A stretch of 64,000 bases of DNA from Martelella lutilitoris (lineage in GTDB: Bacteria > Pseudomonadota > Alphaproteobacteria > Rhizobiales > Rhizobiaceae), in NCBI RefSeq assembly GCF_005924265.1, contig NZ_VCLB01000005.1:310001-374000 (forward strand). The letters are read 5' to 3'. This document shows positions 1 through 64,000 of this stretch, in pieces. Positions within the stretch are counted from its first letter, which is position 1; each line of letters opens with the position of its first letter. The notes beneath the pieces were generated by a model, which saw only the letters and a program-made list of their open reading frames with translations, ran no database searches and was not told the origin of the DNA. A program made the translations under genes and the position numbers.

Positions 1-461
1 AATACCATCATGATCAGCGACATGATCTCGGCCATCTTGCGCCCGCCATAAAGATCGCGAACGATGGCGACCGAGATGACCCGCGTTGCCGCGGCGCCAA
101 GTCCCTGGAAGAACCGCACGGCGAGCATCATTGTGAAGCTTGGCACGAAGGCACAGAAAACCGCGCCGATGAAATAGATCACCAGGCCGACGAGCAGCGG
201 CATCTTGCGCCCGAAACGGTCCGCGAGCGGGCCATAGGCAAGCTGCGCCACGCCGAAGCCGAGCACATAGGACGTGATGATGAACTGATGCTGGTTTTCG
301 GCTTCCACGCCAAGGCTGGCGCCGATCTGCTTGAGGCCGGGCAGCATGATGTCGATGGCAAGCGCATTGAGCGCCATCAGCCCCGCCATCATCGCGACCA
401 GTTCCCATTTGCCGGGTGCCTTGCGCACCAGGGGGCCTGCGCTTTGTAATGTTTCTGTCAC
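1..461 (-). CDS. Bcr/CflA-type MFS drug efflux transporter, partial
   Basis: This is the N-terminal part (about 153 residues) of a major facilitator superfamily transporter; the gene runs off the left edge of the window. The visible part has a hydrophobic first helix with the ALAIDIMLPGL segment, then the inter-helix signature LADRFGRK, both typical of the Bcr/CflA multidrug efflux subfamily of inner-membrane H+ antiporters. I chose the GTG at 461 because an AGGA lies about nine bases upstream and no ATG fits the family's N-terminus. The substrate cannot be told from the sequence. Family assignment is good; function beyond drug/proton antiport is inference. Confidence 0.8.
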   Translation of the reverse strand, partial: MTETLQSAGPLVRKAPGKWELVAMMAGLMALNALAIDIMLPGLKQIGASLGVEAENQHQFIITSYVLGFGVAQLAYGPLADRFGRKMPLLVGLVIYFIGAVFCAFVPSFTMMLAVRFFQGLGAAATRVISVAIVRDLYGGRKMAEIMSLIMMV

Positions 462-595
462 AACGAATATTCCTGAAAGCAAAATAAGGCGCCGCATGCG
501 CGACGCCCGTTCCTGAAGGTCTGCAAAATGCCGGCGGGCAGCTGCCTCAAGGGGCCTGTCCGCCGGACTCAATCCCGGTGGCTCTCCGAACCGGC

Positions 596-931
596 TTACG
601 CCGCGCCGCGCACCGCCACGCCCTTGGAGGACAGATGCTCCTGTAGTTCGCCTGCCTGGAACATTTCGCGCACAATATCGCAGCCGCCGATGAACTCGCC
701 CTTCACGTAAAGCTGGGGAATGGTCGGCCAGTTGGAAAAATCCTTGATCCCCTGGCGCAGATCACCGTCGGCCAGCACATTGATGCCTTTGTAGTCGACG
801 CCGAGATAGTCGAGAATCTGCACAACCTGTCCGGAGAAACCGCACTGCGGAAACTGCGGGGTTCCCTTCATGAACACGACGACGTCGTTCTCGTCGACTT
901 CGCTCTTGATGTAGGTGTTGATGTCACTCAT
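596..931 (-). CDS. grxD: Monothiol glutaredoxin, Grx4 family
   Basis: A 111-residue monothiol glutaredoxin. The single-cysteine active site CGFS is at about residues 30-33, followed by the [16 protein letters not shown] segment that binds glutathione. Proteins of this family carry and transfer [2Fe-2S] clusters, usually together with BolA proteins; a bolA gene lies about 700 bp upstream on the same strand. The start at 931 (MSDINTY) has an AAAGGA ribosome site just upstream; an in-frame ATG nine codons earlier would add a non-conserved tail. Length and sequence match the alphaproteobacterial family. Confidence 0.95.
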
Positions 932-1076
932 GGGCAATCCTTTCACATACGGGTTCAAGGTCCGTAGCGTTTATTTGCTTTCAGCATATAATCGATCGAT
1001 TGACAACCGCCAAGCCCCACAGAAGGCCTTTTGTCGTTCTTGATCGTATCCAATTTGGTGCAGGAGCGTTTCGCTC

Positions 1077-1589
1077 TTACGTCTCCGCCGAGATAGCTGT
1101 CACCTTCTTAACGAGCATGAAGGACTTGATAGGCAATCCGCCGCTTGTCCGATGCGTTGACTGTGAAACCGTAACATATCCATGAGCCTGATAGAAGCCA
1201 AGTGCCGGGAGCCCCGAGTGGATGGTAATTTGCCGCACGCCCGATGCAATAAGCGCAGACTCGGCAAACCGCATCAGTGCGGTGCCGATGCCTTTGTCCT
1301 GGTGCAGGGGATCAACATAAAGGCTTCTGATTTCCGCGTCAGCAAATCCACAAAAGCCGATGGGCTTCTCTGACAGATCGGCGGCAACCATGACTGTCTC
1401 TCCGCCGGCAACGATATCCAGATAATTTTGTGCCGATTTGCCGCTGGCCCAGCTATTTCGCTCCTCGTGCGTATAATAGCTGTCAGATGTGGCAACAATG
1501 GCAGCGACATGCAGCGCGAGAATGGCCTCCGCGTCATCAGGCTGGAACGGCCGTATTCCAAATCCGCGCGATTTGCCCTTCTCTTGCAT
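1077..1589 (-). CDS. GNAT family N-acetyltransferase
   Basis: A 170-residue GCN5-related acetyltransferase. The acetyl-CoA pyrophosphate-binding motif is QDKGIGT at about residues 97-103, preceded by the strand IRSLYVDP; the C-terminal GFYQAHGY segment is also typical of the fold. The start at 1589 is preferred over an ATG ten codons upstream because AGGTG sits about nine bases before it. The gene lies between bolA and grxD on the same strand. Whether it acts on a small molecule or a protein cannot be told. Confidence 0.85.
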   Translation of the reverse strand: MQEKGKSRGFGIRPFQPDDAEAILALHVAAIVATSDSYYTHEERNSWASGKSAQNYLDIVAGGETVMVAADLSEKPIGFCGFADAEIRSLYVDPLHQDKGIGTALMRFAESALIASGVRQITIHSGLPALGFYQAHGYVTVSQSTHRTSGGLPIKSFMLVKKVTAISAET

Positions 1590-1630
1590 CACGGCACACC
1601 TGGAACTATCCCGGCCCATTACATCTGAAA

Positions 1631-1864
1631 TCAGGTCGGAACCGAGGTCTGCAGGGCGAGCGCGTGCAGCACGCCGCCCATATTGCCCTTCAGGGCATCA
1701 TAGACCATCTGGTGCTGCTGCACCCTGGTCTTGCCCCTGAAGCTTTCCGACACGACCTCGGCGGCGAAATGGTCGCCGTCGCCCGCCAGGTCCCTGATCG
1801 TGACCGTGGCGTCGGGAATGGCTGCCTTGATCATGTCTTCGATTTCGCCCGCGCTCATTGCCAT
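1631..1864 (-). CDS. bolA: BolA family protein
   Basis: A 77-residue BolA-type protein (MSAGEIEDMIKAAIPDA..., then the GDGDHFAAEVVSESF strand and the RVQQHQMVYDAL helix). The conserved H in HFAAEVVS and the RVQQHQ motif are the family's usual cluster-binding and recognition elements. BolA proteins partner monothiol glutaredoxins in [2Fe-2S] cluster trafficking, which fits grxD nearby. Two bases separate it from the end of purL, so the two are probably co-transcribed. The start was taken at 1864; a longer reading would run into purL. Confidence 0.92.
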   Translation of the reverse strand: MAMSAGEIEDMIKAAIPDATVTIRDLAGDGDHFAAEVVSESFRGKTRVQQHQMVYDALKGNMGGVLHALALQTSVPT

Positions 1865-1866
1865 GT

Positions 1867-4128
1867 TCAGTGCTCCTCGCTTGACGCCGGTTCTTCTGCC
1901 GACGGGCCGTTGCCGCTCGAAGCGGACATGAAGCGAGGGAACCACATTTCATGGGCCTCGCGCAACTCCTTCACGGAGACGGAAACCAGATCATCGATCA
2001 CGAGCGCGTCACCCTCGACCTTGCCGAGACGACGGAACTGCACGCCGCTGCCTTCGGCCGAGGCGCAGACGAAATTGCCGTATTCGGCGGGCACCGTGAT
2101 CACGTAGCGGGCCTGATCCTCGCCGAACAGCAATGCATGCGGCATGCCGCGGGCCTGTTCGATGCTCAGTGTCATGCCCTTGTCGGCCGCCATGCACATT
2201 TCGGCAAGAGCGACGGCAAGGCCGCCGGCGGAAATATCGTGGCAGGCGGTGATCTGGCCATTATTGATCGCCGAGCGGACGAAATTGCCGTTGCGGCGCT
2301 CGACATAAAGATCGACTGCCGGGGCAGGGCCGTCTATGAGTCCGAGGACATCGCGCATATAGGCTGTCGCGCCGAGGTGGTCGCCATCGGCGCCGATGAG
2401 GATCACATGGTCGCCTTCGGTAAACGAGCCGACGCGCGCCATCCTGCGCCAGTCGGAGATCAGGCCGACGCCGCCGATGGTGGGCGTCGGCAGGATCGCT
2501 TCGCCATTGGTCTCGTTGTAGAGCGACACGTTGCCGGAAACGATGGGGAAGTCGAGTGCGCGGCAGGCCTCGCCGATGCCCTCGATCGCCTTGACGAGCT
2601 GGCCCATGATTTCCGGTTTTTCCGGATTGCCGAAATTGAGATTGTCGGTCGCAGCCAGCGGCTCTGCGCCGGTCGCGGTGATGTTGCGCCAGCATTCGGC
2701 AACCGCCTGCTTGCCGCCCTCGAAGGGATTGGCCTCGACATAATGCGGGGTCACGTCACAGGAGAAGGCGAGCGCCTTGACCGAATGGCCTTCAACGCGC
2801 ACGACGCCGGCATCGCCGCCGGGGATCTGCAGGGAATTGCCCTGGATCAGCGTGTCATATTGTTCGTAGACCCAGCGCCGGCTCGACTGGTTCGGTCCGC
2901 CGACGATCTTCAGCAGGGCCGTATTATAGTCGTTCGGCGCCTCGACAAGATGGGCGGGCAGTTCGCCGCGCGTATCCGGCTCGCGCCAGGGGCGGTCATA
3001 TTCCGGCGCCTCGTCGCCCAGTTCCTTGATCGGCAGGTTGGCAACCTCTTCGCCCTGATGCAGCACGCGGAACCTGAGATCATCGGTGGTCTTGCCGACG
3101 ATGGCGAAATCGAGGCCCCATTTCATGAAGATCGCCTCGGCTTCCTCTTCCTTTTCCGGGTCGAGAACCATCAGCATGCGCTCCTGGCTCTCAGACAGCA
3201 TCATCTCGTAGGCCGTCATCTCCGTCTCGCGCACCGGCACGCGGTCGAGATCGAGCTCGACGCCGAGATTGCCCTTGGCACCCATCTCGACGGCCGAGCA
3301 GGTGAGCCCCGCAGCGCCCATGTCCTGGATTGCGATCACCGCCCCGGTCTGCATCAGTTCCATGCAGGCTTCCAGCAGGCATTTTTCGGTAAAGGGGTCG
3401 CCGACCTGCACGGTCGGGCGCTTTTCCTCGATATCCTCGTCAAATTCGGCGGATGCCATGGTCGCGCCGCCGACGCCGTCACGACCGGTCTTGGCACCGA
3501 GGTAGACGACCGGCAGGCCGACGCCCTTGGCCTCGGAATAGAAGATCGCGTCAGTCCGCGCGATGCCGGCGGCAAAGGCGTTGACGAGATTGTTGCCGTT
3601 GTAGCGGGCGTCGAATTCCACTTCGCCGCCGACGGTCGGCACGCCGAAGGAATTGCCGTAGCCGCCGACGCCGGCCACCACGCCGGATACCAGATGGCGG
3701 GTCTTGGGATGGTCCGGCGCGCCGAAGCGCAGCGCATTCATCGCCGCAACCGGGCGCGCGCCCATTGTAAAGATGTCGCGCAGGATGCCGCCGACCCCGG
3801 TCGCCGCCCCCTGATAGGGCTCGATATAGGAGGGGTGGTTGTGGCTCTCCATCTTGAAAACGACGCAGTCGCCGTCGTCGATGTCGACGATGCCGGCATT
3901 TTCGCCCGGCCCCTGGATCACCCGCCGCCCGGTGGTCGGCAGCGTCCTCAGCCAGCGTTTGGATGATTTGTAGGAGCAGTGCTCGTTCCACATCGCGGAA
4001 AAGATGCCGAGCTCGGTGAAGGTCGGCTCGCGGCCGATCAGTTCCAGAACCCGCTCATATTCGTCCGGCTTCAGTCCATGGGCTTCGACGAGTTCGGGGG
4101 TAATCGCCTGAGTGTTGGAAAGTGTCAT
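1867..4128 (-). CDS. purL: Phosphoribosylformylglycinamidine synthase, PurL subunit
   Basis: A 753-residue PurL of the small, multi-subunit type, which with PurQ and PurS converts FGAR to FGAM using glutamine and ATP in the fourth step of purine synthesis. It has the N-terminal [12 protein letters not shown] motif, the ATP-binding EGEN-like stretch PGENAGIVD, the metal-binding KMESHNHPS motif, and the second AIRS-like half with QDMGAAGL and [13 protein letters not shown]. The start at 4128 ([13 protein letters not shown]) matches rhizobial homologues and avoids a poorly conserved 18-residue extension. It is followed at once by bolA. Confidence 0.97.
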
Positions 4129-4242
4129 GAGACAAGAGCATCCCGCATTGGTGTTCGAGGTTCGGCGCTTTTCGCCATTCAATAAAGTGGTTCACACCGA
4201 AATGGAAGCTTCTCCGCCGCTGCAGCGCGGTTTTCCGCCGCG

Positions 4243-5697
4243 TCAGCCGCGCCAGTACATCGGCATCAGGATGACGGCGACGGTGAGGATTTCCAGACGG
4301 CCAAGCAGCATCATCACCGACAGAAGATAGAGCTCCGGATCGGCAAAGCTTGAAAAATTGCCGGAGGGGCCGATGATATTGCCGAGACCCGGGCCGACAT
4401 TCGAAAGCGCCGTCAGAACGGCCGATGTCGCCGTGATCAAATCATAGCCGAAGGCGGCCATGGCGAGGCTGCCGAAGGCCCAGAGCAGGATATAGGCCGT
4501 GAAGAACATCGATACGGCGCGCTGCGTTTCCGAATCGACGCTCAAACGTCCGTAGCGGATCGAGTAGACGGCATTCGGGTAGATCAGCTTCTTCATGCCG
4601 GTGGACAGCATGTTGTAGAGAATCAGGAAGCGATAGGCCTTTATGCCGCCGGCGGTTGAGCCCGAGCACCCGCCCATGAAGGTGAGGAAGAAGACCATCA
4701 CCACGGCGAAAGCGCCCCAGGCGGTGTAGTCCGTGCTGGCAAAACCCGTGGTCGACAGGATGGAGGACACATTGAACAGCGACTGGACCAGCGCGTTGAC
4801 GAAATCCATCTGCCCGTCGAGGCTGATATAGAGCGCCAGAAGGAAGGCCGCGATCGCCAGATAGGACAGGAACAGGATGATCTGCGGATCGCGCAGCGTA
4901 TCGAGGCGCCCGCGGACGACGAACAGGATCAGGATCGAGAAGGGCAGGCTGCACAGCGTCATGAAGAAGCTGGAAATCAGCAGCAGCGTCGGATTGTCGA
5001 AATAGCCGAACGAAGAGTCATGGGTCGAGAAGCCGCCGGTCGCCACCGTCGTCAGCGCGTGATTGACGGCATCGAAATGCGACATGCCGGCAAGGTCATA
5101 GGAGACGGCGCAGGCGATGGTGATGCCGACATAGATGGCGAGGAAGGCCCGCGTAAAACTTGCCATGCGGGCAAAGGGCTTGTCGCTCGTATCCGAGGAT
5201 TCCATCTTGAAGAAGGCCATGCCGCCGATGCGCAGGAAGGGCAGGATGAAAAGGCCGAGGGCGACGATCCCGATGCCGCCCATCCATTGCAGCAGCGAAC
5301 GCCAGAGCAGAAGGCCGGGCGCCGACTCGTCGAGACCCGTCAGGACCGTCGAGCCCGTGGTGGTGATGGCGGAGACCGATTCAAACAGGGCCTGGGCGAA
5401 GGTCAGGTCTTCGCGCGCCAGGAAGATCGGGATCGAACCCACCAGCGCAAAGGTCATCCACAGGAGATTGACGAGGAAGAAGCCGAGCCTGCGGCTGAAC
5501 GGCGGCGGATTGCCGCGCATGGCAACGGCTGTGACGAGGCTGGTGCCGCCGACCATGAAGCCACAGATGGCGAAAACCTGCCAGTCGCCATTGGCGTAAT
5601 AGAGGTCGGCCATGGCCGGCACGAACATCGCGGCTGCAAGGTAGATCCCGCAAATGGCCGCAATATAGAAGGCTGACCGCAAAAGAGTGGCGTTCAA
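4243..5697 (-). CDS. trkH: TrkH family potassium uptake protein
   Basis: A 484-residue polytopic inner-membrane protein of the TrkH/KtrB superfamily. It contains the selectivity-filter-like segments of the repeated P-loops (SAITTTGSTVLTG, TVATGGFSTHD, SSILSTTGFASTDY, SALSNVGPGLG) and GGCSGSTAGGIK. It would form the K+-translocating subunit and usually needs the peripheral NAD-binding TrkA, which is not in this window. Translation appears to start at a TTG at 5697, since the next in-frame Met would remove the first conserved helix. It is transcribed away from ilvA; the 100-bp spacer holds both promoters. Confidence 0.93.
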   Translation of the reverse strand: MNATLLRSAFYIAAICGIYLAAAMFVPAMADLYYANGDWQVFAICGFMVGGTSLVTAVAMRGNPPPFSRRLGFFLVNLLWMTFALVGSIPIFLAREDLTFAQALFESVSAITTTGSTVLTGLDESAPGLLLWRSLLQWMGGIGIVALGLFILPFLRIGGMAFFKMESSDTSDKPFARMASFTRAFLAIYVGITIACAVSYDLAGMSHFDAVNHALTTVATGGFSTHDSSFGYFDNPTLLLISSFFMTLCSLPFSILILFVVRGRLDTLRDPQIILFLSYLAIAAFLLALYISLDGQMDFVNALVQSLFNVSSILSTTGFASTDYTAWGAFAVVMVFFLTFMGGCSGSTAGGIKAYRFLILYNMLSTGMKKLIYPNAVYSIRYGRLSVDSETQRAVSMFFTAYILLWAFGSLAMAAFGYDLITATSAVLTALSNVGPGLGNIIGPSGNFSSFADPELYLLSVMMLLGRLEILTVAVILMPMYWRG

Positions 5698-5801
5698 GGA
5701 GACCGTACCCTGTCATACTCTGTGTCATGAGCGGGGTTTTTCCAAACCCGCGATCTATGCCATAGCGATGTAGCGGCACAAACTCAATGGGAAGTACCAG
5801 A

Positions 5802-7052
5802 ATGCGCGATGAAGTGAGACAAGCCACCACGGCCCTGAGGCAATTGTTCGAGCCCACGCCGCTGCAGCGCAATGCTCACCTGAGCGCGCAGTTTGACGCC
5901 GACATCTATCTCAAACGAGAGGACCTGACGCCGGTGCGCTCCTACAAGCTGCGCGGCGCCTTCAACTTCATGCGCAAGCGCATGGCGGAAGGCGGCGGCG
6001 ACAGGGTGTTCGCCTGCGCCTCTGCCGGCAATCATGCGCAGGGTTTTGCCTATTGCTGCAGCCATTTCGGCGTAGAGGGCGTGGTCTTCATGCCGGTAAC
6101 GACGCCGCAGCAGAAGATCGACAAGACCCGCATTTTCGGCGCCGGTCGCATCCGCATCGAACTCGTCGGCGACATCTTCGATGTCTGCTATGCGGCGGCG
6201 CGTGCCTTTGTCGAGGAACATGACGGCGTGATGGTGCCGCCTTTCGATGATCCCGACATTATCGAGGGACAGGCAAGCGTTGCCGCCGAGATCGAGGATG
6301 CCTGGCCGGAAGCTGCCGGGCTGCCGGACCTGATCGTCATGCCCGTCGGCGGCGGCGGGCTTTCGGCCGGCATTACCGGCTATTTTGGCGGACGGATTGA
6401 AGACGCCGCCTTTCTCTTCGCCGAGCCCGCCGGCGCGCCGAGCCTCAGGCGCTCGCTTGAGGCGGGCGAGATCGTGACGCTGGACGAGGTTGACAATTTC
6501 GTCGACGGCGCCGCCGTTGCCCGGATCGGCGATGCCAATTTTGCGGCGCTCAGCCGGTTTTCGCCCGAGCAGGTGATGCTGGTGCCGGAAAACGCGATCT
6601 GCGCGACTATGACCGAGATGCTGAATGTCGAAGGCGTCGTGCTCGAGCCGGCCGGCGCGCTGGCGCTGACGGCGCTTTCCATGCTGCCGGCGGAGAAGGT
6701 GCGTGGTCGCAGGATCGTGGTTCTCGTTTCCGGCGGCAATTTCGATTTCGACCGGCTGCCCGACGTCAAGGAGCGGGCGATGCGCTATGCGGGCCTTAAG
6801 AAGTATTTCATCCTGCGCCTGCCCCAGCGCCCCGGCGCGCTCAAGGATTTTCTCAACCTTCTCGGCCCGCAGGACGACATCGCCCGGTTCGAATATCTGA
6901 AGAAATCGGCGCGCAATTTCGGCTCGATCCTGATCGGCATCGAGACCGCGAAGCCGGAAAATTTCGCCGCCTTGTTTGAAAAGATGAGCGAAAGCGGCCT
7001 CAAATATCAGGACATCACCGAAAACGAGATCCTGGCCAACCTGATCATCTGA
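5802..7052 (+). CDS. ilvA: Threonine dehydratase (threonine ammonia-lyase)
   Basis: A 416-residue PLP enzyme that deaminates L-threonine to 2-oxobutanoate, the first step toward isoleucine. The PLP lysine lies in SYKLRGA (about K49), the phosphate-cradling glycine loop is GGGGLSAG, and SAGNHAQG is present. The C-terminal part (from about residue 325, KKYFILRLPQRPGALKDFL) is a single ACT-like regulatory domain, so this is the short IlvA form, as in other Rhizobiales. The ATG at 5802 has a GGGAAG site seven bases upstream; the ATG at 5787 has none, so the shorter start is preferred. Confidence 0.95.
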   Translation: MRDEVRQATTALRQLFEPTPLQRNAHLSAQFDADIYLKREDLTPVRSYKLRGAFNFMRKRMAEGGGDRVFACASAGNHAQGFAYCCSHFGVEGVVFMPVTTPQQKIDKTRIFGAGRIRIELVGDIFDVCYAAARAFVEEHDGVMVPPFDDPDIIEGQASVAAEIEDAWPEAAGLPDLIVMPVGGGGLSAGITGYFGGRIEDAAFLFAEPAGAPSLRRSLEAGEIVTLDEVDNFVDGAAVARIGDANFAALSRFSPEQVMLVPENAICATMTEMLNVEGVVLEPAGALALTALSMLPAEKVRGRRIVVLVSGGNFDFDRLPDVKERAMRYAGLKKYFILRLPQRPGALKDFLNLLGPQDDIARFEYLKKSARNFGSILIGIETAKPENFAALFEKMSESGLKYQDITENEILANLII

Positions 7053-7151
7053 TCGCAAGGCGGGAAGCTTTGTCGCGGTCCAAAGCCCTGCGCAAGACTG
7101 GCGAAACCCGGAATGATCGGGTAAGAACGCCTAAAAAGGGAGTTTTGTTTT

Positions 7152-7472
7152 ATGGCATCGTTTTTCTCGAAGCTCGGTTCTCTGTTTTCCGGCGCTGGCG
7201 GCGGCCAGGAGAACGAGCAGGCCGTCAAGTCGATCGTTCACGAGGACTGCATCATCTTCGCCGAGCCGGTGAAGGAGGGCGCCCAGTACCGGCTTCAGGG
7301 CCGGATCGAGAAGGAAGTCGGCGAGGAGACGCTGGTTCGCACCTTCATCCGGGCCGATCTGTTCGCCTCTCAGGACGAAGCGATCGAGTGGAGCCTCAAG
7401 AAAGGCAAGCAGATCGTCGATCAGAACGGAAGGTCGCTGTTTTCCGACGGCGAGAAGCACCGCACGGCCTGA
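7152..7472 (+). CDS. HlyU family protein
   Basis: A 106-residue protein of the family annotated as HlyU-like transcriptional regulators, common in Rhizobiales. The conserved core runs YRLQGRIEKEVGEE...FIRADLFASQDEAIEWSLKKGKQIVDQ (shown in part). A strong AGGGAG ribosome site precedes the start. No classical helix-turn-helix is visible to me, so a regulatory role rests on the family name alone. It is a probable single-gene unit about 100 bp after ilvA. Confidence 0.8.
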   Translation: MASFFSKLGSLFSGAGGGQENEQAVKSIVHEDCIIFAEPVKEGAQYRLQGRIEKEVGEETLVRTFIRADLFASQDEAIEWSLKKGKQIVDQNGRSLFSDGEKHRTA

Positions 7473-7995
7473 TAGGGCCTTCGGCGGTATCACAAGCGGC
7501 CTGTCTTTCCGATCCTTTTGCCGGCTGTGACCGCTCTTGGCAGGTAAGGGAAGAGGGCCTTTTTTGAGGCCGCCCTTGGCGGCGTGACCGGCGCCGGGGT
7601 TTTTGCCGGGCTGGAAGGCCTGTCATTTATTGTTCTTTTGCCTGTCTGCCCCGGGGGCACCCTGTGGGGGCATCTCGCGTCAGGCTTCGGCAAGCCGGTC
7701 GCGTTTTCGCTGACGCGACATGGCCTTGCGGTGGCGGCAGGGCAACTGCCGGGGCGGATGGAGCGTGGCGAGACGGACTGCGTTGCAGCCTGCGGCCTGC
7801 CGACCTGTTCCGGCTCGGCCTGGCAGCGGCAAACCGGCGCTCAAGGCAAGGCCGGAGCAAGCGCGGCCCATGCAGGCAAATGCGACGTGCCGCCATCCGC
7901 GCAGAAAACCAGTTCTCAAAAAAAGCAATGCAGACCGGCGGCCCCGCCGGAGGCGCCAGTGTCTCGTGCCTCATGCGCGGGTCGCCGGATGGCGG
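7473..7995. other. Intergenic stretch, no supported gene
   Basis: About 520 bp between the HlyU-family gene and the end of the zinc-ribbon gene. Overlapping open frames exist on both strands, but none has a ribosome site, sensible composition or a recognisable motif. A short hairpin (GGCCT, T-rich loop, AGGCC) around 7557-7573 is not followed by a U-tract in either direction. I see nothing else in it. Confidence 0.5.
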
Positions 7996-8223
7996 CTACA
8001 TGTGAAAAATGAGCAGGTAACTTGTCAGTATGGCGATCCCGAAAAAGGATATCCACACCGGCATGTTGAAGGATGCCGCAGCGGGCATCTGCGTATGCTG
8101 CTCTTTCTCAACCGCGCTGCCGTTGTGCGTCTCAAGCGCAGCGAGACTGTAGCTGCCGCAGCGGCGGCAGACGCGCCCAGTATCCTGCACCATCATGCAA
8201 TCGGTACACTTATAGCGAGCCAT
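7996..8223 (-). CDS. Small zinc-ribbon membrane protein
   Basis: A 75-residue protein not recognised by name. Two CxxC pairs (C6, C9, C19, C22) form an N-terminal zinc ribbon, then a hydrophilic linker, then one hydrophobic helix at about residues 54-73 with the C-terminus just after it. That predicts a membrane-anchored zinc-ribbon protein with the ribbon on one face of the inner membrane. The start at 8223 has an AGAGGA site seven bases upstream, which rules out an in-frame ATG 17 codons earlier. Confidence 0.65.
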   Translation of the reverse strand: MARYKCTDCMMVQDTGRVCRRCGSYSLAALETHNGSAVEKEQHTQMPAAASFNMPVWISFFGIAILTSYLLIFHM

Positions 8224-8474
8224 GTTCGGTTCCTCTCCCGATTTGGAGAAGTATAGATGTAAATGGCAGCGCAATCAAGGATTTATACTAATGTAGATTA
8301 TTGTTAACGCTGGGAAAGGCGTTGGGAATGCATCTTGTTTAGCATGCTGGATTTTAGCAGGCGAAGTATCGCTGCTAAGCGTTTGATTTACTAAACTTCT
8401 GCGTCTCCCGCGCTTCAGGGGATAAGCGCCGTCTTGAGGCTCAGGAAAATTCAAGAGTTCGCCATTTCCGACAA

Positions 8475-8520
8475 TAGAGCGTCCTTTGTGCATCCATTCG
8501 GATGCACAAAGGACGCTCTA
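8475..8520. repeat. Intergenic palindromic repeat, copy 1
   Basis: A perfect hairpin with 21-bp arms (TAGAGCGTCCTTTGTGCATCC and its complement) and a 4-base loop. A diverged copy of the same element is at 56256-56297. The motif belongs to a family of palindromic intergenic elements that I recognise as frequent in Rhizobiaceae genomes (RIME-type). It lies about 100 bp before the mobile element's left end. Confidence 0.8.
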
Positions 8521-8624
8521 ATCTGTTGAAAGCACGATGCTGCAGGCCCCAAGAACAAACGATTGAATTCAATCGCTGCAGCTCGCCTCAGATGGAGCAC
8601 GACGAGAAATACACGCATGTCTGG

Positions 8625-8644
8625 GGGAATGGTGGGCGATGAGA
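8625..8644. repeat. attL core of the element
   Basis: Twenty bases identical to 24542-24561. Only the tRNA 3' end (CCA, acceptor strand and first T-stem bases on the minus strand) is present here, as expected for the side that received the displaced target sequence. Identity stops abruptly on both sides. Confidence 0.85.
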
Positions 8645-8916
8645 AACCGCCTGCTGCAAAAGAAAACAAATGCTTAGATGCATTTGAGACAAAAGAAAAA
8701 GATCAACGAAAACAGTGTTTTTCTTCGGGCGGTGTCTCACGTTTCGAGCCTGCGAATCAGCCGATTTTCGACGCCGCACAGTGGCTTCATGAGCACCGTT
8801 CGGAGGTCGGTAGTGCGATCATCCCCGCCTTGCGTGAACGCTTCCACCTAAGCGCCCTTGAGGCCATCGAAGCGGCCAAGCTGGCCCGCGAGATCGAACG
8901 CGGGAGGCAGGCATGA
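8629..8916 (+). CDS. Hypothetical element protein, first gene
   Basis: A 95-residue protein of unknown function. The N-terminal 40 residues are hydrophilic and of low complexity; the C-terminal half (FDAAQWLHEHRSEVGSAIIPALRERFHLSALEAIEAAKLA) reads as two or three amphipathic helices, possibly a small DNA- or protein-binding domain. It overlaps the replication gene by four bases and is probably co-expressed with it. The only in-frame ATG, at 8629, lies inside the attL core, so the start is uncertain. An alternative is initiation from a non-ATG codon further in. Confidence 0.6.
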   Translation: MVGDEKPPAAKENKCLDAFETKEKDQRKQCFSSGGVSRFEPANQPIFDAAQWLHEHRSEVGSAIIPALRERFHLSALEAIEAAKLAREIERGRQA

Positions 8917-9953
8917 GCGCTGACGATTACACCCGCCTGCGCATGACCTGGCTTGATCAGGTCTATGACGACGAAGCCCTGAGCAAGGGCGTTGCAACCA
9001 ACATTGCGTTCTTCATCTCCAAGCACTTCAACCGGCAGCGGTTCAAAGACAGCGGCATCTTCAGCGCATGGCCCAGCTATGCCACGTTGGCTGAAAAGGT
9101 CGGCTGCACGGAAAGGACCGTTCAGCGCGCCGTCGGCCTGCTGAAGGCACGTGGCCACCTGAAGACCAAAGGCAAGGGCGGCCGAAACTGCACGTTGACC
9201 TACTTCGCCATCCTGAAGCGTCCGGCCGAAGCAGAAGCCTCCGAAGACCCCGAAATGACCACTCAAAAAGGTAGACACACATGTCCACGTTTGAATGAAG
9301 ACGAGGTTTCTGCAACGTCAAAAGGTGGACATTCCGCGCCCGAAACGTGGACATTGGACGGTGCAAAAGGTGGACACCCATGTCCTACAAACACTTTGAA
9401 TAAATCTTTGAATGAAATCTCTGATATCGGCGCAAGGACGGAAAACGAACCGACACCGCAAACGCTACACCCAGCCGACCGGCAGAAGGCTCGGGAGGAA
9501 GGGAGCGAGCTGGACGTTCAGCGCATCACACCGGCGGCAGCGGCCGTTGCTGTGCTGTCTGCCCTGATCAAGGGACCGGGACCGTTGCCACCGCCACCGC
9601 CTATCGTTCGAAGAGATCCACGGCCGGAATGGCTGATGGATCATCAGGCGCAGCATGGCTGGCCGAACGTCTACGACAATCTCGGTAACCCCGAATGCTG
9701 GGCAGACGCTTTCGATGATCTGGCTTATGAGATGGAGCCTGTTGCGGCTTCGAAGGACAATCGCCTGTGGCGTGAATGGGCAGCGGTCTATCGCGATAGA
9801 GGCTGGCCACTGCCGCCTGCGCATGGTCAGCTTGTCCATTTCCCCGATTGCGGCCCGAAGGGCTTTGACGGCTTCCTCAAGCGCCTTGAGGCCTCTCTGA
9901 CCGATCAGGCCATCAGCGAGGCGGGAAACGTGCTGAGGATCGCGTCACGATGA
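8913..9953 (+). CDS. Winged-helix replication initiator-like protein
   Basis: A 346-residue protein with a winged helix-turn-helix at about residues 55-100 (SYATLAEKVGCTERTVQRAVGL), the arrangement of phage and satellite replication proteins such as lambda O. The middle (residues 115-165) is hydrophilic and encoded by DNA that holds directly repeated iteron-like sequences. The C-terminal third (residues 205-346) has WLMDHQ...GWPNVYDNLGNPECWADAF and no helicase or primase motif. No DnaC-like loader or primase is adjacent, so it would depend on host or helper replication proteins. It overlaps the preceding gene by ATGA. Regulation rather than replication remains possible. Confidence 0.6.
   Translation: MSADDYTRLRMTWLDQVYDDEALSKGVATNIAFFISKHFNRQRFKDSGIFSAWPSYATLAEKVGCTERTVQRAVGLLKARGHLKTKGKGGRNCTLTYFAILKRPAEAEASEDPEMTTQKGRHTCPRLNEDEVSATSKGGHSAPETWTLDGAKGGHPCPTNTLNKSLNEISDIGARTENEPTPQTLHPADRQKAREEGSELDVQRITPAAAAVAVLSALIKGPGPLPPPPPIVRRDPRPEWLMDHQAQHGWPNVYDNLGNPECWADAFDDLAYEMEPVAASKDNRLWREWAAVYRDRGWPLPPAHGQLVHFPDCGPKGFDGFLKRLEASLTDQAISEAGNVLRIASR
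9266..9385 (+). repeat. Iteron-like repeats inside the replication gene
   Basis: Two 21-bp repeats at 9266-9286 and 9365-9385 share 19 of 21 bases (consensus aaaaggtRgacacMcatgtc plus c). A shorter copy, aaaaggtggacattcc, is at 9320-9335, and a half-copy cgtggacattgg is at 9346-9357. They are followed directly by an AT-rich run (9386-9425). Repeats plus an AT-rich element inside the initiator gene is the layout of the lambda origin within gene O. Confidence 0.55.
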
Positions 9954-10129
9954 CAGACGGTAGCGATACAGCGAAGGCTTGCGGAACGCTGCCACGGGTA
10001 GCTCAGCCGGGCGAATTGGCAGGAAGATTTCAAAGATGCTGGACGCTGGCAGGGTCGGAAAGAAACCGGCCGCTGAGGACCGGGGGTGGTCTTAAACTTT
10101 CGGCCGTTTTCCGGGACCGGCGCGGGTAG
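9950..10129 (+). CDS. Possible 59-residue ORF, or non-coding junction region
   Basis: An open frame of 59 codons starts with ATGA overlap on the stop of the replication gene. The product would be basic and Gly/Arg-rich with no recognised motif. The DNA near its end (about 10075-10135, rich in CCGGGACCGG-type GC blocks around an AT core) resembles the non-coding end sequences I associate with cohesive-end phages using P27-type terminases. It may therefore be a packaging site rather than a gene. Nothing further is seen up to the ATPase start at 10317 apart from AT-rich DNA likely to hold its promoter. Confidence 0.25.
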   Translation: MTDGSDTAKACGTLPRVAQPGELAGRFQRCWTLAGSERNRPLRTGGGLKLSAVFRDRRG

Positions 10130-10316
10130 GTTTGCGCGAGAAATTTCCTAATTAGCGAGAAAAAAGCCTAATGATCGCGTAATGGCCAGAAGCCGGGTTC
10201 CGATCTTAGAGTATTCATTTTTTGAAATGCGTCGTATATTTTCCGAAGCTAACACGCTTCGGGCTAAGAAGTTCATTCTTATGATCTCGTAACTTTTGAG
10301 GGGATAGGGGGAGAGA

Positions 10317-11759
10317 ATGCCGGTTTTCGATGACAAAACGATAGCAAATATGTTCGGCGCTGAAGATGCGGAGAATGAAGCTCCGGAAAGATTGAAAGAG
10401 TACTTCTTTAGAAATAAAGCATATGAAAGCTTGAAGGCGGATTTGCCTATTAGGATTTTGGTTGGATACAAGGGGGTGGGAAAAAGTGCGCTTTTAAAGA
10501 TATGTAACATAGAAGACATTGAAGATGATATGCTTTCTCTTTGGGTTAGGCCGAATGATATATTCGGTTCTGTTGATACATCTGCAAGTAGCTTTCTGCA
10601 ACTTATTGAGAATTGGAAATCAGGACTATCTACACTGATTGTTCGTAAGGCCTTGGAGGGGTGCGAGCAGTACGACGAAGCAGATGCTGTGAATAAAATT
10701 ACTGGTGGAGCTCGGCATTTGATCTCCTCGCTTTACAGTCATTTTGAAAAGGTGCTGGGTACATCGAGTGGCGATGCAAAGCAGGTTATGCAGCGTTTCC
10801 TAAAAGAGAAGAAAATTCGAATATACCTAGATGACCTTGATCGAGGCTGGGAAGGAAGGAAGGAGGATATTCAGAATATTTCGGCTCTACTCAACGCGAT
10901 ACGAGACATGGCCGGCGAAGATCGAAATATTCAATTTCGTGTAGCGCTGAGGACAGATGTGTACCATCTGGTCAGGACATCCGATGAATCAACCGACAAG
11001 ATCGAAAGTAATTTAGTTTGGCTTAGCTGGTCGAACCATGAGATACTTGTAGCAATGGTCAAGAGAGTCACAACTTATCTTGGAGACAATTTCAATCAGG
11101 ACTATCTTCTGGAGTTAAAGCAGGATCAACTTATCAAGCTTCTAGATCCTGTTATAGAGCCTAGATTCAATGGTCGTGGAAAGTGGGAAAATATATCTAC
11201 CAGAAGAATACTAATGACGCTTACGCGACAAAGACCAAGGGATTTAATAAAATTATTCTATTACTCCGCAAAGGAGGCTCACAGATTGGATTCCACGGTT
11301 ATAAAGTCAACTCACCTGCAGAATATATTCGTAAAGTATAGTAGTGAGAGGCTTACGGACGTAATAAATGAATTCAAAACAGAGGTTCCAAATCTGAAAT
11401 TGGTTCTTCTGGGTATGCGACAAACAAAAAAAGAAAGAGAAGAGGGAATAGGTCCGATTTTTAGCGACGATCAACTAGTGACTAAAATGAAATCTGCACT
11501 GCGTACAGGCCATATATATTTCAAAAATGGAGAAGCAGTTTATCCATTGACCATGGCGAGATTTCTGTATCGCTGCGATTTCATCACCGCTAGGGTTGAT
11601 CACGACAATGAGATAGTCAGAAAACACTTTTCGGACAATCAACTTTTGGCCGAACCGCAGGCCCAGTTTGGATTCAAGTGGGAAATTCACCCCGCCTACC
11701 GTTGGGCGCTGGAGCCTCAACAGGGTGCTGAGAATCTGCGCTTTGACCTAGTTGCTTAG
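10317..11759 (+). CDS. P-loop ATPase, AT-rich cargo gene
   Basis: A 480-residue ATPase. The Walker A motif is GYKGVGKS (residues 50-57) and Walker B is IRIYLDDLDRG (about 167-177), followed by a sensor-like segment (FRVALRTDVYHLVR). The rest is helical with no recognised effector domain. It resembles the Sll1717-type P-loop ATPases often found as accessory genes. Base composition is clearly more AT-rich than the flanking phage genes, with rare codons such as ATA and AGA. It interrupts the step from replication gene to portal. A defence or exclusion role is an inference from location and composition; I see no partner gene. Confidence 0.7.
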   Translation: MPVFDDKTIANMFGAEDAENEAPERLKEYFFRNKAYESLKADLPIRILVGYKGVGKSALLKICNIEDIEDDMLSLWVRPNDIFGSVDTSASSFLQLIENWKSGLSTLIVRKALEGCEQYDEADAVNKITGGARHLISSLYSHFEKVLGTSSGDAKQVMQRFLKEKKIRIYLDDLDRGWEGRKEDIQNISALLNAIRDMAGEDRNIQFRVALRTDVYHLVRTSDESTDKIESNLVWLSWSNHEILVAMVKRVTTYLGDNFNQDYLLELKQDQLIKLLDPVIEPRFNGRGKWENISTRRILMTLTRQRPRDLIKLFYYSAKEAHRLDSTVIKSTHLQNIFVKYSSERLTDVINEFKTEVPNLKLVLLGMRQTKKEREEGIGPIFSDDQLVTKMKSALRTGHIYFKNGEAVYPLTMARFLYRCDFITARVDHDNEIVRKHFSDNQLLAEPQAQFGFKWEIHPAYRWALEPQQGAENLRFDLVA

Positions 11760-11830
11760 GCAGCTTTGTCCCCAGATGTCCCTAATTGTCGCCTGCCGTG
11801 ATGCGGGGGTGAGGGGGCATAAAATGGTCT

Positions 11831-13021
11831 ATGAAGATATGGCCATTTTCCAAAACCGAACAGAAATCCTTATCCGAACCGACTGAGGCGGAGCTTGCGC
11901 TGTTTACCGGCAGCACGGGTTCCGGCTCTGGCGTTTCGCTTGCGGTGGCGTTGACGGTTCCAGCCGTTCAAAGCGCCATCCGCCTGATTTCCGAAGCCTG
12001 CGCAACGCTCGATATCCGGGTGGAACGGCGCGAGGGCACGACATGGACGCCGGATGCAGCGCACCCGGTTTCGAAACTCCTGGCCGACAGGCCGAATGAC
12101 TGGACCTCAACCTTCGAACTGATCCGCGATCTTGTCGCAACGGCGCTGACCCATGACCGGGGTGCCGTTGCCTGGATCAATCGTGTCGGCGGCGAGGTGC
12201 GGGAAATCGTCCGTTACGAGTCGTCGCATGTGACGGTGGACTTTTCCACCGATGGCCGGAGCGAACCGCGCTTTCGTATCAACAACCGCCCGGAAGATGC
12301 TGGCAACGTGATCTACCTGCGCGGCCCGTTCGGCCGGTCCTGCCTGTCTCTGGCGGCCGATGCTATCGGCACAGCGAAGGACATGGAAACCCATGCCCGC
12401 AAGCTGTTTCGCAATGGCGCGCGGCCGTCCGGTGTGATCGAGATGGCAAAGGGGCTGGGTGACGAAGGCCTCAAGAAGATGTCTGTCGCTTGGCGCAAGG
12501 CCCATGAGGGCACGGACAATTCCGGCCGCACGGCCATTTTGTGGGATGGCGCGACCTTCCGCCCGATCACCTTCAATTCCACCGACGCGCAGTTTCTGGA
12601 AAACCGCAAATTCCAGATCCTCGAAATCGCCCGTGGCTTTCGTGTGCCGCCATCGATGATCTACGACCTTGAGCGGGCCACATGGTCGAACTCCGAGCAG
12701 ATGGGCAAAGAGTTTCTGTCCTATACGCTGGAGCCTTGGCTGCGCGCCCTTGAGGGCGCTTTCCGCGTGGCGCTGTTCACCCCTGAAGAACGCGCCGATT
12801 ATCGCCTTGTCTTCGACCGTGACGACCTGACCCGTGCCGATCTCACCCACAGGGCCACGGCGATTTCCTCGTTGATCTCTTCGCGCGTTCTCAACGCCAA
12901 TGAAGGCCGCCACTGGCTGGACCTGCCGCCCTACGAGGGCGGCGAAGCCTTTTCCAACCCGCATATCAACACCGATGCCGACGCTGCCAAGCCTGACGCG
13001 ACCGGCAAGGGAGACGTTTGA
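11831..13021 (+). CDS. HK97-family phage portal protein
   Basis: A 396-residue portal protein that forms the dodecameric DNA gate of the capsid and docks the terminase. Family marks are the N-terminal helix with VPAVQSAIRLISEACATL, the wing segment ending YLRGPF, and the clip/stem stretch FLENRKFQILEIARGFRVPPSMIYDLERATWSNSE (shown in part). It opens a packed head operon; the protease starts four bases after its stop. Length is near the lower end for the family but complete at both ends. Confidence 0.92.
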   Translation: MKIWPFSKTEQKSLSEPTEAELALFTGSTGSGSGVSLAVALTVPAVQSAIRLISEACATLDIRVERREGTTWTPDAAHPVSKLLADRPNDWTSTFELIRDLVATALTHDRGAVAWINRVGGEVREIVRYESSHVTVDFSTDGRSEPRFRINNRPEDAGNVIYLRGPFGRSCLSLAADAIGTAKDMETHARKLFRNGARPSGVIEMAKGLGDEGLKKMSVAWRKAHEGTDNSGRTAILWDGATFRPITFNSTDAQFLENRKFQILEIARGFRVPPSMIYDLERATWSNSEQMGKEFLSYTLEPWLRALEGAFRVALFTPEERADYRLVFDRDDLTRADLTHRATAISSLISSRVLNANEGRHWLDLPPYEGGEAFSNPHINTDADAAKPDATGKGDV

Positions 13022-13024
13022 ACC

Positions 13025-13537
13025 ATGGAACGCTTCTTCATTGAAACCAAACTGGCTGTTCCAGACGACAGCGGCGCAATCGAGGGGCTGGCATGGCCCT
13101 TCGGTGCGCCTGATCGCGTGGGCGACGTGATCGAGAAAGGCGCGTTTGCGGGCATCTCCCTGCCGCTGCCGATGTTGTTTGCCCATGACCATGGCGATCC
13201 GGTCGGCACCTGGACGGACGCTTTCGAAGAGGCCGACGGGCTGAAGGTCAAGGGTTCGCTTCTGGTGAACGATCTCGCCCGCGCCCGCGAAGTCCATGCA
13301 CTGGTGAAGGCCGGTGCGGTGCGCGGGCTTTCGGTCGGTTTCGTCACCCGCAAGGCGGCTCCCCGCAAGGGCGGCGGTCGCACCATCACCGCGCTTGAGC
13401 TGATCGAAGTCAGCCTTGTGACGGTTCCCATGCATCCCGGCGCACATGTCGCAAGCGCCAAACACGCCATCCGGGCTTTGTCTCTGGCCGAAGCCCTCAA
13501 CCGCGCCACGGCGCATCTCAAAAAGGTAAACAAATGA
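13025..13537 (+). CDS. HK97-family prohead protease
   Basis: A 170-residue serine protease that cleaves the scaffold region of the capsid protein during maturation. The catalytic histidine is in LFAHDH (about H54) and the nucleophile in GLSVGF (about S103), with an acidic residue in LELIEVSLV (E125/E128) as the third member. It overlaps the capsid gene by four bases (ATGA), suggesting translational coupling. Catalytic residues are intact, so the head module looks functional. Confidence 0.93.
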   Translation: MERFFIETKLAVPDDSGAIEGLAWPFGAPDRVGDVIEKGAFAGISLPLPMLFAHDHGDPVGTWTDAFEEADGLKVKGSLLVNDLARAREVHALVKAGAVRGLSVGFVTRKAAPRKGGGRTITALELIEVSLVTVPMHPGAHVASAKHAIRALSLAEALNRATAHLKKVNK

Positions 13538-14703
13538 AACACCTTCACATGCAGGCGCTGGCAGGATCGGCGCAGATCATCACCAAGACCGGCGGCGAAG
13601 ACGACCCGGCCGGTATCGTCAACAAGGCGCTGGAAGACCTCACCCGCACGGTGGACGACCGCCTGAAGGCCGTCGAAGAAAAGGCCGGTTCCGACAAGCT
13701 GGAAGAGCGCCTGAAGGCGCTTGAGACCAAAGCCAACCGCCCCGATGGCGGCTTTGGCGGTTCCGGTCATGACGATATCACCGAAGAGCGCAAGGCCTTC
13801 GCCGCTTACCTCACCCGTGGCGATGCCATGCCGTCGGAAGAGCGAAAAGCCCTGACGGTTTCCTCCGATCCCGGTGGCGGCTATCTGGCCCCGGCCGAAA
13901 TGGCCAATGAGTTTATCCGCGATCTCTACGAGTTCTCGCCGGTTCGCTCTGTGGCAACCGTGTCTTCGACCGGCGGGGCGTCGGTGATCTATCCCAAGCG
14001 CACCGGCATCACCAACGCCACATGGGGCGGAGAGACGCAGGAACAGCAAGAGTCTCAGCCGGGCTTCGGGCAGGCGGAAATCCCGGTGAAAGAGCTGAAG
14101 ACCTATGTCGATGTCTCCAACCAGCTTCTGGCCGACAGTGCCGGACAGGCAGAGGCGGAAGTCAATCTGGCCTTGTCGGAAGATTTTGGCGTCAAGGAAG
14201 GGGCCGCCTTCGTTAACGGCAATGGCGTGCTTCAGCCGGAAGGCTTCATGACCAATGCCGATATCAAACCGCTTGCCAATGGCCATGCCGCCAATATCGA
14301 CCCGGCCGCGCTGATCGCGCTTCTCTATTCGCTGCCCGCGACCTATCGCAACCGGGGCGCATGGGCGATGAACGGCACCACGCTTGGCCGTCTGCGGACG
14401 CTGAAGGATGGCGACGGCCGCTTTCTCTGGCAGCCCAGCTATCAGGAAGGCCAGCCGGAAACGTTGCTCGGTCGTCCCGTTGTCGAAATGACCGATATGC
14501 CCGGCATCGAGGAAAATGCCTTCCCGATCATCTATGGCGACTTCTCGGCCTATCGCATCGTGGACCGCATCGGCCTGTCCGTCCTCGTCAATCCCTACCT
14601 GCTGGCAACCTCCGGCCTGACCCGCATTCACGCCACAAGGCGCGTGGGCGGCAAGGTGCTGCAGGCGGCCCGTTTCCGCAAGCTGAAGATGGCCACGAAG
14701 TAA
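13534..14703 (+). CDS. HK97-family major capsid protein
   Basis: A 389-residue capsid protein. Residues about 25-75 form the charged coiled-coil delta (scaffold) domain that the protease would remove, ending near the RKAFAAYLTRGD segment. The mature part begins around residue 105 with LTVSSDPGGGYLAPAEM, a classic HK97-fold start, and ends with TRRVGGKVLQAARFRKLKMATK (given in part). It contains the expected E-loop and A-domain regions. Complete and uninterrupted. Confidence 0.95.
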   Translation: MKHLHMQALAGSAQIITKTGGEDDPAGIVNKALEDLTRTVDDRLKAVEEKAGSDKLEERLKALETKANRPDGGFGGSGHDDITEERKAFAAYLTRGDAMPSEERKALTVSSDPGGGYLAPAEMANEFIRDLYEFSPVRSVATVSSTGGASVIYPKRTGITNATWGGETQEQQESQPGFGQAEIPVKELKTYVDVSNQLLADSAGQAEAEVNLALSEDFGVKEGAAFVNGNGVLQPEGFMTNADIKPLANGHAANIDPAALIALLYSLPATYRNRGAWAMNGTTLGRLRTLKDGDGRFLWQPSYQEGQPETLLGRPVVEMTDMPGIEENAFPIIYGDFSAYRIVDRIGLSVLVNPYLLATSGLTRIHATRRVGGKVLQAARFRKLKMATK

Positions 14704-14727
14704 GCCAAACACCGAAAGGACATTCCC

Positions 14728-15108
14728 ATGCGCGATCTCGCAAACAACATTGCCGTTCGCACGGCCCTGACACCCGGCATTGCTACCGCCACGAAAGACG
14801 GCCCGGTCATTGACCTGCAGGGCTTTGACAGTGCGGCCGTGATCATTGGCACCGGCGGCATTGCCGGTGACGGCGATTTTACCGCCACGCTGGAAGAAAG
14901 CGACGACGGCGAGGACTTCAGCGCCGTTGCGGCCGACCAGCTCGACAGCAACACGCCGGAAACCCTTGCCGCCGATAGCATGACCAGCATCGGCTATCGC
15001 GGCTACAGGCGCTTCCTGCGGCTTCACCTGGCGAAGAACAGCGGCACGTCGATTGCCGTTGCCGCCATTCTCATTCTCGGCAGCGCATCGACGCGGCCGG
15101 TCCACTAA
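14728..15108 (+). CDS. Small phage head protein
   Basis: A 126-residue protein directly downstream of the capsid gene, in the place of decoration or head-accessory proteins. It is predicted to be rich in beta strands (VIDLQGFDSAAVIIGTGGI, DGDFTATLEESDDGEDFSAV), a composition common in small head proteins found beside HK97 capsids. No transmembrane or catalytic motif is seen. A decoration role is inferred from position and composition. Confidence 0.7.
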   Translation: MRDLANNIAVRTALTPGIATATKDGPVIDLQGFDSAAVIIGTGGIAGDGDFTATLEESDDGEDFSAVAADQLDSNTPETLAADSMTSIGYRGYRRFLRLHLAKNSGTSIAVAAILILGSASTRPVH

Positions 15109-15244
15109 CAGGGGGGATCATTGACGGCGACGCGGCCCGCCGAACAGCGACAAGTCACCTGCCACCCCCTGCACCAATTCTTTGGTCCGAACGGTTCAAG
15201 GTGACACGGCCGCCCTTATTCAATCCCCACCCGGAGAGACAGAC

Positions 15245-15625
15245 ATGCCGAAGAAAGGCGCGCGCGTTTGCGGCTATTGCGGCAAGCTTCATGACAGCGG
15301 CATGCGCTGCGAGCGCGTTGCCAAGCAGAACCGGGACCGCAAGGCCCGGTTCGATGCCAAGCGGCCATCTGCCCGGCAGCGCGGCTATACCGCCGAATGG
15401 CAGCGGGAAAGCAAGGCCTATCTGACCGCACACCCGGTCTGCATGCGCTGCGGTTCACCGGCTGCCCTTGTCGATCATATCCGCCCGCACAAGGGCAATC
15501 ACGATCTCTTCTGGGACAAGGCCAACTGGCAGCCGCTTTGCACGCCCTGCCACAACAGCGCCAAGCAGGCGGAAGAGCGGCGCATGATCTCCAACGGAAA
15601 GAAGGAACGGCGATGGCTATCGTAA
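15245..15625 (+). CDS. Phage HNH endonuclease
   Basis: A 126-residue HNH nuclease. Zinc-binding cysteine pairs (CMRCG, and CTPCH near residues 99-103) frame the active site VDHIRPHKG with the DH dyad near residue 78, and the N in ANWQPLC. In cos-type phages and capsid-forming satellites such nucleases stimulate terminase cleavage at cos. The start at 15245 has GGAGAG six bases upstream. The 136 bp before the gene carry GC-rich short repeats of no clear identity. Confidence 0.92.
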   Translation: MPKKGARVCGYCGKLHDSGMRCERVAKQNRDRKARFDAKRPSARQRGYTAEWQRESKAYLTAHPVCMRCGSPAALVDHIRPHKGNHDLFWDKANWQPLCTPCHNSAKQAEERRMISNGKKERRWLS

Positions 15626-15921
15626 GCCTTGAACAGGCAAAGCTTCACCTGCGTGTCGATTTTGACGATGACGACGCGCTGATCGAAAACCAGATGATTG
15701 CAGCCCAGAACCATATCGAACGGCTTCTGGGCTTTCGCATTGAAAAGACCTTTGGCAGCGAAGGACAAGACCCGATCCCGGCATCCCTGCAACAGGCCGT
15801 ACTGATGCTCACCGGCCATTGGTACGCGAACCGCGAGGCCGTGCTGATCGATGCCAGCCCGCGCTATGTGCCGCTGGGCGTTCGCGAGATCGTCAACGAA
15901 TACCGCAACTGGAGCTTTTGA
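15613..15921 (+). CDS. Head-tail connector protein, gp6-like
   Basis: A 102-residue adaptor of the gp6/YqbG type: SLEQAKLHLRVDFDDDDALIENQMIAAQNHIE (in part) is the hallmark start, followed by the helix AVLMLTGHWYANREAV. These proteins form a ring under the portal that completes the head and receives the tail. Here it is the only head-tail interface protein, so it would be the surface that accepts a tail made elsewhere. It overlaps the HNH gene by 13 bp and ends two bases before terS. Confidence 0.85.
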   Translation: MAIVSLEQAKLHLRVDFDDDDALIENQMIAAQNHIERLLGFRIEKTFGSEGQDPIPASLQQAVLMLTGHWYANREAVLIDASPRYVPLGVREIVNEYRNWSF

Positions 15922-15923
15922 CC

Positions 15924-16343
15924 ATGGGCACGACACGCGGGCCGAAGGCGGCACCCCATGCGCTGGAAGACGCCTTCACCGAAGCCCCGCCCATGCCCGA
16001 CAGCCTGCCGGAGGCCATGACCGGCGAATGGGATACGGTGGTGAGCGATCTCACCGAACGGGACATTCTGAACGAAGCCATGCTGGGCACGGTCGAAACC
16101 TATATCCGCGCCAAGTGGAACGAGCGGCAGGCACAGAAGGCCATAGACGAGCATGGGGCGGTGGTGCGGGCATCCGACGGCAGCTTGAAGCAAAACCCCG
16201 CCAGCAGCCTTCTCGGCAAGTCTCAGGCGGTCATTGTCCGGCTATCGGCCGAACTTGGCCTGACACCGGCCTCACGCGCCCGCTCCGGCATGAAACAGGA
16301 CAAGGATGATGACAGTGACCAGTTCGGCCTCTTCAGTTTCTGA
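15924..16343 (+). CDS. Phage terminase small subunit, P27 family
   Basis: A 139-residue small terminase. The N-terminus is a proline-rich lead (MGTTRGPKAAP) followed by helices that include WDTVVSDLTERDILNEAMLG and the late segment NPASSLLGKSQAVIVRLSAELGLTPASRAR (in part), diagnostic of the P27 family. It recognises the packaging site and hands DNA to TerL. It overlaps terL by 38 bp. Confidence 0.9.
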   Translation: MGTTRGPKAAPHALEDAFTEAPPMPDSLPEAMTGEWDTVVSDLTERDILNEAMLGTVETYIRAKWNERQAQKAIDEHGAVVRASDGSLKQNPASSLLGKSQAVIVRLSAELGLTPASRARSGMKQDKDDDSDQFGLFSF

Positions 16344-17934
16344 CGCTTACCCTGACTGGATCTATGACGGTTCCGAGATCCCCGATCCCTTCGGCTATGG
16401 CGAGCGTGCCGTTCAGTTCCTGCGCATGCTGCGCCACCCGAAATCCCGGCTTCCCGGCCATGCCTTTGATCTCACCGAATGGCAGGAGCGGATTGTCCGG
16501 CGCATCTATGGCCCGTGCGATGCCAACGGCCGCCGGATCGTGCGCAATGTCGCGATGCTTCTGCCGCGCGGCAATCGCAAGACCTCGCTGGGCGCTGCCC
16601 TTGGCCTTCTCCATACCATCGGCCCGGAAGCAGTGCCCGGTGGCGAGGCGATCTTTGCCGCATCCGACCGCAAGCAGGCGCGCATTGCCTATGATGAAGC
16701 CATTGGCATTGTCCGGGCGATCCCGAAGGCGGAAAGCCGCCTCAAGCTCACCGACAGCAAGAACAGGCTGACAGCGCCGCGCAGCAATGCGTTTCTGGAG
16801 GCGATCTCTGCCGATGCAGGCACCCAGCACGGCCGAACCCCAATGTTTGCCCTCGTGGATGAACTGCATGCGTGGAAGAAACGCGAGCTGTGGGACGTGG
16901 TGCGCACGGGCCTGACGAAAGTGCCAGGATCGCTTTTGATGGTCATATCCACGGCCGGACGCGGCAGCGAGAATGTTGCGGCCGACTTTTACGACTATGC
17001 CCGCAAGGTCGCCCGTGGCGAGATCGATGATCCCGGTACCTTGCCCATTCTGTTTGAAACCCCGCGCGATGCCGACTGGCGCGATGAAGCGCACTGGTAC
17101 CGGGCCAATCCCGGCCTTGCCGATGGCTTCCCCGATATCGATGGTCTGCGCCAGCTTGCCCGCGAGGCGCAGGAACGCCCCGGCGAACGCGAGGCCTTCC
17201 GCCAGCTTCATCTCAATGTCTGGCTGGATCATTCCGCCGACCCGTTTGTCGATATGCTGATCTATGACGAAGGCAGCTTCCCCGTCGATCCCGACGAGAT
17301 GGAAGATAAGCCGTGCTGGATCGGTGTTGACCTGTCAGCCGTCAGCGACCTGACCGCCGTGGTCGCCGCATGGCGCAATGGCGACGGCTATATCGTCCAT
17401 CCATGGTTCTTTTGCCCTGAAGACAATCTGCGCGGCCGTGCCGACCGTGACGGCGTTCCATACCCTGAATGGGCCGAACAGGGCCATATCATCCCGACAC
17501 CCGGCGAGGTGATCGACTACCGCATTGTCGAGGACCATATTCGCGAACTCTGCGCCCGCTTCGATGTGCATGAAATCGCCTTCGACCCGCACATGGCGCG
17601 CAATATGCTCAACAATCTTCAGGAAGACGGTTTCCCGGCCGTGGAAATGCGACAGGGCTGGGTGACCATGGCCCCGGCGATCAAGGAACTCGAACGCGCC
17701 ATTCTCGGCCGTCGCCTGATCCATGGCGGGCATCCGGTGCTACGCTGGAATTTTGAAAACATCGCCATTCACACCGATGCAGCGGGCAACAAGGCCTTCC
17801 ACAAGGGCAAGAGCAAGGATCGCATTGACGGCGCTGTTGCCGCCGCCATGGCCATCAGCCGTGCGGCTGCTGGGGAAAGCAGCCTGTCCGTTTATGACAG
17901 TGAGGAATGGTCAGAGGCGATGGCGTATTTTTGA
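16306..17934 (+). CDS. Phage terminase large subunit
   Basis: A 542-residue packaging motor of the P27-partner type. The ATPase has Walker A LLPRGNRKTS (residues 85-94) and Walker B FALVDELHAW (about 181-190, D185 E186), with coupling motif VISTAG near 213. The nuclease domain starts at WIGVDLSAVSDLTA (D342) and has the later acidic metal site KDRIDGAVAAA near residue 500. All key residues are present, so packaging competence is likely. It ends the + strand head operon; the next gene is convergent and AT-rich. Confidence 0.95.
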   Translation: MMTVTSSASSVSDAYPDWIYDGSEIPDPFGYGERAVQFLRMLRHPKSRLPGHAFDLTEWQERIVRRIYGPCDANGRRIVRNVAMLLPRGNRKTSLGAALGLLHTIGPEAVPGGEAIFAASDRKQARIAYDEAIGIVRAIPKAESRLKLTDSKNRLTAPRSNAFLEAISADAGTQHGRTPMFALVDELHAWKKRELWDVVRTGLTKVPGSLLMVISTAGRGSENVAADFYDYARKVARGEIDDPGTLPILFETPRDADWRDEAHWYRANPGLADGFPDIDGLRQLAREAQERPGEREAFRQLHLNVWLDHSADPFVDMLIYDEGSFPVDPDEMEDKPCWIGVDLSAVSDLTAVVAAWRNGDGYIVHPWFFCPEDNLRGRADRDGVPYPEWAEQGHIIPTPGEVIDYRIVEDHIRELCARFDVHEIAFDPHMARNMLNNLQEDGFPAVEMRQGWVTMAPAIKELERAILGRRLIHGGHPVLRWNFENIAIHTDAAGNKAFHKGKSKDRIDGAVAAAMAISRAAAGESSLSVYDSEEWSEAMAYF

Positions 17935-18003
17935 GCACCCCGATCAACGCGCATTGCAAAAGCATCGTTCCACGTTCCGCAAAGGTTAAAAGTGCAGTCT
18001 AGG

Positions 18004-21000
18004 TCATTTAGTTCTTAGCCAGGCTCTGACCCGATTTTCCAACTCAAATTGGTGAAGTTTGTCCATCTTTTCTTCGGTTGGCAGCGCGTCGGCGGCAAGA
18101 AGCATTTTCCTCGCTCGGTGTGGCGATGTCGACTTAAGAATCTCCGCGCCGTCACGATAGAAAGCATAGGCAAGATCAATGGCCCCCGTCTCTGCAAGTG
18201 AATTCCCTATCCATTCCCGTGCCCAACCTCGATTGTTAGCCCTACTTTTACCATTGTCGCCCTCGACGGCTATTGCAGATTTGCGGAGGCAGACCAATGC
18301 TTCCTCATGCCGCCCCATCAACTGCAAACAACGACCTACATTTCCTAAAAGAGGACCGTCGTCTTTTGCTGTTTCTGAGGCGGGATCGATCAACTCTTCA
18401 AGGGAATGCTGTTTGCAAAAGAAGCTAATAGCGCGGCTTGCGTCACCGTTGTCTCTACGTGCGAGCGCTAAGTTATGAGAGCAATCATGCCGAGTATCAA
18501 CATTTGACGTTTCCTTAAGCTCTACACCCCTTTCGCCCCACCTGATAGATTCATCATAGTCTTTCTTGATCCAATATAGGTAACAACGTATATCACAATA
18601 GCCAATGAACCTTGCCGTATTCTCTGGAACATATCTTCTGAATGTATCAAGTACACCTTCAGCTTCATCAAACCTATCATGAAGAGATAAGCACTCTACA
18701 TATGAAGTTAACACTCTGTCAAAAACATCAATTTCTCTACTATTAATTTCCCAATTAGTATTAGAGAAAAGTATTTTTGCAACTCTAATGTATTCTTCTA
18801 TGTTTCCGCTTCCTATAAGCGCGTCCGAACTTTCAAATAATGTATTAAACGCATCACTGATTTTTCCTGCCTCTATCTCCAGTTCTGCCTTCTGTGAGAA
18901 CCTCTCCAATAAAGATTGCGGTAGGTGGACGCCAACTATTTTTCCAATGCCGCTGATGATGACAGCGTATTGGTTCAGCACTATCTCGATGAAACCCAAC
19001 CTTTCAGAGCGAGCAAAATTCGTGCGAACGAACTGCCCGACAAGCGGATGAAGGTCATAAAGATCGGGTTCGTTTCGCTCCTTCTTAACGACCAGCAGAT
19101 TGGCATTAGTCAGAGACCTCATCGCACGATCAAATTTGTTGTATCGCAGCTTGGATGAGACCATTTCGAAAATGGTCTCAGAGTTCTCCGGCCTCACCGT
19201 TTCTGATAGAACCTGAAGAATTAGCCTTTCCCTATCCGGTAACTCGCCCCATATACTAGATAAAATGTCTGGACCTTCAGCTCGCCCACGCTCCAGATCA
19301 TCAAGTATCATATCGATGGTCAGTTTATCTCTTCGTGCGATTTGCGCTGATATCAGATCATTCCAAAAAGCGTGGCCTTTTGTAAATTCGAAAACTCTAT
19401 TAATGGCACGGTGGTCGATGCTATTTTTACCATTACGATTTTCGAACAGCTGAATAACTTCACCAAGTGAAAGGCCGGTTAGTCTAATTGTATCGAAACC
19501 CATAAGATCATACTTTATGGGAGGGCGGCAAGTGATGATTAGTCTGCTTTTAGTTGAACTATTGGAAAATTTAAATACTAACTTATCTAGTATTCCTAAG
19601 TATTTACTTTCTCCGAAGTCTACGTAATGATCAACGTTGTCGAGAACAATAACCGTCGAAACCTCTCGTGATAATTCAATAAATATATCAATTAAGTCAG
19701 ATTCGCTCGACCTAGATAGATCTGAAAATGATGTCTTTCCGCCTGAGAGGCGCCCAATTACTGAGATAATTTGTGTCCTGATCCGATCTCCTTCTTCTTT
19801 GCAATCCCGCCAGTCAACATGAACATAAGGAGTTTTTCCTTTCTCGACATCGGAAAGATAGTGGGCAGCTAAAACCGATTTACCTTCGCCTCCGAGGCCG
19901 GTTATAGAGACAACCTTTGCGGTGCTTCTGTGGAGCGTACCAATTTCATCCTCCCTACCTACCCAGTGATCTATACTGGGTGGCCTGTCTGACCCAAACT
20001 GAGGTAATTTTAGTATCGGAAGCTCCGGCGGCGTGCTTGGTTCCGGCTCAACGTCCTTAGGCGAATCATCATCTTTGGTCGATTTCTGTTCGGACCAGAA
20101 GGCGCTCAATCTTGGCAAAATTCTATGGCAATCGATGCCGCGATATAGAGAAACTCGCCCACGATCCAAACCCGGTTGAAGAAAATTAAGCGTTTCCTCA
20201 TCTATCTCCGGCGTATCGCTATAGAAAGTCCAAATAATCTCTGGAAATTCAGACGCATTAGCCACAAGCGCTCTTAATGAATCCGTAAAAATATCTCGCC
20301 AGCCGCCATACGCCAAAACGACGACAATTTTATCTTTCATTAGCGTCAGAATGGAATTCTTTAACGAGGGCCTCTTTTGTGAGAGCTGAGTACCGGTGTG
20401 CAGGCAGTCACTCCCTACCCAGAAGCCGTGAATATGTATGACATGGCAGCCCGAAGCTTCGCTTCGTAAAGGGTCGCCATCAGTAAACAATACTGTCCGC
20501 CACGCTTTTCCGCTCGCACTTTCGATTGATACCTCTATAAGAGGATCAAAATTAGATGTTATTATTTTTTTTCCAAATATTTCAGGGGCCTTCGAGCAAA
20601 GCTCTCCCAAAGACTTAACACCTGGCGTTAGGTGCCATGCCGATGTATTCTTTTCGAGTTCAATAAGAACACTATCAGGCGGAACTGAGAATCCGTTTTT
20701 TTGGGGGTCGCCTTCATAAGAGCTATGCGCATTCAAGACCGCCAACTTAATAATCTGCTCAGCGACGTGCGGACCTCTCCTGCCCGACAGAAACTCGAAG
20801 GCTTGCTGATAGGCATTCGAACTATTCCTTAGAGATTCTTCCAGTTTCGAAAAGCTACTAGTTCCACTAAAATAATTTCTGATTAAGTTCGTGACGCCGC
20901 TGACGTCTAGCACGCCGGTACTTATCTGAGCTGTGGGTGCTGTCAGTGGTGCTCCGACTACAAACAGGACCTCTTTGTTTTGCCCTGAAATTCCTTCTGT

Positions 21001-21057
21001 CAATCGATCAAAAAGAGCCTCTTCATCAAAGTATGCACTCAGGGGTATGCTACTCAT
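18004..21057 (-). CDS. SIR2-STAND NTPase with TPR domain, putative anti-phage protein
   Basis: A 1017-residue three-part protein. Residues about 1-325 are a SIR2-like domain (VVGAP at 33-37, TSNFD at 167-171, HIHG at 208-211, AYGGW at 249-253). Residues about 365-690 are an NB-ARC/STAND NTPase with Walker A GLGGEGKS (387-394), Walker B VIVLDNVD (469-476) and RLIITCRPP (505-513). The rest is helical TPR-like repeats. SIR2 effectors fused to STAND sensors (Avs5-type and related bacterial NLR-like proteins) deplete NAD+ on sensing phage proteins; that activity is inferred here. The canonical SIR2 GAG loop is altered to GAP. AT-rich, unlike its neighbours, and probably co-transcribed with the Xre gene upstream. 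Confidence 0.82.
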   Translation of the reverse strand: MSSIPLSAYFDEEALFDRLTEGISGQNKEVLFVVGAPLTAPTAQISTGVLDVSGVTNLIRNYFSGTSSFSKLEESLRNSSNAYQQAFEFLSGRRGPHVAEQIIKLAVLNAHSSYEGDPQKNGFSVPPDSVLIELEKNTSAWHLTPGVKSLGELCSKAPEIFGKKIITSNFDPLIEVSIESASGKAWRTVLFTDGDPLRSEASGCHVIHIHGFWVGSDCLHTGTQLSQKRPSLKNSILTLMKDKIVVVLAYGGWRDIFTDSLRALVANASEFPEIIWTFYSDTPEIDEETLNFLQPGLDRGRVSLYRGIDCHRILPRLSAFWSEQKSTKDDDSPKDVEPEPSTPPELPILKLPQFGSDRPPSIDHWVGREDEIGTLHRSTAKVVSITGLGGEGKSVLAAHYLSDVEKGKTPYVHVDWRDCKEEGDRIRTQIISVIGRLSGGKTSFSDLSRSSESDLIDIFIELSREVSTVIVLDNVDHYVDFGESKYLGILDKLVFKFSNSSTKSRLIITCRPPIKYDLMGFDTIRLTGLSLGEVIQLFENRNGKNSIDHRAINRVFEFTKGHAFWNDLISAQIARRDKLTIDMILDDLERGRAEGPDILSSIWGELPDRERLILQVLSETVRPENSETIFEMVSSKLRYNKFDRAMRSLTNANLLVVKKERNEPDLYDLHPLVGQFVRTNFARSERLGFIEIVLNQYAVIISGIGKIVGVHLPQSLLERFSQKAELEIEAGKISDAFNTLFESSDALIGSGNIEEYIRVAKILFSNTNWEINSREIDVFDRVLTSYVECLSLHDRFDEAEGVLDTFRRYVPENTARFIGYCDIRCYLYWIKKDYDESIRWGERGVELKETSNVDTRHDCSHNLALARRDNGDASRAISFFCKQHSLEELIDPASETAKDDGPLLGNVGRCLQLMGRHEEALVCLRKSAIAVEGDNGKSRANNRGWAREWIGNSLAETGAIDLAYAFYRDGAEILKSTSPHRARKMLLAADALPTEEKMDKLHQFELENRVRAWLRTK

Positions 21058-21119
21058 ATTTGGGCCCTAGAATATTTTTGGTTGTCACATTGATTTCGTG
21101 AGTACCATATCTTTTTTGT

Positions 21120-21353
21120 TTAGGTCATCCCCTTCTTCATACGAACACCGGGGCCTTCTCCATTCTCGGCCACGAAAATAACACCAGCAGTTTCTAGAGT
21201 GCGTTGCATAGCATTAACGGCTTCTTTGGAAACCTTCCGTCGTTCCCTCTCAAAATCTACAACGGTCGAGAGGCCTAGGGCGGCAGCCTCTGCAAGACGC
21301 GGCTGGGTCCAGTTAATCATAGCTCTGGCGGCTCTACACTGTGCTGGGGTCAT
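21120..21353 (-). CDS. Xre-family HTH regulator
   Basis: A 77-residue Xre/Cro-type repressor. The helix-turn-helix spans about residues 15-40 (TQPRLAEAAALGLSTVVDFE) and the C-terminal segment LETAGVIFVAENGEGPGVRMKK is a common rhizobial form. It lies 62 bp upstream of the SIR2-STAND gene in the same direction, with two near-identical dyads directly before its start, so it most likely represses itself and the SIR2-STAND gene. Confidence 0.85.
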   Translation of the reverse strand: MTPAQCRAARAMINWTQPRLAEAAALGLSTVVDFERERRKVSKEAVNAMQRTLETAGVIFVAENGEGPGVRMKKGMT

Positions 21354-21357
21354 GAAA

Positions 21358-21412
21358 TCAACATTTTATGTTGACGGAGAATCCGCCTTGAGTTATCAAC
21401 ATAAAATATTGA
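21358..21412. promoter_or_regulatory. Two-operator control region of the Xre/SIR2-STAND unit
   Basis: Dyad 1 is TCAACATTTTATGTTGA at 21358-21374, five bases upstream of the Xre start. Dyad 2 is TCAACATAAAATATTGA at 21396-21412. Read on opposite strands they match at 16 of 17 positions, with centres 38 bp apart. This is the usual picture for a Cro/CI-like repressor acting on its own promoter, here also controlling the downstream SIR2-STAND gene. Confidence 0.7.
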
Positions 21413-21568
21413 TTACCATAGTGACCTAAATGGAGCAACGCGAATGAACACTCATTTTCGCGAACGGCGAAGCTTTGCCAGGATCTCGATGTGGCCGGAG
21501 CTTGTAAGGCCTTGCAGCGGTAGCGTCGCCTTGATCCGCACGAACATGCCAGTCGAAGGGGCAGGGAT

Positions 21569-22198
21569 ATGAGCAATTCGGTTTCAACGCAGGATGATTT
21601 CACCCGGCTTGTCGAGCTGACGCCGGAGTTGCGCAGGAAGATCGAAACAGCGGTGGAGCGGCTTCTGGATATTCTGGACGTCTACGATGGCGACGAGAAC
21701 GCAGAAGATGATGGCACCAGCGAGCCGGTGAATGGCTGGCCGAACGAAGGGCAGCGGCCCGTAAACGCCATGTCCTGCGATGATGACCGGGAAGTCGATA
21801 ACGCCGATTACGAGGAAGGCGGCGACCGTGAACCAACGCTTGGCTGGTCTTCCACCCCTCTTCAGGATCGCGAATACTGCCCTGAAGAGCTGATCGCGGC
21901 CGACAATGAATGCGAAGCTGACGTGGCCGATGAACAGCATGACGAGGCGGATGAAGGTAATAACGAACCTTGGCTGGGCTGGGTGGCCGGAGGCGACCAG
22001 ACCAACGTTCACCGCTTTGGGGATCGCGCCATGACCGACGGTGAGATTGATACGACCGTGCCGGATGGACGGGGCCTGCAGTTTGAACGTGGCTATGTCG
22101 TTCCTGTGCATCGCCTTGTCCGGCCGGTGGCTAAGCGTGGGGTTGTCAAATGCTACGCTTCGAAGGCGACGCATGGCGGTTTTGGGCGTGAGAGATAA
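21569..22198 (+). CDS. Acidic protein with EPxLGW repeats, unknown function
   Basis: A 209-residue, strongly acidic protein. A short helix (LTPELRRKIETAVERLLDILD) is followed by three spaced copies of an EP-x-x-GW-x(3-4)-Q motif (EPVNGWPNEGQ, EPTLGWSSTPLQ, EPWLGWVAGGDQ) within Asp/Glu-rich linkers; the C-terminus is basic. No catalytic motif. Similar acidic genes occur in rhizobial prophages, but no function is known to me. DNA mimicry or binding to a GW-recognising partner are only ideas. Confidence 0.65.
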   Translation: MSNSVSTQDDFTRLVELTPELRRKIETAVERLLDILDVYDGDENAEDDGTSEPVNGWPNEGQRPVNAMSCDDDREVDNADYEEGGDREPTLGWSSTPLQDREYCPEELIAADNECEADVADEQHDEADEGNNEPWLGWVAGGDQTNVHRFGDRAMTDGEIDTTVPDGRGLQFERGYVVPVHRLVRPVAKRGVVKCYASKATHGGFGRER

Positions 22199-22278
22199 GG
22201 GCTTTTCGGCGTGTGATACGGCGGAAACCTCGACCTGAATCGTTCAATGTGTACACTTGCCAACTTGAGGTAAATCTG

Positions 22279-22306
22279 CCATAAGTGGTCAATCGCCAAC
22301 TTATGG
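22279..22306. promoter_or_regulatory. Inverted repeat before the MerR-like regulator
   Basis: Perfect 8-bp arms CCATAAGT (22279-22286) and ACTTATGG (22299-22306) with a 12-bp spacer, ending nine bases before the GTG start. A related half-site (gccaacttgagg) lies just upstream at about 22259-22270. Probable operator for autoregulation. Confidence 0.55.
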
Positions 22307-22314
22307 AGCAAACA

Positions 22315-22866
22315 GTGACAATCTTTCAGGAGAAGTTCTCGACCGGACAGGTCATCAAGGCCGCAGGCATCAGCAACGCCACGCTGCAAAGCTGGATGAA
22401 GCGCGATGTCATTTCGGGTGAGCGCGAAGACAAGATCGAGGGCGGCGGCTCGCCGGGCCGTTATCGCAGCTTCGGCTTTCACACGCTGATGGAGATTGCG
22501 GTTGCCAAGGCCGTGGTCGATGCGGGCGTGAAAGACCTTCCGAATGCCTTCAAGGCGGCAAGGGGCTTTGCATACACGGGAACAGACCAGACCGCTTGGC
22601 ACCCGGAACGCGAACCCGGCCTGCCTTTCAGCAACCGGGGCAAGCTTCTTGGGCACACCCTTCTCGCCGTCGCTGAAGACAGGAGCTACGTGGCCTTCTG
22701 GCAATCCGGCGCTGATGCGCTGGCTGATATCCGCCAAGCCCTCGGACAACCCGAAGGCTTTGCCATGGTTTTCATCAACGAGGTTTTCGACCGCGTGATG
22801 GTTTCTCTCAATCGCCACCCCGAAGAGGTTCTTGAAGCCGCTTACGGGGCCGACACGAACGCATAA
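22315..22866 (+). CDS. MerR-like HTH phage regulator
   Basis: A 183-residue protein with an N-terminal MerR-type DNA-binding domain (FSTGQVIKAAGISNATLQSWMKR, in part), followed by a basic GSPGRYRSFGFHTLMEIAVAKAVVDAG stretch (in part) typical of MerR-like regulators in rhizobial prophages, and a C-terminal alpha/beta region of unknown role. The GTG at 22315 has GGAG six bases upstream; an in-frame ATG at 22303 lies within the inverted repeat and lacks a ribosome site. It probably controls the excision and integration genes that follow. Confidence 0.7.
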   Translation: MTIFQEKFSTGQVIKAAGISNATLQSWMKRDVISGEREDKIEGGGSPGRYRSFGFHTLMEIAVAKAVVDAGVKDLPNAFKAARGFAYTGTDQTAWHPEREPGLPFSNRGKLLGHTLLAVAEDRSYVAFWQSGADALADIRQALGQPEGFAMVFINEVFDRVMVSLNRHPEEVLEAAYGADTNA

Positions 22867-22947
22867 CAGGCCGATCAAAGGGAATCGGTTCAGGTGTTTT
22901 CGAAGGTCGGCTGGCGGCTTGGCTTTCTGGTTTGGTGAGGATGGAGA

Positions 22948-23139
22948 ATGAAGACTGAGAACATCATGACGCGCAAGCAGATCGCGCATGAGCTTGATGT
23001 TTCCGAGAAGACGGTTTCCCGGCTGTTCAAGCAAGGGCGCTTGCCGGGGGCCTACAAGCTGGGCGGGGCAACCTCCGCCATTCGCATGAAGAGGGCCGAT
23101 CTTAGCCGGGTGGGCCGAAACGACGAAAGGAAGGGCTGA
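22948..23139 (+). CDS. AlpA/excisionase-like HTH protein
   Basis: A 63-residue protein that is nearly all one MerR-superfamily helix-turn-helix (MTRKQIAHELDVSEKTVSRLF, then wing GRLPGAYKLGG). This is the form of AlpA and Xis proteins, which bend DNA at att sites or activate the integrase of satellites and phages. Its stop overlaps the next start (TGATG), and the set runs straight into the integrase gene. Confidence 0.75.
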   Translation: MKTENIMTRKQIAHELDVSEKTVSRLFKQGRLPGAYKLGGATSAIRMKRADLSRVGRNDERKG

Positions 23140-23393
23140 TGGCCGGTAACAGTTTGCGGGAAGTGACGATCCCCCGTTTTGCGTTGCGGGCAGAAGAGGC
23201 AGCGGCATCGTTGGCAATCTCGACGTCGCTTTTCAAGGCATGGGTTTCTGATGGACGCATGCCGAAGGGGCGCAAGATCGGCGGCGTGATGCTTTGGGAC
23301 ACTGAGAAGGTGAGGGCGGCTTGGAGCCGTCTTTCTGAAGATGGCGAAAGCCAGGACGATGATGAGAATCCCTTTGATGGGATGGTGGCCTGA
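23139..23393 (+). CDS. Second AlpA/excisionase-like small HTH protein
   Basis: An 84-residue protein with a similar single HTH (LRAEEAAASLAISTSLFKAWV, then DGRMPKGRKIGGVMLWDTEKV), the usual recognition-plus-wing layout of AlpA-type proteins, and an acidic tail. It overlaps both neighbours by TGATG junctions, so all three proteins are probably made from one message. Two such proteins in tandem suggest that one sets directionality and the other transcription; which does which cannot be told. Confidence 0.7.
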   Translation: MAGNSLREVTIPRFALRAEEAAASLAISTSLFKAWVSDGRMPKGRKIGGVMLWDTEKVRAAWSRLSEDGESQDDDENPFDGMVA

Positions 23394-24508
23394 TGAAAAC
23401 CCGACTGCGCTATTGTGTCTATGATCCTGATCGGCGCGGAAACCCGCGCTACTACGTGCGCCAAGTCGGTAAGCCGAAAGTGCGGATCAAGGCGGCGTAC
23501 AAGGACGATCAGGGGAACATCACACCGGAATTCATGAATGAGTATTGGGCGGCCTTGGCCGTCCTTAATGGTATGGCGGAACCGAAAAAGGAATCGCCCC
23601 GCGAAGAAACCTTTGACTGGCTGGTCGATCAGTATTTTCGCTCGCAGCGCTTCCAGCGGCTCAATGAGGCCACCCGGCGCGACAAGCGCAGTGTGTTGTT
23701 GCGGTTCTGCGAAACGGCCGGTGCGCTGCCCTACAAGAAGTTCCGCAAGAAGGACATGGAGGCCAGCCAGTTCAAGCGCCGCGAAACGCCCGGTGCAGCT
23801 GACAAGCTCGTGAAGGTGATGCGCGCACTCTATAACTGGGCGATTGACGAAAAGCTTGCCGTGGAAAACCCGGCAGCGCGTGTCGGCAAGATCAACAATA
23901 AGTCGGAAGGCTTCCACACATGGACGCCGGAAGAAGTTGACCGGTTCCGCGCCTTTCATCCGCTCGGCAGCAAGCCGCGACTGGCGATGGAAATCATGAT
24001 CAATGTGGGCGCGCGGATCTCCGACGCATGCCGCCTCGGCCGCCAGCACGAAACCATGATCAACGGTCGGCGCTGGCTGAAGTTCACCGCTGAAAAGAAC
24101 CGTGACCGCTTTCCGGTGCTGATCGAGGTGCCGATGACCTCTGACCTTATCAAAGCGCTCGAACGCACAGAGACGGGCGATATGGCCTATCTGGTGACCA
24201 GTTTCGGCAAGCCGTTCGTGAAAGAAGGTCTCGGCAACAAGATGCGCGAATGGTGCAATCAGGCGGGGCTGAAGCGTTGCAGCGCTCACGGCCTTCGCAA
24301 GGCTGCTGCCGTGATCATGGCTGAAAGCGAAGTGTCTGCGCCGGAACTTTGCGCGGCCTTCGGATGGCGCAATCTCAGCACTGCACAGATCTACATTCGC
24401 GAGGCTGAAAAGCGCCGTCTCTCCCGAAATGCCTTCGAACGTGTCGAACGCTTCAGGAACAGAAATGTCTCACTTTCAAAAGCGAAAAACAGCGATGAGA
24501 CAAATTGA
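23393..24508 (+). CDS. int: Tyrosine recombinase integrase
   Basis: A 371-residue phage-type integrase that joins attP with the tRNA-Val attB. The catalytic set is intact: R208 (GARISD), K235 region (FTAEKN), H299-x-x-R302 (HGLRK), W325 (FGWRN) and the tyrosine nucleophile at about Y334 (QIYIREAEK). The N-terminal part has an arm-binding region and a SAM-like core-binding domain (residues 70-165). The gene ends 33 bp before the attR core, the usual arrangement for elements using tRNA genes. Confidence 0.95.
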   Translation: MKTRLRYCVYDPDRRGNPRYYVRQVGKPKVRIKAAYKDDQGNITPEFMNEYWAALAVLNGMAEPKKESPREETFDWLVDQYFRSQRFQRLNEATRRDKRSVLLRFCETAGALPYKKFRKKDMEASQFKRRETPGAADKLVKVMRALYNWAIDEKLAVENPAARVGKINNKSEGFHTWTPEEVDRFRAFHPLGSKPRLAMEIMINVGARISDACRLGRQHETMINGRRWLKFTAEKNRDRFPVLIEVPMTSDLIKALERTETGDMAYLVTSFGKPFVKEGLGNKMREWCNQAGLKRCSAHGLRKAAAVIMAESEVSAPELCAAFGWRNLSTAQIYIREAEKRRLSRNAFERVERFRNRNVSLSKAKNSDETN

Positions 24509-24541
24509 GGAAATTATGATGGGAAAACAGTGCCCTAAAAA

Positions 24542-24561
24542 GGGAATGGTGGGCGATGAGA
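24542..24561. repeat. attR core of the element, within tRNA-Val
   Basis: Second copy of the 20-bp direct repeat found at 8625-8644. It covers the encoded CCA, the discriminator, the 3' acceptor strand and the start of the T stem, so the element restores an intact tRNA on integration. Confidence 0.85.
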
Positions 24562-24622
24562 GGCTCGAACTCCCGACATCCTCGGTGTAAACGAGGCGCT
24601 CTACCAACTGAGCTAATCGCCC
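24547..24622 (-). tRNA. tRNA-Val (anticodon TAC)
   Basis: A 76-nt tRNA with encoded CCA. Acceptor strands GGGCGAT and ATCGCCC pair perfectly, the D arm reads AGCTCAGTTGGTAGAGC, the anticodon loop is TTTACAC with anticodon TAC between CCTCG and CGAGG, and the T loop is TTCGAGC. It is the attachment site of the element. Confidence 0.97.
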
Positions 24623-24995
24623 GCCCGTGTTGGTGAGGCGTGAAATAGGCGGATAGGACGAAAATCGCAAGAGGGTTTTTGCCGAATTTGCGTTTTTTTT
24701 CAAAAAGCCTGTGAATGACGCAGACGGTCTTGCGGGACGCATGAATCGATCCGTTCGGATTCGTTCGCGGGAGAAGAGAAAAGTGCTGTCGTCAGAACCG
24801 GAGCCAGGGCCGGCGAGTATTTTCCCGATGGCGATTTTGCCGGTTTTCCGGGCCTTCCAGGAGGGGGCGCGCAAAAAAAACAGAAATGCGAGATATGTCG
24901 CTTGACAGTAGCAGGCGTCCCCCTTAAACAGCCGCTCACGCCAGACAGACAAGCGCTCACGAAAACAAGCGCTTGCCCCTGAAACGGCAAAATGC
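24623..24995. other. Intergenic stretch with possible tRNA-Asp promoter
   Basis: No supported gene between the two tRNAs. A TTGACA at 24902-24907 with TTAAAC about 16 bases later could be the tRNA-Asp promoter, placing the start near 24935. The remainder looks featureless. Confidence 0.4.
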
Positions 24996-25072
24996 GCGGG
25001 TGTAGCTCAGCTGGTTAGAGTGCCGGCCTGTCACGCCGGAGGTCGCGGGTTCGAGCCCCGTCACTCGCGCCA
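24996..25072 (+). tRNA. tRNA-Asp (anticodon GTC)
   Basis: A 77-nt tRNA with encoded CCA. Acceptor GCGGGTG pairs with CACTCGC (one G-T pair), discriminator G, D arm AGCTCAGCTGGTTAGAGT, anticodon loop CTGTCAC between CCGGC and GCCGG, and T arm CGCGGGTTCGAGCCCCG. Confidence 0.97.
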
Positions 25073-25483
25073 TTTTCTCCTTCCTCTTCATGATTTTAGT
25101 CGTCTGCTGCGTTGCGTTGCAGTCAATATGATGTGTCGCGCGCGACTGGTCGATCCGGTTCGCCGATGTGCGGCGATTCCCGCGCGATCAAAGTTCGTCC
25201 CGACTGACTTTGGCGCCGGACTTGCGGACCGTCATGGCTGCGTGCAGCGCTTCTTTCAAAGCGCAGCAAATTGCCGCACCTTGTTCAAAAGCCCGCAAGC
25301 GACGCAAAACCGCCGCATTCCCTTACCGAAAGATTGTTGCAGCGCCATGAAATGAAGCCGCAATGGCTTGCGCGAGCGCGTCGGCTGCGCTAACCACAAC
25401 CCCGACATCTATCAATTTTCGGTCTCGCGGTTTATCCTGCGGGTGCGCTGACCCGGGCGCCACCAAACGGCAAGGGTGTTTTT
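25073..25483. other. Intergenic stretch upstream of the nuo operon
   Basis: About 410 bp with no supported gene. It must contain the nuo promoter, but I find no convincing -35/-10 pair or operator. Short open frames here lack ribosome sites and conserved features. Confidence 0.4.
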
Positions 25484-25849
25484 ATGGCTGAAGTCCTCAG
25501 TTCCTACGTTCCGATCGTCATCTTTATCGCCATCTGTCTCATCATCGGGCTCGCCCTGATGGTCGCGCCCTTCGCGCTGGCCTTCAAGGCGCCCGATGCG
25601 GAAAAGCTTTCGGCCTATGAATGCGGCTTCAACGCATTCGATGACGCGCGCATGAAGTTCGATATCCGCTTCTATCTTGTCGCGATCCTGTTCATCATCT
25701 TCGATCTCGAAGTGGCCTTCTTGTTTCCATGGGCGGCGTCCTTCGGCGATATCGGCTGGTTCGGCTTCTGGTCGATGATGGTGTTCCTGGCCGTGCTGAC
25801 GATCGGCTTCATTTATGAATGGAAAAAAGGAGCACTCGAATGGGAGTGA
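25484..25849 (+). CDS. nuoA: NADH-quinone oxidoreductase subunit A
   Basis: A 121-residue membrane subunit of complex I with three transmembrane helices. The family signature [20 protein letters not shown] (about residues 45-64) and the acidic [11 protein letters not shown] stretch are present. It sits at the junction of the membrane and peripheral arms and opens the operon; nuoB starts inside its last ten bases. Confidence 0.97.
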
Positions 25850-26418
25850 GCCAGGACGAAACGCTGGTCGCGCCGGTTCCCAAGGGCGTGGTCGATCCGA
25901 TGACCAACAAGCCGGTCGGCGCTGACGACCGCTTTTTCGGCGAAATCAACAACGAGCTTGCCGACAAGGGCTTCCTTGTTACCTCGTCCGCGCAGCTGAT
26001 CACCTGGGCGCGCACCGGTTCGCTGATGTGGATGCAGTTCGGTCTTGCCTGCTGCGCCGTCGAAATGATGCAGATGTCAATGCCGCGCTATGACTGCGAG
26101 CGCTTCGGCTTTGCTCCGCGCGCCTCACCGCGCCAGTCGGATGTGATGATCGTTGCCGGTACGCTGACCAACAAGATGGCGCCCGCGCTTCGCAAGGTCT
26201 ATGACCAGATGCCGGAGCCGCGCTATGTCATCTCCATGGGCTCCTGCGCCAATGGCGGCGGCTATTATCATTATTCCTATTCCGTCGTCCGCGGGTGCGA
26301 CCGGGTCGTTCCCGTCGACATTTACGTGCCGGGCTGTCCGCCCACGGCGGAAGCGCTGCTTTACGGCGTTCTCCTTCTGCAGAAGAAGATCCGCCGCACC
26401 GGCACGATCGAACGATAG
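25840..26418 (+). CDS. nuoB: NADH-quinone oxidoreductase subunit B
   Basis: A 192-residue subunit that carries the terminal [4Fe-4S] cluster N2, which passes electrons to ubiquinone. The tandem cysteines [11 protein letters not shown] and the further ligands in [13 protein letters not shown] and VPGCPP are all present. The start at 25840 has AAAGGAG eight bases upstream and overlaps the end of nuoA by 10 bp, consistent with coupled translation. Confidence 0.97.
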
Positions 26419-26433
26419 CGGCGGGAGACCAGC

Positions 26434-27030
26434 ATGAGTGAAGCTTTGAACGATCTCGGCGCCCATATCCGCGATGCCTGCGAAGGCGTGACGGACACGC
26501 GCATCGCCCATGGCGAGCTGACCGTTTTCACCACGCCGGCGGCAATCGTCGATGTCGCGAAATTCCTGCGCGATGACGGCCAGTGCGCTTTCGTCAACAT
26601 CATCGATGTCTGCGGCGTCGACTGGCCGGGCAGGGCCCAGCGGTTCGATGTCGTCTATCATCTGCTGTCGCCGACCCAGAACATGCGCATCCGCATCAAG
26701 GTCGCGGTCGAAGAGGACGAGGTCGTCCCCTCGATCACGTCGATCTTCCCGGGCGCCGACTGGTTCGAGCGCGAGACCTGGGACATGTACGGCATTCCCT
26801 TCTCCGGTCATCCGGACCTGCGCCGCATCCTGACGGATTACGGATTCGAGGGGCATCCGCTGCGCAAGGATTTCCCGACAACCGGTTTCGTCGAGCTGCG
26901 CTATGACGAGGAAGCCAAGCGGGTGATCTACGAGCCTGTCGAGCTTCGACAGGAATTCCGCAGCTTTGATTTCCTGAGCCCCTGGGAAGGACCCGAATAC
27001 GTCCTGCCCGGTGACGAGAAGGCGAGCTGA
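26434..27030 (+). CDS. nuoC: NADH-quinone oxidoreductase subunit C
   Basis: A 198-residue 30-kDa-type subunit of the peripheral arm. The signature [20 protein letters not shown] (about residues 110-129) and [12 protein letters not shown] are intact. NuoC and NuoD are separate genes here, not fused as in E. coli. A GGGAG site precedes the start. Confidence 0.97.
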
Positions 27031-27040
27031 GGAGGGCGTG

Positions 27041-27475
27041 ATGGCTGAACGGCTTTCCGGCGGCTGCATCTGCGGAGCGGTTCGCTTTACCGCAAGCCCC
27101 GCAAGCGACGAGATGGGGGTCTGCCATTGCAGCCTCTGCCGCCGCTGGAGCGGCGGCGCCGGTTTTCTCGGCGTCGACTGCGGCACGGCCGTCGAGGTCG
27201 AGAACGCGGATATGCTTGGCGTCTACAAGTCGTCGGATTACGGCGAGCGCGTTTTCTGCAAGACCTGCGGATCGACGCTCTTCTGGCGCATGCAGGATGG
27301 CTCCGATATCGTTGTCTCCGCCCAGGCCTTCGATACGCCCGGCGTCTTCCGCTTCACCAGCGAGATTTTCGTTGACGAAAAGCCGGACAATTACGCCTTC
27401 GCCAACGATACCAAGAAGATGACGTCCGCAGAGTTCTTTGCGGCTTATGCTGCACAACAGGATCCATCGGCATGA
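27041..27475 (+). CDS. GFA-family (CENP-V-like) zinc protein inside the nuo operon
   Basis: A 144-residue protein of the glutathione-dependent formaldehyde-activating (GFA/CENP-V) family. The zinc-binding cysteines are visible in [22 protein letters not shown] and [12 protein letters not shown]. It starts ten bases after nuoC stops, has a GGAGG site, and overlaps the nuoD start by four bases, so it is truly inside the complex I message. Members act on glutathione adducts or are of unknown function; a role in complex I assembly is not established. Confidence 0.85.
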
Positions 27476-28662
27476 CTGAACATAATGTCCGCAATTTCAC
27501 GATCAACTTCGGCCCGGAACACCCGTCCGCGCACGGCGTGCTGCGTCTGGTGCTGGAGCTGGACGGCGAGATCGTCGAACGCGTCGACCCGCATATCGGC
27601 CTGCTTCACCGCGGGACCGAGAAGCTGATCGAGACCAAGACCTTCCTTCAGGCCGTGCCCTATTTCGACCGGCTGGACTATGTGGCGCCGATGAACCAGG
27701 AGCACGCCTTCGCGCTCGCCGTGGAGAAGCTGCTGGAGGTCGAAATCCCGATTCGTGGCCAGCTCATTCGCGTGCTGTTCTCCGAAATCGGCCGTGTTCT
27801 CAACCACCTTCTGAACTGCACCACGGCGGCCATGGACGTCGGCGCGCTGACGCCGCCGCTGTGGGGCTTTGAAGAGCGCGAAAAGCTCATGGTGTTCTAT
27901 GAGCGTGCCTGCGGCGCGCGCATGCATGCGGCCTATTTCCGGCCCGGCGGTGTGCATCAGGACCTGCCGCCGGAACTGGTCGAGGATATCGGCAAGTGGT
28001 GCGAGCAGTTCCCGGCCAAGCTCAATGACATCGAGGCGCTTCTGGCCGGCAACCGCATCTTCAAACAGCGCAATGTCGATATCGGCAATATCACGCTCGA
28101 GGATGCCTTCGCCTGGGGCTTTTCCGGCCCGATGGTGCGCGGTTCGGGCGCGGCCTGGGACCTGCGTCGCGCGCAGCCCTACGAATGCTATTCCGACCTC
28201 GATTTCGACGTGGTCATCGGCAAGAACGGCGACTGCTACGACCGCTGGGTTCTGCGCATCAACGAGATGCGCGAATCGGTGAAGATCATGAAGCAGTGCG
28301 TCGAGCGGCTCCTCGGCGATGCCAAGACCGGCCCGTTCAATTCGATGGATGGCAAGGTCGTGCCGCCGAAGCGGGCGCAGATGAAGCGTTCGATGGAAGC
28401 GCTGATCCACCACTTCAAGCTCTACACAGAGGGCTATCATGTTCCGGAAGGCGAGGTTTATGCCGCCGTCGAGGCGCCCAAGGGCGAATTCGGCGTGTAC
28501 CTTGTTTCCGACGGCACCAACAAACCCTATCGCTGCAAGATCCGCGCGCCGGGCTTTGCCCATCTTTCCGCGATGGACTTCATGTCGAAGGGCCATCAGC
28601 TTGCCGACGTCACCGCCATCATCGGGACGCTCGACATCGTGTTCGGTGAGGTGGACCGGTGA
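27472..28662 (+). CDS. nuoD: NADH-quinone oxidoreductase subunit D
   Basis: A 396-residue 49-kDa-type subunit that forms the quinone site with NuoB. It has [14 protein letters not shown] at the N-terminus, [14 protein letters not shown], and the C-terminal REGDCYDR-like motif ([13 protein letters not shown]). The start overlaps the GFA gene by ATGA. A 122-bp gap follows before nuoE. Confidence 0.98.
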
Positions 28663-28784
28663 GCGCTGACGCCTTTCAAATTTCAAGAATCGCTTTTTGC
28701 TGTCCCGGACCGGTTGAAGGCCGGTGCCAGAACATGGGATATGCGAAAGCCGTGACCAGAACCTCCGAAGAGGTATAAGAGAGC

Positions 28785-29747
28785 ATGTCCGTTCGTCGAC
28801 TAGCCGATGAGAATGTCCAGCCTGCCGCTTTCGCGTTTTCAGACGAGAATGCCCGCTGGGCCGAAGCCACGATCAAGAAATATCCCGAAGGCCGCCAGCA
28901 GTCCGCCGTGATCCCGCTTTTGATGCGGGCGCAGGAACAGGAAGGCTGGGTCACGCGCGCGGCGATCGAGAAGGTCGCCGACATGCTCTCCATGCCGTTG
29001 ATCCGGGTGCTGGAGGTCGCGACCTTCTATACGCAGTTCCAGCTAAAGCCGGTTGGCACCAAGGCGCATATCCAGGTTTGCGGCACGACGCCGTGCATGC
29101 TGCGTGGCGCCGGCGATCTGATCAATGTCTGCAAGAAGAAGATCGGCGCCAAGGCCCTGGAGCCGAACGCCGAGGGGACGCTCTCCTGGGAAGAAGTCGA
29201 GTGCCAGGGCGCCTGCGCCAACGCCCCCATGGTGATGATCTTCAAGGACGCCTATGAGGACCTGACGCCGGAACGTCTGGAAGAAATCATCGATGCCTTC
29301 GAGGCCGGCCGCGGCGATGAGATCAAGCCCGGTCCGCAGATCGACCGGTGGTTCTCCGCGCCGGAGGGCGGGTTCACCTCGCTGACCGATGATGACGATG
29401 ATGATGCGGGCGCCGAAGACGAGACCGATGAGGGCGCAGGATCGCCGGAAGCGCTCGACGGGGCTGAAGGCGATCGTCCGCCGGCCGCCGACCGGAAGCC
29501 GGAAGACCCGGACGATCTGAAGATGATTTCCGGCGTCGGTCCGAAGATCGAGACGCTTCTGAACGATATCGGCATCTACAAATTCGAGCAGATCGCCGCA
29601 TGGACGCCGGGCGAATGCGCCTGGGTCAATGCCTCGCTGAAGCTTGGCGGCCGCATCGAGCGTGATGAATGGCTGCGGCAGGCAGGCGTTCTCGCCAAGG
29701 GCGGGATCGAGGAATATGAAAAAGTGTTCGGCAGAACAGCGCGCTAG
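28785..29747 (+). CDS. nuoE: NADH-quinone oxidoreductase subunit E with C-terminal HhH extension
   Basis: Residues 1-195 are a normal NuoE (24-kDa) thioredoxin-like domain carrying [2Fe-2S] cluster N1a; ligands C99, C104, C140 and C144 are present. The protein continues to 320 residues. A very acidic linker (about 200-240, including a run of six Asp) leads to a helix-hairpin-helix-like domain ([20 protein letters not shown], residues 244-263, then [11 protein letters not shown]). E. coli NuoE is only about 166 residues. Similar C-terminal modules occur on other rhizobial proteins; the function is unknown. Confidence 0.95.
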
Positions 29748-29756
29748 GAGTGAAGC

Positions 29757-31055
29757 ATGTTAAAAGACAAGGACCGCATCTTCACCAACCTCTACGGCCA
29801 TCGCGACAAGTCGCTGAAGGGCGCGATGGCGCGCGGCTCGTGGGACAATACCAAGGCGCTGGTTGACAAGGGCCGCGACTGGATCGTGCAGGAAATGAAG
29901 GATTCGGGTTTGCGCGGTCGCGGCGGCGCGGGCTTTCCGACCGGTCTCAAATGGTCGTTCATGCCCAAGGATGACCGCCCGCATTACCTCGTTGTCAATG
30001 CGGACGAATCCGAGCCCGGCACCTGCAAGGACCGTGAGATCATGCGGCATGATCCGCATCACCTGATCGAGGGCTGCCTGCTGGCGGGCGTCGGAATGGG
30101 CGCGCATACGGCCTATATCTACATCCGCGGCGAGTTCATGCGCGAGCGCGAGGCGCTGCAGGCGGCGATCGACGAGTGCTACGAGGCCGGTCTTCTCGGC
30201 AAGAACAACAAGTGCGGCTGGGACATGGACGTGATCGTCCATCACGGCGCCGGCGCTTACATCTGCGGCGAGGAGACGGCGCTTCTGGAAAGCCTTGAGG
30301 GCAAGAAGGGCCAGCCTCGCCTGAAGCCGCCATTCCCGGCCAATATGGGACTTTATGGTCTTCCGACCACCGTGAACAACGTTGAATCGATCGCGGTTGC
30401 ACCCACGATCCTCAGGCGCGGCGCGAGCTGGTTCTCCTCCTTCGGCCGTCCCAACAATGTCGGCACCAAGGTGTTCATGGTCTCCGGCCATGTAAACCGG
30501 CCCTGCGTGGTGGAAGAAAGCCTCGGCATCACTTTCCGCGAATTGATCGAAAAGCATTGCGGCGGCATTCGCGGCGGCTGGAGCAACCTGCTTGCCGTGA
30601 TCCCCGGCGGCGCGTCCTGCCCGGTGGTCAAGGGCGAGGACATGATGGACGTGCAGATGGACTTCGACGGTCTGCGCGAGGTGAAGTCCTCCTTCGGGAC
30701 CGGCGGCGCCATCGTCATGGACAAGTCCACCGACATCATCAAGGCGATCGCAAGGCTTGCCGAATTCTTCAAGCATGAAAGCTGCGGCCAGTGCACGCCG
30801 TGCCGCGAAGGCACGGGCTGGATGTGGCGCGTGATGGAGCGCATGGTCGAAGGCCGCGCCCAGAAGCGCGAGATCGACATGCTGTTCGAGGTTACCAAAC
30901 AGGTTGAAGGCCACACGATCTGCGCGCTCGGCGATGCCGCAGCCTGGCCGATCCAGGGCCTCATCCGCAATTTCCGTCCGGAAATCGAAAAGCGGATCGA
31001 CCAGTATACCGCCAACGCCACGTCGGACGGCGTGGTGATGGAAGCTGCGGAGTAA
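29757..31055 (+). CDS. nuoF: NADH-quinone oxidoreductase subunit F
   Basis: A 432-residue 51-kDa-type subunit that binds FMN and NADH. The NADH site [13 protein letters not shown], the FMN region [10 protein letters not shown]-like ([16 protein letters not shown]) and the cluster N3 ligands [15 protein letters not shown] are all present. It delivers electrons from NADH to NuoE and NuoG. Ends five bases before a pentapeptide-type gene. Confidence 0.98.
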
Positions 31056-31059
31056 GGCA

Positions 31060-31419
31060 ATGGACATCCACGGACAGGCCACACGCATCGACGCAAGCAA
31101 GAGCGATCTTTCCGGATCGGCTTTCGACGACGTCAACCTGTCCGGGGTTTCCTGCGAAAACGTCAATCTCTCGGGTGGCAGCTATCGCAAGGTTACGCTG
31201 TCCGGCTCCAGCTTTAACGATGCGAACATGTCGGGCTGCAGCGTCGAGAATGTGAACATGTCGGGTTGGCGTGCCAACAACGTGAACTTTTCCGGCATGA
31301 TCGTGACGGATGCCAATCTCTCGGGTGTCTCGATTAGCGACTGCCGTGTGGATGGCATGACGATTGAAGGCATCGATGTCGGCGCATTGCTGGCGCTGTG
31401 GAAAGAACACAAGGCTTGA
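31060..31419 (+). CDS. Pentapeptide-type repeat protein inside the nuo operon
   Basis: A 119-residue protein made almost entirely of about nine tandem decapeptides of the form N(L/M)SGxSxxNV (residues 16-105), equal to two pentapeptide repeats each. Such sequences fold as a right-handed quadrilateral beta helix. The last 14 residues (IDVGALLALWKEHKA) form a terminal helix. It sits between nuoF and nuoG on the same strand with a GGAG site. No function can be given; assembly or shielding of a complex I module is only a suggestion from context. Confidence 0.85.
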   Translation: MDIHGQATRIDASKSDLSGSAFDDVNLSGVSCENVNLSGGSYRKVTLSGSSFNDANMSGCSVENVNMSGWRANNVNFSGMIVTDANLSGVSISDCRVDGMTIEGIDVGALLALWKEHKA

Positions 31420-31504
31420 GGCGGAGCCCCGATAGGGCATACGCAATCGAGAATGGAATGCCGACGACCTCTTGGGGAGCATCGGCGAAGCGGGAAGAAC
31501 GGAT

Positions 31505-33586
31505 ATGGTAAATCTGATTGTAGACGGCAAGGAAATCGAGGTTCCCGACCACTACACGCTGTTGCAGGCGGCTGAGTCGGCAGGCGCCGAAATTCCGCGC
31601 TTCTGCTTTCACGAGCGGCTGTCGATTGCCGGCAATTGCCGTATGTGCCTCATTCAGGTGAAGGGCGGACCGCCGAAGCCGGCAGCGTCCTGCGCCATGG
31701 GCGTGAAGGATATTCGCGGCGGCCCGGACGGCTCGCTGCCGGAAATCTATACCAAGACGCCGATGGTGAAGAAGGCGCGCGAAGGGGTGATGGAGTTCCT
31801 GCTCATCAACCATCCGCTCGATTGCCCGATCTGCGACCAGGGCGGCGAATGCGACTTGCAGGACCAGGCCATGGCCTTCGGCATCGACGCGTCGCGCTAT
31901 CAGGAAGACAAGCGCGCCGTCGAGGACAAGTATATCGGCCCGCTGGTGAAGACGGTGATGAACCGCTGCATCCACTGCACGCGCTGCGTCCGCTTCACCA
32001 CGGAAGTGGCCGGCATTTCCGAGCTTGGCCTGATCGGCCGCGGCGAGGATGCCGAGATCACCACCTATCTGGAACAGGCGATGACGTCGGAACTGCAGGG
32101 CAATGTTGTCGACCTCTGCCCGGTCGGCGCGCTGACCTCCAAGCCCTTCGCCTTCACCGCCCGTCCGTGGGAGCTGAACAAGACCGAATCGATCGACGTC
32201 ATGGATGCCGTCGGCTCGGCGATCCGCGTCGATACGCGCGGTCGCGAAGTGATGCGCATCATGCCGCGCGTCAATGAAGAGGTGAATGAGGAGTGGATCT
32301 CCGACAAGACCCGCTTCATCTGGGACGGTCTGCGCACCCAGCGCATCGACAAGCCCTATATCCGCGTCAACGGCCGCCTGCAGGCCTCCAACTGGAATGA
32401 TGCCTTTGCCGCGATCAAGTCGGCGGTCAACGGCGTTGCCGGTGACCGGATCGGCGCGATTGCCGGCGATCTGGCAAGCGTCGAGGAAATGTACGCGCTG
32501 AAGGGCCTGATGGCGTCGCTCGGCTCGGCCAATATCGACTGTCGTCAGGATGGGACGAAGCTTGATCCTGCGAATGGCCGCGCAAGCTATCTGTTCAACC
32601 CGACGATCGAAGGCATTGAGAATGCTGACGCTCTGCTGATCATCGGCGCAAACCCGCGCTTCGAGGCTTCGGTGTTGAACGCGCGCATCCGCAAGCGCTT
32701 CCGCAAGGCCAATTTTCCGATCGCCGTGATCGGCGAGCAGGCCGACCTGCGCTACGATTACGAATATCTCGGCGCCGGTCCGCAGACGTTGTCGGATCTC
32801 GCCTCCGGTTCGCTCGGTTTCCTCGACGTTTTGAAGAAGGCCGAACGTCCGATCATCATGGTCGGGCAGGGCGCATTGTCGCGCGAAGACGGCGCGGCCG
32901 TGCTGGCCAAGGCGGCTCAGCTTGCCGGCGATGTCGGCGCGGTGACGGTAGACTGGAACGGCTTTGCCGTGCTGCACACCGCGGCCTCGCGCGTCGGCGG
33001 CCTCGACATCGGCTTCGTGCCGGGCGAGGGCGGCAAGGATGCGGCCCGGATGCTCGGCGATACGGATGTTCTCTTCCTGCTCGGCGCCGACGAACTCGAT
33101 TTCTCCGCCAAGAAAGCCGCTTTCACCGTCTATATCGGTTCGCACGGCGATGCCGGCGCGATGAACGCCGACGTGGTTCTGCCGGCGGCGACCTACACGG
33201 AAAAGTCGGGCACCTATGTCAACACCGAGGGCCGTGTGCAGATGACCAACCGCGCAGGCTTTGCACCGGGTGACGCGCGCGAGGACTGGGCGGTGCTCAG
33301 GGCGCTTTCGGGCGTCCTCGGCAAGACGCTGCCTTACGATTCGCTGATGGCGCTGCGGGCCGCGCTTTACGGCGAGTATCCGCACCTCGCCGCGCTTGAC
33401 GCGATCGCTGACGCTGATATCAAGGCGGTCGAAACGGCGGCATCGAAGGGTGGGGATCTCGCAGAAGCCGGTTTCGTCTCGCCGATCACCGATTTCTACC
33501 TGACCAACCCGATTGCCCGGGCCTCTGCCGTGATGGCCGAATGCTCGGCGCTGGCGCGCAATAATTTCAAGGCAGCGGCGGAATAA
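31505..33586 (+). CDS. nuoG: NADH-quinone oxidoreductase subunit G
   Basis: A 693-residue 75-kDa-type subunit. The N-terminal ferredoxin-like part binds N1b, N4 and N5 through [15 protein letters not shown], the C-rich [15 protein letters not shown] and [12 protein letters not shown] motifs; the rest is a molybdopterin-oxidoreductase-like domain without cofactor. The start at 31505 ([13 protein letters not shown]) matches the family; an upstream in-frame ATG would add 11 unconserved residues. Confidence 0.97.
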
Positions 33587-33596
33587 GGACCGAACA

Positions 33597-34643
33597 ATGG
33601 ATTCTTTTGTCTCAACCTATCTCTGGCCCGGACTGATCATGGTTGGTCAGTCTCTGCTGCTGCTGGTCCTTCTGCTTGTCGGTATCGCCTTCATCCTGCT
33701 GGCCGACCGCAAGATCTGGGCTGCCGTGCAGATGCGTCGCGGCCCGAATGTGGTGGGTCCCTTCGGCCTGTTCCAGTCCTTTGCCGACCTGTTCAAGTTC
33801 GTGCTGAAGGAGCCGATCATCCCGGCGAGCGCCGACAAGGTCGTGTTCCTGCTAGCGCCGCTGATCACGGTGACGCTGGCGCTCGCCACCTGGGCCGTCA
33901 TCCCCTTTGCCGACGGCTGGGTGATCGCCAACATCAATATCGGCATTCTTTATGTTTTCGCCATTTCCTCGCTTGAGGTCTATGGCGTGATCATGGGCGG
34001 CTGGGCGTCGAACTCGAAATACGCCTTTCTCGGCTCGCTGCGTTCGGCGGCGCAGATGGTGTCCTACGAAGTCTCGATCGGCCTCGTCATCGTCACCGTG
34101 CTTCTGACGGTCGGGTCGCTGAACCTTTCGGATATCGTCTACGCCCAGCAGACCGGTCTCGGCACCATGCTTGGTCTGCCGAATTCGTTCCTCGACTGGA
34201 ACTGGCTGGCGCTGTTCCCGATGTTCATCGTGTTCTTCATCTCGGCGCTCGCCGAAACCAACCGTCCGCCCTTCGACCTTCCGGAAGCGGAATCGGAACT
34301 GGTCGCCGGCTTCATGGTCGAATACGGCTCGACCCCGTACATGATGTTCATGCTCGGCGAATATGCGGCCATCGTCTTGATGTGTGCGCTGACGACGACG
34401 CTGTTCCTCGGCGGCTGGCTGCCGATCATCGATGTCGCGGTGCTGAACTGGATCCCGGGCGTCATCTGGTTCCTGATCAAGGTGCTGCTGTGCTTCTTCA
34501 TGTTCGGCATGGTGAAGGCATTCGTGCCGCGCTACCGCTATGACCAACTGATGCGTCTCGGTTGGAAGGTCTTTCTTCCGCTGTCGCTCGCCATGGTCGT
34601 CATTGTGGCCTTCGTTGTGAAACTGACCGGCTGGGTGGGCTGA
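33597..34643 (+). CDS. nuoH: NADH-quinone oxidoreductase subunit H
   Basis: A 348-residue membrane subunit with about eight helices that anchors the peripheral arm and lines the quinone channel. Signatures [16 protein letters not shown] and [20 protein letters not shown] are intact. It starts ten bases after nuoG. Confidence 0.98.
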
Positions 34644-34683
34644 TTGATGGTGCTTTTCCAAGCGCCGGATTGGAGAATTTGAA

Positions 34684-35175
34684 ATGGGTTCTGTTGCTCA
34701 GGCTTTCAATGCCGTCTTCCTGAAGGAGTTCGTCGGGGCGTTCTTTCTGACGATGCGCTACTTCTTCGCCCAGAAGTCGACGGTCAATTATCCCTTCGAA
34801 AAGGGACCGGTGAGCCCGCGCTTTCGCGGCGAGCATGCGCTGCGCCGTTATCCCAACGGCGAGGAACGCTGCATTGCCTGCAAGCTGTGTGAGGCGATCT
34901 GTCCCGCCCAGGCGATCACCATCGAGGCCGGCCCGCGCCGCAATGACGGCACGCGCCGCACGGTGCGCTACGACATCGACATGGTGAAATGCATCTATTG
35001 CGGCTTCTGTCAGGAGGCATGTCCGGTTGAAGCCATCGTCGAGGGGCCGAATTTCGAGTTCGCCACCGAGACGCGTGAAGAGCTGTACTACGACAAGGAA
35101 CGTCTCCTCGCCAATGGCGACCGGTGGGAGCGCGAGATCGGGCAGAACATTGCCATGGACGCGCCCTACCGCTGA
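34684..35175 (+). CDS. nuoI: NADH-quinone oxidoreductase subunit I
   Basis: A 163-residue ferredoxin-like subunit with two [4Fe-4S] clusters (N6a, N6b) held by [14 protein letters not shown] and [15 protein letters not shown]. The N-terminal helix attaches it to the membrane arm. A 136-bp gap without a gene follows. Confidence 0.97.
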
Positions 35176-35311
35176 GACGCATGACACATGCCGGGCGGCG
35201 CGTTGCCGCTCGGAGTTGACGAACTGAGAACGGAAAGCCTGGCCAATCGGCGGGTTTTTCAATGAGACGCGTCCGGGGCTACCGCGACGTACAGGAAGAG
35301 AAGGCACCAAG

Positions 35312-35926
35312 ATGGGTCTCCAGGCTCTTTTTTTCTATATTTTCGCGTTTATCGCCGTGGCCTCGGCGTTCATGGTGATTTCCGCGCGGAACCCGGTCCA
35401 TTCGGTCCTGTTTCTGATCGTGGTGTTCGTGAACGCCGCTGCGCTGTTCATCCTGGCCGGCGCGGAATATCTCGGCCTGTTGCTGCTCGTCGTCTATGTC
35501 GGCGCGGTCGCGGTGCTGTTCCTCTTCGTGGTGATGATGCTGGACATCGACTTCACCGCGCTCAGGTCCGGCATTCTGCGCTACGCGCCGGTCGGCGCGC
35601 TGATCGGTATCGTGCTTCTGGCCGAACTGATCGTGGTCGTCGGCGGTACCTTCATCTCGCCGGAGATCGCCTCCAACACGGCCATGCCGATGGACCCCTT
35701 GTCTGAAACATCCAGCGTTCAGGCGATCGGCGACGTGATCTACACGCACTACGCCTATTTCTTCCAGGTCGCAGGGCTGATCCTGCTGGTGGCCATGATC
35801 GGCGCGATCGTTCTGACGCTCAAGCATCGCACCGACGTCAAGCGCCAGAACATCGGCAAGCAGGTGGCGCGCACGCCCGAGACGGCGCACGAGGTCGTCA
35901 AGGTCAAGCCCGGACAGGGCCTATAA
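35312..35926 (+). CDS. nuoJ: NADH-quinone oxidoreductase subunit J
   Basis: A 204-residue membrane subunit with five predicted helices. SARNPVHSVLFLI and the EYLGLLLLVVYVGAVAVLFLF helix (with its pi-bulge glycine region) are typical. The C-terminal tail is charged and lies in the cytoplasm. Confidence 0.96.
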   Translation: MGLQALFFYIFAFIAVASAFMVISARNPVHSVLFLIVVFVNAAALFILAGAEYLGLLLLVVYVGAVAVLFLFVVMMLDIDFTALRSGILRYAPVGALIGIVLLAELIVVVGGTFISPEIASNTAMPMDPLSETSSVQAIGDVIYTHYAYFFQVAGLILLVAMIGAIVLTLKHRTDVKRQNIGKQVARTPETAHEVVKVKPGQGL

Positions 35927-35968
35927 TTTAAGAGAATTCAGCAGGGATACGGACTCAAGGACAGAGCA

Positions 35969-36277
35969 ATGGAAATCGGACTTTCCCACTACCTGACGGT
36001 CAGTGCCATACTTTTCACGATCGGCGTTTTCGGCATCTTCCTGAACCGGAAGAACGTCATCATCATTCTCATGTCCATCGAGCTGATCCTGCTTTCGGTC
36101 AATCTCAACATGGTCGCCTTCTCCGCCTTCCTGAACGATCTGGTCGGCCAGGTCTTCGCGCTCTTCATCCTCACGGTGGCGGCGGCGGAAGCGGCGATCG
36201 GACTGGCGATCCTCGTGGTGTTCTATCGCAACCGCGGCTCGATTGCGGTCGAAGACGTCAATATGATGAAGGGCTGA
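35969..36277 (+). CDS. nuoK: NADH-quinone oxidoreductase subunit K
   Basis: A 102-residue membrane subunit with three helices. The two membrane glutamates of the proton path are in [12 protein letters not shown] and [11 protein letters not shown]. It precedes nuoL by seven bases. Confidence 0.97.
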
Positions 36278-36284
36278 CCTCCAG

Positions 36285-38294
36285 ATGATCTACAAACTCA
36301 TCATTTTCCTGCCGTTGCTCGGCTTCCTCATCGCGGGCCTCTTCGGAAACCGGATCGGCGCCAAGGCGACCGAGTGGGTGACCATCGCCTTCATGGTGGT
36401 CGCCGCCATCCTGTCCTGGTACGTCTTCATCTCGGTCGGATTCCTTTCTCACGCCGAGGATCTGGTGATCCAGGTGCCGGTCATGCAGTGGATCTCCTCC
36501 GGCGACATCGACGTCGCCTGGTCGCTCCGGATCGACACGCTGACGGCGGTCATGCTGGTCGTGGTCAACACCGTCTCCTGTCTCGTCCACCTCTATTCGG
36601 TGGGCTACATGCATGATGACCCGCATCGTCCGCGTTTCTTCGCCTACCTGTCGCTGTTCACCTTCGCCATGCTGTCGCTGGTGACCTCCGACAACCTGTT
36701 GCAGATGTTCTTCGGCTGGGAAGGCGTCGGTCTTGCCTCCTATCTGCTGATCGGCTTCTGGTACAAGAAGCCGTCGGCCTGCGCCGCCGCGATGAAGGCC
36801 TTCATCGTCAACCGTGTCGGCGACTTCGGTTTCCTGCTCGGCATCGCCGGTCTGTTCTTCCTGGCGCACACGATCAATTTCGACCCGATCTTTGCCGCCG
36901 CCGAGCGCATCGCCGATGACCACGCTGCCGCCGTTGCTGCCGGCGAGCACGTTGCGGTGCTGCACTTCCTCGGCATGGACCTCACCCTGATGCATGCGAT
37001 CACCGCGATCTGCCTTCTGCTGTTCATGGGCGCGATGGGCAAGTCGGCGCAGTTCCTGCTGCACACCTGGCTGCCGGACGCGATGGAAGGCCCGACCCCG
37101 GTTTCGGCCCTTATCCACGCCGCGACCATGGTGACCGCCGGTGTCTTCCTGGTGGCGCGCATGTCGCCTCTGTTCGAACTCTCGCCTTCCGCGCTCACCT
37201 TCGTCACGCTGATCGGTTCGATCACGGCGCTCTTTGCCGCTACCATCGGCCTGGTGCAGAACGACATCAAGCGCGTGATCGCCTATTCGACCTGTTCGCA
37301 GCTCGGCTATATGTTTGCCGCACTCGGGGCAGGGGCCTACGGCGCCGCCGTCTTCCACCTCTTTACCCACGCCTTCTTCAAGGCGCTTCTGTTCCTTTGC
37401 GCCGGTTCGGTCATCCATGCCGTTTCCGGCGATCAGGACATGCGTCGCATGGGCGGCCTCAGGAAGCATATCCCGATCACCTTCTGGGGCATGATCTTCG
37501 GTACGCTCGCCATTACCGGAGTCGGCATTCCCGGCACGGTCATCGGTGCGGCCGGCTTCTTTTCCAAGGATGCGATCATCGAGGCGGCCTTCGTTTCGGC
37601 AAGCCCGCTTGCAGGCTTCTCTTTCTGGGCGCTGGTTATCGCCGCAGTCCTGACGGCGTTCTATTCATGGCGCCTCATCTTCATGACCTTCTTCGGCAAG
37701 CCGCGCGCGTCTTCCGATGTGATGCACCATGTTCATGAATCGCCCTGGGTCATGCTGATCCCGCTGATCGTGCTCTCGGTCGGTGCGCTCTTTGCCGGCG
37801 TCGTCTTCGCCGAGTTCTTCTACGGCCACGACTACAGCGAATTCTGGAAGGGCGCTCTGTTTACCGGCCCGCACAACGAGGTTCTGGAGGAGCACCATCA
37901 CGTGGCGCTCTGGGTCAAGCTCTCGCCGTTCTTCGCCATGCTGATCGGTACCGCAGTCGCGATCTACATGTACCTGATCAAGCCGTCCTCGGCGAAGGCG
38001 ACGGCCAAGGCCTTCCCCCGGATCTACGCATTCCTGCTCAACAAGTGGTATTTCGATGAACTGTACGACTTCCTGTTCGTCCGTCCCGCCAAGAAGCTCG
38101 GGCACTTCCTGTGGCAGAAGGGGGATGTGGGCGTGATTGACCGGTTCGGACCGAACGGCATCGCTGCGCTTGTCGTCGATGTCACCAACCGCGTGGTCAA
38201 GCTGCAGTCCGGCTATGTTTACCACTATGCGTTTGCAATGCTGATCGGCCTTGCCGCTCTTGTAACGTGGATGATGCTCGGAGGGGCGCTGTAA
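36285..38294 (+). CDS. nuoL: NADH-quinone oxidoreductase subunit L
   Basis: A 669-residue Mrp-antiporter-like proton-pumping subunit. It has the key Glu/Lys region ([16 protein letters not shown]), [20 protein letters not shown], and the long C-terminal lateral helix region with [11 protein letters not shown]. Its stop overlaps the nuoM start (TAATG). Confidence 0.98.
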
Positions 38295-39805
38295 TGAGCG
38301 ACTGGCCAATTCTTACGACAGTCACCTTCCTGCCGCTCGTCGGCGTGGTGCTGATCCTGTTTACCCGTGACGACAACGAGACGGGTCTGCGCAACATCCG
38401 CAATGTCGCGCTTCTGACGACGCTCTTCACCTTCGTGGTGTCGCTGTTCATCTGGGTCAATTACGATCCGGCCGATCCGAACTTCCAGATGGTCGAGTAT
38501 CACGAGTGGCTGGGGACCGGTATTGCCTACCATCTTGGCGTTGACGGCATTTCGATGCTGTTCATCCTGCTGACGACGGTTTTGATGCCGCTCTGCATCC
38601 TCGCCTCGTGGGAAGCCATCACCTACCGGGTGAAGGCCTATATGATCGCCTTCCTCATTCTGGAAACGTTGATCATCGGCGTGTTCGTCTCGCTCGATAT
38701 CGTGATGTTCTACATCTTCTTCGAGGCAGGCCTGATCCCGATGTATCTGATCATCGGCATCTGGGGTCATGACCGGCGCGTCTATGCCTCGCTGAAGTTC
38801 TTCCTCTACACCTTCGCCGGCTCGGTCTTCATGCTGTTGTCGATCATGGCGATGTACTGGGTGACGGGCACGACCAGCGTTCCTGTGCTCCTGGAATATG
38901 ATTTCCCGGTGAACCTGCAATATTGGCTGTTCCTCGGCTTCTTCGCGTCCTTTGCGGTGAAGATGCCGATGTGGCCGGTGCACACCTGGCTGCCGGACGC
39001 CCATGTGGAAGCGCCGACGGCGGCTTCGGGCGTGCTGGCGGGCGTGCTCTTGAAACTCGGCGGCTTCGGCGTGTTGCGCTATTCGATGCCGATGTTCCCG
39101 GACGCGTCCTATTATTTCGCGCCGCTGATCTTCGCGCTCTCGATCATCGCCATCATCTACGCATCGCTCGTGGCGCTGATGCAGACCGACATGAAGAAGC
39201 TGATCGCCTATTCGTCGGTCGCCCACATGGGCTACGTGACCATGGGCATGTTCTCGGCCACCACTGAGGGCGTCGAGGGCTCGATCTTCCTGATGCTCTC
39301 GCACGGCATCGTCTCCGGCGCGCTGTTCTTCTGCGTCGGCATCGTCTATGACCGTATGCATACGCGCGAGATCGCGGCCTTCGGCGGGCTTGTGAACAAC
39401 ATGCCGAAATTCGCGGTCGCTTTCATGGTCTTCACCATGGCCAATGTCGGGCTTCCGGGCACGTCGGGCTTCATCGGCGAATTCCTGACGGTGGTCGGCG
39501 TCTTCCAGGTCAATACCTGGGTTGCCGTGTTCGCCGCCACCGGCGTCATCCTTTCCGCCGCCTACGCGCTGTGGCTTTATCGCCGCGTAATCTTCGGCGC
39601 ACTGGAAAAGGACAGCCTCAAGGCGCTGCTCGACCTTTCCACGCGCGAGAAGTTCGTTCTCTACCCGCTGATCATCCTGACGATTTTCTTCGGTGTCTAT
39701 CCGGAACCGATCTTCGCGGCGATCCACGGCCCGGTAGCCCAGATCGTTCAACACTATGACGCTGTTCTGGAATCCACCAAGAACATCGCGCTGCCGGTAT
39801 ACTGA
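38294..39805 (+). CDS. nuoM: NADH-quinone oxidoreductase subunit M
   Basis: A 503-residue antiporter-like subunit. Conserved stretches include [40 protein letters not shown] (20 shown) and the discontinuous-helix lysine region. The start at 38294 overlaps the nuoL stop by one base, replacing a nine-codon longer in-frame reading without support. Confidence 0.97.
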
Positions 39806-39822
39806 GACAGGATCTTTTGGAC

Positions 39823-41262
39823 ATGACCTCGGAACTCCTACTTTCAAGTCTGAAGCTGATCATGCCGGAGCTGATCCTTTCGATCGGCGCCATGGTCCTG
39901 TTGATGATCGGCGCCTTTGCCGGCCGCAAGAGCGGCCCGGCAATTGTCGGCCTTTCCGTTGCGCTTCTGATCGCGGCTTTCGCCGCCCTGTTCTGGGCGG
40001 GCTCCGGAACCGCCTTCAACGGGTCGCTCACATTCAACGCCTTCACCCGCTTCATGCAGGTGCTGGTGCTGATCGGTGCGGCTTTGTCGATGATCCTGTC
40101 GGTTGGCCATGAGGAGCCGGAATATCTCGATCGCTTCGAGTTTCCGGTGCTGATGCTGCTGTCGACCACCGGCATGATGCTCATGGTGTCGGCCAACGAC
40201 ATGCTGGCCTTCTACATGGGCCTCGAACTGATGTCGCTGCCGCTTTATGTGATCGCGGCGATAAACCGGGACAGCCTGCGTTCCACGGAGGCGGGCCTGA
40301 AATATTTCGTTCTTGGTTCGCTGTCGTCCGGCATGCTGCTTTACGGCATCTCGCTGATCTACGGCTTTACCGGCAATATCGGCTTTGAGGCGGTCGCCAA
40401 CCAGATTGCGCTCGGCGAGACCGGTCTCGGCTTCATCTTCGGCATGGTCTTCGTGCTGGCCGGCATCACCTTCAAGATTTCGGCCGTCCCCTTCCATATG
40501 TGGACGCCGGACGTCTATGAGGGCGCGCCGACGCCGGTTACGGCCTTCTTCGCCTCCGCGCCGAAGGTTGCCGCCATGGCGATCATCATTCGCCTGCTGA
40601 TCGATGCCTTCGGTCCGGCCGCCGACCAGTGGCGCCAGGTCGTGGTGTTCATCGCCATCGCCTCCATGGTGCTCGGCGCCTTTGCCGCGATCGGCCAGCG
40701 CAACATCAAGCGTCTGATGGCCTATTCCTCGATTACCCACATGGGCTACGCGCTGGTCGGGCTTGCAGCCGGCACGGAAGTCGGCGTCAGTGGCGTTGCC
40801 ATCTACATGGCAATCTACCTGTTCATGACGCTCGGCGCCTTCGCCATCATCATGGCGATGCGGCTCAAGGAAGGCGGCAATGTCGAGAATATCGACGATC
40901 TCGCCGGTCTGTCGCAGACCAAACCGGTCATGGCCGTGGTGTTGACGGCGCTGATGTTCTCTCTTGCGGGCGTTCCGCCGCTGGCGGGTTTCTTCGGCAA
41001 GTATTTCGTCTTCCTGGCCGCGATCAACGCGCATCTCTATACGCTGGCGATCATCGGCGTGCTCTCCTCGGTCGTCGCCGCGTTCTACTATCTGCGGATC
41101 GTCAAGGTGATGTGGTTCGACGAGCCGACCGTGGAATTCTCCCGGGTTGCCGTGGAACTGCGCTTCGTCTTCGGCCTGAGCGGTCTCTTTGCCATTGGCT
41201 ATCTGCTGTTCGGCGGTCCGTTGAACACGGCGGCGCAGTCTGCCGCCGCGGCGCTGTTCTAG
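39823..41262 (+). CDS. nuoN: NADH-quinone oxidoreductase subunit N
   Basis: A 479-residue antiporter-like subunit that closes the nuo gene set. [37 protein letters not shown] and the late [13 protein letters not shown] motif are present. I chose the ATG at 39823; a TTG two codons earlier would also be served by the AGGA upstream. The next gene begins directly after its stop. Confidence 0.97.
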
Positions 41263-42027
41263 ATGGCGGCGGGAAACCCCGCCGCTGCCTATCGGCATGA
41301 GGCGCTCGGCGCGGTCGCCTCGACCAATCTTTCCGCGATGGAGCGGGCCGAGGCCGGTGATCCCGGCCTGCTCTGGATCACGGCTGACGAGCAGACAGGC
41401 GGACGGGCACGGCGCGGCCGCAGCTGGATTTCCAAGCGGGGCAATCTCTACGCCTCGCTTCTGCTTGTTGATCCGGCGCCGGATTCATCCCTGTCGTCCT
41501 TGCCGCTGGTCGCCGCCGTCGCCGTCCATGGCGCCATCAACAGCATGATGTCCGGTCATAGCAGCGAGGTCGCGATCAAATGGCCGAATGACGTGTTGAT
41601 CGACCGCAAGAAGGTCAGCGGCATTCTGCTGGAAGCGCGGAAACTTGCCGATGGCCGTTTCGCGGTTGTCATTGGTATCGGGATCAATGTTGGATTTTCG
41701 CCGGAAGGAACCCCATATCCGGTGGCAAGACTGGCTGATTATGTTGCCGGCGCCGACCCTCAGCTTCTTTTTGCCCATCTGTTCTCGATCATGGCGGAAG
41801 AGCTTTCCATATGGGATGGCGGACGCGGTGTCGGCCGGACCGTTTCCCGCTGGCGCGCTGCCGCCTGCGGCATCAATGAACGGATCACCATCAACCTGGC
41901 CCGCGAGCAGGTCTCCGGGCTTTTTGCCGGCATCGATGATTCCGGCATGCTGAAACTTGAAACGGAAGAGGGCTCGCGCACCTTTGCTGCTGGCGATGTC
42001 TTCTTCGAAAACAACAAGAACGGATAA
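41263..42027 (+). CDS. birA: Biotin--[acetyl-CoA-carboxylase] ligase
   Basis: A 254-residue biotin protein ligase that attaches biotin to AccB through biotinyl-AMP. The biotin/AMP loop is GGRARRGRSW (about residues 46-55), KWPNDVLID (106-114) and KVSGILLE follow, and the small C-terminal SH3-like domain ends the protein. There is no N-terminal HTH, so it is a ligase without the repressor function of E. coli BirA. Its ATG abuts the nuoN stop, placing it in the same transcript. Confidence 0.95.
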   Translation: MAAGNPAAAYRHEALGAVASTNLSAMERAEAGDPGLLWITADEQTGGRARRGRSWISKRGNLYASLLLVDPAPDSSLSSLPLVAAVAVHGAINSMMSGHSSEVAIKWPNDVLIDRKKVSGILLEARKLADGRFAVVIGIGINVGFSPEGTPYPVARLADYVAGADPQLLFAHLFSIMAEELSIWDGGRGVGRTVSRWRAAACGINERITINLAREQVSGLFAGIDDSGMLKLETEEGSRTFAAGDVFFENNKNG

Positions 42028-42034
42028 CGCTTAA

Positions 42035-43708
42035 ATGGCGAACAATAAAAACGAACTGGTCTTCCTGCCCCTCGGCGGGCTGGGAGAGATCGGCATGAAT
42101 CTCGCGCTTTACGGCTATGGACCCGCGGAAAAACGTGAATGGATCATGGTCGATTGCGGCGTCACGTTTCCCGGACCCGATCTGCCCGGGGTCGACCTCG
42201 TATTGCCCGATATCGAATTCGTGCGCGAACAGCGCGACAATCTGAAGGCCATGATCATCACCCACGCGCATGAGGACCACTACGGCGCGATCGCGACGCT
42301 GTGGCCGGGACTCAATGTGCCGATCTACGCCTCGCCCTTCACTGCGGGCCTGCTGGAGGCCAAGCGCGAATATGAAAGCTGGATGCGTGAAATTCCGGTG
42401 ACGATCTTCAAGGCCGGCGACACCATCAATGTCGGTCCGTTCACGGTGGAGGGCGTGCCCGTCAACCACTCGATCCCCGAGCCGATGGCGCTTGCAATCC
42501 GCACCCCGCTTGGCAATATCGTCCATACCGGCGACTGGAAGATCGACCATGCGCCGACGCTCGGCCCCAAGACCGACGAGGCCCGGTTTCGCGCCATCGG
42601 CGACGAGGGCGTGCTGGCGCTGATGTGTGATTCGACCAATGCCATGCGCGACGGCGTATCGCCCTCCGAGGAGGAGATTTCGGCAAGCCTCAGACAGGTC
42701 ATCGAAAATGCGGAAGGCCGCGTCGCGCTGACCACGTTCTCCTCCAACATCGGCCGCATCCGCTCCATCGCCAAGGCCGCCGACGAGGCGGGGCGCCAGG
42801 TGCTGCTGCTCGGCTCCTCGTTGAAGCGCGCGGTTGCCGTCGCCCGTGATCTCGGGATGATGGAGGGCGTGAAGCCGTTCGTCGACGAGGATGAGTTCGG
42901 CTATATTCCGCGCGACAAGGTGGTTGCGATCCTGACCGGTTCACAGGGCGAGCCGCGCGCGGCGCTTGCCAAGCTCTCGCGCGACGAGATGCGCAATGTG
43001 GCGCTTGCCGCCGGCGATCTTGTGGTGTTTTCATCGCGCGCCATTCCCGGCAACGAGAAGGCCATCCAGGATATCAAGAATGGTCTGGTGGAGCAGGGCG
43101 TTCATATCCTGACCGATAACGAGGCTTTGGTGCATGTGTCCGGCCATCCGCGCCGCAACGAGCTGAAGCAGATGTATGAATGGATCAGGCCCGAAATTCT
43201 CGTGCCCGTTCATGGCGAGGCAGCCCATCTGATCGCCCAGAAGGAACTGGCCGAACAGAGCGGCATCGCCCAGGTTCCGCGCGTCAGGAATGGCGATGTT
43301 CTGCGCCTTGCGCCGGGTCCCGCCGAGGTGATCGGCCATGTCGAGGCCGGCCGTGTGTTCAAGGACGGCAAGCTGATCGGCAACTTTGACGAAATGGGCA
43401 TCGGAGAGCGCCGCAAGCTCTCCTTCGTCGGCCATGTGGCGGTCAATGTGCTCCTGAACAGCAAGTTCGACTTCGCCGGCGATCCGGATGTCGTGCCGAT
43501 CGGCCTGCCGGGTTTTGACGACGAGGACGAGCGCATGGAGGACGTGCTGTTCGACGCCGTTCTCGGCGCTGTCGAAAGCATTCCGCGCTCGCGCCGCAAG
43601 GATCTCGGCATGGTCAAGGAGGCCATCCGCCGCTCCGTCCGCGCCGCCGCCAATGAGTGCTGGGGCAAGAAGCCGGTGGTAACGGTGTTTGTCAACCGGC
43701 TTGGGTGA
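42035..43708 (+). CDS. rnj: Ribonuclease J
   Basis: A 557-residue metallo-beta-lactamase/beta-CASP ribonuclease with 5'-3' exo- and endonuclease activity in RNA turnover and rRNA maturation. The zinc motif HAHEDH is at residues 77-82; further ligands lie in VHTGDWKID and the beta-CASP region FSSNIGRIRS, with the HVSGHP motif near the C-terminal side. It starts seven bases after birA, a common rhizobial order. An intergenic hairpin repeat follows and may end the transcript. Confidence 0.95.
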   Translation: MANNKNELVFLPLGGLGEIGMNLALYGYGPAEKREWIMVDCGVTFPGPDLPGVDLVLPDIEFVREQRDNLKAMIITHAHEDHYGAIATLWPGLNVPIYASPFTAGLLEAKREYESWMREIPVTIFKAGDTINVGPFTVEGVPVNHSIPEPMALAIRTPLGNIVHTGDWKIDHAPTLGPKTDEARFRAIGDEGVLALMCDSTNAMRDGVSPSEEEISASLRQVIENAEGRVALTTFSSNIGRIRSIAKAADEAGRQVLLLGSSLKRAVAVARDLGMMEGVKPFVDEDEFGYIPRDKVVAILTGSQGEPRAALAKLSRDEMRNVALAAGDLVVFSSRAIPGNEKAIQDIKNGLVEQGVHILTDNEALVHVSGHPRRNELKQMYEWIRPEILVPVHGEAAHLIAQKELAEQSGIAQVPRVRNGDVLRLAPGPAEVIGHVEAGRVFKDGKLIGNFDEMGIGERRKLSFVGHVAVNVLLNSKFDFAGDPDVVPIGLPGFDDEDERMEDVLFDAVLGAVESIPRSRRKDLGMVKEAIRRSVRAAANECWGKKPVVTVFVNRLG

Positions 43709-43758
43709 GAGTTTCCGCAGCTGCGTGAATGCTCGTAGAGCGCTTCTTTCCTCTCTTT

Positions 43759-43832
43759 GCGTCACCCTCGGGCTTGACCCGAGGGTGACGCAATTTCCGT
43801 GTCGCCTGGATGCTCGGGTCGAGCCCGAGCAT
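43759..43832. repeat. Two-hairpin intergenic repeat, copy A
   Basis: Two hairpins in tandem: a perfect 14-bp-arm palindrome (GCGTCACCCTCGGG, 5-base loop) at 43759-43791 and a 9-bp-arm palindrome (ATGCTCGGG, loop TCGAG) at 43810-43832, joined by a spacer containing CCGTGTCGCCTGG. An inverted copy lies at 48755-48833. Copy A sits between the convergent rnj and rpiR-type genes, where it could terminate both. Confidence 0.85.
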
Positions 43833-43898
43833 GACTCTTCTTCGGGGAGAGGCGCCGTCGTTAGCCCCCCTCTTGTTTCTTTGGCCGAAATCGCTGCC

Positions 43899-44771
43899 CT
43901 AACCCGGACGCCTGAACAGCCGGCTTTGTTCGAACAGACCCTCCAACTGGCTGATGCGCTGGCGGGTCTTGTCCCAGCTTTTCGCCTGCACCGCCTCGAT
44001 CAGCGCTTCCACCACGAACAGCGTCACGACGGACGAGTCCCAGGCCGACGGCACCTCGATATGGACGCGAAAGGTGTGGCGGGCGAACTTGGTCACGGGC
44101 GAGGCCCACTGGTCGGTGAAAAGAATGATCTCGACGCCGTTCTCGCTTGCCACGCGGGCGAGCGTCGCCATGTCCTGCTCGTAGCGGCGGATGTCGAAGA
44201 TCACCAGAACATCGCCCTTGGCCATGTTCAGCATATGCTGCGGCCACGAGCCGGAATTGGAAGACATCAGCGTCGTCTTCGGCCGGATGACCTGCATGTG
44301 GGTGTAGAAATAGCCCGCGATTGCGCCTGTGATGCGCCCGCCGACAAAATAGACCGCGCGGTCGAGGTCCGAGAGCAAGGCTGCCGCCCCGCCGAATGTT
44401 TCCTGATCAAGCTGTGACAATGTGCGGCGCATATTGTCCATCGCCGCCTCGCCGAATCGGTTCAGGATATGCGTGTCGGGCACATTGCGCGCCAACCGGT
44501 CGTGTTTGGCGATCGGGTTGGAGAGCGTGGCCTCCAGCTCCTGGTGCAGGCGCGCCTGAAATTCGGCGTATCCCTTGAAGCCCAGCTTCTGCACCATGCG
44601 CGCGACCGTTGGCGTCGACACATCCGCATTTTCGGCAAGCGTGGTGATGCTGCCGAGGCCGGAGACCGGGTAGTTCTCGCTGATCGTGTCGGCGAGGCGC
44701 CTTTCCGAGCGCGTGAGCTCGCCGTAGCGCCCGGCGATGATGTCGGCGACTGTTCGGGACCCGTCAGTCAA
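43899..44771 (-). CDS. MurR/RpiR family transcriptional regulator
   Basis: A 290-residue regulator: an N-terminal RpiR HTH (about residues 10-75, with ITTLAENADVSTPTVARMVQ and LGFKGYAEFQ) and a C-terminal SIS domain (about 110-270) that normally binds phosphosugars or related ligands. Translation very likely starts at TTG 44771, which has AGGAG seven bases upstream; the ATG fifteen codons earlier has no ribosome site. It is divergent from the amidohydrolase/TRAP/ligase genes and is their probable regulator. Confidence 0.88.
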   Translation of the reverse strand: MTDGSRTVADIIAGRYGELTRSERRLADTISENYPVSGLGSITTLAENADVSTPTVARMVQKLGFKGYAEFQARLHQELEATLSNPIAKHDRLARNVPDTHILNRFGEAAMDNMRRTLSQLDQETFGGAAALLSDLDRAVYFVGGRITGAIAGYFYTHMQVIRPKTTLMSSNSGSWPQHMLNMAKGDVLVIFDIRRYEQDMATLARVASENGVEIILFTDQWASPVTKFARHTFRVHIEVPSAWDSSVVTLFVVEALIEAVQAKSWDKTRQRISQLEGLFEQSRLFRRPG

Positions 44772-44923
44772 TCTTCGTCTCCTGTTTCCCGGGCATTTAG
44801 GAACGGCGCGGTCCATCCGTCAACGGCAAAAATGAATAGAAGTTTTCAAAGTTCGATTGACACTGCGTGAAATCTGAAGAACTATTTACAAAATTAAGAA
44901 TTGCAGAAAATGCAGGGGAACAG

Positions 44924-45700
44924 ATGTTGGGAAAGCCGGGGCTGTTGAGCGCCCGCGACGACGCGCCTGTGATTGTCGAGCGTGCGTCGGGTCAAAGTGT
45001 GATCGTGCTGGTCTGCGAGCATGCCGGCCGCGCCATACCCGATTGCCTTGGCGACATGGGCCTGTCAGCCGAACTTCTGCAAAGCCATATCGCATGGGAT
45101 CCGGGCGCGCTTGCGGTTTCGGAGCTGTTGAGCGCGGCGCTTGACGCAACATTGGTCCACCAGCGCTTTTCCCGCCTTGTCTATGATTGCAACCGGCCGC
45201 CGGAAGCCGCCGACGCCATTCCGCAAATCAGCGAAATTCACGCCGTTCCCGCCAATCGCGGGCTCGGCCCGGTGGCGAAGGCCGAGCGGGCGGAGGCCCT
45301 CTACCTTCCGTTTCACGAGTGCATCGATGATGTCCTGGACGAACGCGTCGGGCGTGAGACCGTGCTGGTCACGATCCATTCCTTCACGCCCGTCTTCAAG
45401 GGAAAAAGGCGGGACGTCGAAATCGGCATCCTGCATGACGCCGACCGAAGGCTTGCCGATTGCATGCTGGAGCAAGCCAGGGCGGCCGGCGGCTACGACG
45501 TGCGGCGCAACGAGCCCTATGCCCCCGTGGATGGCGTGACCCATACGCTGCGCCGCCACGCGCTGCCGCGCAAGCTGCCGAACGTCATGATCGAGATCCG
45601 CAATGACCTGATCGCCGATGCTGCAGGGCAGGGCGCGGTCGCGGGCTTCATCGCCGGCCTTCTGAACCAGTGCCTCGACGGCAGGCGGGAGGTGGACTGA
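44924..45700 (+). CDS. N-formylglutamate amidohydrolase family protein
   Basis: A 258-residue protein of the HutG-like N-formylglutamate amidohydrolase family (VLVCEHAGRAIPDCLG, HIAWDPGA, VYDCNRPP, TIHSFTPVFKGKRRDVEIGI, VMIEIRNDLIAD). These zinc hydrolases cleave N-acyl or N-formyl amino acids. The start at 44924 has GGGGA five bases upstream; an earlier in-frame ATG at 44867 is less well placed. There are no other hut genes nearby; instead it heads a TRAP-transporter operon, so the substrate may be another N-acylated amino compound. Confidence 0.85.
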   Translation: MLGKPGLLSARDDAPVIVERASGQSVIVLVCEHAGRAIPDCLGDMGLSAELLQSHIAWDPGALAVSELLSAALDATLVHQRFSRLVYDCNRPPEAADAIPQISEIHAVPANRGLGPVAKAERAEALYLPFHECIDDVLDERVGRETVLVTIHSFTPVFKGKRRDVEIGILHDADRRLADCMLEQARAAGGYDVRRNEPYAPVDGVTHTLRRHALPRKLPNVMIEIRNDLIADAAGQGAVAGFIAGLLNQCLDGRREVD

Positions 45701-46209
45701 TGCCTGCGGCAATCAAGACCTATGTCCGCTATGTCGATGGCTTCAACCGCGTGGTCGGCCGCATCGCCATGTGGCTGATCTTCGTCATGATGGGCATTCT
45801 GCTTTGGTCGTCGGTCTCGAAAACCTTCTTCAATCCCTCGCTTTGGACGCTGGAAATGGCCCAGTTCGTGATGACGGCCTATTACCTCGTTGGCGGGGCC
45901 TATTCGCTGCAGCTTGGCAGCCATGTGCGCATGGACCTGCTCTATGGCCGCTGGACGCCGCGCCAGAGGGCCATTGTCGATGCAATCACGGTGTTCATGC
46001 TGTTCACCTATCTGATCTTCCTGCTGATCGGCGGCGTGTCGTCCACCGGCTACGCGCTGAAATATGGCGAAACCTCCTATTCCAGCTGGTCGCCCTATAT
46101 GGCGCCGATCAAGATCACCATGGTCATCGGCATTTTCCTGATGTTCCTGCAGACCACCTCGATCTTCCTCAAGGACCTCGCCAAGGCTCTGGGGAGGCCG
46201 ATCGCATGA
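45700..46209 (+). CDS. TRAP transporter small permease (DctQ type)
   Basis: A 169-residue membrane protein with four predicted helices, the small subunit of a tripartite ATP-independent periplasmic transporter. WTLEMAQFVMTAYYLVGGAY and HVRMDLLYGRWTPRQRA are typical DctQ features. It starts at the stop of the amidohydrolase gene (TGATG) and overlaps the large permease gene, so the operon is tightly coupled. Confidence 0.93.
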   Translation: MPAAIKTYVRYVDGFNRVVGRIAMWLIFVMMGILLWSSVSKTFFNPSLWTLEMAQFVMTAYYLVGGAYSLQLGSHVRMDLLYGRWTPRQRAIVDAITVFMLFTYLIFLLIGGVSSTGYALKYGETSYSSWSPYMAPIKITMVIGIFLMFLQTTSIFLKDLAKALGRPIA

Positions 46210-47534
46210 ACCTCTCCTATGAAATGATCGCGCTTCTTCTGTTCTTCTCGATGATGCTGACCATGCTGACCGGTCAGCGCGTCTTCGCCGCGATCGGTTT
46301 TGTCGGCGTCGTCGCGGCGGCCCTCTTGTGGGGCACGGGCGGCTACGAGCTCGGCTTTTCCGCCGGCATGAAGCTGATGAAGTGGTATCCGATGCTGACG
46401 CTGCCGCTCTTCATCTTCATGGGCTACATGCTGTCGGAATCGGGCATCGCGGAAGACCTCTACAAGGCGTTCCACGTCTGGATGGGCGGTCTGCCGGGCG
46501 GTCTTGCCGTCGGCACGATCGCGCTGATGGTGGTGATTTCGGCGATGAACGGGCTTTCAGTCGCCGGCATGGCCATCGGCGCGACGATCGCACTGCCTGA
46601 GCTTTTGCGGCGCGGCTATGACAAGATCATGGTTTCGGGCGTTATCCAGGCGGGGTCTTCACTGGGCATTCTGGTGCCGCCGAGCGTTGTGCTGGTGCTT
46701 TACGGCATGATCGCCCGCCAGCCCGTCGGCAAGCTCTGGGTCGCGGGCGCGCTGCCGGGGCTGATGCTGGCGGCGATGTTCATCATCTACATCATCATCC
46801 GCTGCCGTATGAACCCGGCGCTTGGCCCTTCATTGCCGAAGGAAGAGCGCGACATGCCGCTCGGCGAGAAGCTGAAGCTCCTGCGCGCCGGCATCATCCC
46901 CTTCCTCATCTTCTTCCTGATGATGGGACTGTTCCTGATGGGCGTCACCAGCCTGACGGAAAGTGCCGCGATCGGCGCGCTTTCCGCACTCGTGGCCGCA
47001 CTCGTCAAGAAGCGGCTGACCTGGAAACTCCTGAACCGCACCATGGAGCAGACGCTCGGCATTTCCTGCATGTTCATGTGGATCATCCTGGCGGCGCTGT
47101 GCTTCGGCGCTGTCTTCGACGGGCTCGGCGCGGTGAGGGCGTTGGAAACTCTGCTGCTGGAGCGCTGGGACCTCGGTCCCTGGGAAATCCTGATCATGAT
47201 GCAGATTTCCTACATCATCATGGGCACGTTTCTCGATGATACGGCGATGCTGGTGATCGTTGCGCCGCTTTACGTGCCGCTCGTCGGTCATCTCGGCTTC
47301 GACCTTGTCTGGTACGGCGTGCTCTACACCATCACCTGCCAGATCGCCTATATGACGCCGCCGTTCGGCTACAACCTGTTCCTGATGCGGGCCATGGCCC
47401 CGCGGGAGATTTCACTGACCGACATTTACCGCTCCGTCTGGCCGTTCGTGATCATCATGATCCTCGGCCTGGCGATCGTCACGGCATTTCCGCAGATTGC
47501 CCTGTGGTTGCCGAACCTCGTTTATGCGCGCTGA
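46206..47534 (+). CDS. TRAP transporter large permease (DctM type)
   Basis: A 442-residue polytopic permease of the DctM family, which uses a sodium gradient to import the solute brought by the DctP protein. FIFMGYMLSESGIAEDLY, the SSLGILVPPSVVLVLYG motif and GTFLDDTAMLVIVAPLYVPL are hallmark segments. It overlaps the DctQ gene by four bases. Confidence 0.95.
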   Translation: MNLSYEMIALLLFFSMMLTMLTGQRVFAAIGFVGVVAAALLWGTGGYELGFSAGMKLMKWYPMLTLPLFIFMGYMLSESGIAEDLYKAFHVWMGGLPGGLAVGTIALMVVISAMNGLSVAGMAIGATIALPELLRRGYDKIMVSGVIQAGSSLGILVPPSVVLVLYGMIARQPVGKLWVAGALPGLMLAAMFIIYIIIRCRMNPALGPSLPKEERDMPLGEKLKLLRAGIIPFLIFFLMMGLFLMGVTSLTESAAIGALSALVAALVKKRLTWKLLNRTMEQTLGISCMFMWIILAALCFGAVFDGLGAVRALETLLLERWDLGPWEILIMMQISYIIMGTFLDDTAMLVIVAPLYVPLVGHLGFDLVWYGVLYTITCQIAYMTPPFGYNLFLMRAMAPREISLTDIYRSVWPFVIIMILGLAIVTAFPQIALWLPNLVYAR

Positions 47535-47652
47535 GGAGAGTGGCTGATGCGCGTTGGAGTGCGTCCGGTTTCAGCGGGCGTTTGGAAACGGAGGGCCCGG
47601 CATGCGGTCGGGCCACACAAGAGCTGATGAAGCAAAACAGAGGGAAGCAGCA

Positions 47653-48699
47653 ATGACCAACAGACGCAGTTTTTTGAAGAATGCGGGCCTTGCGACCGCA
47701 GCCGGCGCCACGGCGCTTGCCGCGCCCGCCGTCACCCGCGCCCAGAGCAAGATCACCTGGCGCCTGCAGACCTATGCGGGTCCGGCGCTGGCCGAACACG
47801 TCATCAAGCCGTCGATTGATGCCTTCAACACCGCCGCCAACGGCGAGATGGAGATCCAGCTCTTTACCGCCGATCAGCTGGTGCCGACGGGCGAACTGTT
47901 CCGCGCCATGCAGCGCGGCACGATCGATGCCGTGCAGTCGGACGACGACTCGATGAACTCGCCGCTCGATATCAAGGTGTTCGGCGGCTATTTCCCCTTC
48001 GCCTCGAAGTTCAGTCTCGACGTGCCGACCCTGTTTTACGAATACGGTCTCGCCGAGATCTGGGAGAAGGCCTATTCGGAAGTCGGCGTGCAGTGGATTT
48101 CCGCCGGCGCGTGGGACCCGTGCAACTTCGCCACCGTCAATCCGGTCACGAGCCTTTCCGATCTTGAGGGGCTTCGCATCTTCACCTTCCCGACCGCCGG
48201 CAAATTCCTGTCGCAGTTCGGCGTCGTTCCGGTGACGCTGCCCTGGGAAGACGTGCAGGTCGCCATGCAGACCGGCGAACTCGACGGCCTGGCCTGGTCG
48301 GGCATCACCGAGGACTACACTGTCGGCTGGGCGGATGTGACCAACTACTTCCTCACCAACAATATCTCCGGCGGCTGGTGCGGCTCCTTCTTCGTCAATT
48401 CCGACAAATGGGCGGAAGTGCCGGAGCATCTGAAGGTGCTGTTCCGCATGTGCACGGATTCGTCGCACCTGCATCGCCTGCACTGGTACTGGGGCGGCGA
48501 GGCGCGGCTGCGCGCCCATGGCGACAAGCTGAAGCTGACCACCATTCCGGATGCCGAATGGAAGACGGTGGAAGATGCCGCCGACGCCTTCTGGGACGAG
48601 ATTGCCGCCGAGACCGAGCGCACGGCCGAAGTGGTCAAGATCCTCAAACAGTACCAGGCCGATATGAAGGCCGCCGGCCCGCCCTATCGCGCGGGTTGA
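47653..48699 (+). CDS. TRAP transporter substrate-binding protein (DctP type)
   Basis: A 348-residue periplasmic binding protein. The N-terminus (NRRSFLKNAGLATAAGATAL) is a Tat-type signal with the RR motif, and cleavage is likely after AVTRAQ. The mature part starts KITWRLQTY, and the family's binding arginine region is in LSDLEGLRIFTFPTAG. The sequence resembles the class that binds 2-oxo acids or other carboxylates, but the ligand cannot be read from sequence. A two-hairpin repeat lies 56 bp after the stop. Confidence 0.93.
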   Translation: MTNRRSFLKNAGLATAAGATALAAPAVTRAQSKITWRLQTYAGPALAEHVIKPSIDAFNTAANGEMEIQLFTADQLVPTGELFRAMQRGTIDAVQSDDDSMNSPLDIKVFGGYFPFASKFSLDVPTLFYEYGLAEIWEKAYSEVGVQWISAGAWDPCNFATVNPVTSLSDLEGLRIFTFPTAGKFLSQFGVVPVTLPWEDVQVAMQTGELDGLAWSGITEDYTVGWADVTNYFLTNNISGGWCGSFFVNSDKWAEVPEHLKVLFRMCTDSSHLHRLHWYWGGEARLRAHGDKLKLTTIPDAEWKTVEDAADAFWDEIAAETERTAEVVKILKQYQADMKAAGPPYRAG

Positions 48700-48754
48700 C
48701 AAGGATCGCGGTCGGTGCGGGGCTTCCATTTTAGCCCCCGTTCCTCTCACGTGT

Positions 48755-48833
48755 CATGCTCGGGCTCGACCCGAGCATCCAGGCGACACGGAAGACGCTG
48801 CCTGGACCCTCGGGTCAAGCCCGAGGGTGACGC
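48755..48833. repeat. Two-hairpin intergenic repeat, copy B (inverted)
   Basis: On the minus strand this matches copy A at 43759-43832 across both hairpins and the spacer CCGTGTCGCCTGGATGCTCG. The distal part of the large hairpin's right arm is changed, so the large stem is shorter here. It sits between the TRAP genes and the glutamine-synthetase-like gene and may attenuate transcription between them. Confidence 0.85.
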
Positions 48834-48955
48834 GGAACAAGGGGCGGAAGGCGCGAACAACGCACCTGTCCCACTCACGCCGCCACACCATTGACACCGA
48901 TCGTCCGGAGTGTTCCAGCAATCTGGACGATTGCATGAACCACAGGAAGAGCCTG

Positions 48956-50329
48956 ATGAGCGCGGAATACACATTCGACGAACTGAAACAGGACGTGGCG
49001 GAGGGCCGGATCGACACGGTTCTGGCCTGCCAGGTGGATATGCAGGGCCGGCTGATGGGCAAGCGCTTCCACGCCGAATATTTCGTCGAGAGCGGCTTCA
49101 GGGAAACCCATTGCTGCAACTATGTCCAGGCGACAGATATGGAGATGAACACAGTCTCCGGCTATGAATCGACCAGCTGGGCGGCGGGCTATGGCGACTA
49201 TACGATGAAGCCGGACCTTGGCACGCTGCGGCGCATTCCCTGGCTGGAGGGCACGGCGCTGGTGCTCTGCGATGTCGAGGACCATGCGACCCACAGCGAA
49301 GTCGCCCATTCGCCGCGTGCGCTGCTGAAAAAGCAGATCGGCCGTCTCGAGGCGCATGGCTTTCGCGCGATGATGGCGACGGAGCTTGAATTCTTCCTCT
49401 TCAACCAGTCCTTCGAAAGCGCCGAGGAGGCGGGCTATCGCGGGCTGAAGCGCTCCAGCGCCTATAATGAGGATTACCACATCTTCCAGACCACCAAGGA
49501 AGAGGATGTGATGCGGGCGATCCGCAACGGCTTGCAGGGCGCGGGCATCCCGATCGAAAATTCCAAGGGCGAGGCGGATGCGGGCCAGGAAGAGCTCAAT
49601 GTGCGCTACGCCGACGCGCTGGCCATGGCCGATCGCCACGCCATCATCAAGAATGCCTGCAAGGAGATCGCCTGGCAGAAGGGCAAGGCCGTCACCTTCA
49701 TGGCCAAGTGGAATTATGATGCCGCCGGCAATTCCTCCCATGTGCATCAGTCGCTCTGGAGCGCCGACGGGACGAAACCGCTGTTCTTCGATCCCGACGG
49801 GCCCTATGGCATGTCGAAGCTGATGGAGCACTATGTGGCGGGCCTGCTCGCCCATTCCGCCGAGATCACCTATTTTCTGGCGCCCTACATCAATTCCTAC
49901 AAGCGTTTCATGGCCGGCACATTCGCGCCGACCAAGGCGATCTGGTCGCGCGACAACCGTACGGCCGGTTTTCGTCTTTGCGGCGAAAAGACCAAGGGCA
50001 TCCGCATCGAATGCCGCATCGGCGGGGCGGATCTCAATCCCTATCTGGCGTTCGCCGCGCAGCTGGCTGCCGGTCTCGACGGCATCGAAAAACAGATGAC
50101 GCTGGAAGCGCCCTATGTGGGCGATGCCTATGGCGCCGGCAGCGATATCCGCGAAATCCCGAAAACCCTGCGCGCCGCCGCCGCCGCCATGGACAGCTCC
50201 GATTTCCTGCGGTCAGCCTTCGGCGACAGCGTCATCAACCATTACCGCCGCGCCGCCGAATGGGAACAGGAGGAATACGACCGCCGCGTCACCGACTGGG
50301 AGATTGCGCGCGGGTTTGAGAGGGCTTGA
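48956..50329 (+). CDS. Glutamine synthetase family protein (gamma-glutamyl ligase type)
   Basis: A 457-residue member of the glutamine synthetase fold. Metal-binding glutamates are in MATELEFFLF and the EADAGQEELN segment, the ATP-side motif is the NSSHVHQSLW stretch, and the arginines are in GFRLCGEKTKGIRIECRIGG (20 shown). Sequence and context (TRAP, aldehyde and alcohol dehydrogenases) suggest a PuuA/GlnA3-like enzyme that glutamylates an amine rather than a nitrogen-assimilation GlnA. The start at 48956 has AGGA eight bases upstream. Confidence 0.88.
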   Translation: MSAEYTFDELKQDVAEGRIDTVLACQVDMQGRLMGKRFHAEYFVESGFRETHCCNYVQATDMEMNTVSGYESTSWAAGYGDYTMKPDLGTLRRIPWLEGTALVLCDVEDHATHSEVAHSPRALLKKQIGRLEAHGFRAMMATELEFFLFNQSFESAEEAGYRGLKRSSAYNEDYHIFQTTKEEDVMRAIRNGLQGAGIPIENSKGEADAGQEELNVRYADALAMADRHAIIKNACKEIAWQKGKAVTFMAKWNYDAAGNSSHVHQSLWSADGTKPLFFDPDGPYGMSKLMEHYVAGLLAHSAEITYFLAPYINSYKRFMAGTFAPTKAIWSRDNRTAGFRLCGEKTKGIRIECRIGGADLNPYLAFAAQLAAGLDGIEKQMTLEAPYVGDAYGAGSDIREIPKTLRAAAAAMDSSDFLRSAFGDSVINHYRRAAEWEQEEYDRRVTDWEIARGFERA

Positions 50330-50406
50330 AGGAGAATGCTGCCGGCCCTGTGCGGGACCGCAGCGAAATTTCTTGAGCGACAATTGCAAATGACAGGATG
50401 GTGATC

Positions 50407-51792
50407 ATGACGATGATCCAATGTATTTCGCCGGTCGACGGATCGGTTTACGCCGAGCGGGAGGCGGTTTCCGCCGCAGCCGCAACTGAGGCTGTCGCCA
50501 GGGCGCGCGCGGCTCAGAAGGATTGGGCGAAGCGACCGCTGGAAGAGCGGGTATCGCTGGTGCAGGCGGGCATCAAGGCGCTCAATGCCATGAGCGACGA
50601 GGTGGTGCGGGAGCTTGCCTGGATGATGGGCCGGCCGGTGCGTTACGGCGGCGAGTTCGGTGGCGTCAACGAGCGCGCCGACTATATGGCAAGCGTTGCG
50701 GCCGAAGGTCTGGCGCCGATCGCGCTTGAGGACAGCGGCAGTTTCCGCCGTTATATCGCCCGCGAGCCGCACGGCGTCGTCTTTGTCATCGCGCCGTGGA
50801 ACTACCCCTATCTGACGGCGATCAATACTATCGTACCGGCGCTCATTGCCGGCAATGCGGTAATCATCAAGCATGCGAGCCAGACGCTTCTGGTCGGCGA
50901 GCGCATCGTCAAGGCCTTCGTCTCGGCGGGCATTCCGGAAGACCTGTTCCAGAACATCTTTCTCGATCATGCGACAAGTTCCGAGCTGATCGCTTCAAAG
51001 AGCTTCGATTTCATCAATTTCACCGGCTCGGTTGAAGGCGGGCGGCAGATCGAGCGCGCGGCGGCCGGCACCTTCACCCCGCTCGGGCTGGAGCTTGGCG
51101 GCAAGGACCCGGGCTATGTGATGGAGGATGCCGACCTTGATGCGGCGGTCGCGACGCTGATGGACGCGGCCATGTTCAATGCCGGCCAGTGCTGCTGCGG
51201 CATCGAGCGCATCTATGTGACGGCAAGCCTTTACGATGCCTTTGTCGAAAAGGCGGCGGCCTTTGCTTCCGCCTACAAGCTCGGCAACCCGCTCGATGAG
51301 GCCACGACGCTCGGGCCGATGGCCAACAAGCGCTTTGCCGCCGTGGTGCGCAAGCAGATCGAACAGGCGATTGCCGCGGGCGCCAGGCCGCTGGTCGATC
51401 CGAAGCTGTTCCCGGAGGATGATGGCGGGGCCTATCTCGCGCCGCAGGTTCTCGTCAATGTCGACCATTCCATGGATGTGATGCGCGAGGAGAGTTTCGG
51501 CCCGGTCGTTGGCATCATGAAGGTCTCCTCGGATGAGGAAGCGCTCTCCCTGATGAATGACAGCCAGTACGGCCTGACGGCATCGCTCTGGACCGCCGAC
51601 CCCGATCGCGCGGCGGCCCTTGGCGCCCGGATCGAAACCGGCACCGTTTTCATGAACCGCGCTGACTATCTGGATCCCGGCCTTTGCTGGACCGGCTGCA
51701 AGAATACCGGCCGCGGCGGCTCTCTCTCTATTATCGGCTACCACAACCTGACCCGGCCGAAGTCGTATCATCTGAAGAAAGTCACACAATGA
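50407..51792 (+). CDS. NAD(P)-dependent aldehyde dehydrogenase
   Basis: A 461-residue aldehyde dehydrogenase. The nucleotide site has FVIAPWNYP and FTGSVEGGR, the general base is in LELGGKDPG, and the nucleophile lies in FNAGQCCCGIERIYV, where three cysteines in a row leave the exact residue slightly ambiguous. In a gamma-glutamylation pathway it would oxidise an aldehyde intermediate, but the substrate is not known. Start at 50407 has AGGA eight bases upstream. Its stop overlaps the next start (ATGA). Confidence 0.9.
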   Translation: MTMIQCISPVDGSVYAEREAVSAAAATEAVARARAAQKDWAKRPLEERVSLVQAGIKALNAMSDEVVRELAWMMGRPVRYGGEFGGVNERADYMASVAAEGLAPIALEDSGSFRRYIAREPHGVVFVIAPWNYPYLTAINTIVPALIAGNAVIIKHASQTLLVGERIVKAFVSAGIPEDLFQNIFLDHATSSELIASKSFDFINFTGSVEGGRQIERAAAGTFTPLGLELGGKDPGYVMEDADLDAAVATLMDAAMFNAGQCCCGIERIYVTASLYDAFVEKAAAFASAYKLGNPLDEATTLGPMANKRFAAVVRKQIEQAIAAGARPLVDPKLFPEDDGGAYLAPQVLVNVDHSMDVMREESFGPVVGIMKVSSDEEALSLMNDSQYGLTASLWTADPDRAAALGARIETGTVFMNRADYLDPGLCWTGCKNTGRGGSLSIIGYHNLTRPKSYHLKKVTQ

Positions 51793-52934
51793 GCTTCACA
51801 GCCAACTGGAGTTATCCGACCACGATCAAGTTCGGTGCGGGACGCATCGCCGAACTTGCCGATGCCTGCAAGAGCCTCGGCATGACCAATCCGCTGCTGG
51901 TGACCGACAAGGGGCTTGCAAGCCTGCCGATCACGAAAAATGCGCTGAAGATCCTCTCCGAGGGCGGGCTCGATTCGGCGCTGTTTTCGGATGTCGATCC
52001 GAACCCGAACGAGCAGAACCTTGCCGCCGGTATCGCCGCCTTCAAGCAGGGCGGCCATGACGGCGTGATTGCCTTTGGCGGCGGCTCCGGTCTCGATCTC
52101 GGCAAGCTGGTGGCGATGATGGCGGGCCAGACCCTGCCGGTCTGGGATTTCGAGGATATCGGCGACTGGTGGACGAGGGCGGATGCCTATGCAATCGCGC
52201 CGATCGTCGCGGTGCCGACGACGGCCGGAACGGGCTCCGAGGTCGGCCGGGCAGGGGTTCTGACCAATTCCGAAACCCATGTAAAGAAGATCATTTTTCA
52301 CCCGAAGCTTTTGCCGGGCGTGGTGATCTGCGATCCGGAACTGACCGTCGGCATGCCGAAGATCATCACCGCCGGCACGGGGCTTGATGCCTTTGCCCAC
52401 TGCCTGGAGGCCTATTGCTCGCCGCATTACCACCCGATGTCGCACGGCATCGCGCTCGAAGGCATGCGCCTCGTCAAGGACAACCTGCCGCGCGTCTACA
52501 ACGATCCGGAAGACCTGGAGGCGCGCGCCGAGATGATGAGCGCGGCCGCCATGGGCGCGGTTGCCTTCCAGAAGGGCCTCGGCGCAATCCATGCGATCTC
52601 GCATCCGCTGGGCGCCGTCTATAACACCCATCACGGGATGACGAACGCCGTGGTCATGCCGCCGGTGCTGCGCTTCAACCGCGAGAAGATCGTCGACAAG
52701 CTGAAGCTTGCGGCCGATTATCTCGGCATTTCGGGCGGCTATGACGGGTTCTACAACTTCGTGCTGGAGTTCCGGGCCGAGCTCGGCGTGCCGAAAAACC
52801 TGAGCGAAATGGGGATAGCCCCTGACCGGATTGACGAACTCGCCGTGATGGCGCTCGATGACCCGAGCACGGGCGGCAACCCGGTCGAGATGACGCTGGA
52901 AAACACCAGGGCGCTTCTGGTCGATTGCTTCTGA
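51789..52934 (+). CDS. Iron-containing alcohol dehydrogenase
   Basis: A 381-residue group III (Fe-dependent) alcohol dehydrogenase. GGGSGLDLGK and TTAGTGSEVGRAGVLTN build the NAD site, and iron ligands lie in DAFAHCLEAYCS, AIHAISHPLGAVYNTHHGM. It is translationally coupled to the aldehyde dehydrogenase and ends the operon at a hairpin terminator. Together the two would interconvert an alcohol, its aldehyde and the acid. Confidence 0.92.
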   Translation: MSFTANWSYPTTIKFGAGRIAELADACKSLGMTNPLLVTDKGLASLPITKNALKILSEGGLDSALFSDVDPNPNEQNLAAGIAAFKQGGHDGVIAFGGGSGLDLGKLVAMMAGQTLPVWDFEDIGDWWTRADAYAIAPIVAVPTTAGTGSEVGRAGVLTNSETHVKKIIFHPKLLPGVVICDPELTVGMPKIITAGTGLDAFAHCLEAYCSPHYHPMSHGIALEGMRLVKDNLPRVYNDPEDLEARAEMMSAAAMGAVAFQKGLGAIHAISHPLGAVYNTHHGMTNAVVMPPVLRFNREKIVDKLKLAADYLGISGGYDGFYNFVLEFRAELGVPKNLSEMGIAPDRIDELAVMALDDPSTGGNPVEMTLENTRALLVDCF

Positions 52935-52956
52935 GAGGCTTTGGTCTCCTCCTGCG

Positions 52957-52984
52957 AAGGGCGTCGCTGTTGCGGCGCCCTTTT
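52957..52984 (+). terminator. Rho-independent terminator after the alcohol dehydrogenase gene
   Basis: AAGGGCG and CGCCCTT arms with an 11-12-base loop, followed directly by TT, 23 bp after the stop codon. Confidence 0.7.
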
Positions 52985-52987
52985 CCG

Positions 52988-53271
52988 TTATCCGGCCGCC
53001 TCCAGAATATCGTCCTGCGCCTTGTCGAGCTTGGTCCGCACCAGTGCTGTCAGAGGGCGAGGCAGTGCCTTTCTGCCGTCTGCGAGGGACGCCAGGCTCT
53101 TGGTGTCTGCCGGCAGGCGGAGGCTTTCGGTGGCCTTCGCCGCGCGGGCGTCGCAAAAGGGGCAGTGTTCCTCGCAGGCGAGCCGGATCGCGCGGAAGAA
53201 GATATCCGCGCGGTCGCACCAATGCCCCTGAACGCTTTCACGATCGCTTTTTCCTGCTCTTTTCGGTTCAT
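52988..53271 (-). pseudogene. Possible frameshifted small cysteine-containing gene
   Basis: Two overlapping minus-strand frames look like one small protein split by a frameshift. The first starts at 53271 (MNRKEQEKAIVKAF), and the second continues from about 53228 (WCDRADIFFRAIRLACEEH, then CPFCDARAAKATESLRLP) to the stop at 52988. A single-base loss in the GGGGC run near 53224-53228 would explain the break. A restored product would have about 94 residues with a CPFC motif. No ribosome site is clear, so this could also be non-coding. Confidence 0.3.
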
Positions 53272-53407
53272 GAACGGATTGTGCGGGCAAACCCCGCGCT
53301 CTGCCGTCCAAAACGCGGAAGCGAGGGGTGTTCCGGCGGAAGAGTTGCATCCGACCTTCGAAACGGTCTAGGTGTCGTCAAGGCGCAATGTCAGGACGGA
53401 GGAAACC

Positions 53408-53674
53408 TTGTCGCTGTTTTCCGCATTCGCGGTCTATTTCGTCATCTGGTGGATCACGCTGTTTGCGGTCCTGCCCTTCGGCCTGCGCACCCAGGAGGAG
53501 GAGGGGGAGGTCGTGCCCGGCACCACGGCGAGCGCGCCGCACCGCTTTCGCCCCTGGCGGGTGATCTTCTGGACCTCGCTGGTGGCGGCTGTCGTCTTCG
53601 CCGCTTGGTATGTGGTCGTGATCGTTGCCGGTTACGGACTTGAAGACCTTTCGGCCCTTTTCTGGACGCCTTGA
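53408..53674 (+). CDS. DUF1467 family membrane protein
   Basis: An 88-residue inner-membrane protein with two helices: FSAFAVYFVIWWITLFAVLP followed by the conserved FGLRTQEE loop, and a second helix from about residue 55. This is the DUF1467 family, usually next to proS and lolC in Rhizobiales, as here. The start is a TTG at 53408 with a strong GGAGG five bases upstream; upstream in-frame ATG codons lack support. Function is unknown. Confidence 0.85.
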   Translation: MSLFSAFAVYFVIWWITLFAVLPFGLRTQEEEGEVVPGTTASAPHRFRPWRVIFWTSLVAAVVFAAWYVVVIVAGYGLEDLSALFWTP

Positions 53675-53675
53675 T

Positions 53676-54296
53676 CTAAAACCGCATGCGCAGGAATGCG
53701 CTGCCGAGACCGTAATCAAAGTCCTTGGCGCCGCTATCGCCGGTCGATTGCCCGTATTCGAAGCGCGCGCCGAGCTCGAGGTCGGTGGGGAAGAACTTGA
53801 TGCTGGTCTCAAGTCCGCCGTAGAAGGCGCCGCTGTCGATGTCGGTCGGCGAGAAGCGGGTGTTGTTTTCAATCCTGACATCGCCATAGATCTGCCGGTA
53901 GCCGGCATAGGGCGAAAGCGTGACGAGGCCGAGATTTCCCTTTGCCGCCACATAGGCCCCGAGCGAAGTAAGCTGCGTATCCGTCTTGCCGCCGCCGGTT
54001 CGCGTCTCGATCTCCTGCGTCGTGCCGCCGAGCGAGACGTAGCCGGTCATGCCTGCGCAAAAGTTGACCGGCCCCTTGCTGCAGAGGCCAAGCCGGCCGT
54101 CAATGCCCCAATAGGTATCGGCGATGATGTCGTCGAGCGCGTCGTCGTTCATATGCAGCATAAGGGCCGCAGGACCGCCGGAAAGGTCGAGGTAGAAGGC
54201 GTCGGAAAGATCGGCGGCTTTGGCCGATGCCGGAAGGGCGGCGAGGCCCGCTAAAACCGCCATGGCGGTCATCGAAGTAAAGCGGTTGCAGGTCAC
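53676..54296 (-). CDS. Outer-membrane beta-barrel-like protein with signal peptide
   Basis: A 206-residue exported protein. A signal peptide (about residues 1-27, ending ASAKA) is followed by alternating amphipathic strands such as GLVTLSPYAGYRQIYGD and LELGARFEYGQ, and the chain ends with an aromatic residue (RMRF), as outer-membrane barrels do. One cysteine pair lies near residues 73-81. I do not recognise a named family. It converges with the DUF1467 gene, the stops being two bases apart. Confidence 0.65.
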   Translation of the reverse strand: MTCNRFTSMTAMAVLAGLAALPASAKAADLSDAFYLDLSGGPAALMLHMNDDALDDIIADTYWGIDGRLGLCSKGPVNFCAGMTGYVSLGGTTQEIETRTGGGKTDTQLTSLGAYVAAKGNLGLVTLSPYAGYRQIYGDVRIENNTRFSPTDIDSGAFYGGLETSIKFFPTDLELGARFEYGQSTGDSGAKDFDYGLGSAFLRMRF

Positions 54297-54866
54297 GGCC
54301 GGTCATATCCTTTCACGCGAAATCCCAAGGCCGTTTTCCGGCAATCGGTGAAAGGGGTCAATGCGCGCGGGCATCGAGCTTCATTGTGTGGCAAACAAAG
54401 TATTAAAGGCGAGGGGATCGATGACGTTTCCAAAGAGCAAAAAAAAACAAGGCCTCAGGCCTTGTTTTTCAAGTATCGCGTGATCCGTTCCGTTGCCGGG
54501 GCAGCGAACAAGCGCGCCAGGATCGATCCTCCCAAGACTTGACCGCGAAGAAAAGGCAAGAATTTAAGCTCCCTGCCTGTTTTATGGGCTTAACCTAGCC
54601 CAATGATTGGGCTTTGTCATCCCTTATTTTGCATTTTTGCGACAGTCCGGCAGGTTTTTCAGTTTGACAATGACTATATTGTGTTCTGCAACGTTTCAAG
54701 CGCTTGACATTCGTCAGGGTGCGTAGGTCGCCTCCCTCTGGTCAGATGTTCGCAAGATGTTTCGCGGCTTTAATTCTCAGGAAGAAGCCGCTAAAAGGGC
54801 CGAGAATAAAATCAATATGCAATCGATTCCCGGCAAGCCGGGATGGCGACAAGAAAGCAGCCTCAG
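54297..54866. other. Intergenic region with hairpins before proS
   Basis: About 570 bp without a supported gene. It holds a strong hairpin flanked by A and T runs at 54447-54469, a perfect 8-bp palindrome AGCCCAAT-G-ATTGGGCT at 54597-54613 followed by TTTG, and two TTGACA boxes (near 54664 and 54705) that could serve the proS promoter. A small RNA ending at one of the hairpins is possible but not shown. Confidence 0.45.
54447..54469. terminator. Bidirectional terminator-like hairpin
   Basis: Arms AACAAGGCCT and AGGCCTTGTT with a minimal loop, an A-tract before and a T-tract after, so it could end transcripts from both sides. No gene ends next to it on either strand. Confidence 0.65.
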
Positions 54867-56195
54867 ATGCGTCTTTCCCGTTATTTCCTGCCGATCCTGA
54901 AGGAAAACCCCAAGGAGGCGGAAATCGTCTCGCACCGCTTCATGCTGCGTGCCGGCATGATCCGCCAGCACGGGCAGGGGATTTATTCTTGGCTTCCGCT
55001 CGGCAAGCGGGTCCTCGACAAGGTCAACCGCATCATCCGCGAGGAACAGGACCGTTCCGGCGCCGTCGAGCTTTTGATGCCGACCATGCAGTCGGCCGAT
55101 CTGTGGATCGAGAGCGGGCGCTACGAGGCCTATGGCAAGGAGATGCTGCGGATTACCGACCGTCAGGACCGCGCCATGCTGTTCGGCCCGACCAATGAGG
55201 AGATGATCACCGAGATCTTCCGCTCCTCGGTCAAATCCTACAAGCATCTGCCGCTCAATCTCTACCACATCCAGTGGAAGTTCCGCGACGAGATCCGTCC
55301 GCGTTTCGGCACCATGCGCTCGCGCGAGTTCATGATGAAGGATGCCTATTCCTTCGATCTGACGCGGGAGGGCGCTGAGCATTCCTACCGCAAGATGTTT
55401 GCCGCCTATCTCAGAACCTTCGACCGGCTCGGTCTGCGCGCCATTCCCATGCGCGCCGATACCGGTCCCATCGGCGGCAATCTCAGCCATGAATTCATCA
55501 TTCTGGCCGATACCGGTGAATCGGAAGTCTTCTGCCACAAGGATTTCGTCAAGTTCGACATTCCGGCCGAAGATCTCGACTTCGACAATGTCGAAACGCT
55601 GCAGGGCATTTTCGACCAGTGGACCTCGCTTTATGCCGCCACCGACGAGATGCATGACGCGGACGCTTTCGGCGCGTTGCCGGAAGGCGAGCGGCTTTCC
55701 GCCCGCGGCATCGAGGTTGGTCACATCTTCTATTTCGGCACCAAATATTCCGAGCCGATGAACGCCATGGTCCAGGGTCCCGACGGCAAGGAGCACCCCG
55801 TCCACATGGGGTCCTACGGCATTGGCCCGACCCGCCTTGTTCCCGCCATTATCGAAGCCTCTCATGATGAAAACGGGATCATCTGGCCGGATTCGGTCGC
55901 GCCCTTCGACGCGGTGATCATCAACATGAAGGTGTCGGACGATGCCTGCGGCGCGGCGTGCGAGCGGCTCTACGAGACGCTTACCAATGCCGGGCTTGAT
56001 GTCCTCTATGACGACACGGATGAGCGCGCGGGGGCGAAATTCGCGACCGCCGACCTGATCGGCGTGCCGAACCAGATCATCGTCGGCCCGCGCGGCGTGG
56101 CGGCCGGCGAGGTCGAGGTGAAGAACCGCTGGACCGGCGAACGCGAGACGATGTCGGTGGATGCCGCGATTGCCAGGCTGACCGCCGGGCGCTAG
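54867..56195 (+). CDS. proS: Prolyl-tRNA synthetase (short form)
   Basis: A 442-residue class II synthetase that charges tRNA-Pro. Motif 1 is in [13 protein letters not shown], motif 2 in [21 protein letters not shown] (in part), motif 3 in [14 protein letters not shown], and the anticodon-binding domain occupies the last 100 residues. It lacks the editing insertion of the E. coli enzyme, as usual for alphaproteobacteria. I chose the start at [10 protein letters not shown] (54867) because it matches family length; an in-frame ATG at 54843 would add eight residues. Confidence 0.95.
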
Positions 56196-56255
56196 CGCAT
56201 CGGCCCGAAAACCGGAATCGATTTTCGCAAAGCACGATCCGTAGACTCAATAGGT

Positions 56256-56297
56256 TAGAGCGTCCTTTGTGCGTCCGAATGGACGCACCGCGCTCTA
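56256..56297. repeat. Intergenic palindromic repeat, copy 2
   Basis: TAGAGCGTCCTTTGTGCGTCC, a GAAT loop and GGACGCACCGCGCTCTA form a hairpin with an internal loop; the first 15 bases match copy 1 at 8475. Upstream flanking sequence (aaagcacgat, 56230-56239) also recurs, inverted, beside copy 1 (atcgtgcttt on the minus strand). It lies 14 bp before the lolC start, within the proS-lolC spacer. Confidence 0.8.
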
Positions 56298-56311
56298 GGG
56301 AGAGAGACCAG

Positions 56312-57607
56312 ATGGCCTCGGCCGACCAGGCAATTGACGACATCCCCGCGAAAGCGAAGCCGTTTTCCGTTTTCGAACGCATGGTCGCGTGGCGCTATCT
56401 GCGCTCGCGCCGCAAGGAAGCCTTCATTTCGGTGATTGCCGGCTTCTCCTTCCTCGGCATCATGCTCGGCGTTGCCACGCTGATCATCGTCATGGCGGTG
56501 ATGAACGGGTTTCGCAGCGAGCTCGTCAGCCGCATTCTCGGCATCAACGGCCATATCGTTGTTCTGCCGGCGGGCGAGCCTTTTTCCGATTACGCCGCGC
56601 TGACCGAGCGGCTTGCGGGCGTCGACGGAGTGCGGCTCGCCTTTCCGCTTGTGGAGGGCCAGGCGCTCGTCTCCGGCGTGCGCGGGGCAGGCAGCGGCGC
56701 CCTGGTGCGCGGCATCAGGCCCGATGACATGCTGGCGCTCAGCACCGTCTCCGACAATATCGTCGAGGGCGACATGGTCGGCTATACGGCCGGCGAGGGG
56801 GTTCTGATCGGCTCGCGCATGGCCGCCTCGCTCGGGCTCTTTGCCGGCGACAAGATCACGCTGATCTCGCCGGAAGGCGACGTGACCCCTTTCGGCGTCA
56901 ATCCGCGGGTCAAGGCCTACACGATCTCCGGCATTTTCGAGATCGGCATGTCGGAATATGACGCCTCGATCATCTTCATGCCGCTTGCAGAGGCGCAGGC
57001 CTATTTCAATGCCGGCGGTCATGTGCAGAGCATCGAGGTGTTCGTCGATCATCCCGATGATGTCGATCAGGTGATCCCGAAGCTGCGCCAAGCCGCTGGC
57101 GAGGACATCGTGATCACCGACTGGCGACAGACCAACCAGACCTTCTTCTCCGCTCTCGAGGTCGAGCGCAATGTCATGTTCATGATCCTGACGCTGATCG
57201 TGATCGTCGCCGCGCTCAACATCATTTCCGGTCTGATCATGCTGGTGAAGGACAAGGGCCCGGATATCGCGATCCTGCGCACGATGGGGGCAACCTCGGG
57301 CGCGATCATGCGTATATTCTTCATGACCGGGGCCGCCATCGGCATTGTCGGCACGCTTGCCGGCGTGTTTCTCGGCGTCATCGTCTGTCTCAACATCGAA
57401 TCGATCCGCCAGTTCTTCTCCTGGGTGACCGGCACGGTTCTTTTTGATCCGCAGCTTTACTTCCTGAGCACGCTGCCGGCCGAGATGAGCCTTGGCGAGA
57501 CGCTGACGGTGGTGATCATGTCGCTGACGCTGTCCTTCATCGCGACGATCTTTCCGGCCTGGCGCGCCTCCCGTCTCGATCCGGTCCAGGCGCTGCGCTA
57601 CGAATAG
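56312..57607 (+). CDS. lolC: Lipoprotein-releasing ABC transporter permease (LolC/LolE)
   Basis: A 431-residue permease with four membrane helices and a large periplasmic loop between the first two, the LolC/E architecture. FERMVAWRYLRSRRKEAFIS and the FtsX-like C-terminal block are typical. With LolD it extracts outer-membrane lipoproteins from the inner membrane. A single LolC/E gene, as here, implies a homodimer as in many alphaproteobacteria. GGGAGAG precedes the start. Confidence 0.93.
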   Translation: MASADQAIDDIPAKAKPFSVFERMVAWRYLRSRRKEAFISVIAGFSFLGIMLGVATLIIVMAVMNGFRSELVSRILGINGHIVVLPAGEPFSDYAALTERLAGVDGVRLAFPLVEGQALVSGVRGAGSGALVRGIRPDDMLALSTVSDNIVEGDMVGYTAGEGVLIGSRMAASLGLFAGDKITLISPEGDVTPFGVNPRVKAYTISGIFEIGMSEYDASIIFMPLAEAQAYFNAGGHVQSIEVFVDHPDDVDQVIPKLRQAAGEDIVITDWRQTNQTFFSALEVERNVMFMILTLIVIVAALNIISGLIMLVKDKGPDIAILRTMGATSGAIMRIFFMTGAAIGIVGTLAGVFLGVIVCLNIESIRQFFSWVTGTVLFDPQLYFLSTLPAEMSLGETLTVVIMSLTLSFIATIFPAWRASRLDPVQALRYE

Positions 57608-57619
57608 CGGGAGAACATT

Positions 57620-58315
57620 TTGGCCAATCCGTCTTTGGAACTGAAATCGATCGTGCATGAATACGGGCAGGGCGATGGCGTGCTGCAGATCCTGCAGGGT
57701 GCATCGCTGAAGCTGATGCCGGGGGAGATGGTGGCGCTTGTGGCGCCGTCGGGCACGGGCAAGTCGACCCTGCTGCAGATCGCCGGTCTTCTGGAAAAGC
57801 CGACTGCCGGCGAGGTGTTCCTCAACGGTCGCGAGGCTTCCGCGCTTGATGACGACGGGCGCACGGCCTTGCGGCGCAATGATGTCGGCTTCGTCTATCA
57901 GTTTCATCACCTCCTGCCGGAATTCACCGCGCGCGAAAACATCATGCTGCCGCAGCTGATCGCCGGTCTTTCCCCGCGCGAGGCGGCCGAGCGCGCCGAC
58001 CAGATGCTCGACTATCTCAAGATCGGCCATCGCGCCGAGCATCGCCCGGCCGAACTTTCCGGCGGCGAGCAGCAGCGGGTCGCGATCGGCCGTGCCGTTG
58101 CCAACGCGCCGAGCCTTCTGCTTGCCGACGAGCCTACGGGCAACCTCGATCCCGGCACGGCCGGCTATGTGTTCGAGGCGCTCGAGGCGCTTGTTCGTCA
58201 GTCCGGATTGTCGGCCCTGATTGCGACCCACAATCTCGAAATTGCCGAGCGGATGGACCGCCGCGTGACCCTGAAGGACGGACTGGTCGTCGACCGGGAC
58301 ACTCCCGACGCCTGA
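57620..58315 (+). CDS. lolD: Lipoprotein-releasing ABC transporter ATPase
   Basis: A 231-residue ABC ATPase. Walker A is APSGTGKST, the signature is LSGGEQQR, Walker B is LLLADEPTG, and the switch histidine follows in LIATHN. Translation starts at TTG 57620, supported by GGGAG six bases upstream. It follows lolC by 12 bases in the same operon. Confidence 0.95.
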
Positions 58316-58825
58316 TCGTCATCGCCGGCAGGAAGGCGACCTTCGTCTTTGCCTCTCCATCCCCCGCTTGTCGTCGTCCGGCCCCGCGAACAGGGCGCGC
58401 GCGGTGACCGCGAAGGCCGCTCGGCGTCCATGGCGTCGTTATGGCGATCAGAAGCTTTTCCGACTTTTCGGGTTGCTAAATAGGAAAATTATCCTATATT
58501 GTCGAATGCAACCCAGGGTGTTCATTGATTCATCAGGTATAACGCTTTGAACGCATCTATTCGAGCTGAAGTAAAGTCTATGTTATATCACGACGCATGC
58601 CGACAAACATGTAAATAATATTAATGTCGATATTTGAATAACATTTGTCAAATATTATTATTATATATTTACAGGTAATGAATATATATCGCAATTTGTC
58701 GAGATATTATACATGTAAGAATATCATTGATTTCGTGTTTACTTAATGGATACTGGAGTTATAATTGTAAATGTATCGAGTGCTCGCACTGGTTGGTGAA
58801 ACTTCAAAACAGGAGAGGTTTTGGT
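58316..58825. other. Long intergenic region with a very AT-rich core
   Basis: From about 58540 to 58760 the DNA is strongly AT-rich in an otherwise GC-rich chromosome. A perfect inverted repeat ATATTTGA / TCAAATAT with a 10-bp spacer lies at 58630-58655. This is probably the promoter and regulatory region of the small gene at 58826. No gene is supported inside it. Confidence 0.5.
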
Positions 58826-59101
58826 ATGACGCAAAGCGGGATGGATAAGGACAACCGGAAGGCGGAACGATCCGAAGAGGAGAGGACGGCCTGGAACCGC
58901 TATATGCGGAATTTCAGACGCAGCTTCAAGGACCGGGGACTGACCAGTCTGTCGACCGTCATCACAACGGAACACGCTGAATTCATTGAGCGTTTCGGCC
59001 GTGAAAAGGCATGTCAGTCGAAGCGGGAGGCCTTGATGATGATCATCGAGGATGTCAAGGACCGTTACGAGAGCGGTTCGGGAGACGAGGCGCAGCACTG
59101 A
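58826..59101 (+). CDS. Small charged protein, unknown function
   Basis: A 91-residue hydrophilic protein, rich in Lys, Arg and Glu. A helical N-terminal half (EERTAWNRYMRNFRRSFKDR) is followed by LTSLSTVITTEHAEFIERFG and a helix KREALMMIIEDVKDRYESG. The last part has a faint ribbon-helix-helix look but is not convincing. The start at 58826 has AGGAG about ten bases upstream. It stands alone behind a long AT-rich leader. Confidence 0.55.
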   Translation: MTQSGMDKDNRKAERSEEERTAWNRYMRNFRRSFKDRGLTSLSTVITTEHAEFIERFGREKACQSKREALMMIIEDVKDRYESGSGDEAQH

Positions 59102-59370
59102 CCGCCCTGTCCTCCCGCCTCAAGACCGGTCGCGACTGGCGTCGCGGCCGGACTGCATTTGGTCCGCTTGCTGATTCCATCAATGGTTGTGTTAGGGTGG
59201 CGAGGGCTGATATACGGCTCTTCGGCATTGCTCGTCGCCTGGGATCGGCGCCGGCGTTCGAAGTGGTTTCAGCCATGTGCCTGCCTCGTCGCCGGGGCGC
59301 TTCAATGCGCTTGCATCTGCCGCCGCGCTCGCCTAAGAGGGGCGGACCGGCGACCGGATCCGGTCTTGGC

Positions 59371-59453
59371 GCGTGTGGCGGAATTGGTAGACGCAGCAGG
59401 TTTAGGTCCTGCCGCCGCAAGGTGTGGGGGTTCGAGTCCCTCCACGCGCACCA
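59371..59453 (+). tRNA. tRNA-Leu (anticodon TAG)
   Basis: An 83-nt class II tRNA with encoded CCA. Acceptor GCGTGTG pairs with CACGCGC (one T-G pair), the anticodon loop TTTAGGT lies between GCAGG and CCTGC, a long variable arm follows, and the T arm is GGGGGTTCGAGTCCCTC. It reads CUA and related leucine codons. Confidence 0.95.
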
Positions 59454-59615
59454 CAAAGTGGCTGTTCGAGTGTAGCTTGACGCTGTAGCGTGACGCGCGG
59501 TTTTGCAATTTTGACAGCTGGTTTTGCAGCAACCGGTTTTTACGCAATCCGAATAGCACGCAAAATCAGATGGCGAGGCCCACAAGATCAAATGATCCGA
59601 TTGGGCGGCCTTGAT

Positions 59616-59638
59616 GTCAGTCCTGGGATAGGACTGAC
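59616..59638 (+). terminator. Hairpin downstream of tRNA-Leu
   Basis: Perfect 9-bp arms GTCAGTCCT and AGGACTGAC with loop GGGAT, followed by GTTT. It could end the tRNA-Leu transcript, about 160 bp after the tRNA. Confidence 0.4.
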
Positions 59639-59670
59639 GTTTAAATTCGGCTATCTGTTCATTTCACCCA

Positions 59671-60300
59671 ATGAACACGAGGCTGAGCGTCTTGTCAGCG
59701 ATCCCTGAAAATCTCGTACTTTTGCACAGCGGCGGGGAAGAGTTGCGTGCCAAGTCTATCGCGATCATCGAAGCAAGCGCGGAAATGTCGCTTCATGTCT
59801 CTATGATCGAGACCTGCATGGATATGCTGCAGCACGTCCGAACAAACACGCCGAACATGAACGAGGATCAGGTGATTGTGGCACTTATCGGTGCCAGCAT
59901 TTTCAACTCCATGGCTTCTGCTTTCAAACTACTACTCAGCGGTTACTATCAGTCGTCGGGCTTGCAGATCCGCTACGTACTAGAGAGTGGTTGGTTGCTG
60001 GATTATCTGCAAACAGACCCAAAACTGATCCAACAGTGGAAGACGATATCAGAGGGAAAGCGGCTGGCAGTCTTTAGCCCAATAAAAACGCGCGATGCCT
60101 TGGACAAGCGTGATGGTTTCACGACGAAAAAACGCGCTGAGCACTATAAGCGCCTATGCGTCTTGTGTGGTCATCCAACTTTCGCGGGTTTCACAATGCC
60201 CCGGCCTCTGCCCGATAAAGACGCCCATAAGGGACCTTATGACGCATCAGCCTCGGATGCTTCTGTCTTCACGCTTTTTGAGGAGGTTGACTGCGTCTGA
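59671..60300 (+). CDS. Uncharacterised protein, mainly helical
   Basis: A 209-residue protein I do not recognise. It looks alpha-helical (SMIETCMDMLQHV, GASIFNSMASAFKLLLSGYY) with a LQIRYVLESGWLLDYLQTDP motif seen in uncharacterised helical-bundle families, then a C-terminal region with CVLCGHPTF. No ribosome site is clear at the ATG. The gene lies between tRNA-Leu and a NusG-like fragment and may be part of a small insertion. Confidence 0.5.
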   Translation: MNTRLSVLSAIPENLVLLHSGGEELRAKSIAIIEASAEMSLHVSMIETCMDMLQHVRTNTPNMNEDQVIVALIGASIFNSMASAFKLLLSGYYQSSGLQIRYVLESGWLLDYLQTDPKLIQQWKTISEGKRLAVFSPIKTRDALDKRDGFTTKKRAEHYKRLCVLCGHPTFAGFTMPRPLPDKDAHKGPYDASASDASVFTLFEEVDCV

Positions 60301-60326
60301 ACTGCGCTTACCCTGAAGGTGGAACT

Positions 60327-60533
60327 TTGAAGGCCTCATCTGACAAACAACAGCGGTTTTGCTGTAGCGTCACGCTACACCGGGTGATCATCGGTGACGG
60401 GATCTTCGAGGGGCAGGTCGGCACGGTGGTCACCCCCAAAAGCAAGGGCAAGGGTGATGTCGTGGTCGAGGTTGATCTGTTCGGCCGGCTGACGCCAATG
60501 GTCGTGCCGCTTGCCGTGATCGGAAAGGTGTGA
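60327..60533 (+). CDS. NusG C-terminal (KOW) domain-like fragment
   Basis: An open frame of 68 codons whose last 48 residues (VIIGDGIFEGQVGTVV ... VVVEVDLFGRLTPMVVPL) read as a NusG/RfaH KOW domain. The N-terminal NGN domain is missing, and the frame begins at a TTG with no ribosome site; a GTG at 60384 would give the domain alone. It is probably the remnant of a NusG-like antitermination gene, cut off at the left near the palindrome tgtagcgtcacgctaca. Confidence 0.5.
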   Translation: MKASSDKQQRFCCSVTLHRVIIGDGIFEGQVGTVVTPKSKGKGDVVVEVDLFGRLTPMVVPLAVIGKV

Positions 60534-60952
60534 GCCAATACGCCTCACGGTCGAAGATGATCCATCAGGGTCTCGGCACGATCGCATCGTATCAGCGGGA
60601 CGGATGCTCCGCATGAGACTGGTGAGAGCGGGTTACTTCGGTGGCCCGCTCTTTGTCGTCAGGGCAGGGGGCAAGCGTTCCGCGGGTCCTTCCCTGGGCC
60701 CCTTGCCCTGCGGGTATTTGGCACCGCGCGGTCTGCCCAGTCTGAGGCTAAATTTAAAGCCTAAAGTCGGGGCTAAAGTTTAGGGCGCTGCAAAGTGGGA
60801 GCCATCTTCATCCGCAGCAATTGCCTTGCTCCGGCCGGTTCGATGTCATTGATGCGGCCTCTGCTCGGCGGATATGGTCCCGTCTTGTCATACTCGAAGC
60901 CGACCGGAGGTGGCAGCCATCGCATCAGTTCAATGTGACACTAAACCGAGGC
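60534..60952. other. Intergenic region between the NusG-like fragment and cydC
   Basis: No supported gene. It holds a hairpin terminator (60626-60654), a second GC-rich inverted repeat around 60661-60713, and repeated ggctaaa motifs near 60744-60785. It separates two convergent units. Confidence 0.4.
60626..60654 (+). terminator. Rho-independent terminator
   Basis: Perfect 7-bp arms GAGCGGG and CCCGCTC with a 12-base loop, followed by TTTG, about 90 bp after the NusG-like frame. Confidence 0.55.
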
Positions 60953-62599
60953 CTACGACAGAAGGACGACCTGATCACAATACTCAAGAGCAAGTGTTCG
61001 ATGGGAAACTATGATTGTTGTTCGGTCGGCTTTGGCGCGGGTGAACGCAGCGAGAACCTTTCTTTCGCTTGTAGCATCAAGACCTTCTGTCGGCTCGTCG
61101 AGAAGCAGGATGGGAGCATCGCGCAACAATGCGCGGGCAATCGCAAGGCGGCGCGCCTGACCGCCGGAAAGTCGTGTCCCAAGTTCTCCGATCATCGTAT
61201 CGAGCCCACGGCTGAAACCGCGGACTTCATCGGCAAGGCCTGCGGTTTCCATCGCATCCAGCAGCGCAGTATCGTCGGCGTCCGGCGAAGCAATCAACAG
61301 GTTGTCGCGGATGGTTGCGTTGAAAAGGTGGGTCTTTTGCGCGACCACTGCGATGAGTTTCCGCAGATTGTCGTCACCGATTTCACCGATGGGAATGCCG
61401 CCGATGCAAATGGTGCCTTCATCCGGCTCCCGAAAGCGCTGCAGGAGATTGAGCAGCGTGGTCTTTCCCGCGCCGTTTGCGCCCGTAATGCCGATCGTAT
61501 GGCCTTGCGCTAACTTGAGGGAGAACTCCTTGAGGACGGCAGGCACTGCTTCAGAATAACCCATCGTGACATTCGAAAAATGGATGTCAAAACTAGAGGG
61601 CATATTGCCGTCACCGGGGAGCGACTGCGCCACAGGCGGATGCCGGTCGGCGATTTCGAACAGGCGGCGGGCAGCAGCGGCCGTTTCGCCATAAGCGTAG
61701 AAAGCGCCCGGCAGCATCGAAACGGCCTCAAAAGACGCCATCACCCAGAATACCAGCATTGTCAGTTCCGGTCCGCTCAGTGTTCCGGCTGAAACCGCTG
61801 TGATGCCGGCCACGATTGCCAGCCAAACCGTTGCCTGACCTACAAGCGCGGAGAACGCTTCGAAGCAGGCCGTTGTCCATGCCGTCCGGCGTTGTGCTCG
61901 TCCGAGGACCAGAGAAAATCCAATGATCTGCGCACGCCGGCGCGCCACCGCGCCGGCAATGGCGAGCTCGCCAAGGCCGCGGATCGTGTCGGCAACCTGC
62001 ACCTGCATCTCTCCCCGCAGCGCGACGGTGCGCTTGCCGACGGTCTGTCCCAGCCATGTAACGAGAAGAGGCGTCAGCAATCCGGTGAAAACGAGCGCCA
62101 GCGCCGTAATGAAAGCGATTTTCGCGCTGAACACGGCGAGCCCGCCTGTCAGCAGGATGCCGGCAATGAATGCCGCTGTCGCCGGGGCGACTATCCTGAG
62201 ATAGAGGTTGTCGAGGCTGTCGATATCGGCACGCAAATGAGAGAGCAGATCCCCGTGTCGTTCAGCTTCGAGACCAGCCGGTGCAAGCGGCTCCAGCCGC
62301 TCGTAAAACCACACGCGCAGTTCCGACAGCAGGCGGAACGTCGCCTCATGCGTGACCAGCCGCTCGAGATAGCGCGCTACGGTTCGCAGTACGGCAAGAC
62401 CGCGAATGGCAGCCGCCGGCGTGAAATAGTTGATGGTCTGAATACCGAGGCCTGTCAGCGCCATCGCCGCAATAAACCAGCCGGAGACCGCCAGAAGGGT
62501 GACGTTGGCCAAGACGACCAGAACGGAAAGGGCGATCCCCGCAAGCATCCATTTGCGATAGGGCGCAAACAGGACCATCAGCCGGACAAAGTCTTTCAT
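60953..62599 (-). CDS. cydC: Thiol reductant ABC exporter subunit CydC
   Basis: A 548-residue fused permease-ATPase with six N-terminal helices. The ATPase has Walker A GANGAGKTT, signature LSGGQARR, and Walker B ILLLDEPTEGLD. With CydD it exports glutathione or cysteine to the periplasm and is needed to assemble cytochrome bd oxidase. Its start overlaps the cydD stop (ATGA), so the two are made together. No cydAB genes are visible in the window. Confidence 0.95.
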   Translation of the reverse strand: MKDFVRLMVLFAPYRKWMLAGIALSVLVVLANVTLLAVSGWFIAAMALTGLGIQTINYFTPAAAIRGLAVLRTVARYLERLVTHEATFRLLSELRVWFYERLEPLAPAGLEAERHGDLLSHLRADIDSLDNLYLRIVAPATAAFIAGILLTGGLAVFSAKIAFITALALVFTGLLTPLLVTWLGQTVGKRTVALRGEMQVQVADTIRGLGELAIAGAVARRRAQIIGFSLVLGRAQRRTAWTTACFEAFSALVGQATVWLAIVAGITAVSAGTLSGPELTMLVFWVMASFEAVSMLPGAFYAYGETAAAARRLFEIADRHPPVAQSLPGDGNMPSSFDIHFSNVTMGYSEAVPAVLKEFSLKLAQGHTIGITGANGAGKTTLLNLLQRFREPDEGTICIGGIPIGEIGDDNLRKLIAVVAQKTHLFNATIRDNLLIASPDADDTALLDAMETAGLADEVRGFSRGLDTMIGELGTRLSGGQARRLAIARALLRDAPILLLDEPTEGLDATSERKVLAAFTRAKADRTTIIVSHRTLALEYCDQVVLLS

Positions 62600-64000
62600 T
62601 CATCCTCCCGTGCTGTTGTGCATGGTGGCTTCTGCCGTGGCTGCCTTTGGCCGTCCGGCTGTCCGTCGACAATGCGACCTCCGTCCAGGGAGACGATACG
62701 ATCGGCCTCAGCGGCAAGCCTGGCGTCATGTGTAACAACAAAGAAGGCGGTCTGCGGCAAAGCCCGGCGAAGGCCAGCCAGCAGGCCGATCGCTGCCTCC
62801 CGATCGAGCGCGGCGGTAGGCTCGTCGAGGATGAGGAGGTCCGGCGTTGTCAACACAGCTCTGGCAACCGCGATTCGTTGGGCCTGGCCACAGGAAAGCC
62901 CTGTTCCATCCTGTTCGATGGTTGTGTCGTAACCTTTTGGCATGGCCTCGATCATTGCCTGAGCGCGCGCGATTGATGCTGCCTTTTCAATTGTATCATA
63001 CGATGCGTCCGGCATCGCCAGAGCGATGTTCTCCCGAAGCGTTCCGGCGAAGAGCGTTGGGCGTTGGGGAACCCAGCCGATGCGTTCGAACCAGTGGCGC
63101 TCAGACAGCTCCCCGAGTGCGTGTCCGTTGACAAGGAGACGGCCTTTGTCCGGCTGTAGAAAGCCGAGAAGGAGGCGCGCCAGCGTGGTCTTGCCGGCAC
63201 CGCTTGGCCCGACAAGGGCGATGCATTCACCGCTAGCCAGAGTAAGCCCGATATCAAAAACGCCGCCGCCTTCCGGGTAATTGAAAGAGACGTTTTCAAA
63301 TGCGATGTCGAGCGGCTTGTTACCGCTCACAACGGTCTTGCCGGGCTGGGGCGATGGATACTCGAAAATCCGGATCAGTTCCTCAGCGGCCGCCAGAGCG
63401 GACATGCGTGCGTGATACTGGGTGCCCATGTCACGCAAGGGACGAAAGAATTCCGGCGCCAGCAGCAAGGCGAACAGCCCGGGGAAGAACAGCATGTCGC
63501 CATAGTACAGCCGGAAACCGACATAGACCGCGACCATGGCCACGCTGATCGTGGCGAAGAATTCGAGCACGAGAGACGACAGGAAGGCGACACGCAACAC
63601 AGCCATCGTGGTCTTGCGGTAGTCCTCCGACACACGGGCGATGATGGCGGCTTCGCGTCGGCTTGCACCGAGTTGCTTCAGTGTTGTGAGCCCTTCGATG
63701 ACGTCGAAAAAATGCGCACCCATGATCGACAGGCGACGCCATTGCCGCCGGTTGAGCTTCTCTGCCCCCTTGCCGACGATGAACATGAAGATCGGTAGTA
63801 TTGGCAGTGTGATCAGCAGGATGAGGAAACTGATTTTGTCGAACGGAAAGACAACGGCCAGGACGACAAGAGGAATCAGAGCAGCGAGAAACTTCTGTGG
63901 AAGGTAACCGCTGAAATAGCCTTCGATCTCGTCAAGGCCAGCGGTCATGGTGGCGATGATCTCGCCGCTATGCTCCCGCTCCAGGCCGACGGGCCCCATC
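62596..64000 (-). CDS. cydD: Thiol reductant ABC exporter subunit CydD, partial
   Basis: The C-terminal 467 residues of CydD; the N-terminus lies beyond the right edge. Walker A is GPSGAGKTT and Walker B LLILDEPTAALD. The ABC signature reads LSCGQAQR rather than LSGGQAQR (codon TGT at the second glycine position). CydD pairs with CydC as a heterodimer, where one ATP site is often degenerate. The C-terminal tail is Gln/Arg/Pro-rich. Confidence 0.93.
   Translation of the reverse strand, partial: MGPVGLEREHSGEIIATMTAGLDEIEGYFSGYLPQKFLAALIPLVVLAVVFPFDKISFLILLITLPILPIFMFIVGKGAEKLNRRQWRRLSIMGAHFFDVIEGLTTLKQLGASRREAAIIARVSEDYRKTTMAVLRVAFLSSLVLEFFATISVAMVAVYVGFRLYYGDMLFFPGLFALLLAPEFFRPLRDMGTQYHARMSALAAAEELIRIFEYPSPQPGKTVVSGNKPLDIAFENVSFNYPEGGGVFDIGLTLASGECIALVGPSGAGKTTLARLLLGFLQPDKGRLLVNGHALGELSERHWFERIGWVPQRPTLFAGTLRENIALAMPDASYDTIEKAASIARAQAMIEAMPKGYDTTIEQDGTGLSCGQAQRIAVARAVLTTPDLLILDEPTAALDREAAIGLLAGLRRALPQTAFFVVTHDARLAAEADRIVSLDGGRIVDGQPDGQRQPRQKPPCTTAREDE

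What the first reader, a model, noticed from the sequence alone, without database searches (positions are those of the whole stretch)
8625..24561. A complete head-and-packaging element with no tail genes: candidate capsid-forming phage satellite in an alphaproteobacterium
The sequence shows a 15.9-kb element with att repeats, integrase, two AlpA-like proteins, a replication initiator-like gene and an intact HK97 head set (portal, protease, capsid, small head protein, HNH, gp6-like connector, P27-type TerS, TerL). There is no gene for tail, tape measure, baseplate, lysis, primase or polymerase. Capsid-forming PICIs are known to build their own small heads and use helper-phage tails; their described hosts are mainly Enterobacteria and Firmicutes. 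All head genes keep their catalytic residues and overlapping junctions, which argues for selection as a unit rather than a decayed prophage. The gene order (head genes first, HNH-connector-TerS-TerL last) differs from the HNH-TerS-TerL-portal order I would expect of a simple prophage.
Basis: partly seen in the sequence, partly recalled or inferred. Interest (0 to 1): 0.9.

Follow-up and report, generated by a model that had tools for sequence, protein, structure and literature searches.

The report
Tailless head-making phage satellite in Martelella
A 16-kilobase piece of DNA in a Martelella bacterium encodes what is needed to build and fill a virus head but no recognisable tail, and it belongs to a widespread, apparently undescribed family of virus parasites whose closest kin also encode a tail tube and may borrow only the tail's host-binding tip from full viruses.

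Summary
In detail: a 15.9-kb element with 20-bp att repeats at tRNA-Val, an integrase, AlpA-type regulators, a replication-initiator-like gene, defence-like cargo and a complete HK97 head-packaging set. No tail or lysis gene was found by Pfam, PHROGs or family HMMs. It is not a decayed prophage: head genes are intact in sister copies (dN/dS 0.03-0.15, median 0.04), two related genomes show the site empty, and a Martelella alba sister has both an attR and an attP-like junction. Reading it as a capsid-forming satellite is supported in function. Yet those relatives are themselves 16-19 kb att-bounded elements without a recognised tail hub or lysis gene. In the TerL tree the head-only label changes 10 times, at least 5 on well-supported branches. 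In tube-bearing relatives the tape-measure C-terminus behaves as a cassette: three types match different phage-like loci (46-65% identity) while the bodies follow other kinships. The inference is a new satellite family: tube-bearing members would steal only the tail tip, head-only ones whole tails. No helper, particle or transfer was tested.

The parts
8625..8644 (.). attL, exact 20-bp direct repeat
24542..24561 (.). attR, exact 20-bp repeat overlapping the tRNA-Val 3' end
24547..24622 (-). tRNA-Val (TAC), integration target
8629..8916 (+). small ORF (95 aa), phrog_24797-like (E 5e-5), start uncertain
8913..9953 (+). replication-initiator / O-like protein (HTH_36)
   Evidence: 68% identical copy in the C13 element
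10317..11759 (+). P-loop ATPase-like cargo, ORC-CDC6-like below cut-off, AT-rich
11831..13021 (+). portal
13025..13537 (+). prohead protease S78
13534..14703 (+). HK97-type major capsid protein
14728..15108 (+). capsid decoration-like beta-sandwich (phrog_5707)
15245..15625 (+). HNH endonuclease of the packaging module
15613..15921 (+). gp6-like head-tail adaptor Ad1
15924..16343 (+). P27-type small terminase
16306..17934 (+). large terminase
18004..21057 (-). SIR2-NB-ARC-TPR defence-like cargo, at the place where sister elements carry the tape measure gene
21120..21353 (-). HTH repressor-like protein
21569..22198 (+). 209-aa protein of unknown function, homologue in the G010 element
22285..22866 (+). 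193-aa protein of unknown function, no Pfam, PHROG or PADLOC match
22948..23139 (+). AlpA/excisionase-like HTH_17
23139..23393 (+). second small regulator (phrog_25900)
23393..24508 (+). tyrosine integrase

Best explanation
The element is an integrated, apparently intact capsid-forming phage satellite. Shown: it is att-bounded in tRNA-Val, encodes its own replication-initiator-like protein, full head, adaptor, decoration-like protein, HNH and both terminase subunits, and lacks recognisable tail and lysis genes. Its head genes are under purifying selection, and it sits in a head-only clade nested inside tube-bearing (head + neck + tail tube + tape measure) elements of about 17.7 kb. Inferred: a helper siphophage triggers excision; the element replicates, packages its own 16-kb genome into its own heads with its own terminase, joins them to helper-made neck closure and tails, and leaves by helper lysis. 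Its tube-bearing sisters would build their own tail tube as well and take only the tail tip, docking through a tape-measure C-terminus matched to the helper. The window lineage lost the neck, tube and tape-measure genes and would now need a complete tail.
For: att and tRNA; gene set and lack of tail genes. Empty tRNA-Val site in 2 of 8 Martelella loci checked (G004, G006): the window's left flank 7991-8227 (72-73% identical) lies 348-365 bp from the att core with the right flank following; in the other 6 the left flank was not matched there. Window against C13: dN 0.008-0.034, dS 0.07-0.28, per-gene ratio 0.03-0.15 (median 0.04), no stops in the aligned parts of 8 of 8 head genes. Martelella alba sister (contig C49): att core with element DNA on both sides, while contig C48 ends in the element's right end joined to tRNA-Gln, so attP-like and attR junctions both exist. 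TerL tree: 6 head-only rows (5 elements) together (98*), 4 Martelella tube-bearing rows as sister (100*), inside a 24-row clade otherwise all tube-bearing (97*); the head-only label needs 10 changes, at least 5 on starred branches, over 113 family rows. Size classes: 30 tube-bearing elements 16.3-19.2 kb (mean 17.7, s.d. 0.6), 7 clean head-only 15.0-16.9 kb. Circular 17,494-bp Paracoccus marcusii plasmid with the head, neck and tape-measure set. In 50,697 phage records every match is below 60% identity; the best-ranked are 38.8% for TerL and 37.8% for capsid (one partial capsid match 39.9% over 71%). An apparently complete siphoprophage lies in the same genome.
Against: No induction, particle or transfer data. 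No head-closure (Hc1) gene and no primase recognised. No matching interface to any particular helper was found for the window element: its gp6 has only a 45%/40-aa match to the resident prophage's. None of 80 IMG/VR loci shows a terminal repeat of 12-200 bp. In M. alba no attL junction was found, and a tandem insertion would give the same attP-like junction. Head-only calls elsewhere are HMM-based; of 8 tRNA-att-bounded head-only elements checked further, 3 turned out to carry a tape measure of another family, so the number of head-only origins may be overestimated.
Confidence: 0.75

Rival explanations
1. Decayed siphoprophage that lost its tail and lysis genes and is on its way out.
For: Sister elements carry tail-tube and tape-measure genes; a Martelella alba head-only copy keeps a divergent tail-tube-like ORF.
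Against: Eight of eight head genes without stops, dN/dS median 0.04; the same loss is shared by copies at different tRNAs in this genome and in M. alba and recurs across the tree; the sisters are already satellite-sized, with no hub or lysis gene recognised in what was scanned; empty sites, different integrases in W and C13, and an attP-like junction in M. alba suggest mobility.
Confidence: 0.1
2. Domesticated gene-transfer-agent-like or defence island: heads made for the host's benefit, the element being mainly a carrier of the SIR2-NB-ARC and ATPase genes.
For: Two AT-rich cargo genes; kinase, helicase, AAA and protease-like cargo, read by eye, at the same place in other head-only elements.
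Against: Own integrase, att, variable integration sites, narrow element size and its own small terminase; the host's GTA-like cluster is separate, with canonical order, on contig C17.
Confidence: 0.05
3. Nested satellite: the head-only element takes neck and tail not from a full phage but from the co-resident tube-bearing satellite (contig C2), which in turn takes its tip from the resident prophage.
For: All three tiers are in this one genome; the window's adaptor is 56% identical over 102 aa to C2's, against a 40-aa match (45%) to the prophage's.
Against: Adaptor likeness is expected from shared ancestry alone; whether head-only elements generally share a genome with tube-bearing ones was not examined.
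Confidence: 0.1

Closest known systems
Capsid-forming PICIs (cf-PICIs, e.g. EcCIEDL933)
   Same: Integrated island with its own capsid, protease, portal, adaptor, HNH, TerS and TerL, without tails, about 14 kb on average (passages of PMC10690885 and PMC10803314).
   Different: Alphaproteobacterial; [quoted passage not shown] No head-closure gene. Its nearest kin encode neck, tail tube and tape measure, and its head-only state is derived by loss.
cf-PISP satellite-plasmids of Vibrio
   Same: Head-forming, tail-less, about 15 kb (passages of PMC13230959); the 17.5-kb Paracoccus marcusii plasmid is a comparable episomal form in this family.
   Different: The Paracoccus plasmid also carries neck, terminator and tape-measure genes; the window element is chromosomal.
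Streptomyces MulchRoom/MiniFlayer satellites
   Same: Capsid-encoding satellites (passages of PMC10690885).
   Different: Described there as without significant homology to PICIs, with direct terminal repeats and virulent helpers; no tape-measure cassette was seen in the passages read.
Gene transfer agents of Alphaproteobacteria
   Same: The best solved capsid relatives are 6tb9/6tba (Rhodobacter GTA capsids, as recalled); TAC11 of some relatives is named GTA-gp10.
   Different: GTAs have, as recalled, the canonical order, a full tail and no integrase; the host's GTA-like capsid is 34% identical and lies elsewhere.

Membership tests
cf-PICI | Integrase and att-bounded island in the chromosome | tested here: met
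   empty sites
cf-PICI | AlpA-type regulator | tested here: met
   HTH_17 (PF12728) and phrog_66; the AlpA model PF05930 itself did not ring
cf-PICI | Complete own head set plus HNH, TerS and TerL | tested here: met
cf-PICI | Head-tail connectors: adaptor and closure | tested here: inconclusive
   Adaptor gp6 present; no Hc1 closure by PHROGs or family HMM at E<=0.1
cf-PICI | No tail and no lysis genes | tested here: met
cf-PICI | Replication module (primase-replicase) | tested here: inconclusive
   Only a replication-initiator/O-like protein; primase families occur in some other head-only members
cf-PICI | Capsid within the known cf-PICI capsid clades | not tested
   No reference cf-PICI sequence used; the primary paper is not held
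cf-PICI | Induced and mobilised by a helper phage using helper tails | not testable with these tools
   needs induction experiments
Autonomous temperate phage | Complete tail and lysis genes | tested here: not met
Gene transfer agent | Canonical GTA cluster order with tail genes | tested here: not met
   own integrase and att, no tail genes; separate GTA-like cluster on C17

The most novel reading that the evidence does not exclude
The window element is the stripped-down branch of a new kind of phage satellite, widespread in Alphaproteobacteria, that builds both its own head and its own tail tube and steals only the tail tip (hub and receptor-binding complex) and lysis from a helper. It docks through an exchangeable tape-measure C-terminus (sometimes with a gpM-like or Dit-like protein) that copies the helper's tip-binding end. 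Lineages repeatedly drop the tube genes and fall back to taking whole tails. As a further extension (about 0.1), head-only members may take necks and tails from tube-bearing satellites, a satellite of a satellite.
Probability: 0.55. Interest if true: 0.9.

Novelty: new variant of a known kind. Interest (0 to 1): 0.77.

Why it matters
cf-PICIs are described as depending on the helper for tails. This family suggests a ladder of dependence (tip only, then whole tail) with repeated steps down it, which makes the question of how satellites shed viral functions testable in one genus. The tape-measure C-terminal cassette gives a sequence-level prediction of which satellite can use which helper, something that co-occurrence alone has not given (passage in PMC11389934). 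It also extends head-forming satellites to a large bacterial class and shows them with defence-like cargo.

Tried and rejected
Looked for a helper of the window element itself by sequence: its gp6 has only a 40-aa match to the resident prophage, so no helper is named for it.

Looked for tail-gene relics in the window: the short tail-tube and gp10 hits fall in the HNH and gp6 frames (the query ORFs were extended upstream), so I do not count them as relics. A Martelella alba copy (L083) keeps a divergent 130-aa tail-tube-like ORF.

An 18-kb sewage record with a related capsid (MW091529.1) was checked as a possible packaged satellite and dropped: its gene order is GTA-like and includes tail genes.

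Terminal repeats as evidence of circles: none of 12-200 bp in 80 IMG/VR loci; loci cut by the flank limit could not be judged. The attP-like junction in M. alba could also come from a tandem insertion, and its attL was not found.

Automatic head-only calls were corrected: L093 and L155 carry tape measures of phrog_19914 (assigned by coordinates), and L134 a tape-measure-like 1337-aa ORF (by eye). They were relabelled before the tree; L050, L083 and L084 (partial rows) were set to head-only and L051 to tube-bearing by hand. L050 and L083 are the same element from two collections. The other partial and unclassifiable rows (49 and 2 in all) were left out, and near-identical or short TerLs were removed (133 to 113). 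Only 9 elements filed as head-only or head-only with closure had their non-core genes scanned. In one search the 8 ORFs of L056 were left out because their coordinates were on a flipped copy. The size means drop L085 and L106 as presumed duplicates; three of the seven clean head-only elements (L099, L107, L142) rest on 15-17 bp repeats at a tRNA.

The matched prophage tape measures were found by searching with the satellite C-termini, so the C-terminal identity is selected for; the informative part is that body and C-terminus give different partners. The G004 C-terminus matched none of the 13 tape measures and was not searched further. All three C2-type satellites lie in genomes with a matching prophage, but that prophage type is in 8 of 13 Martelella genomes, so co-occurrence proves little.

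I did not fetch the E. coli O157 cf-PICI as a yardstick, because neighbouring regions may hold toxin or effector genes; the capsid-clade test is therefore left open. The primary cf-PICI paper is not held, nor the SatelliteFinder paper. The PDB fold search of the small head protein gave no match at E<=0.001.
Full report
OBSERVATION. The window holds a 15.9-kb element bounded by an exact 20-bp repeat (8625 and 24542) at the 3' end of tRNA-Val (24547-24622 minus). Pfam and PHROGs name portal, S78 protease, HK97 capsid, HNH, gp6-like adaptor, P27-type TerS and TerL in that order, then a SIR2-NB-ARC-TPR gene and a repressor-like gene on the other strand, two small regulators (one HTH_17) and an integrase. 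None of the 19 proteins scanned matched a family named tail or lysis, and 11 tail/neck HMMs built from relatives gave no hit at E<=0.1 in six frames of the 64-kb window. The small protein after the capsid is a confident beta-sandwich (pLDDT 91) whose profile best matches a capsid decoration protein (8cjz_B, E 0.0021); fold matches are to mostly unnamed phage proteins and, weakly, to a jelly-roll of the Bordetella phage capsid 3j4u (E 0.0017).

NOT DECAY. In the same genome contig C13 carries a second copy of the head module, 94-99% identical in protein, in an element with another integrase family at tRNA-Arg. Between the two, the aligned parts of eight of eight head genes are free of stops, with dN 0.008-0.034 and dS 0.07-0.28; the ratio is 0.03-0.08 for six genes, 0.13 for TerS and 0.15 for the decoration-like protein. 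Of eight Martelella tRNA-Val loci checked, two (G004, G006) show the site empty: the window's left flank (7991-8227, 72-73% identical) lies 348-365 bp from the att core and the right flank follows; in the other six the left flank was not matched there. A sister head-only element in Martelella alba gives a natural hint of excision. On contig C49 (12,683 bp) the 47-bp att core of tRNA-Gln is flanked by element DNA on both sides (TerL side left; integrase, rep and portal right), with no chromosomal gene recognised, while contig C48 (154,157 bp) ends in 44 bp of the element's right end, the core and the rest of tRNA-Gln. So the right end is joined both to the chromosome and to its own left end: a circle or a tandem. 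No attL junction was found.

RELATIVES. A capsid search of 201 genomes found the capsid at 73-84% identity in six other genomes of the genus and at 99% and 73% elsewhere in this genome. In 50,697 phage records 2,502 match TerL and 527 the capsid, all below 60%; the best-ranked are 38.8% and 37.8%, one partial capsid match reaching 39.9% over 71%. The satellite order (portal, protease, capsid, decoration, HNH, gp6..., TerS, TerL) is unlike the canonical order of Rhizobium phage RHph_X2_25 and of the resident prophage.

TWO ARCHITECTURES. Many relatives have further genes in the same frame: tail assembly chaperones, major tail protein, neck (HK97 gp10), tail terminator and head closure before TerS, and a 630-930-aa tape measure protein directly after TerL, in some with a lambda gpM-like protein. 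HMM classes over 181 overlapping rows: 80 head+tube, 37 head-only, 4 head-only with closure, 9 mixed, 49 partial, 2 unclassified. In 12 relatives fetched whole the att repeats are 19-52 bp and lengths 15.5-19.2 kb; with further loci and presumed duplicates dropped, 30 head+tube elements measure 16.3-19.2 kb (mean 17.7, s.d. 0.6) and 7 clean head-only ones 15.0-16.9 kb.

ARE TIPS REALLY MISSING? In the Martelella elements the conserved gene clusters and the large unknown genes were scanned one by one, small unknown ORFs were not. No hub or lysis family rang, but an 87-aa protein of C2 matches a family named 'tail fiber protein' (phrog_12296, 5e-15) and is 36% identical to a 122-aa protein next to gpM in the resident prophage. 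One tape measure outside the genus (L062) contains an endolysin-like domain. Of 117 non-core ORFs of 18 other head+tube elements, 2 matched a distal tail protein (L086, L154, assigned by coordinates) and 1 a tail assembly family; no hub, fibre or lysis family was among the 25 of 68 families shown. For 103 ORFs of 9 head-only elements, 25 of 90 families were shown: adaptors (7 members), primases, helicases, and four tape-measure families with 2 members each, two of the tape-measure places being L093 and L155; a further tape-measure-like ORF in L134 was read by eye. Families not shown could hide exceptions. A 17,494-bp circular plasmid of Paracoccus marcusii carries head, chaperone, neck, terminator, closure and an 845-aa tape measure gene with TerL at 50% identity and a plasmid Rep; no integrase HMM rang.

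DIRECTION. In a TerL tree of 113 non-redundant rows plus three phage outgroups (quick method, SH-aLRT only) the window, C13, an IMG/VR sister and the M. alba copies form a head-only clade (6 rows, 5 elements; 98*) beside four head+tube Martelella elements (100*), inside a clade of 24 rows otherwise all head+tube (97*). The head-only label needs 10 changes, at least 5 forced by starred branches; since 3 of 8 checked head-only elements proved mislabelled, this may be an overestimate. Parsimony on this tree says that the window lineage lost its tube genes.

TAIL-TIP CASSETTE. The resident prophage (contig C17, about 2-34 kb) looks complete: integrase, canonical head genes, 1040-aa tape measure, gpM, a 1065-aa protein with a Phage-tail_3 match, and further tip and endolysin-like genes that I named by eye and from recall of the lambda order; its ends were not tested. 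The C2 satellite's gpM is 62% identical over 93 aa to the prophage's and the last 74 aa of its tape measure 47%, while portal, capsid, TerL and gp10 are 27-33% and gp6 matches in two short pieces (43% and 34%). Eleven further loci in the genus encode tape measures ending in near full-length matches to the C2 C-terminus; nine were fetched, and in the seven that reach it the 1065-aa tip protein is 87-97% identical. In a matrix of 11 satellite by 13 prophage tape measures, C2-type C-termini (last 60 aa) match the ten prophages of this type at 53-65% (z 25-40), including the own prophage whose body is only 24% identical. The G010 C-terminus is at background (z -1 to 1) with those ten although its body is 43-45% identical to seven of them, and matches only L298 (51%, z 25; body 26%). 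The G006 C-terminus matches L299 and L300 (46% and 36%, z 15 and 13) and nothing else above z 3; C2-type ends also match those two more weakly (40-41%, z 15-19). G004 matched none. The five satellites from outside the genus never exceed z 6. The genes behind the tape measure in L298, L299 and L300 were not annotated by family. Between satellites C2 and G010 the tape measure is 71-90% identical per 60-aa window until the last 90 aa, where it falls to 40 and 26%. The prophages were found through these C-termini, so the match itself is selected; the uncoupling of body from C-terminus is not. That the tape-measure C-terminus binds the tail-tip complex during assembly is recalled knowledge of lambda-like phages. 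Tip theft is therefore an inference with a specific, testable footprint.

HOW THE WINDOW ELEMENT WORKS. Shown: att, gene content, selection, loss of the tube genes on the tree. Inferred: helper-triggered excision, self-packaging into its own heads, attachment of a borrowed closure and tail, release by helper lysis, and protection of the host by the SIR2-NB-ARC cargo. Not shown: any helper, any particle, any transfer. The co-resident C2 satellite is a conceivable donor of neck and tail (adaptor 56% identical over the full 102 aa, against a 40-aa match to the prophage).

LITERATURE. Passages read: PMC11389934, PMC10803314, PMC10690885, PMC13230959 and PMC11080155. Ten searches listed no paper whose title or shown start of abstract describes head-forming satellites in Alphaproteobacteria or satellites with tape-measure genes; the library holds open-licence papers only and lacks the founding cf-PICI paper. 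The novelty claim is limited to that.

Noticed in passing
own genome contig C17, about 2000-34000 (L262, L263): Apparently complete siphoprophage with canonical gene order; a near-identical tail-tip set recurs in other Martelella genomes with either a 620-670-aa or a ~1040-aa tape measure.
   Followed up: partly
L084 / L306 (Martelella alba contig of 12,683 bp); att core at L084:6396-6442: 47-bp tRNA-Gln att core flanked by element DNA on both sides: attP-like junction of a circular or tandem head-only element; the attR junction is at the end of contig C48 (L303, L305).
   Followed up: partly
window 18004-21057: SIR2-NB-ARC-TPR (STAND-like) gene with only weak PADLOC matches to SIR2 parts of prokaryotic Argonaute systems; possibly an unlisted defence gene carried as satellite cargo.
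   Followed up: partly
window 10317-11759: 480-aa AT-rich P-loop protein between the replication gene and the portal; weak ORC-CDC6-like match, phrog_22717 of unknown function; possible defence cargo.
   Followed up: no
L301 (Paracoccus marcusii plasmid unnamed5, 17,494 bp): Circular plasmid that carries the head, neck and tape-measure gene set with its own Rep, apparently a satellite-plasmid outside Vibrio.
   Followed up: partly
L044:15250-16398, L047:16329-17291, L045:4241-5212, L046:15382-16488, L049:3411-4391: Conserved 320-380-aa protein with many zinc-ribbon-like cysteine motifs, directly downstream of the tail genes in the tube-bearing Martelella satellites; weak HNH/NinG matches, function unknown.
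   Followed up: partly
own genome contig C11, about 52-56 kb (L266): Remnant or mini-element with partial capsid, gp6, protease, portal and an integrase.
   Followed up: no
L247, L267 (G002:C1 about 1,327,000): The tRNA-Val/tRNA-Asp/nuoA-nuoB region aligns end to end with the window's right flank (91%), but the window's left flank is not found in the 7 kb upstream.
   Followed up: partly
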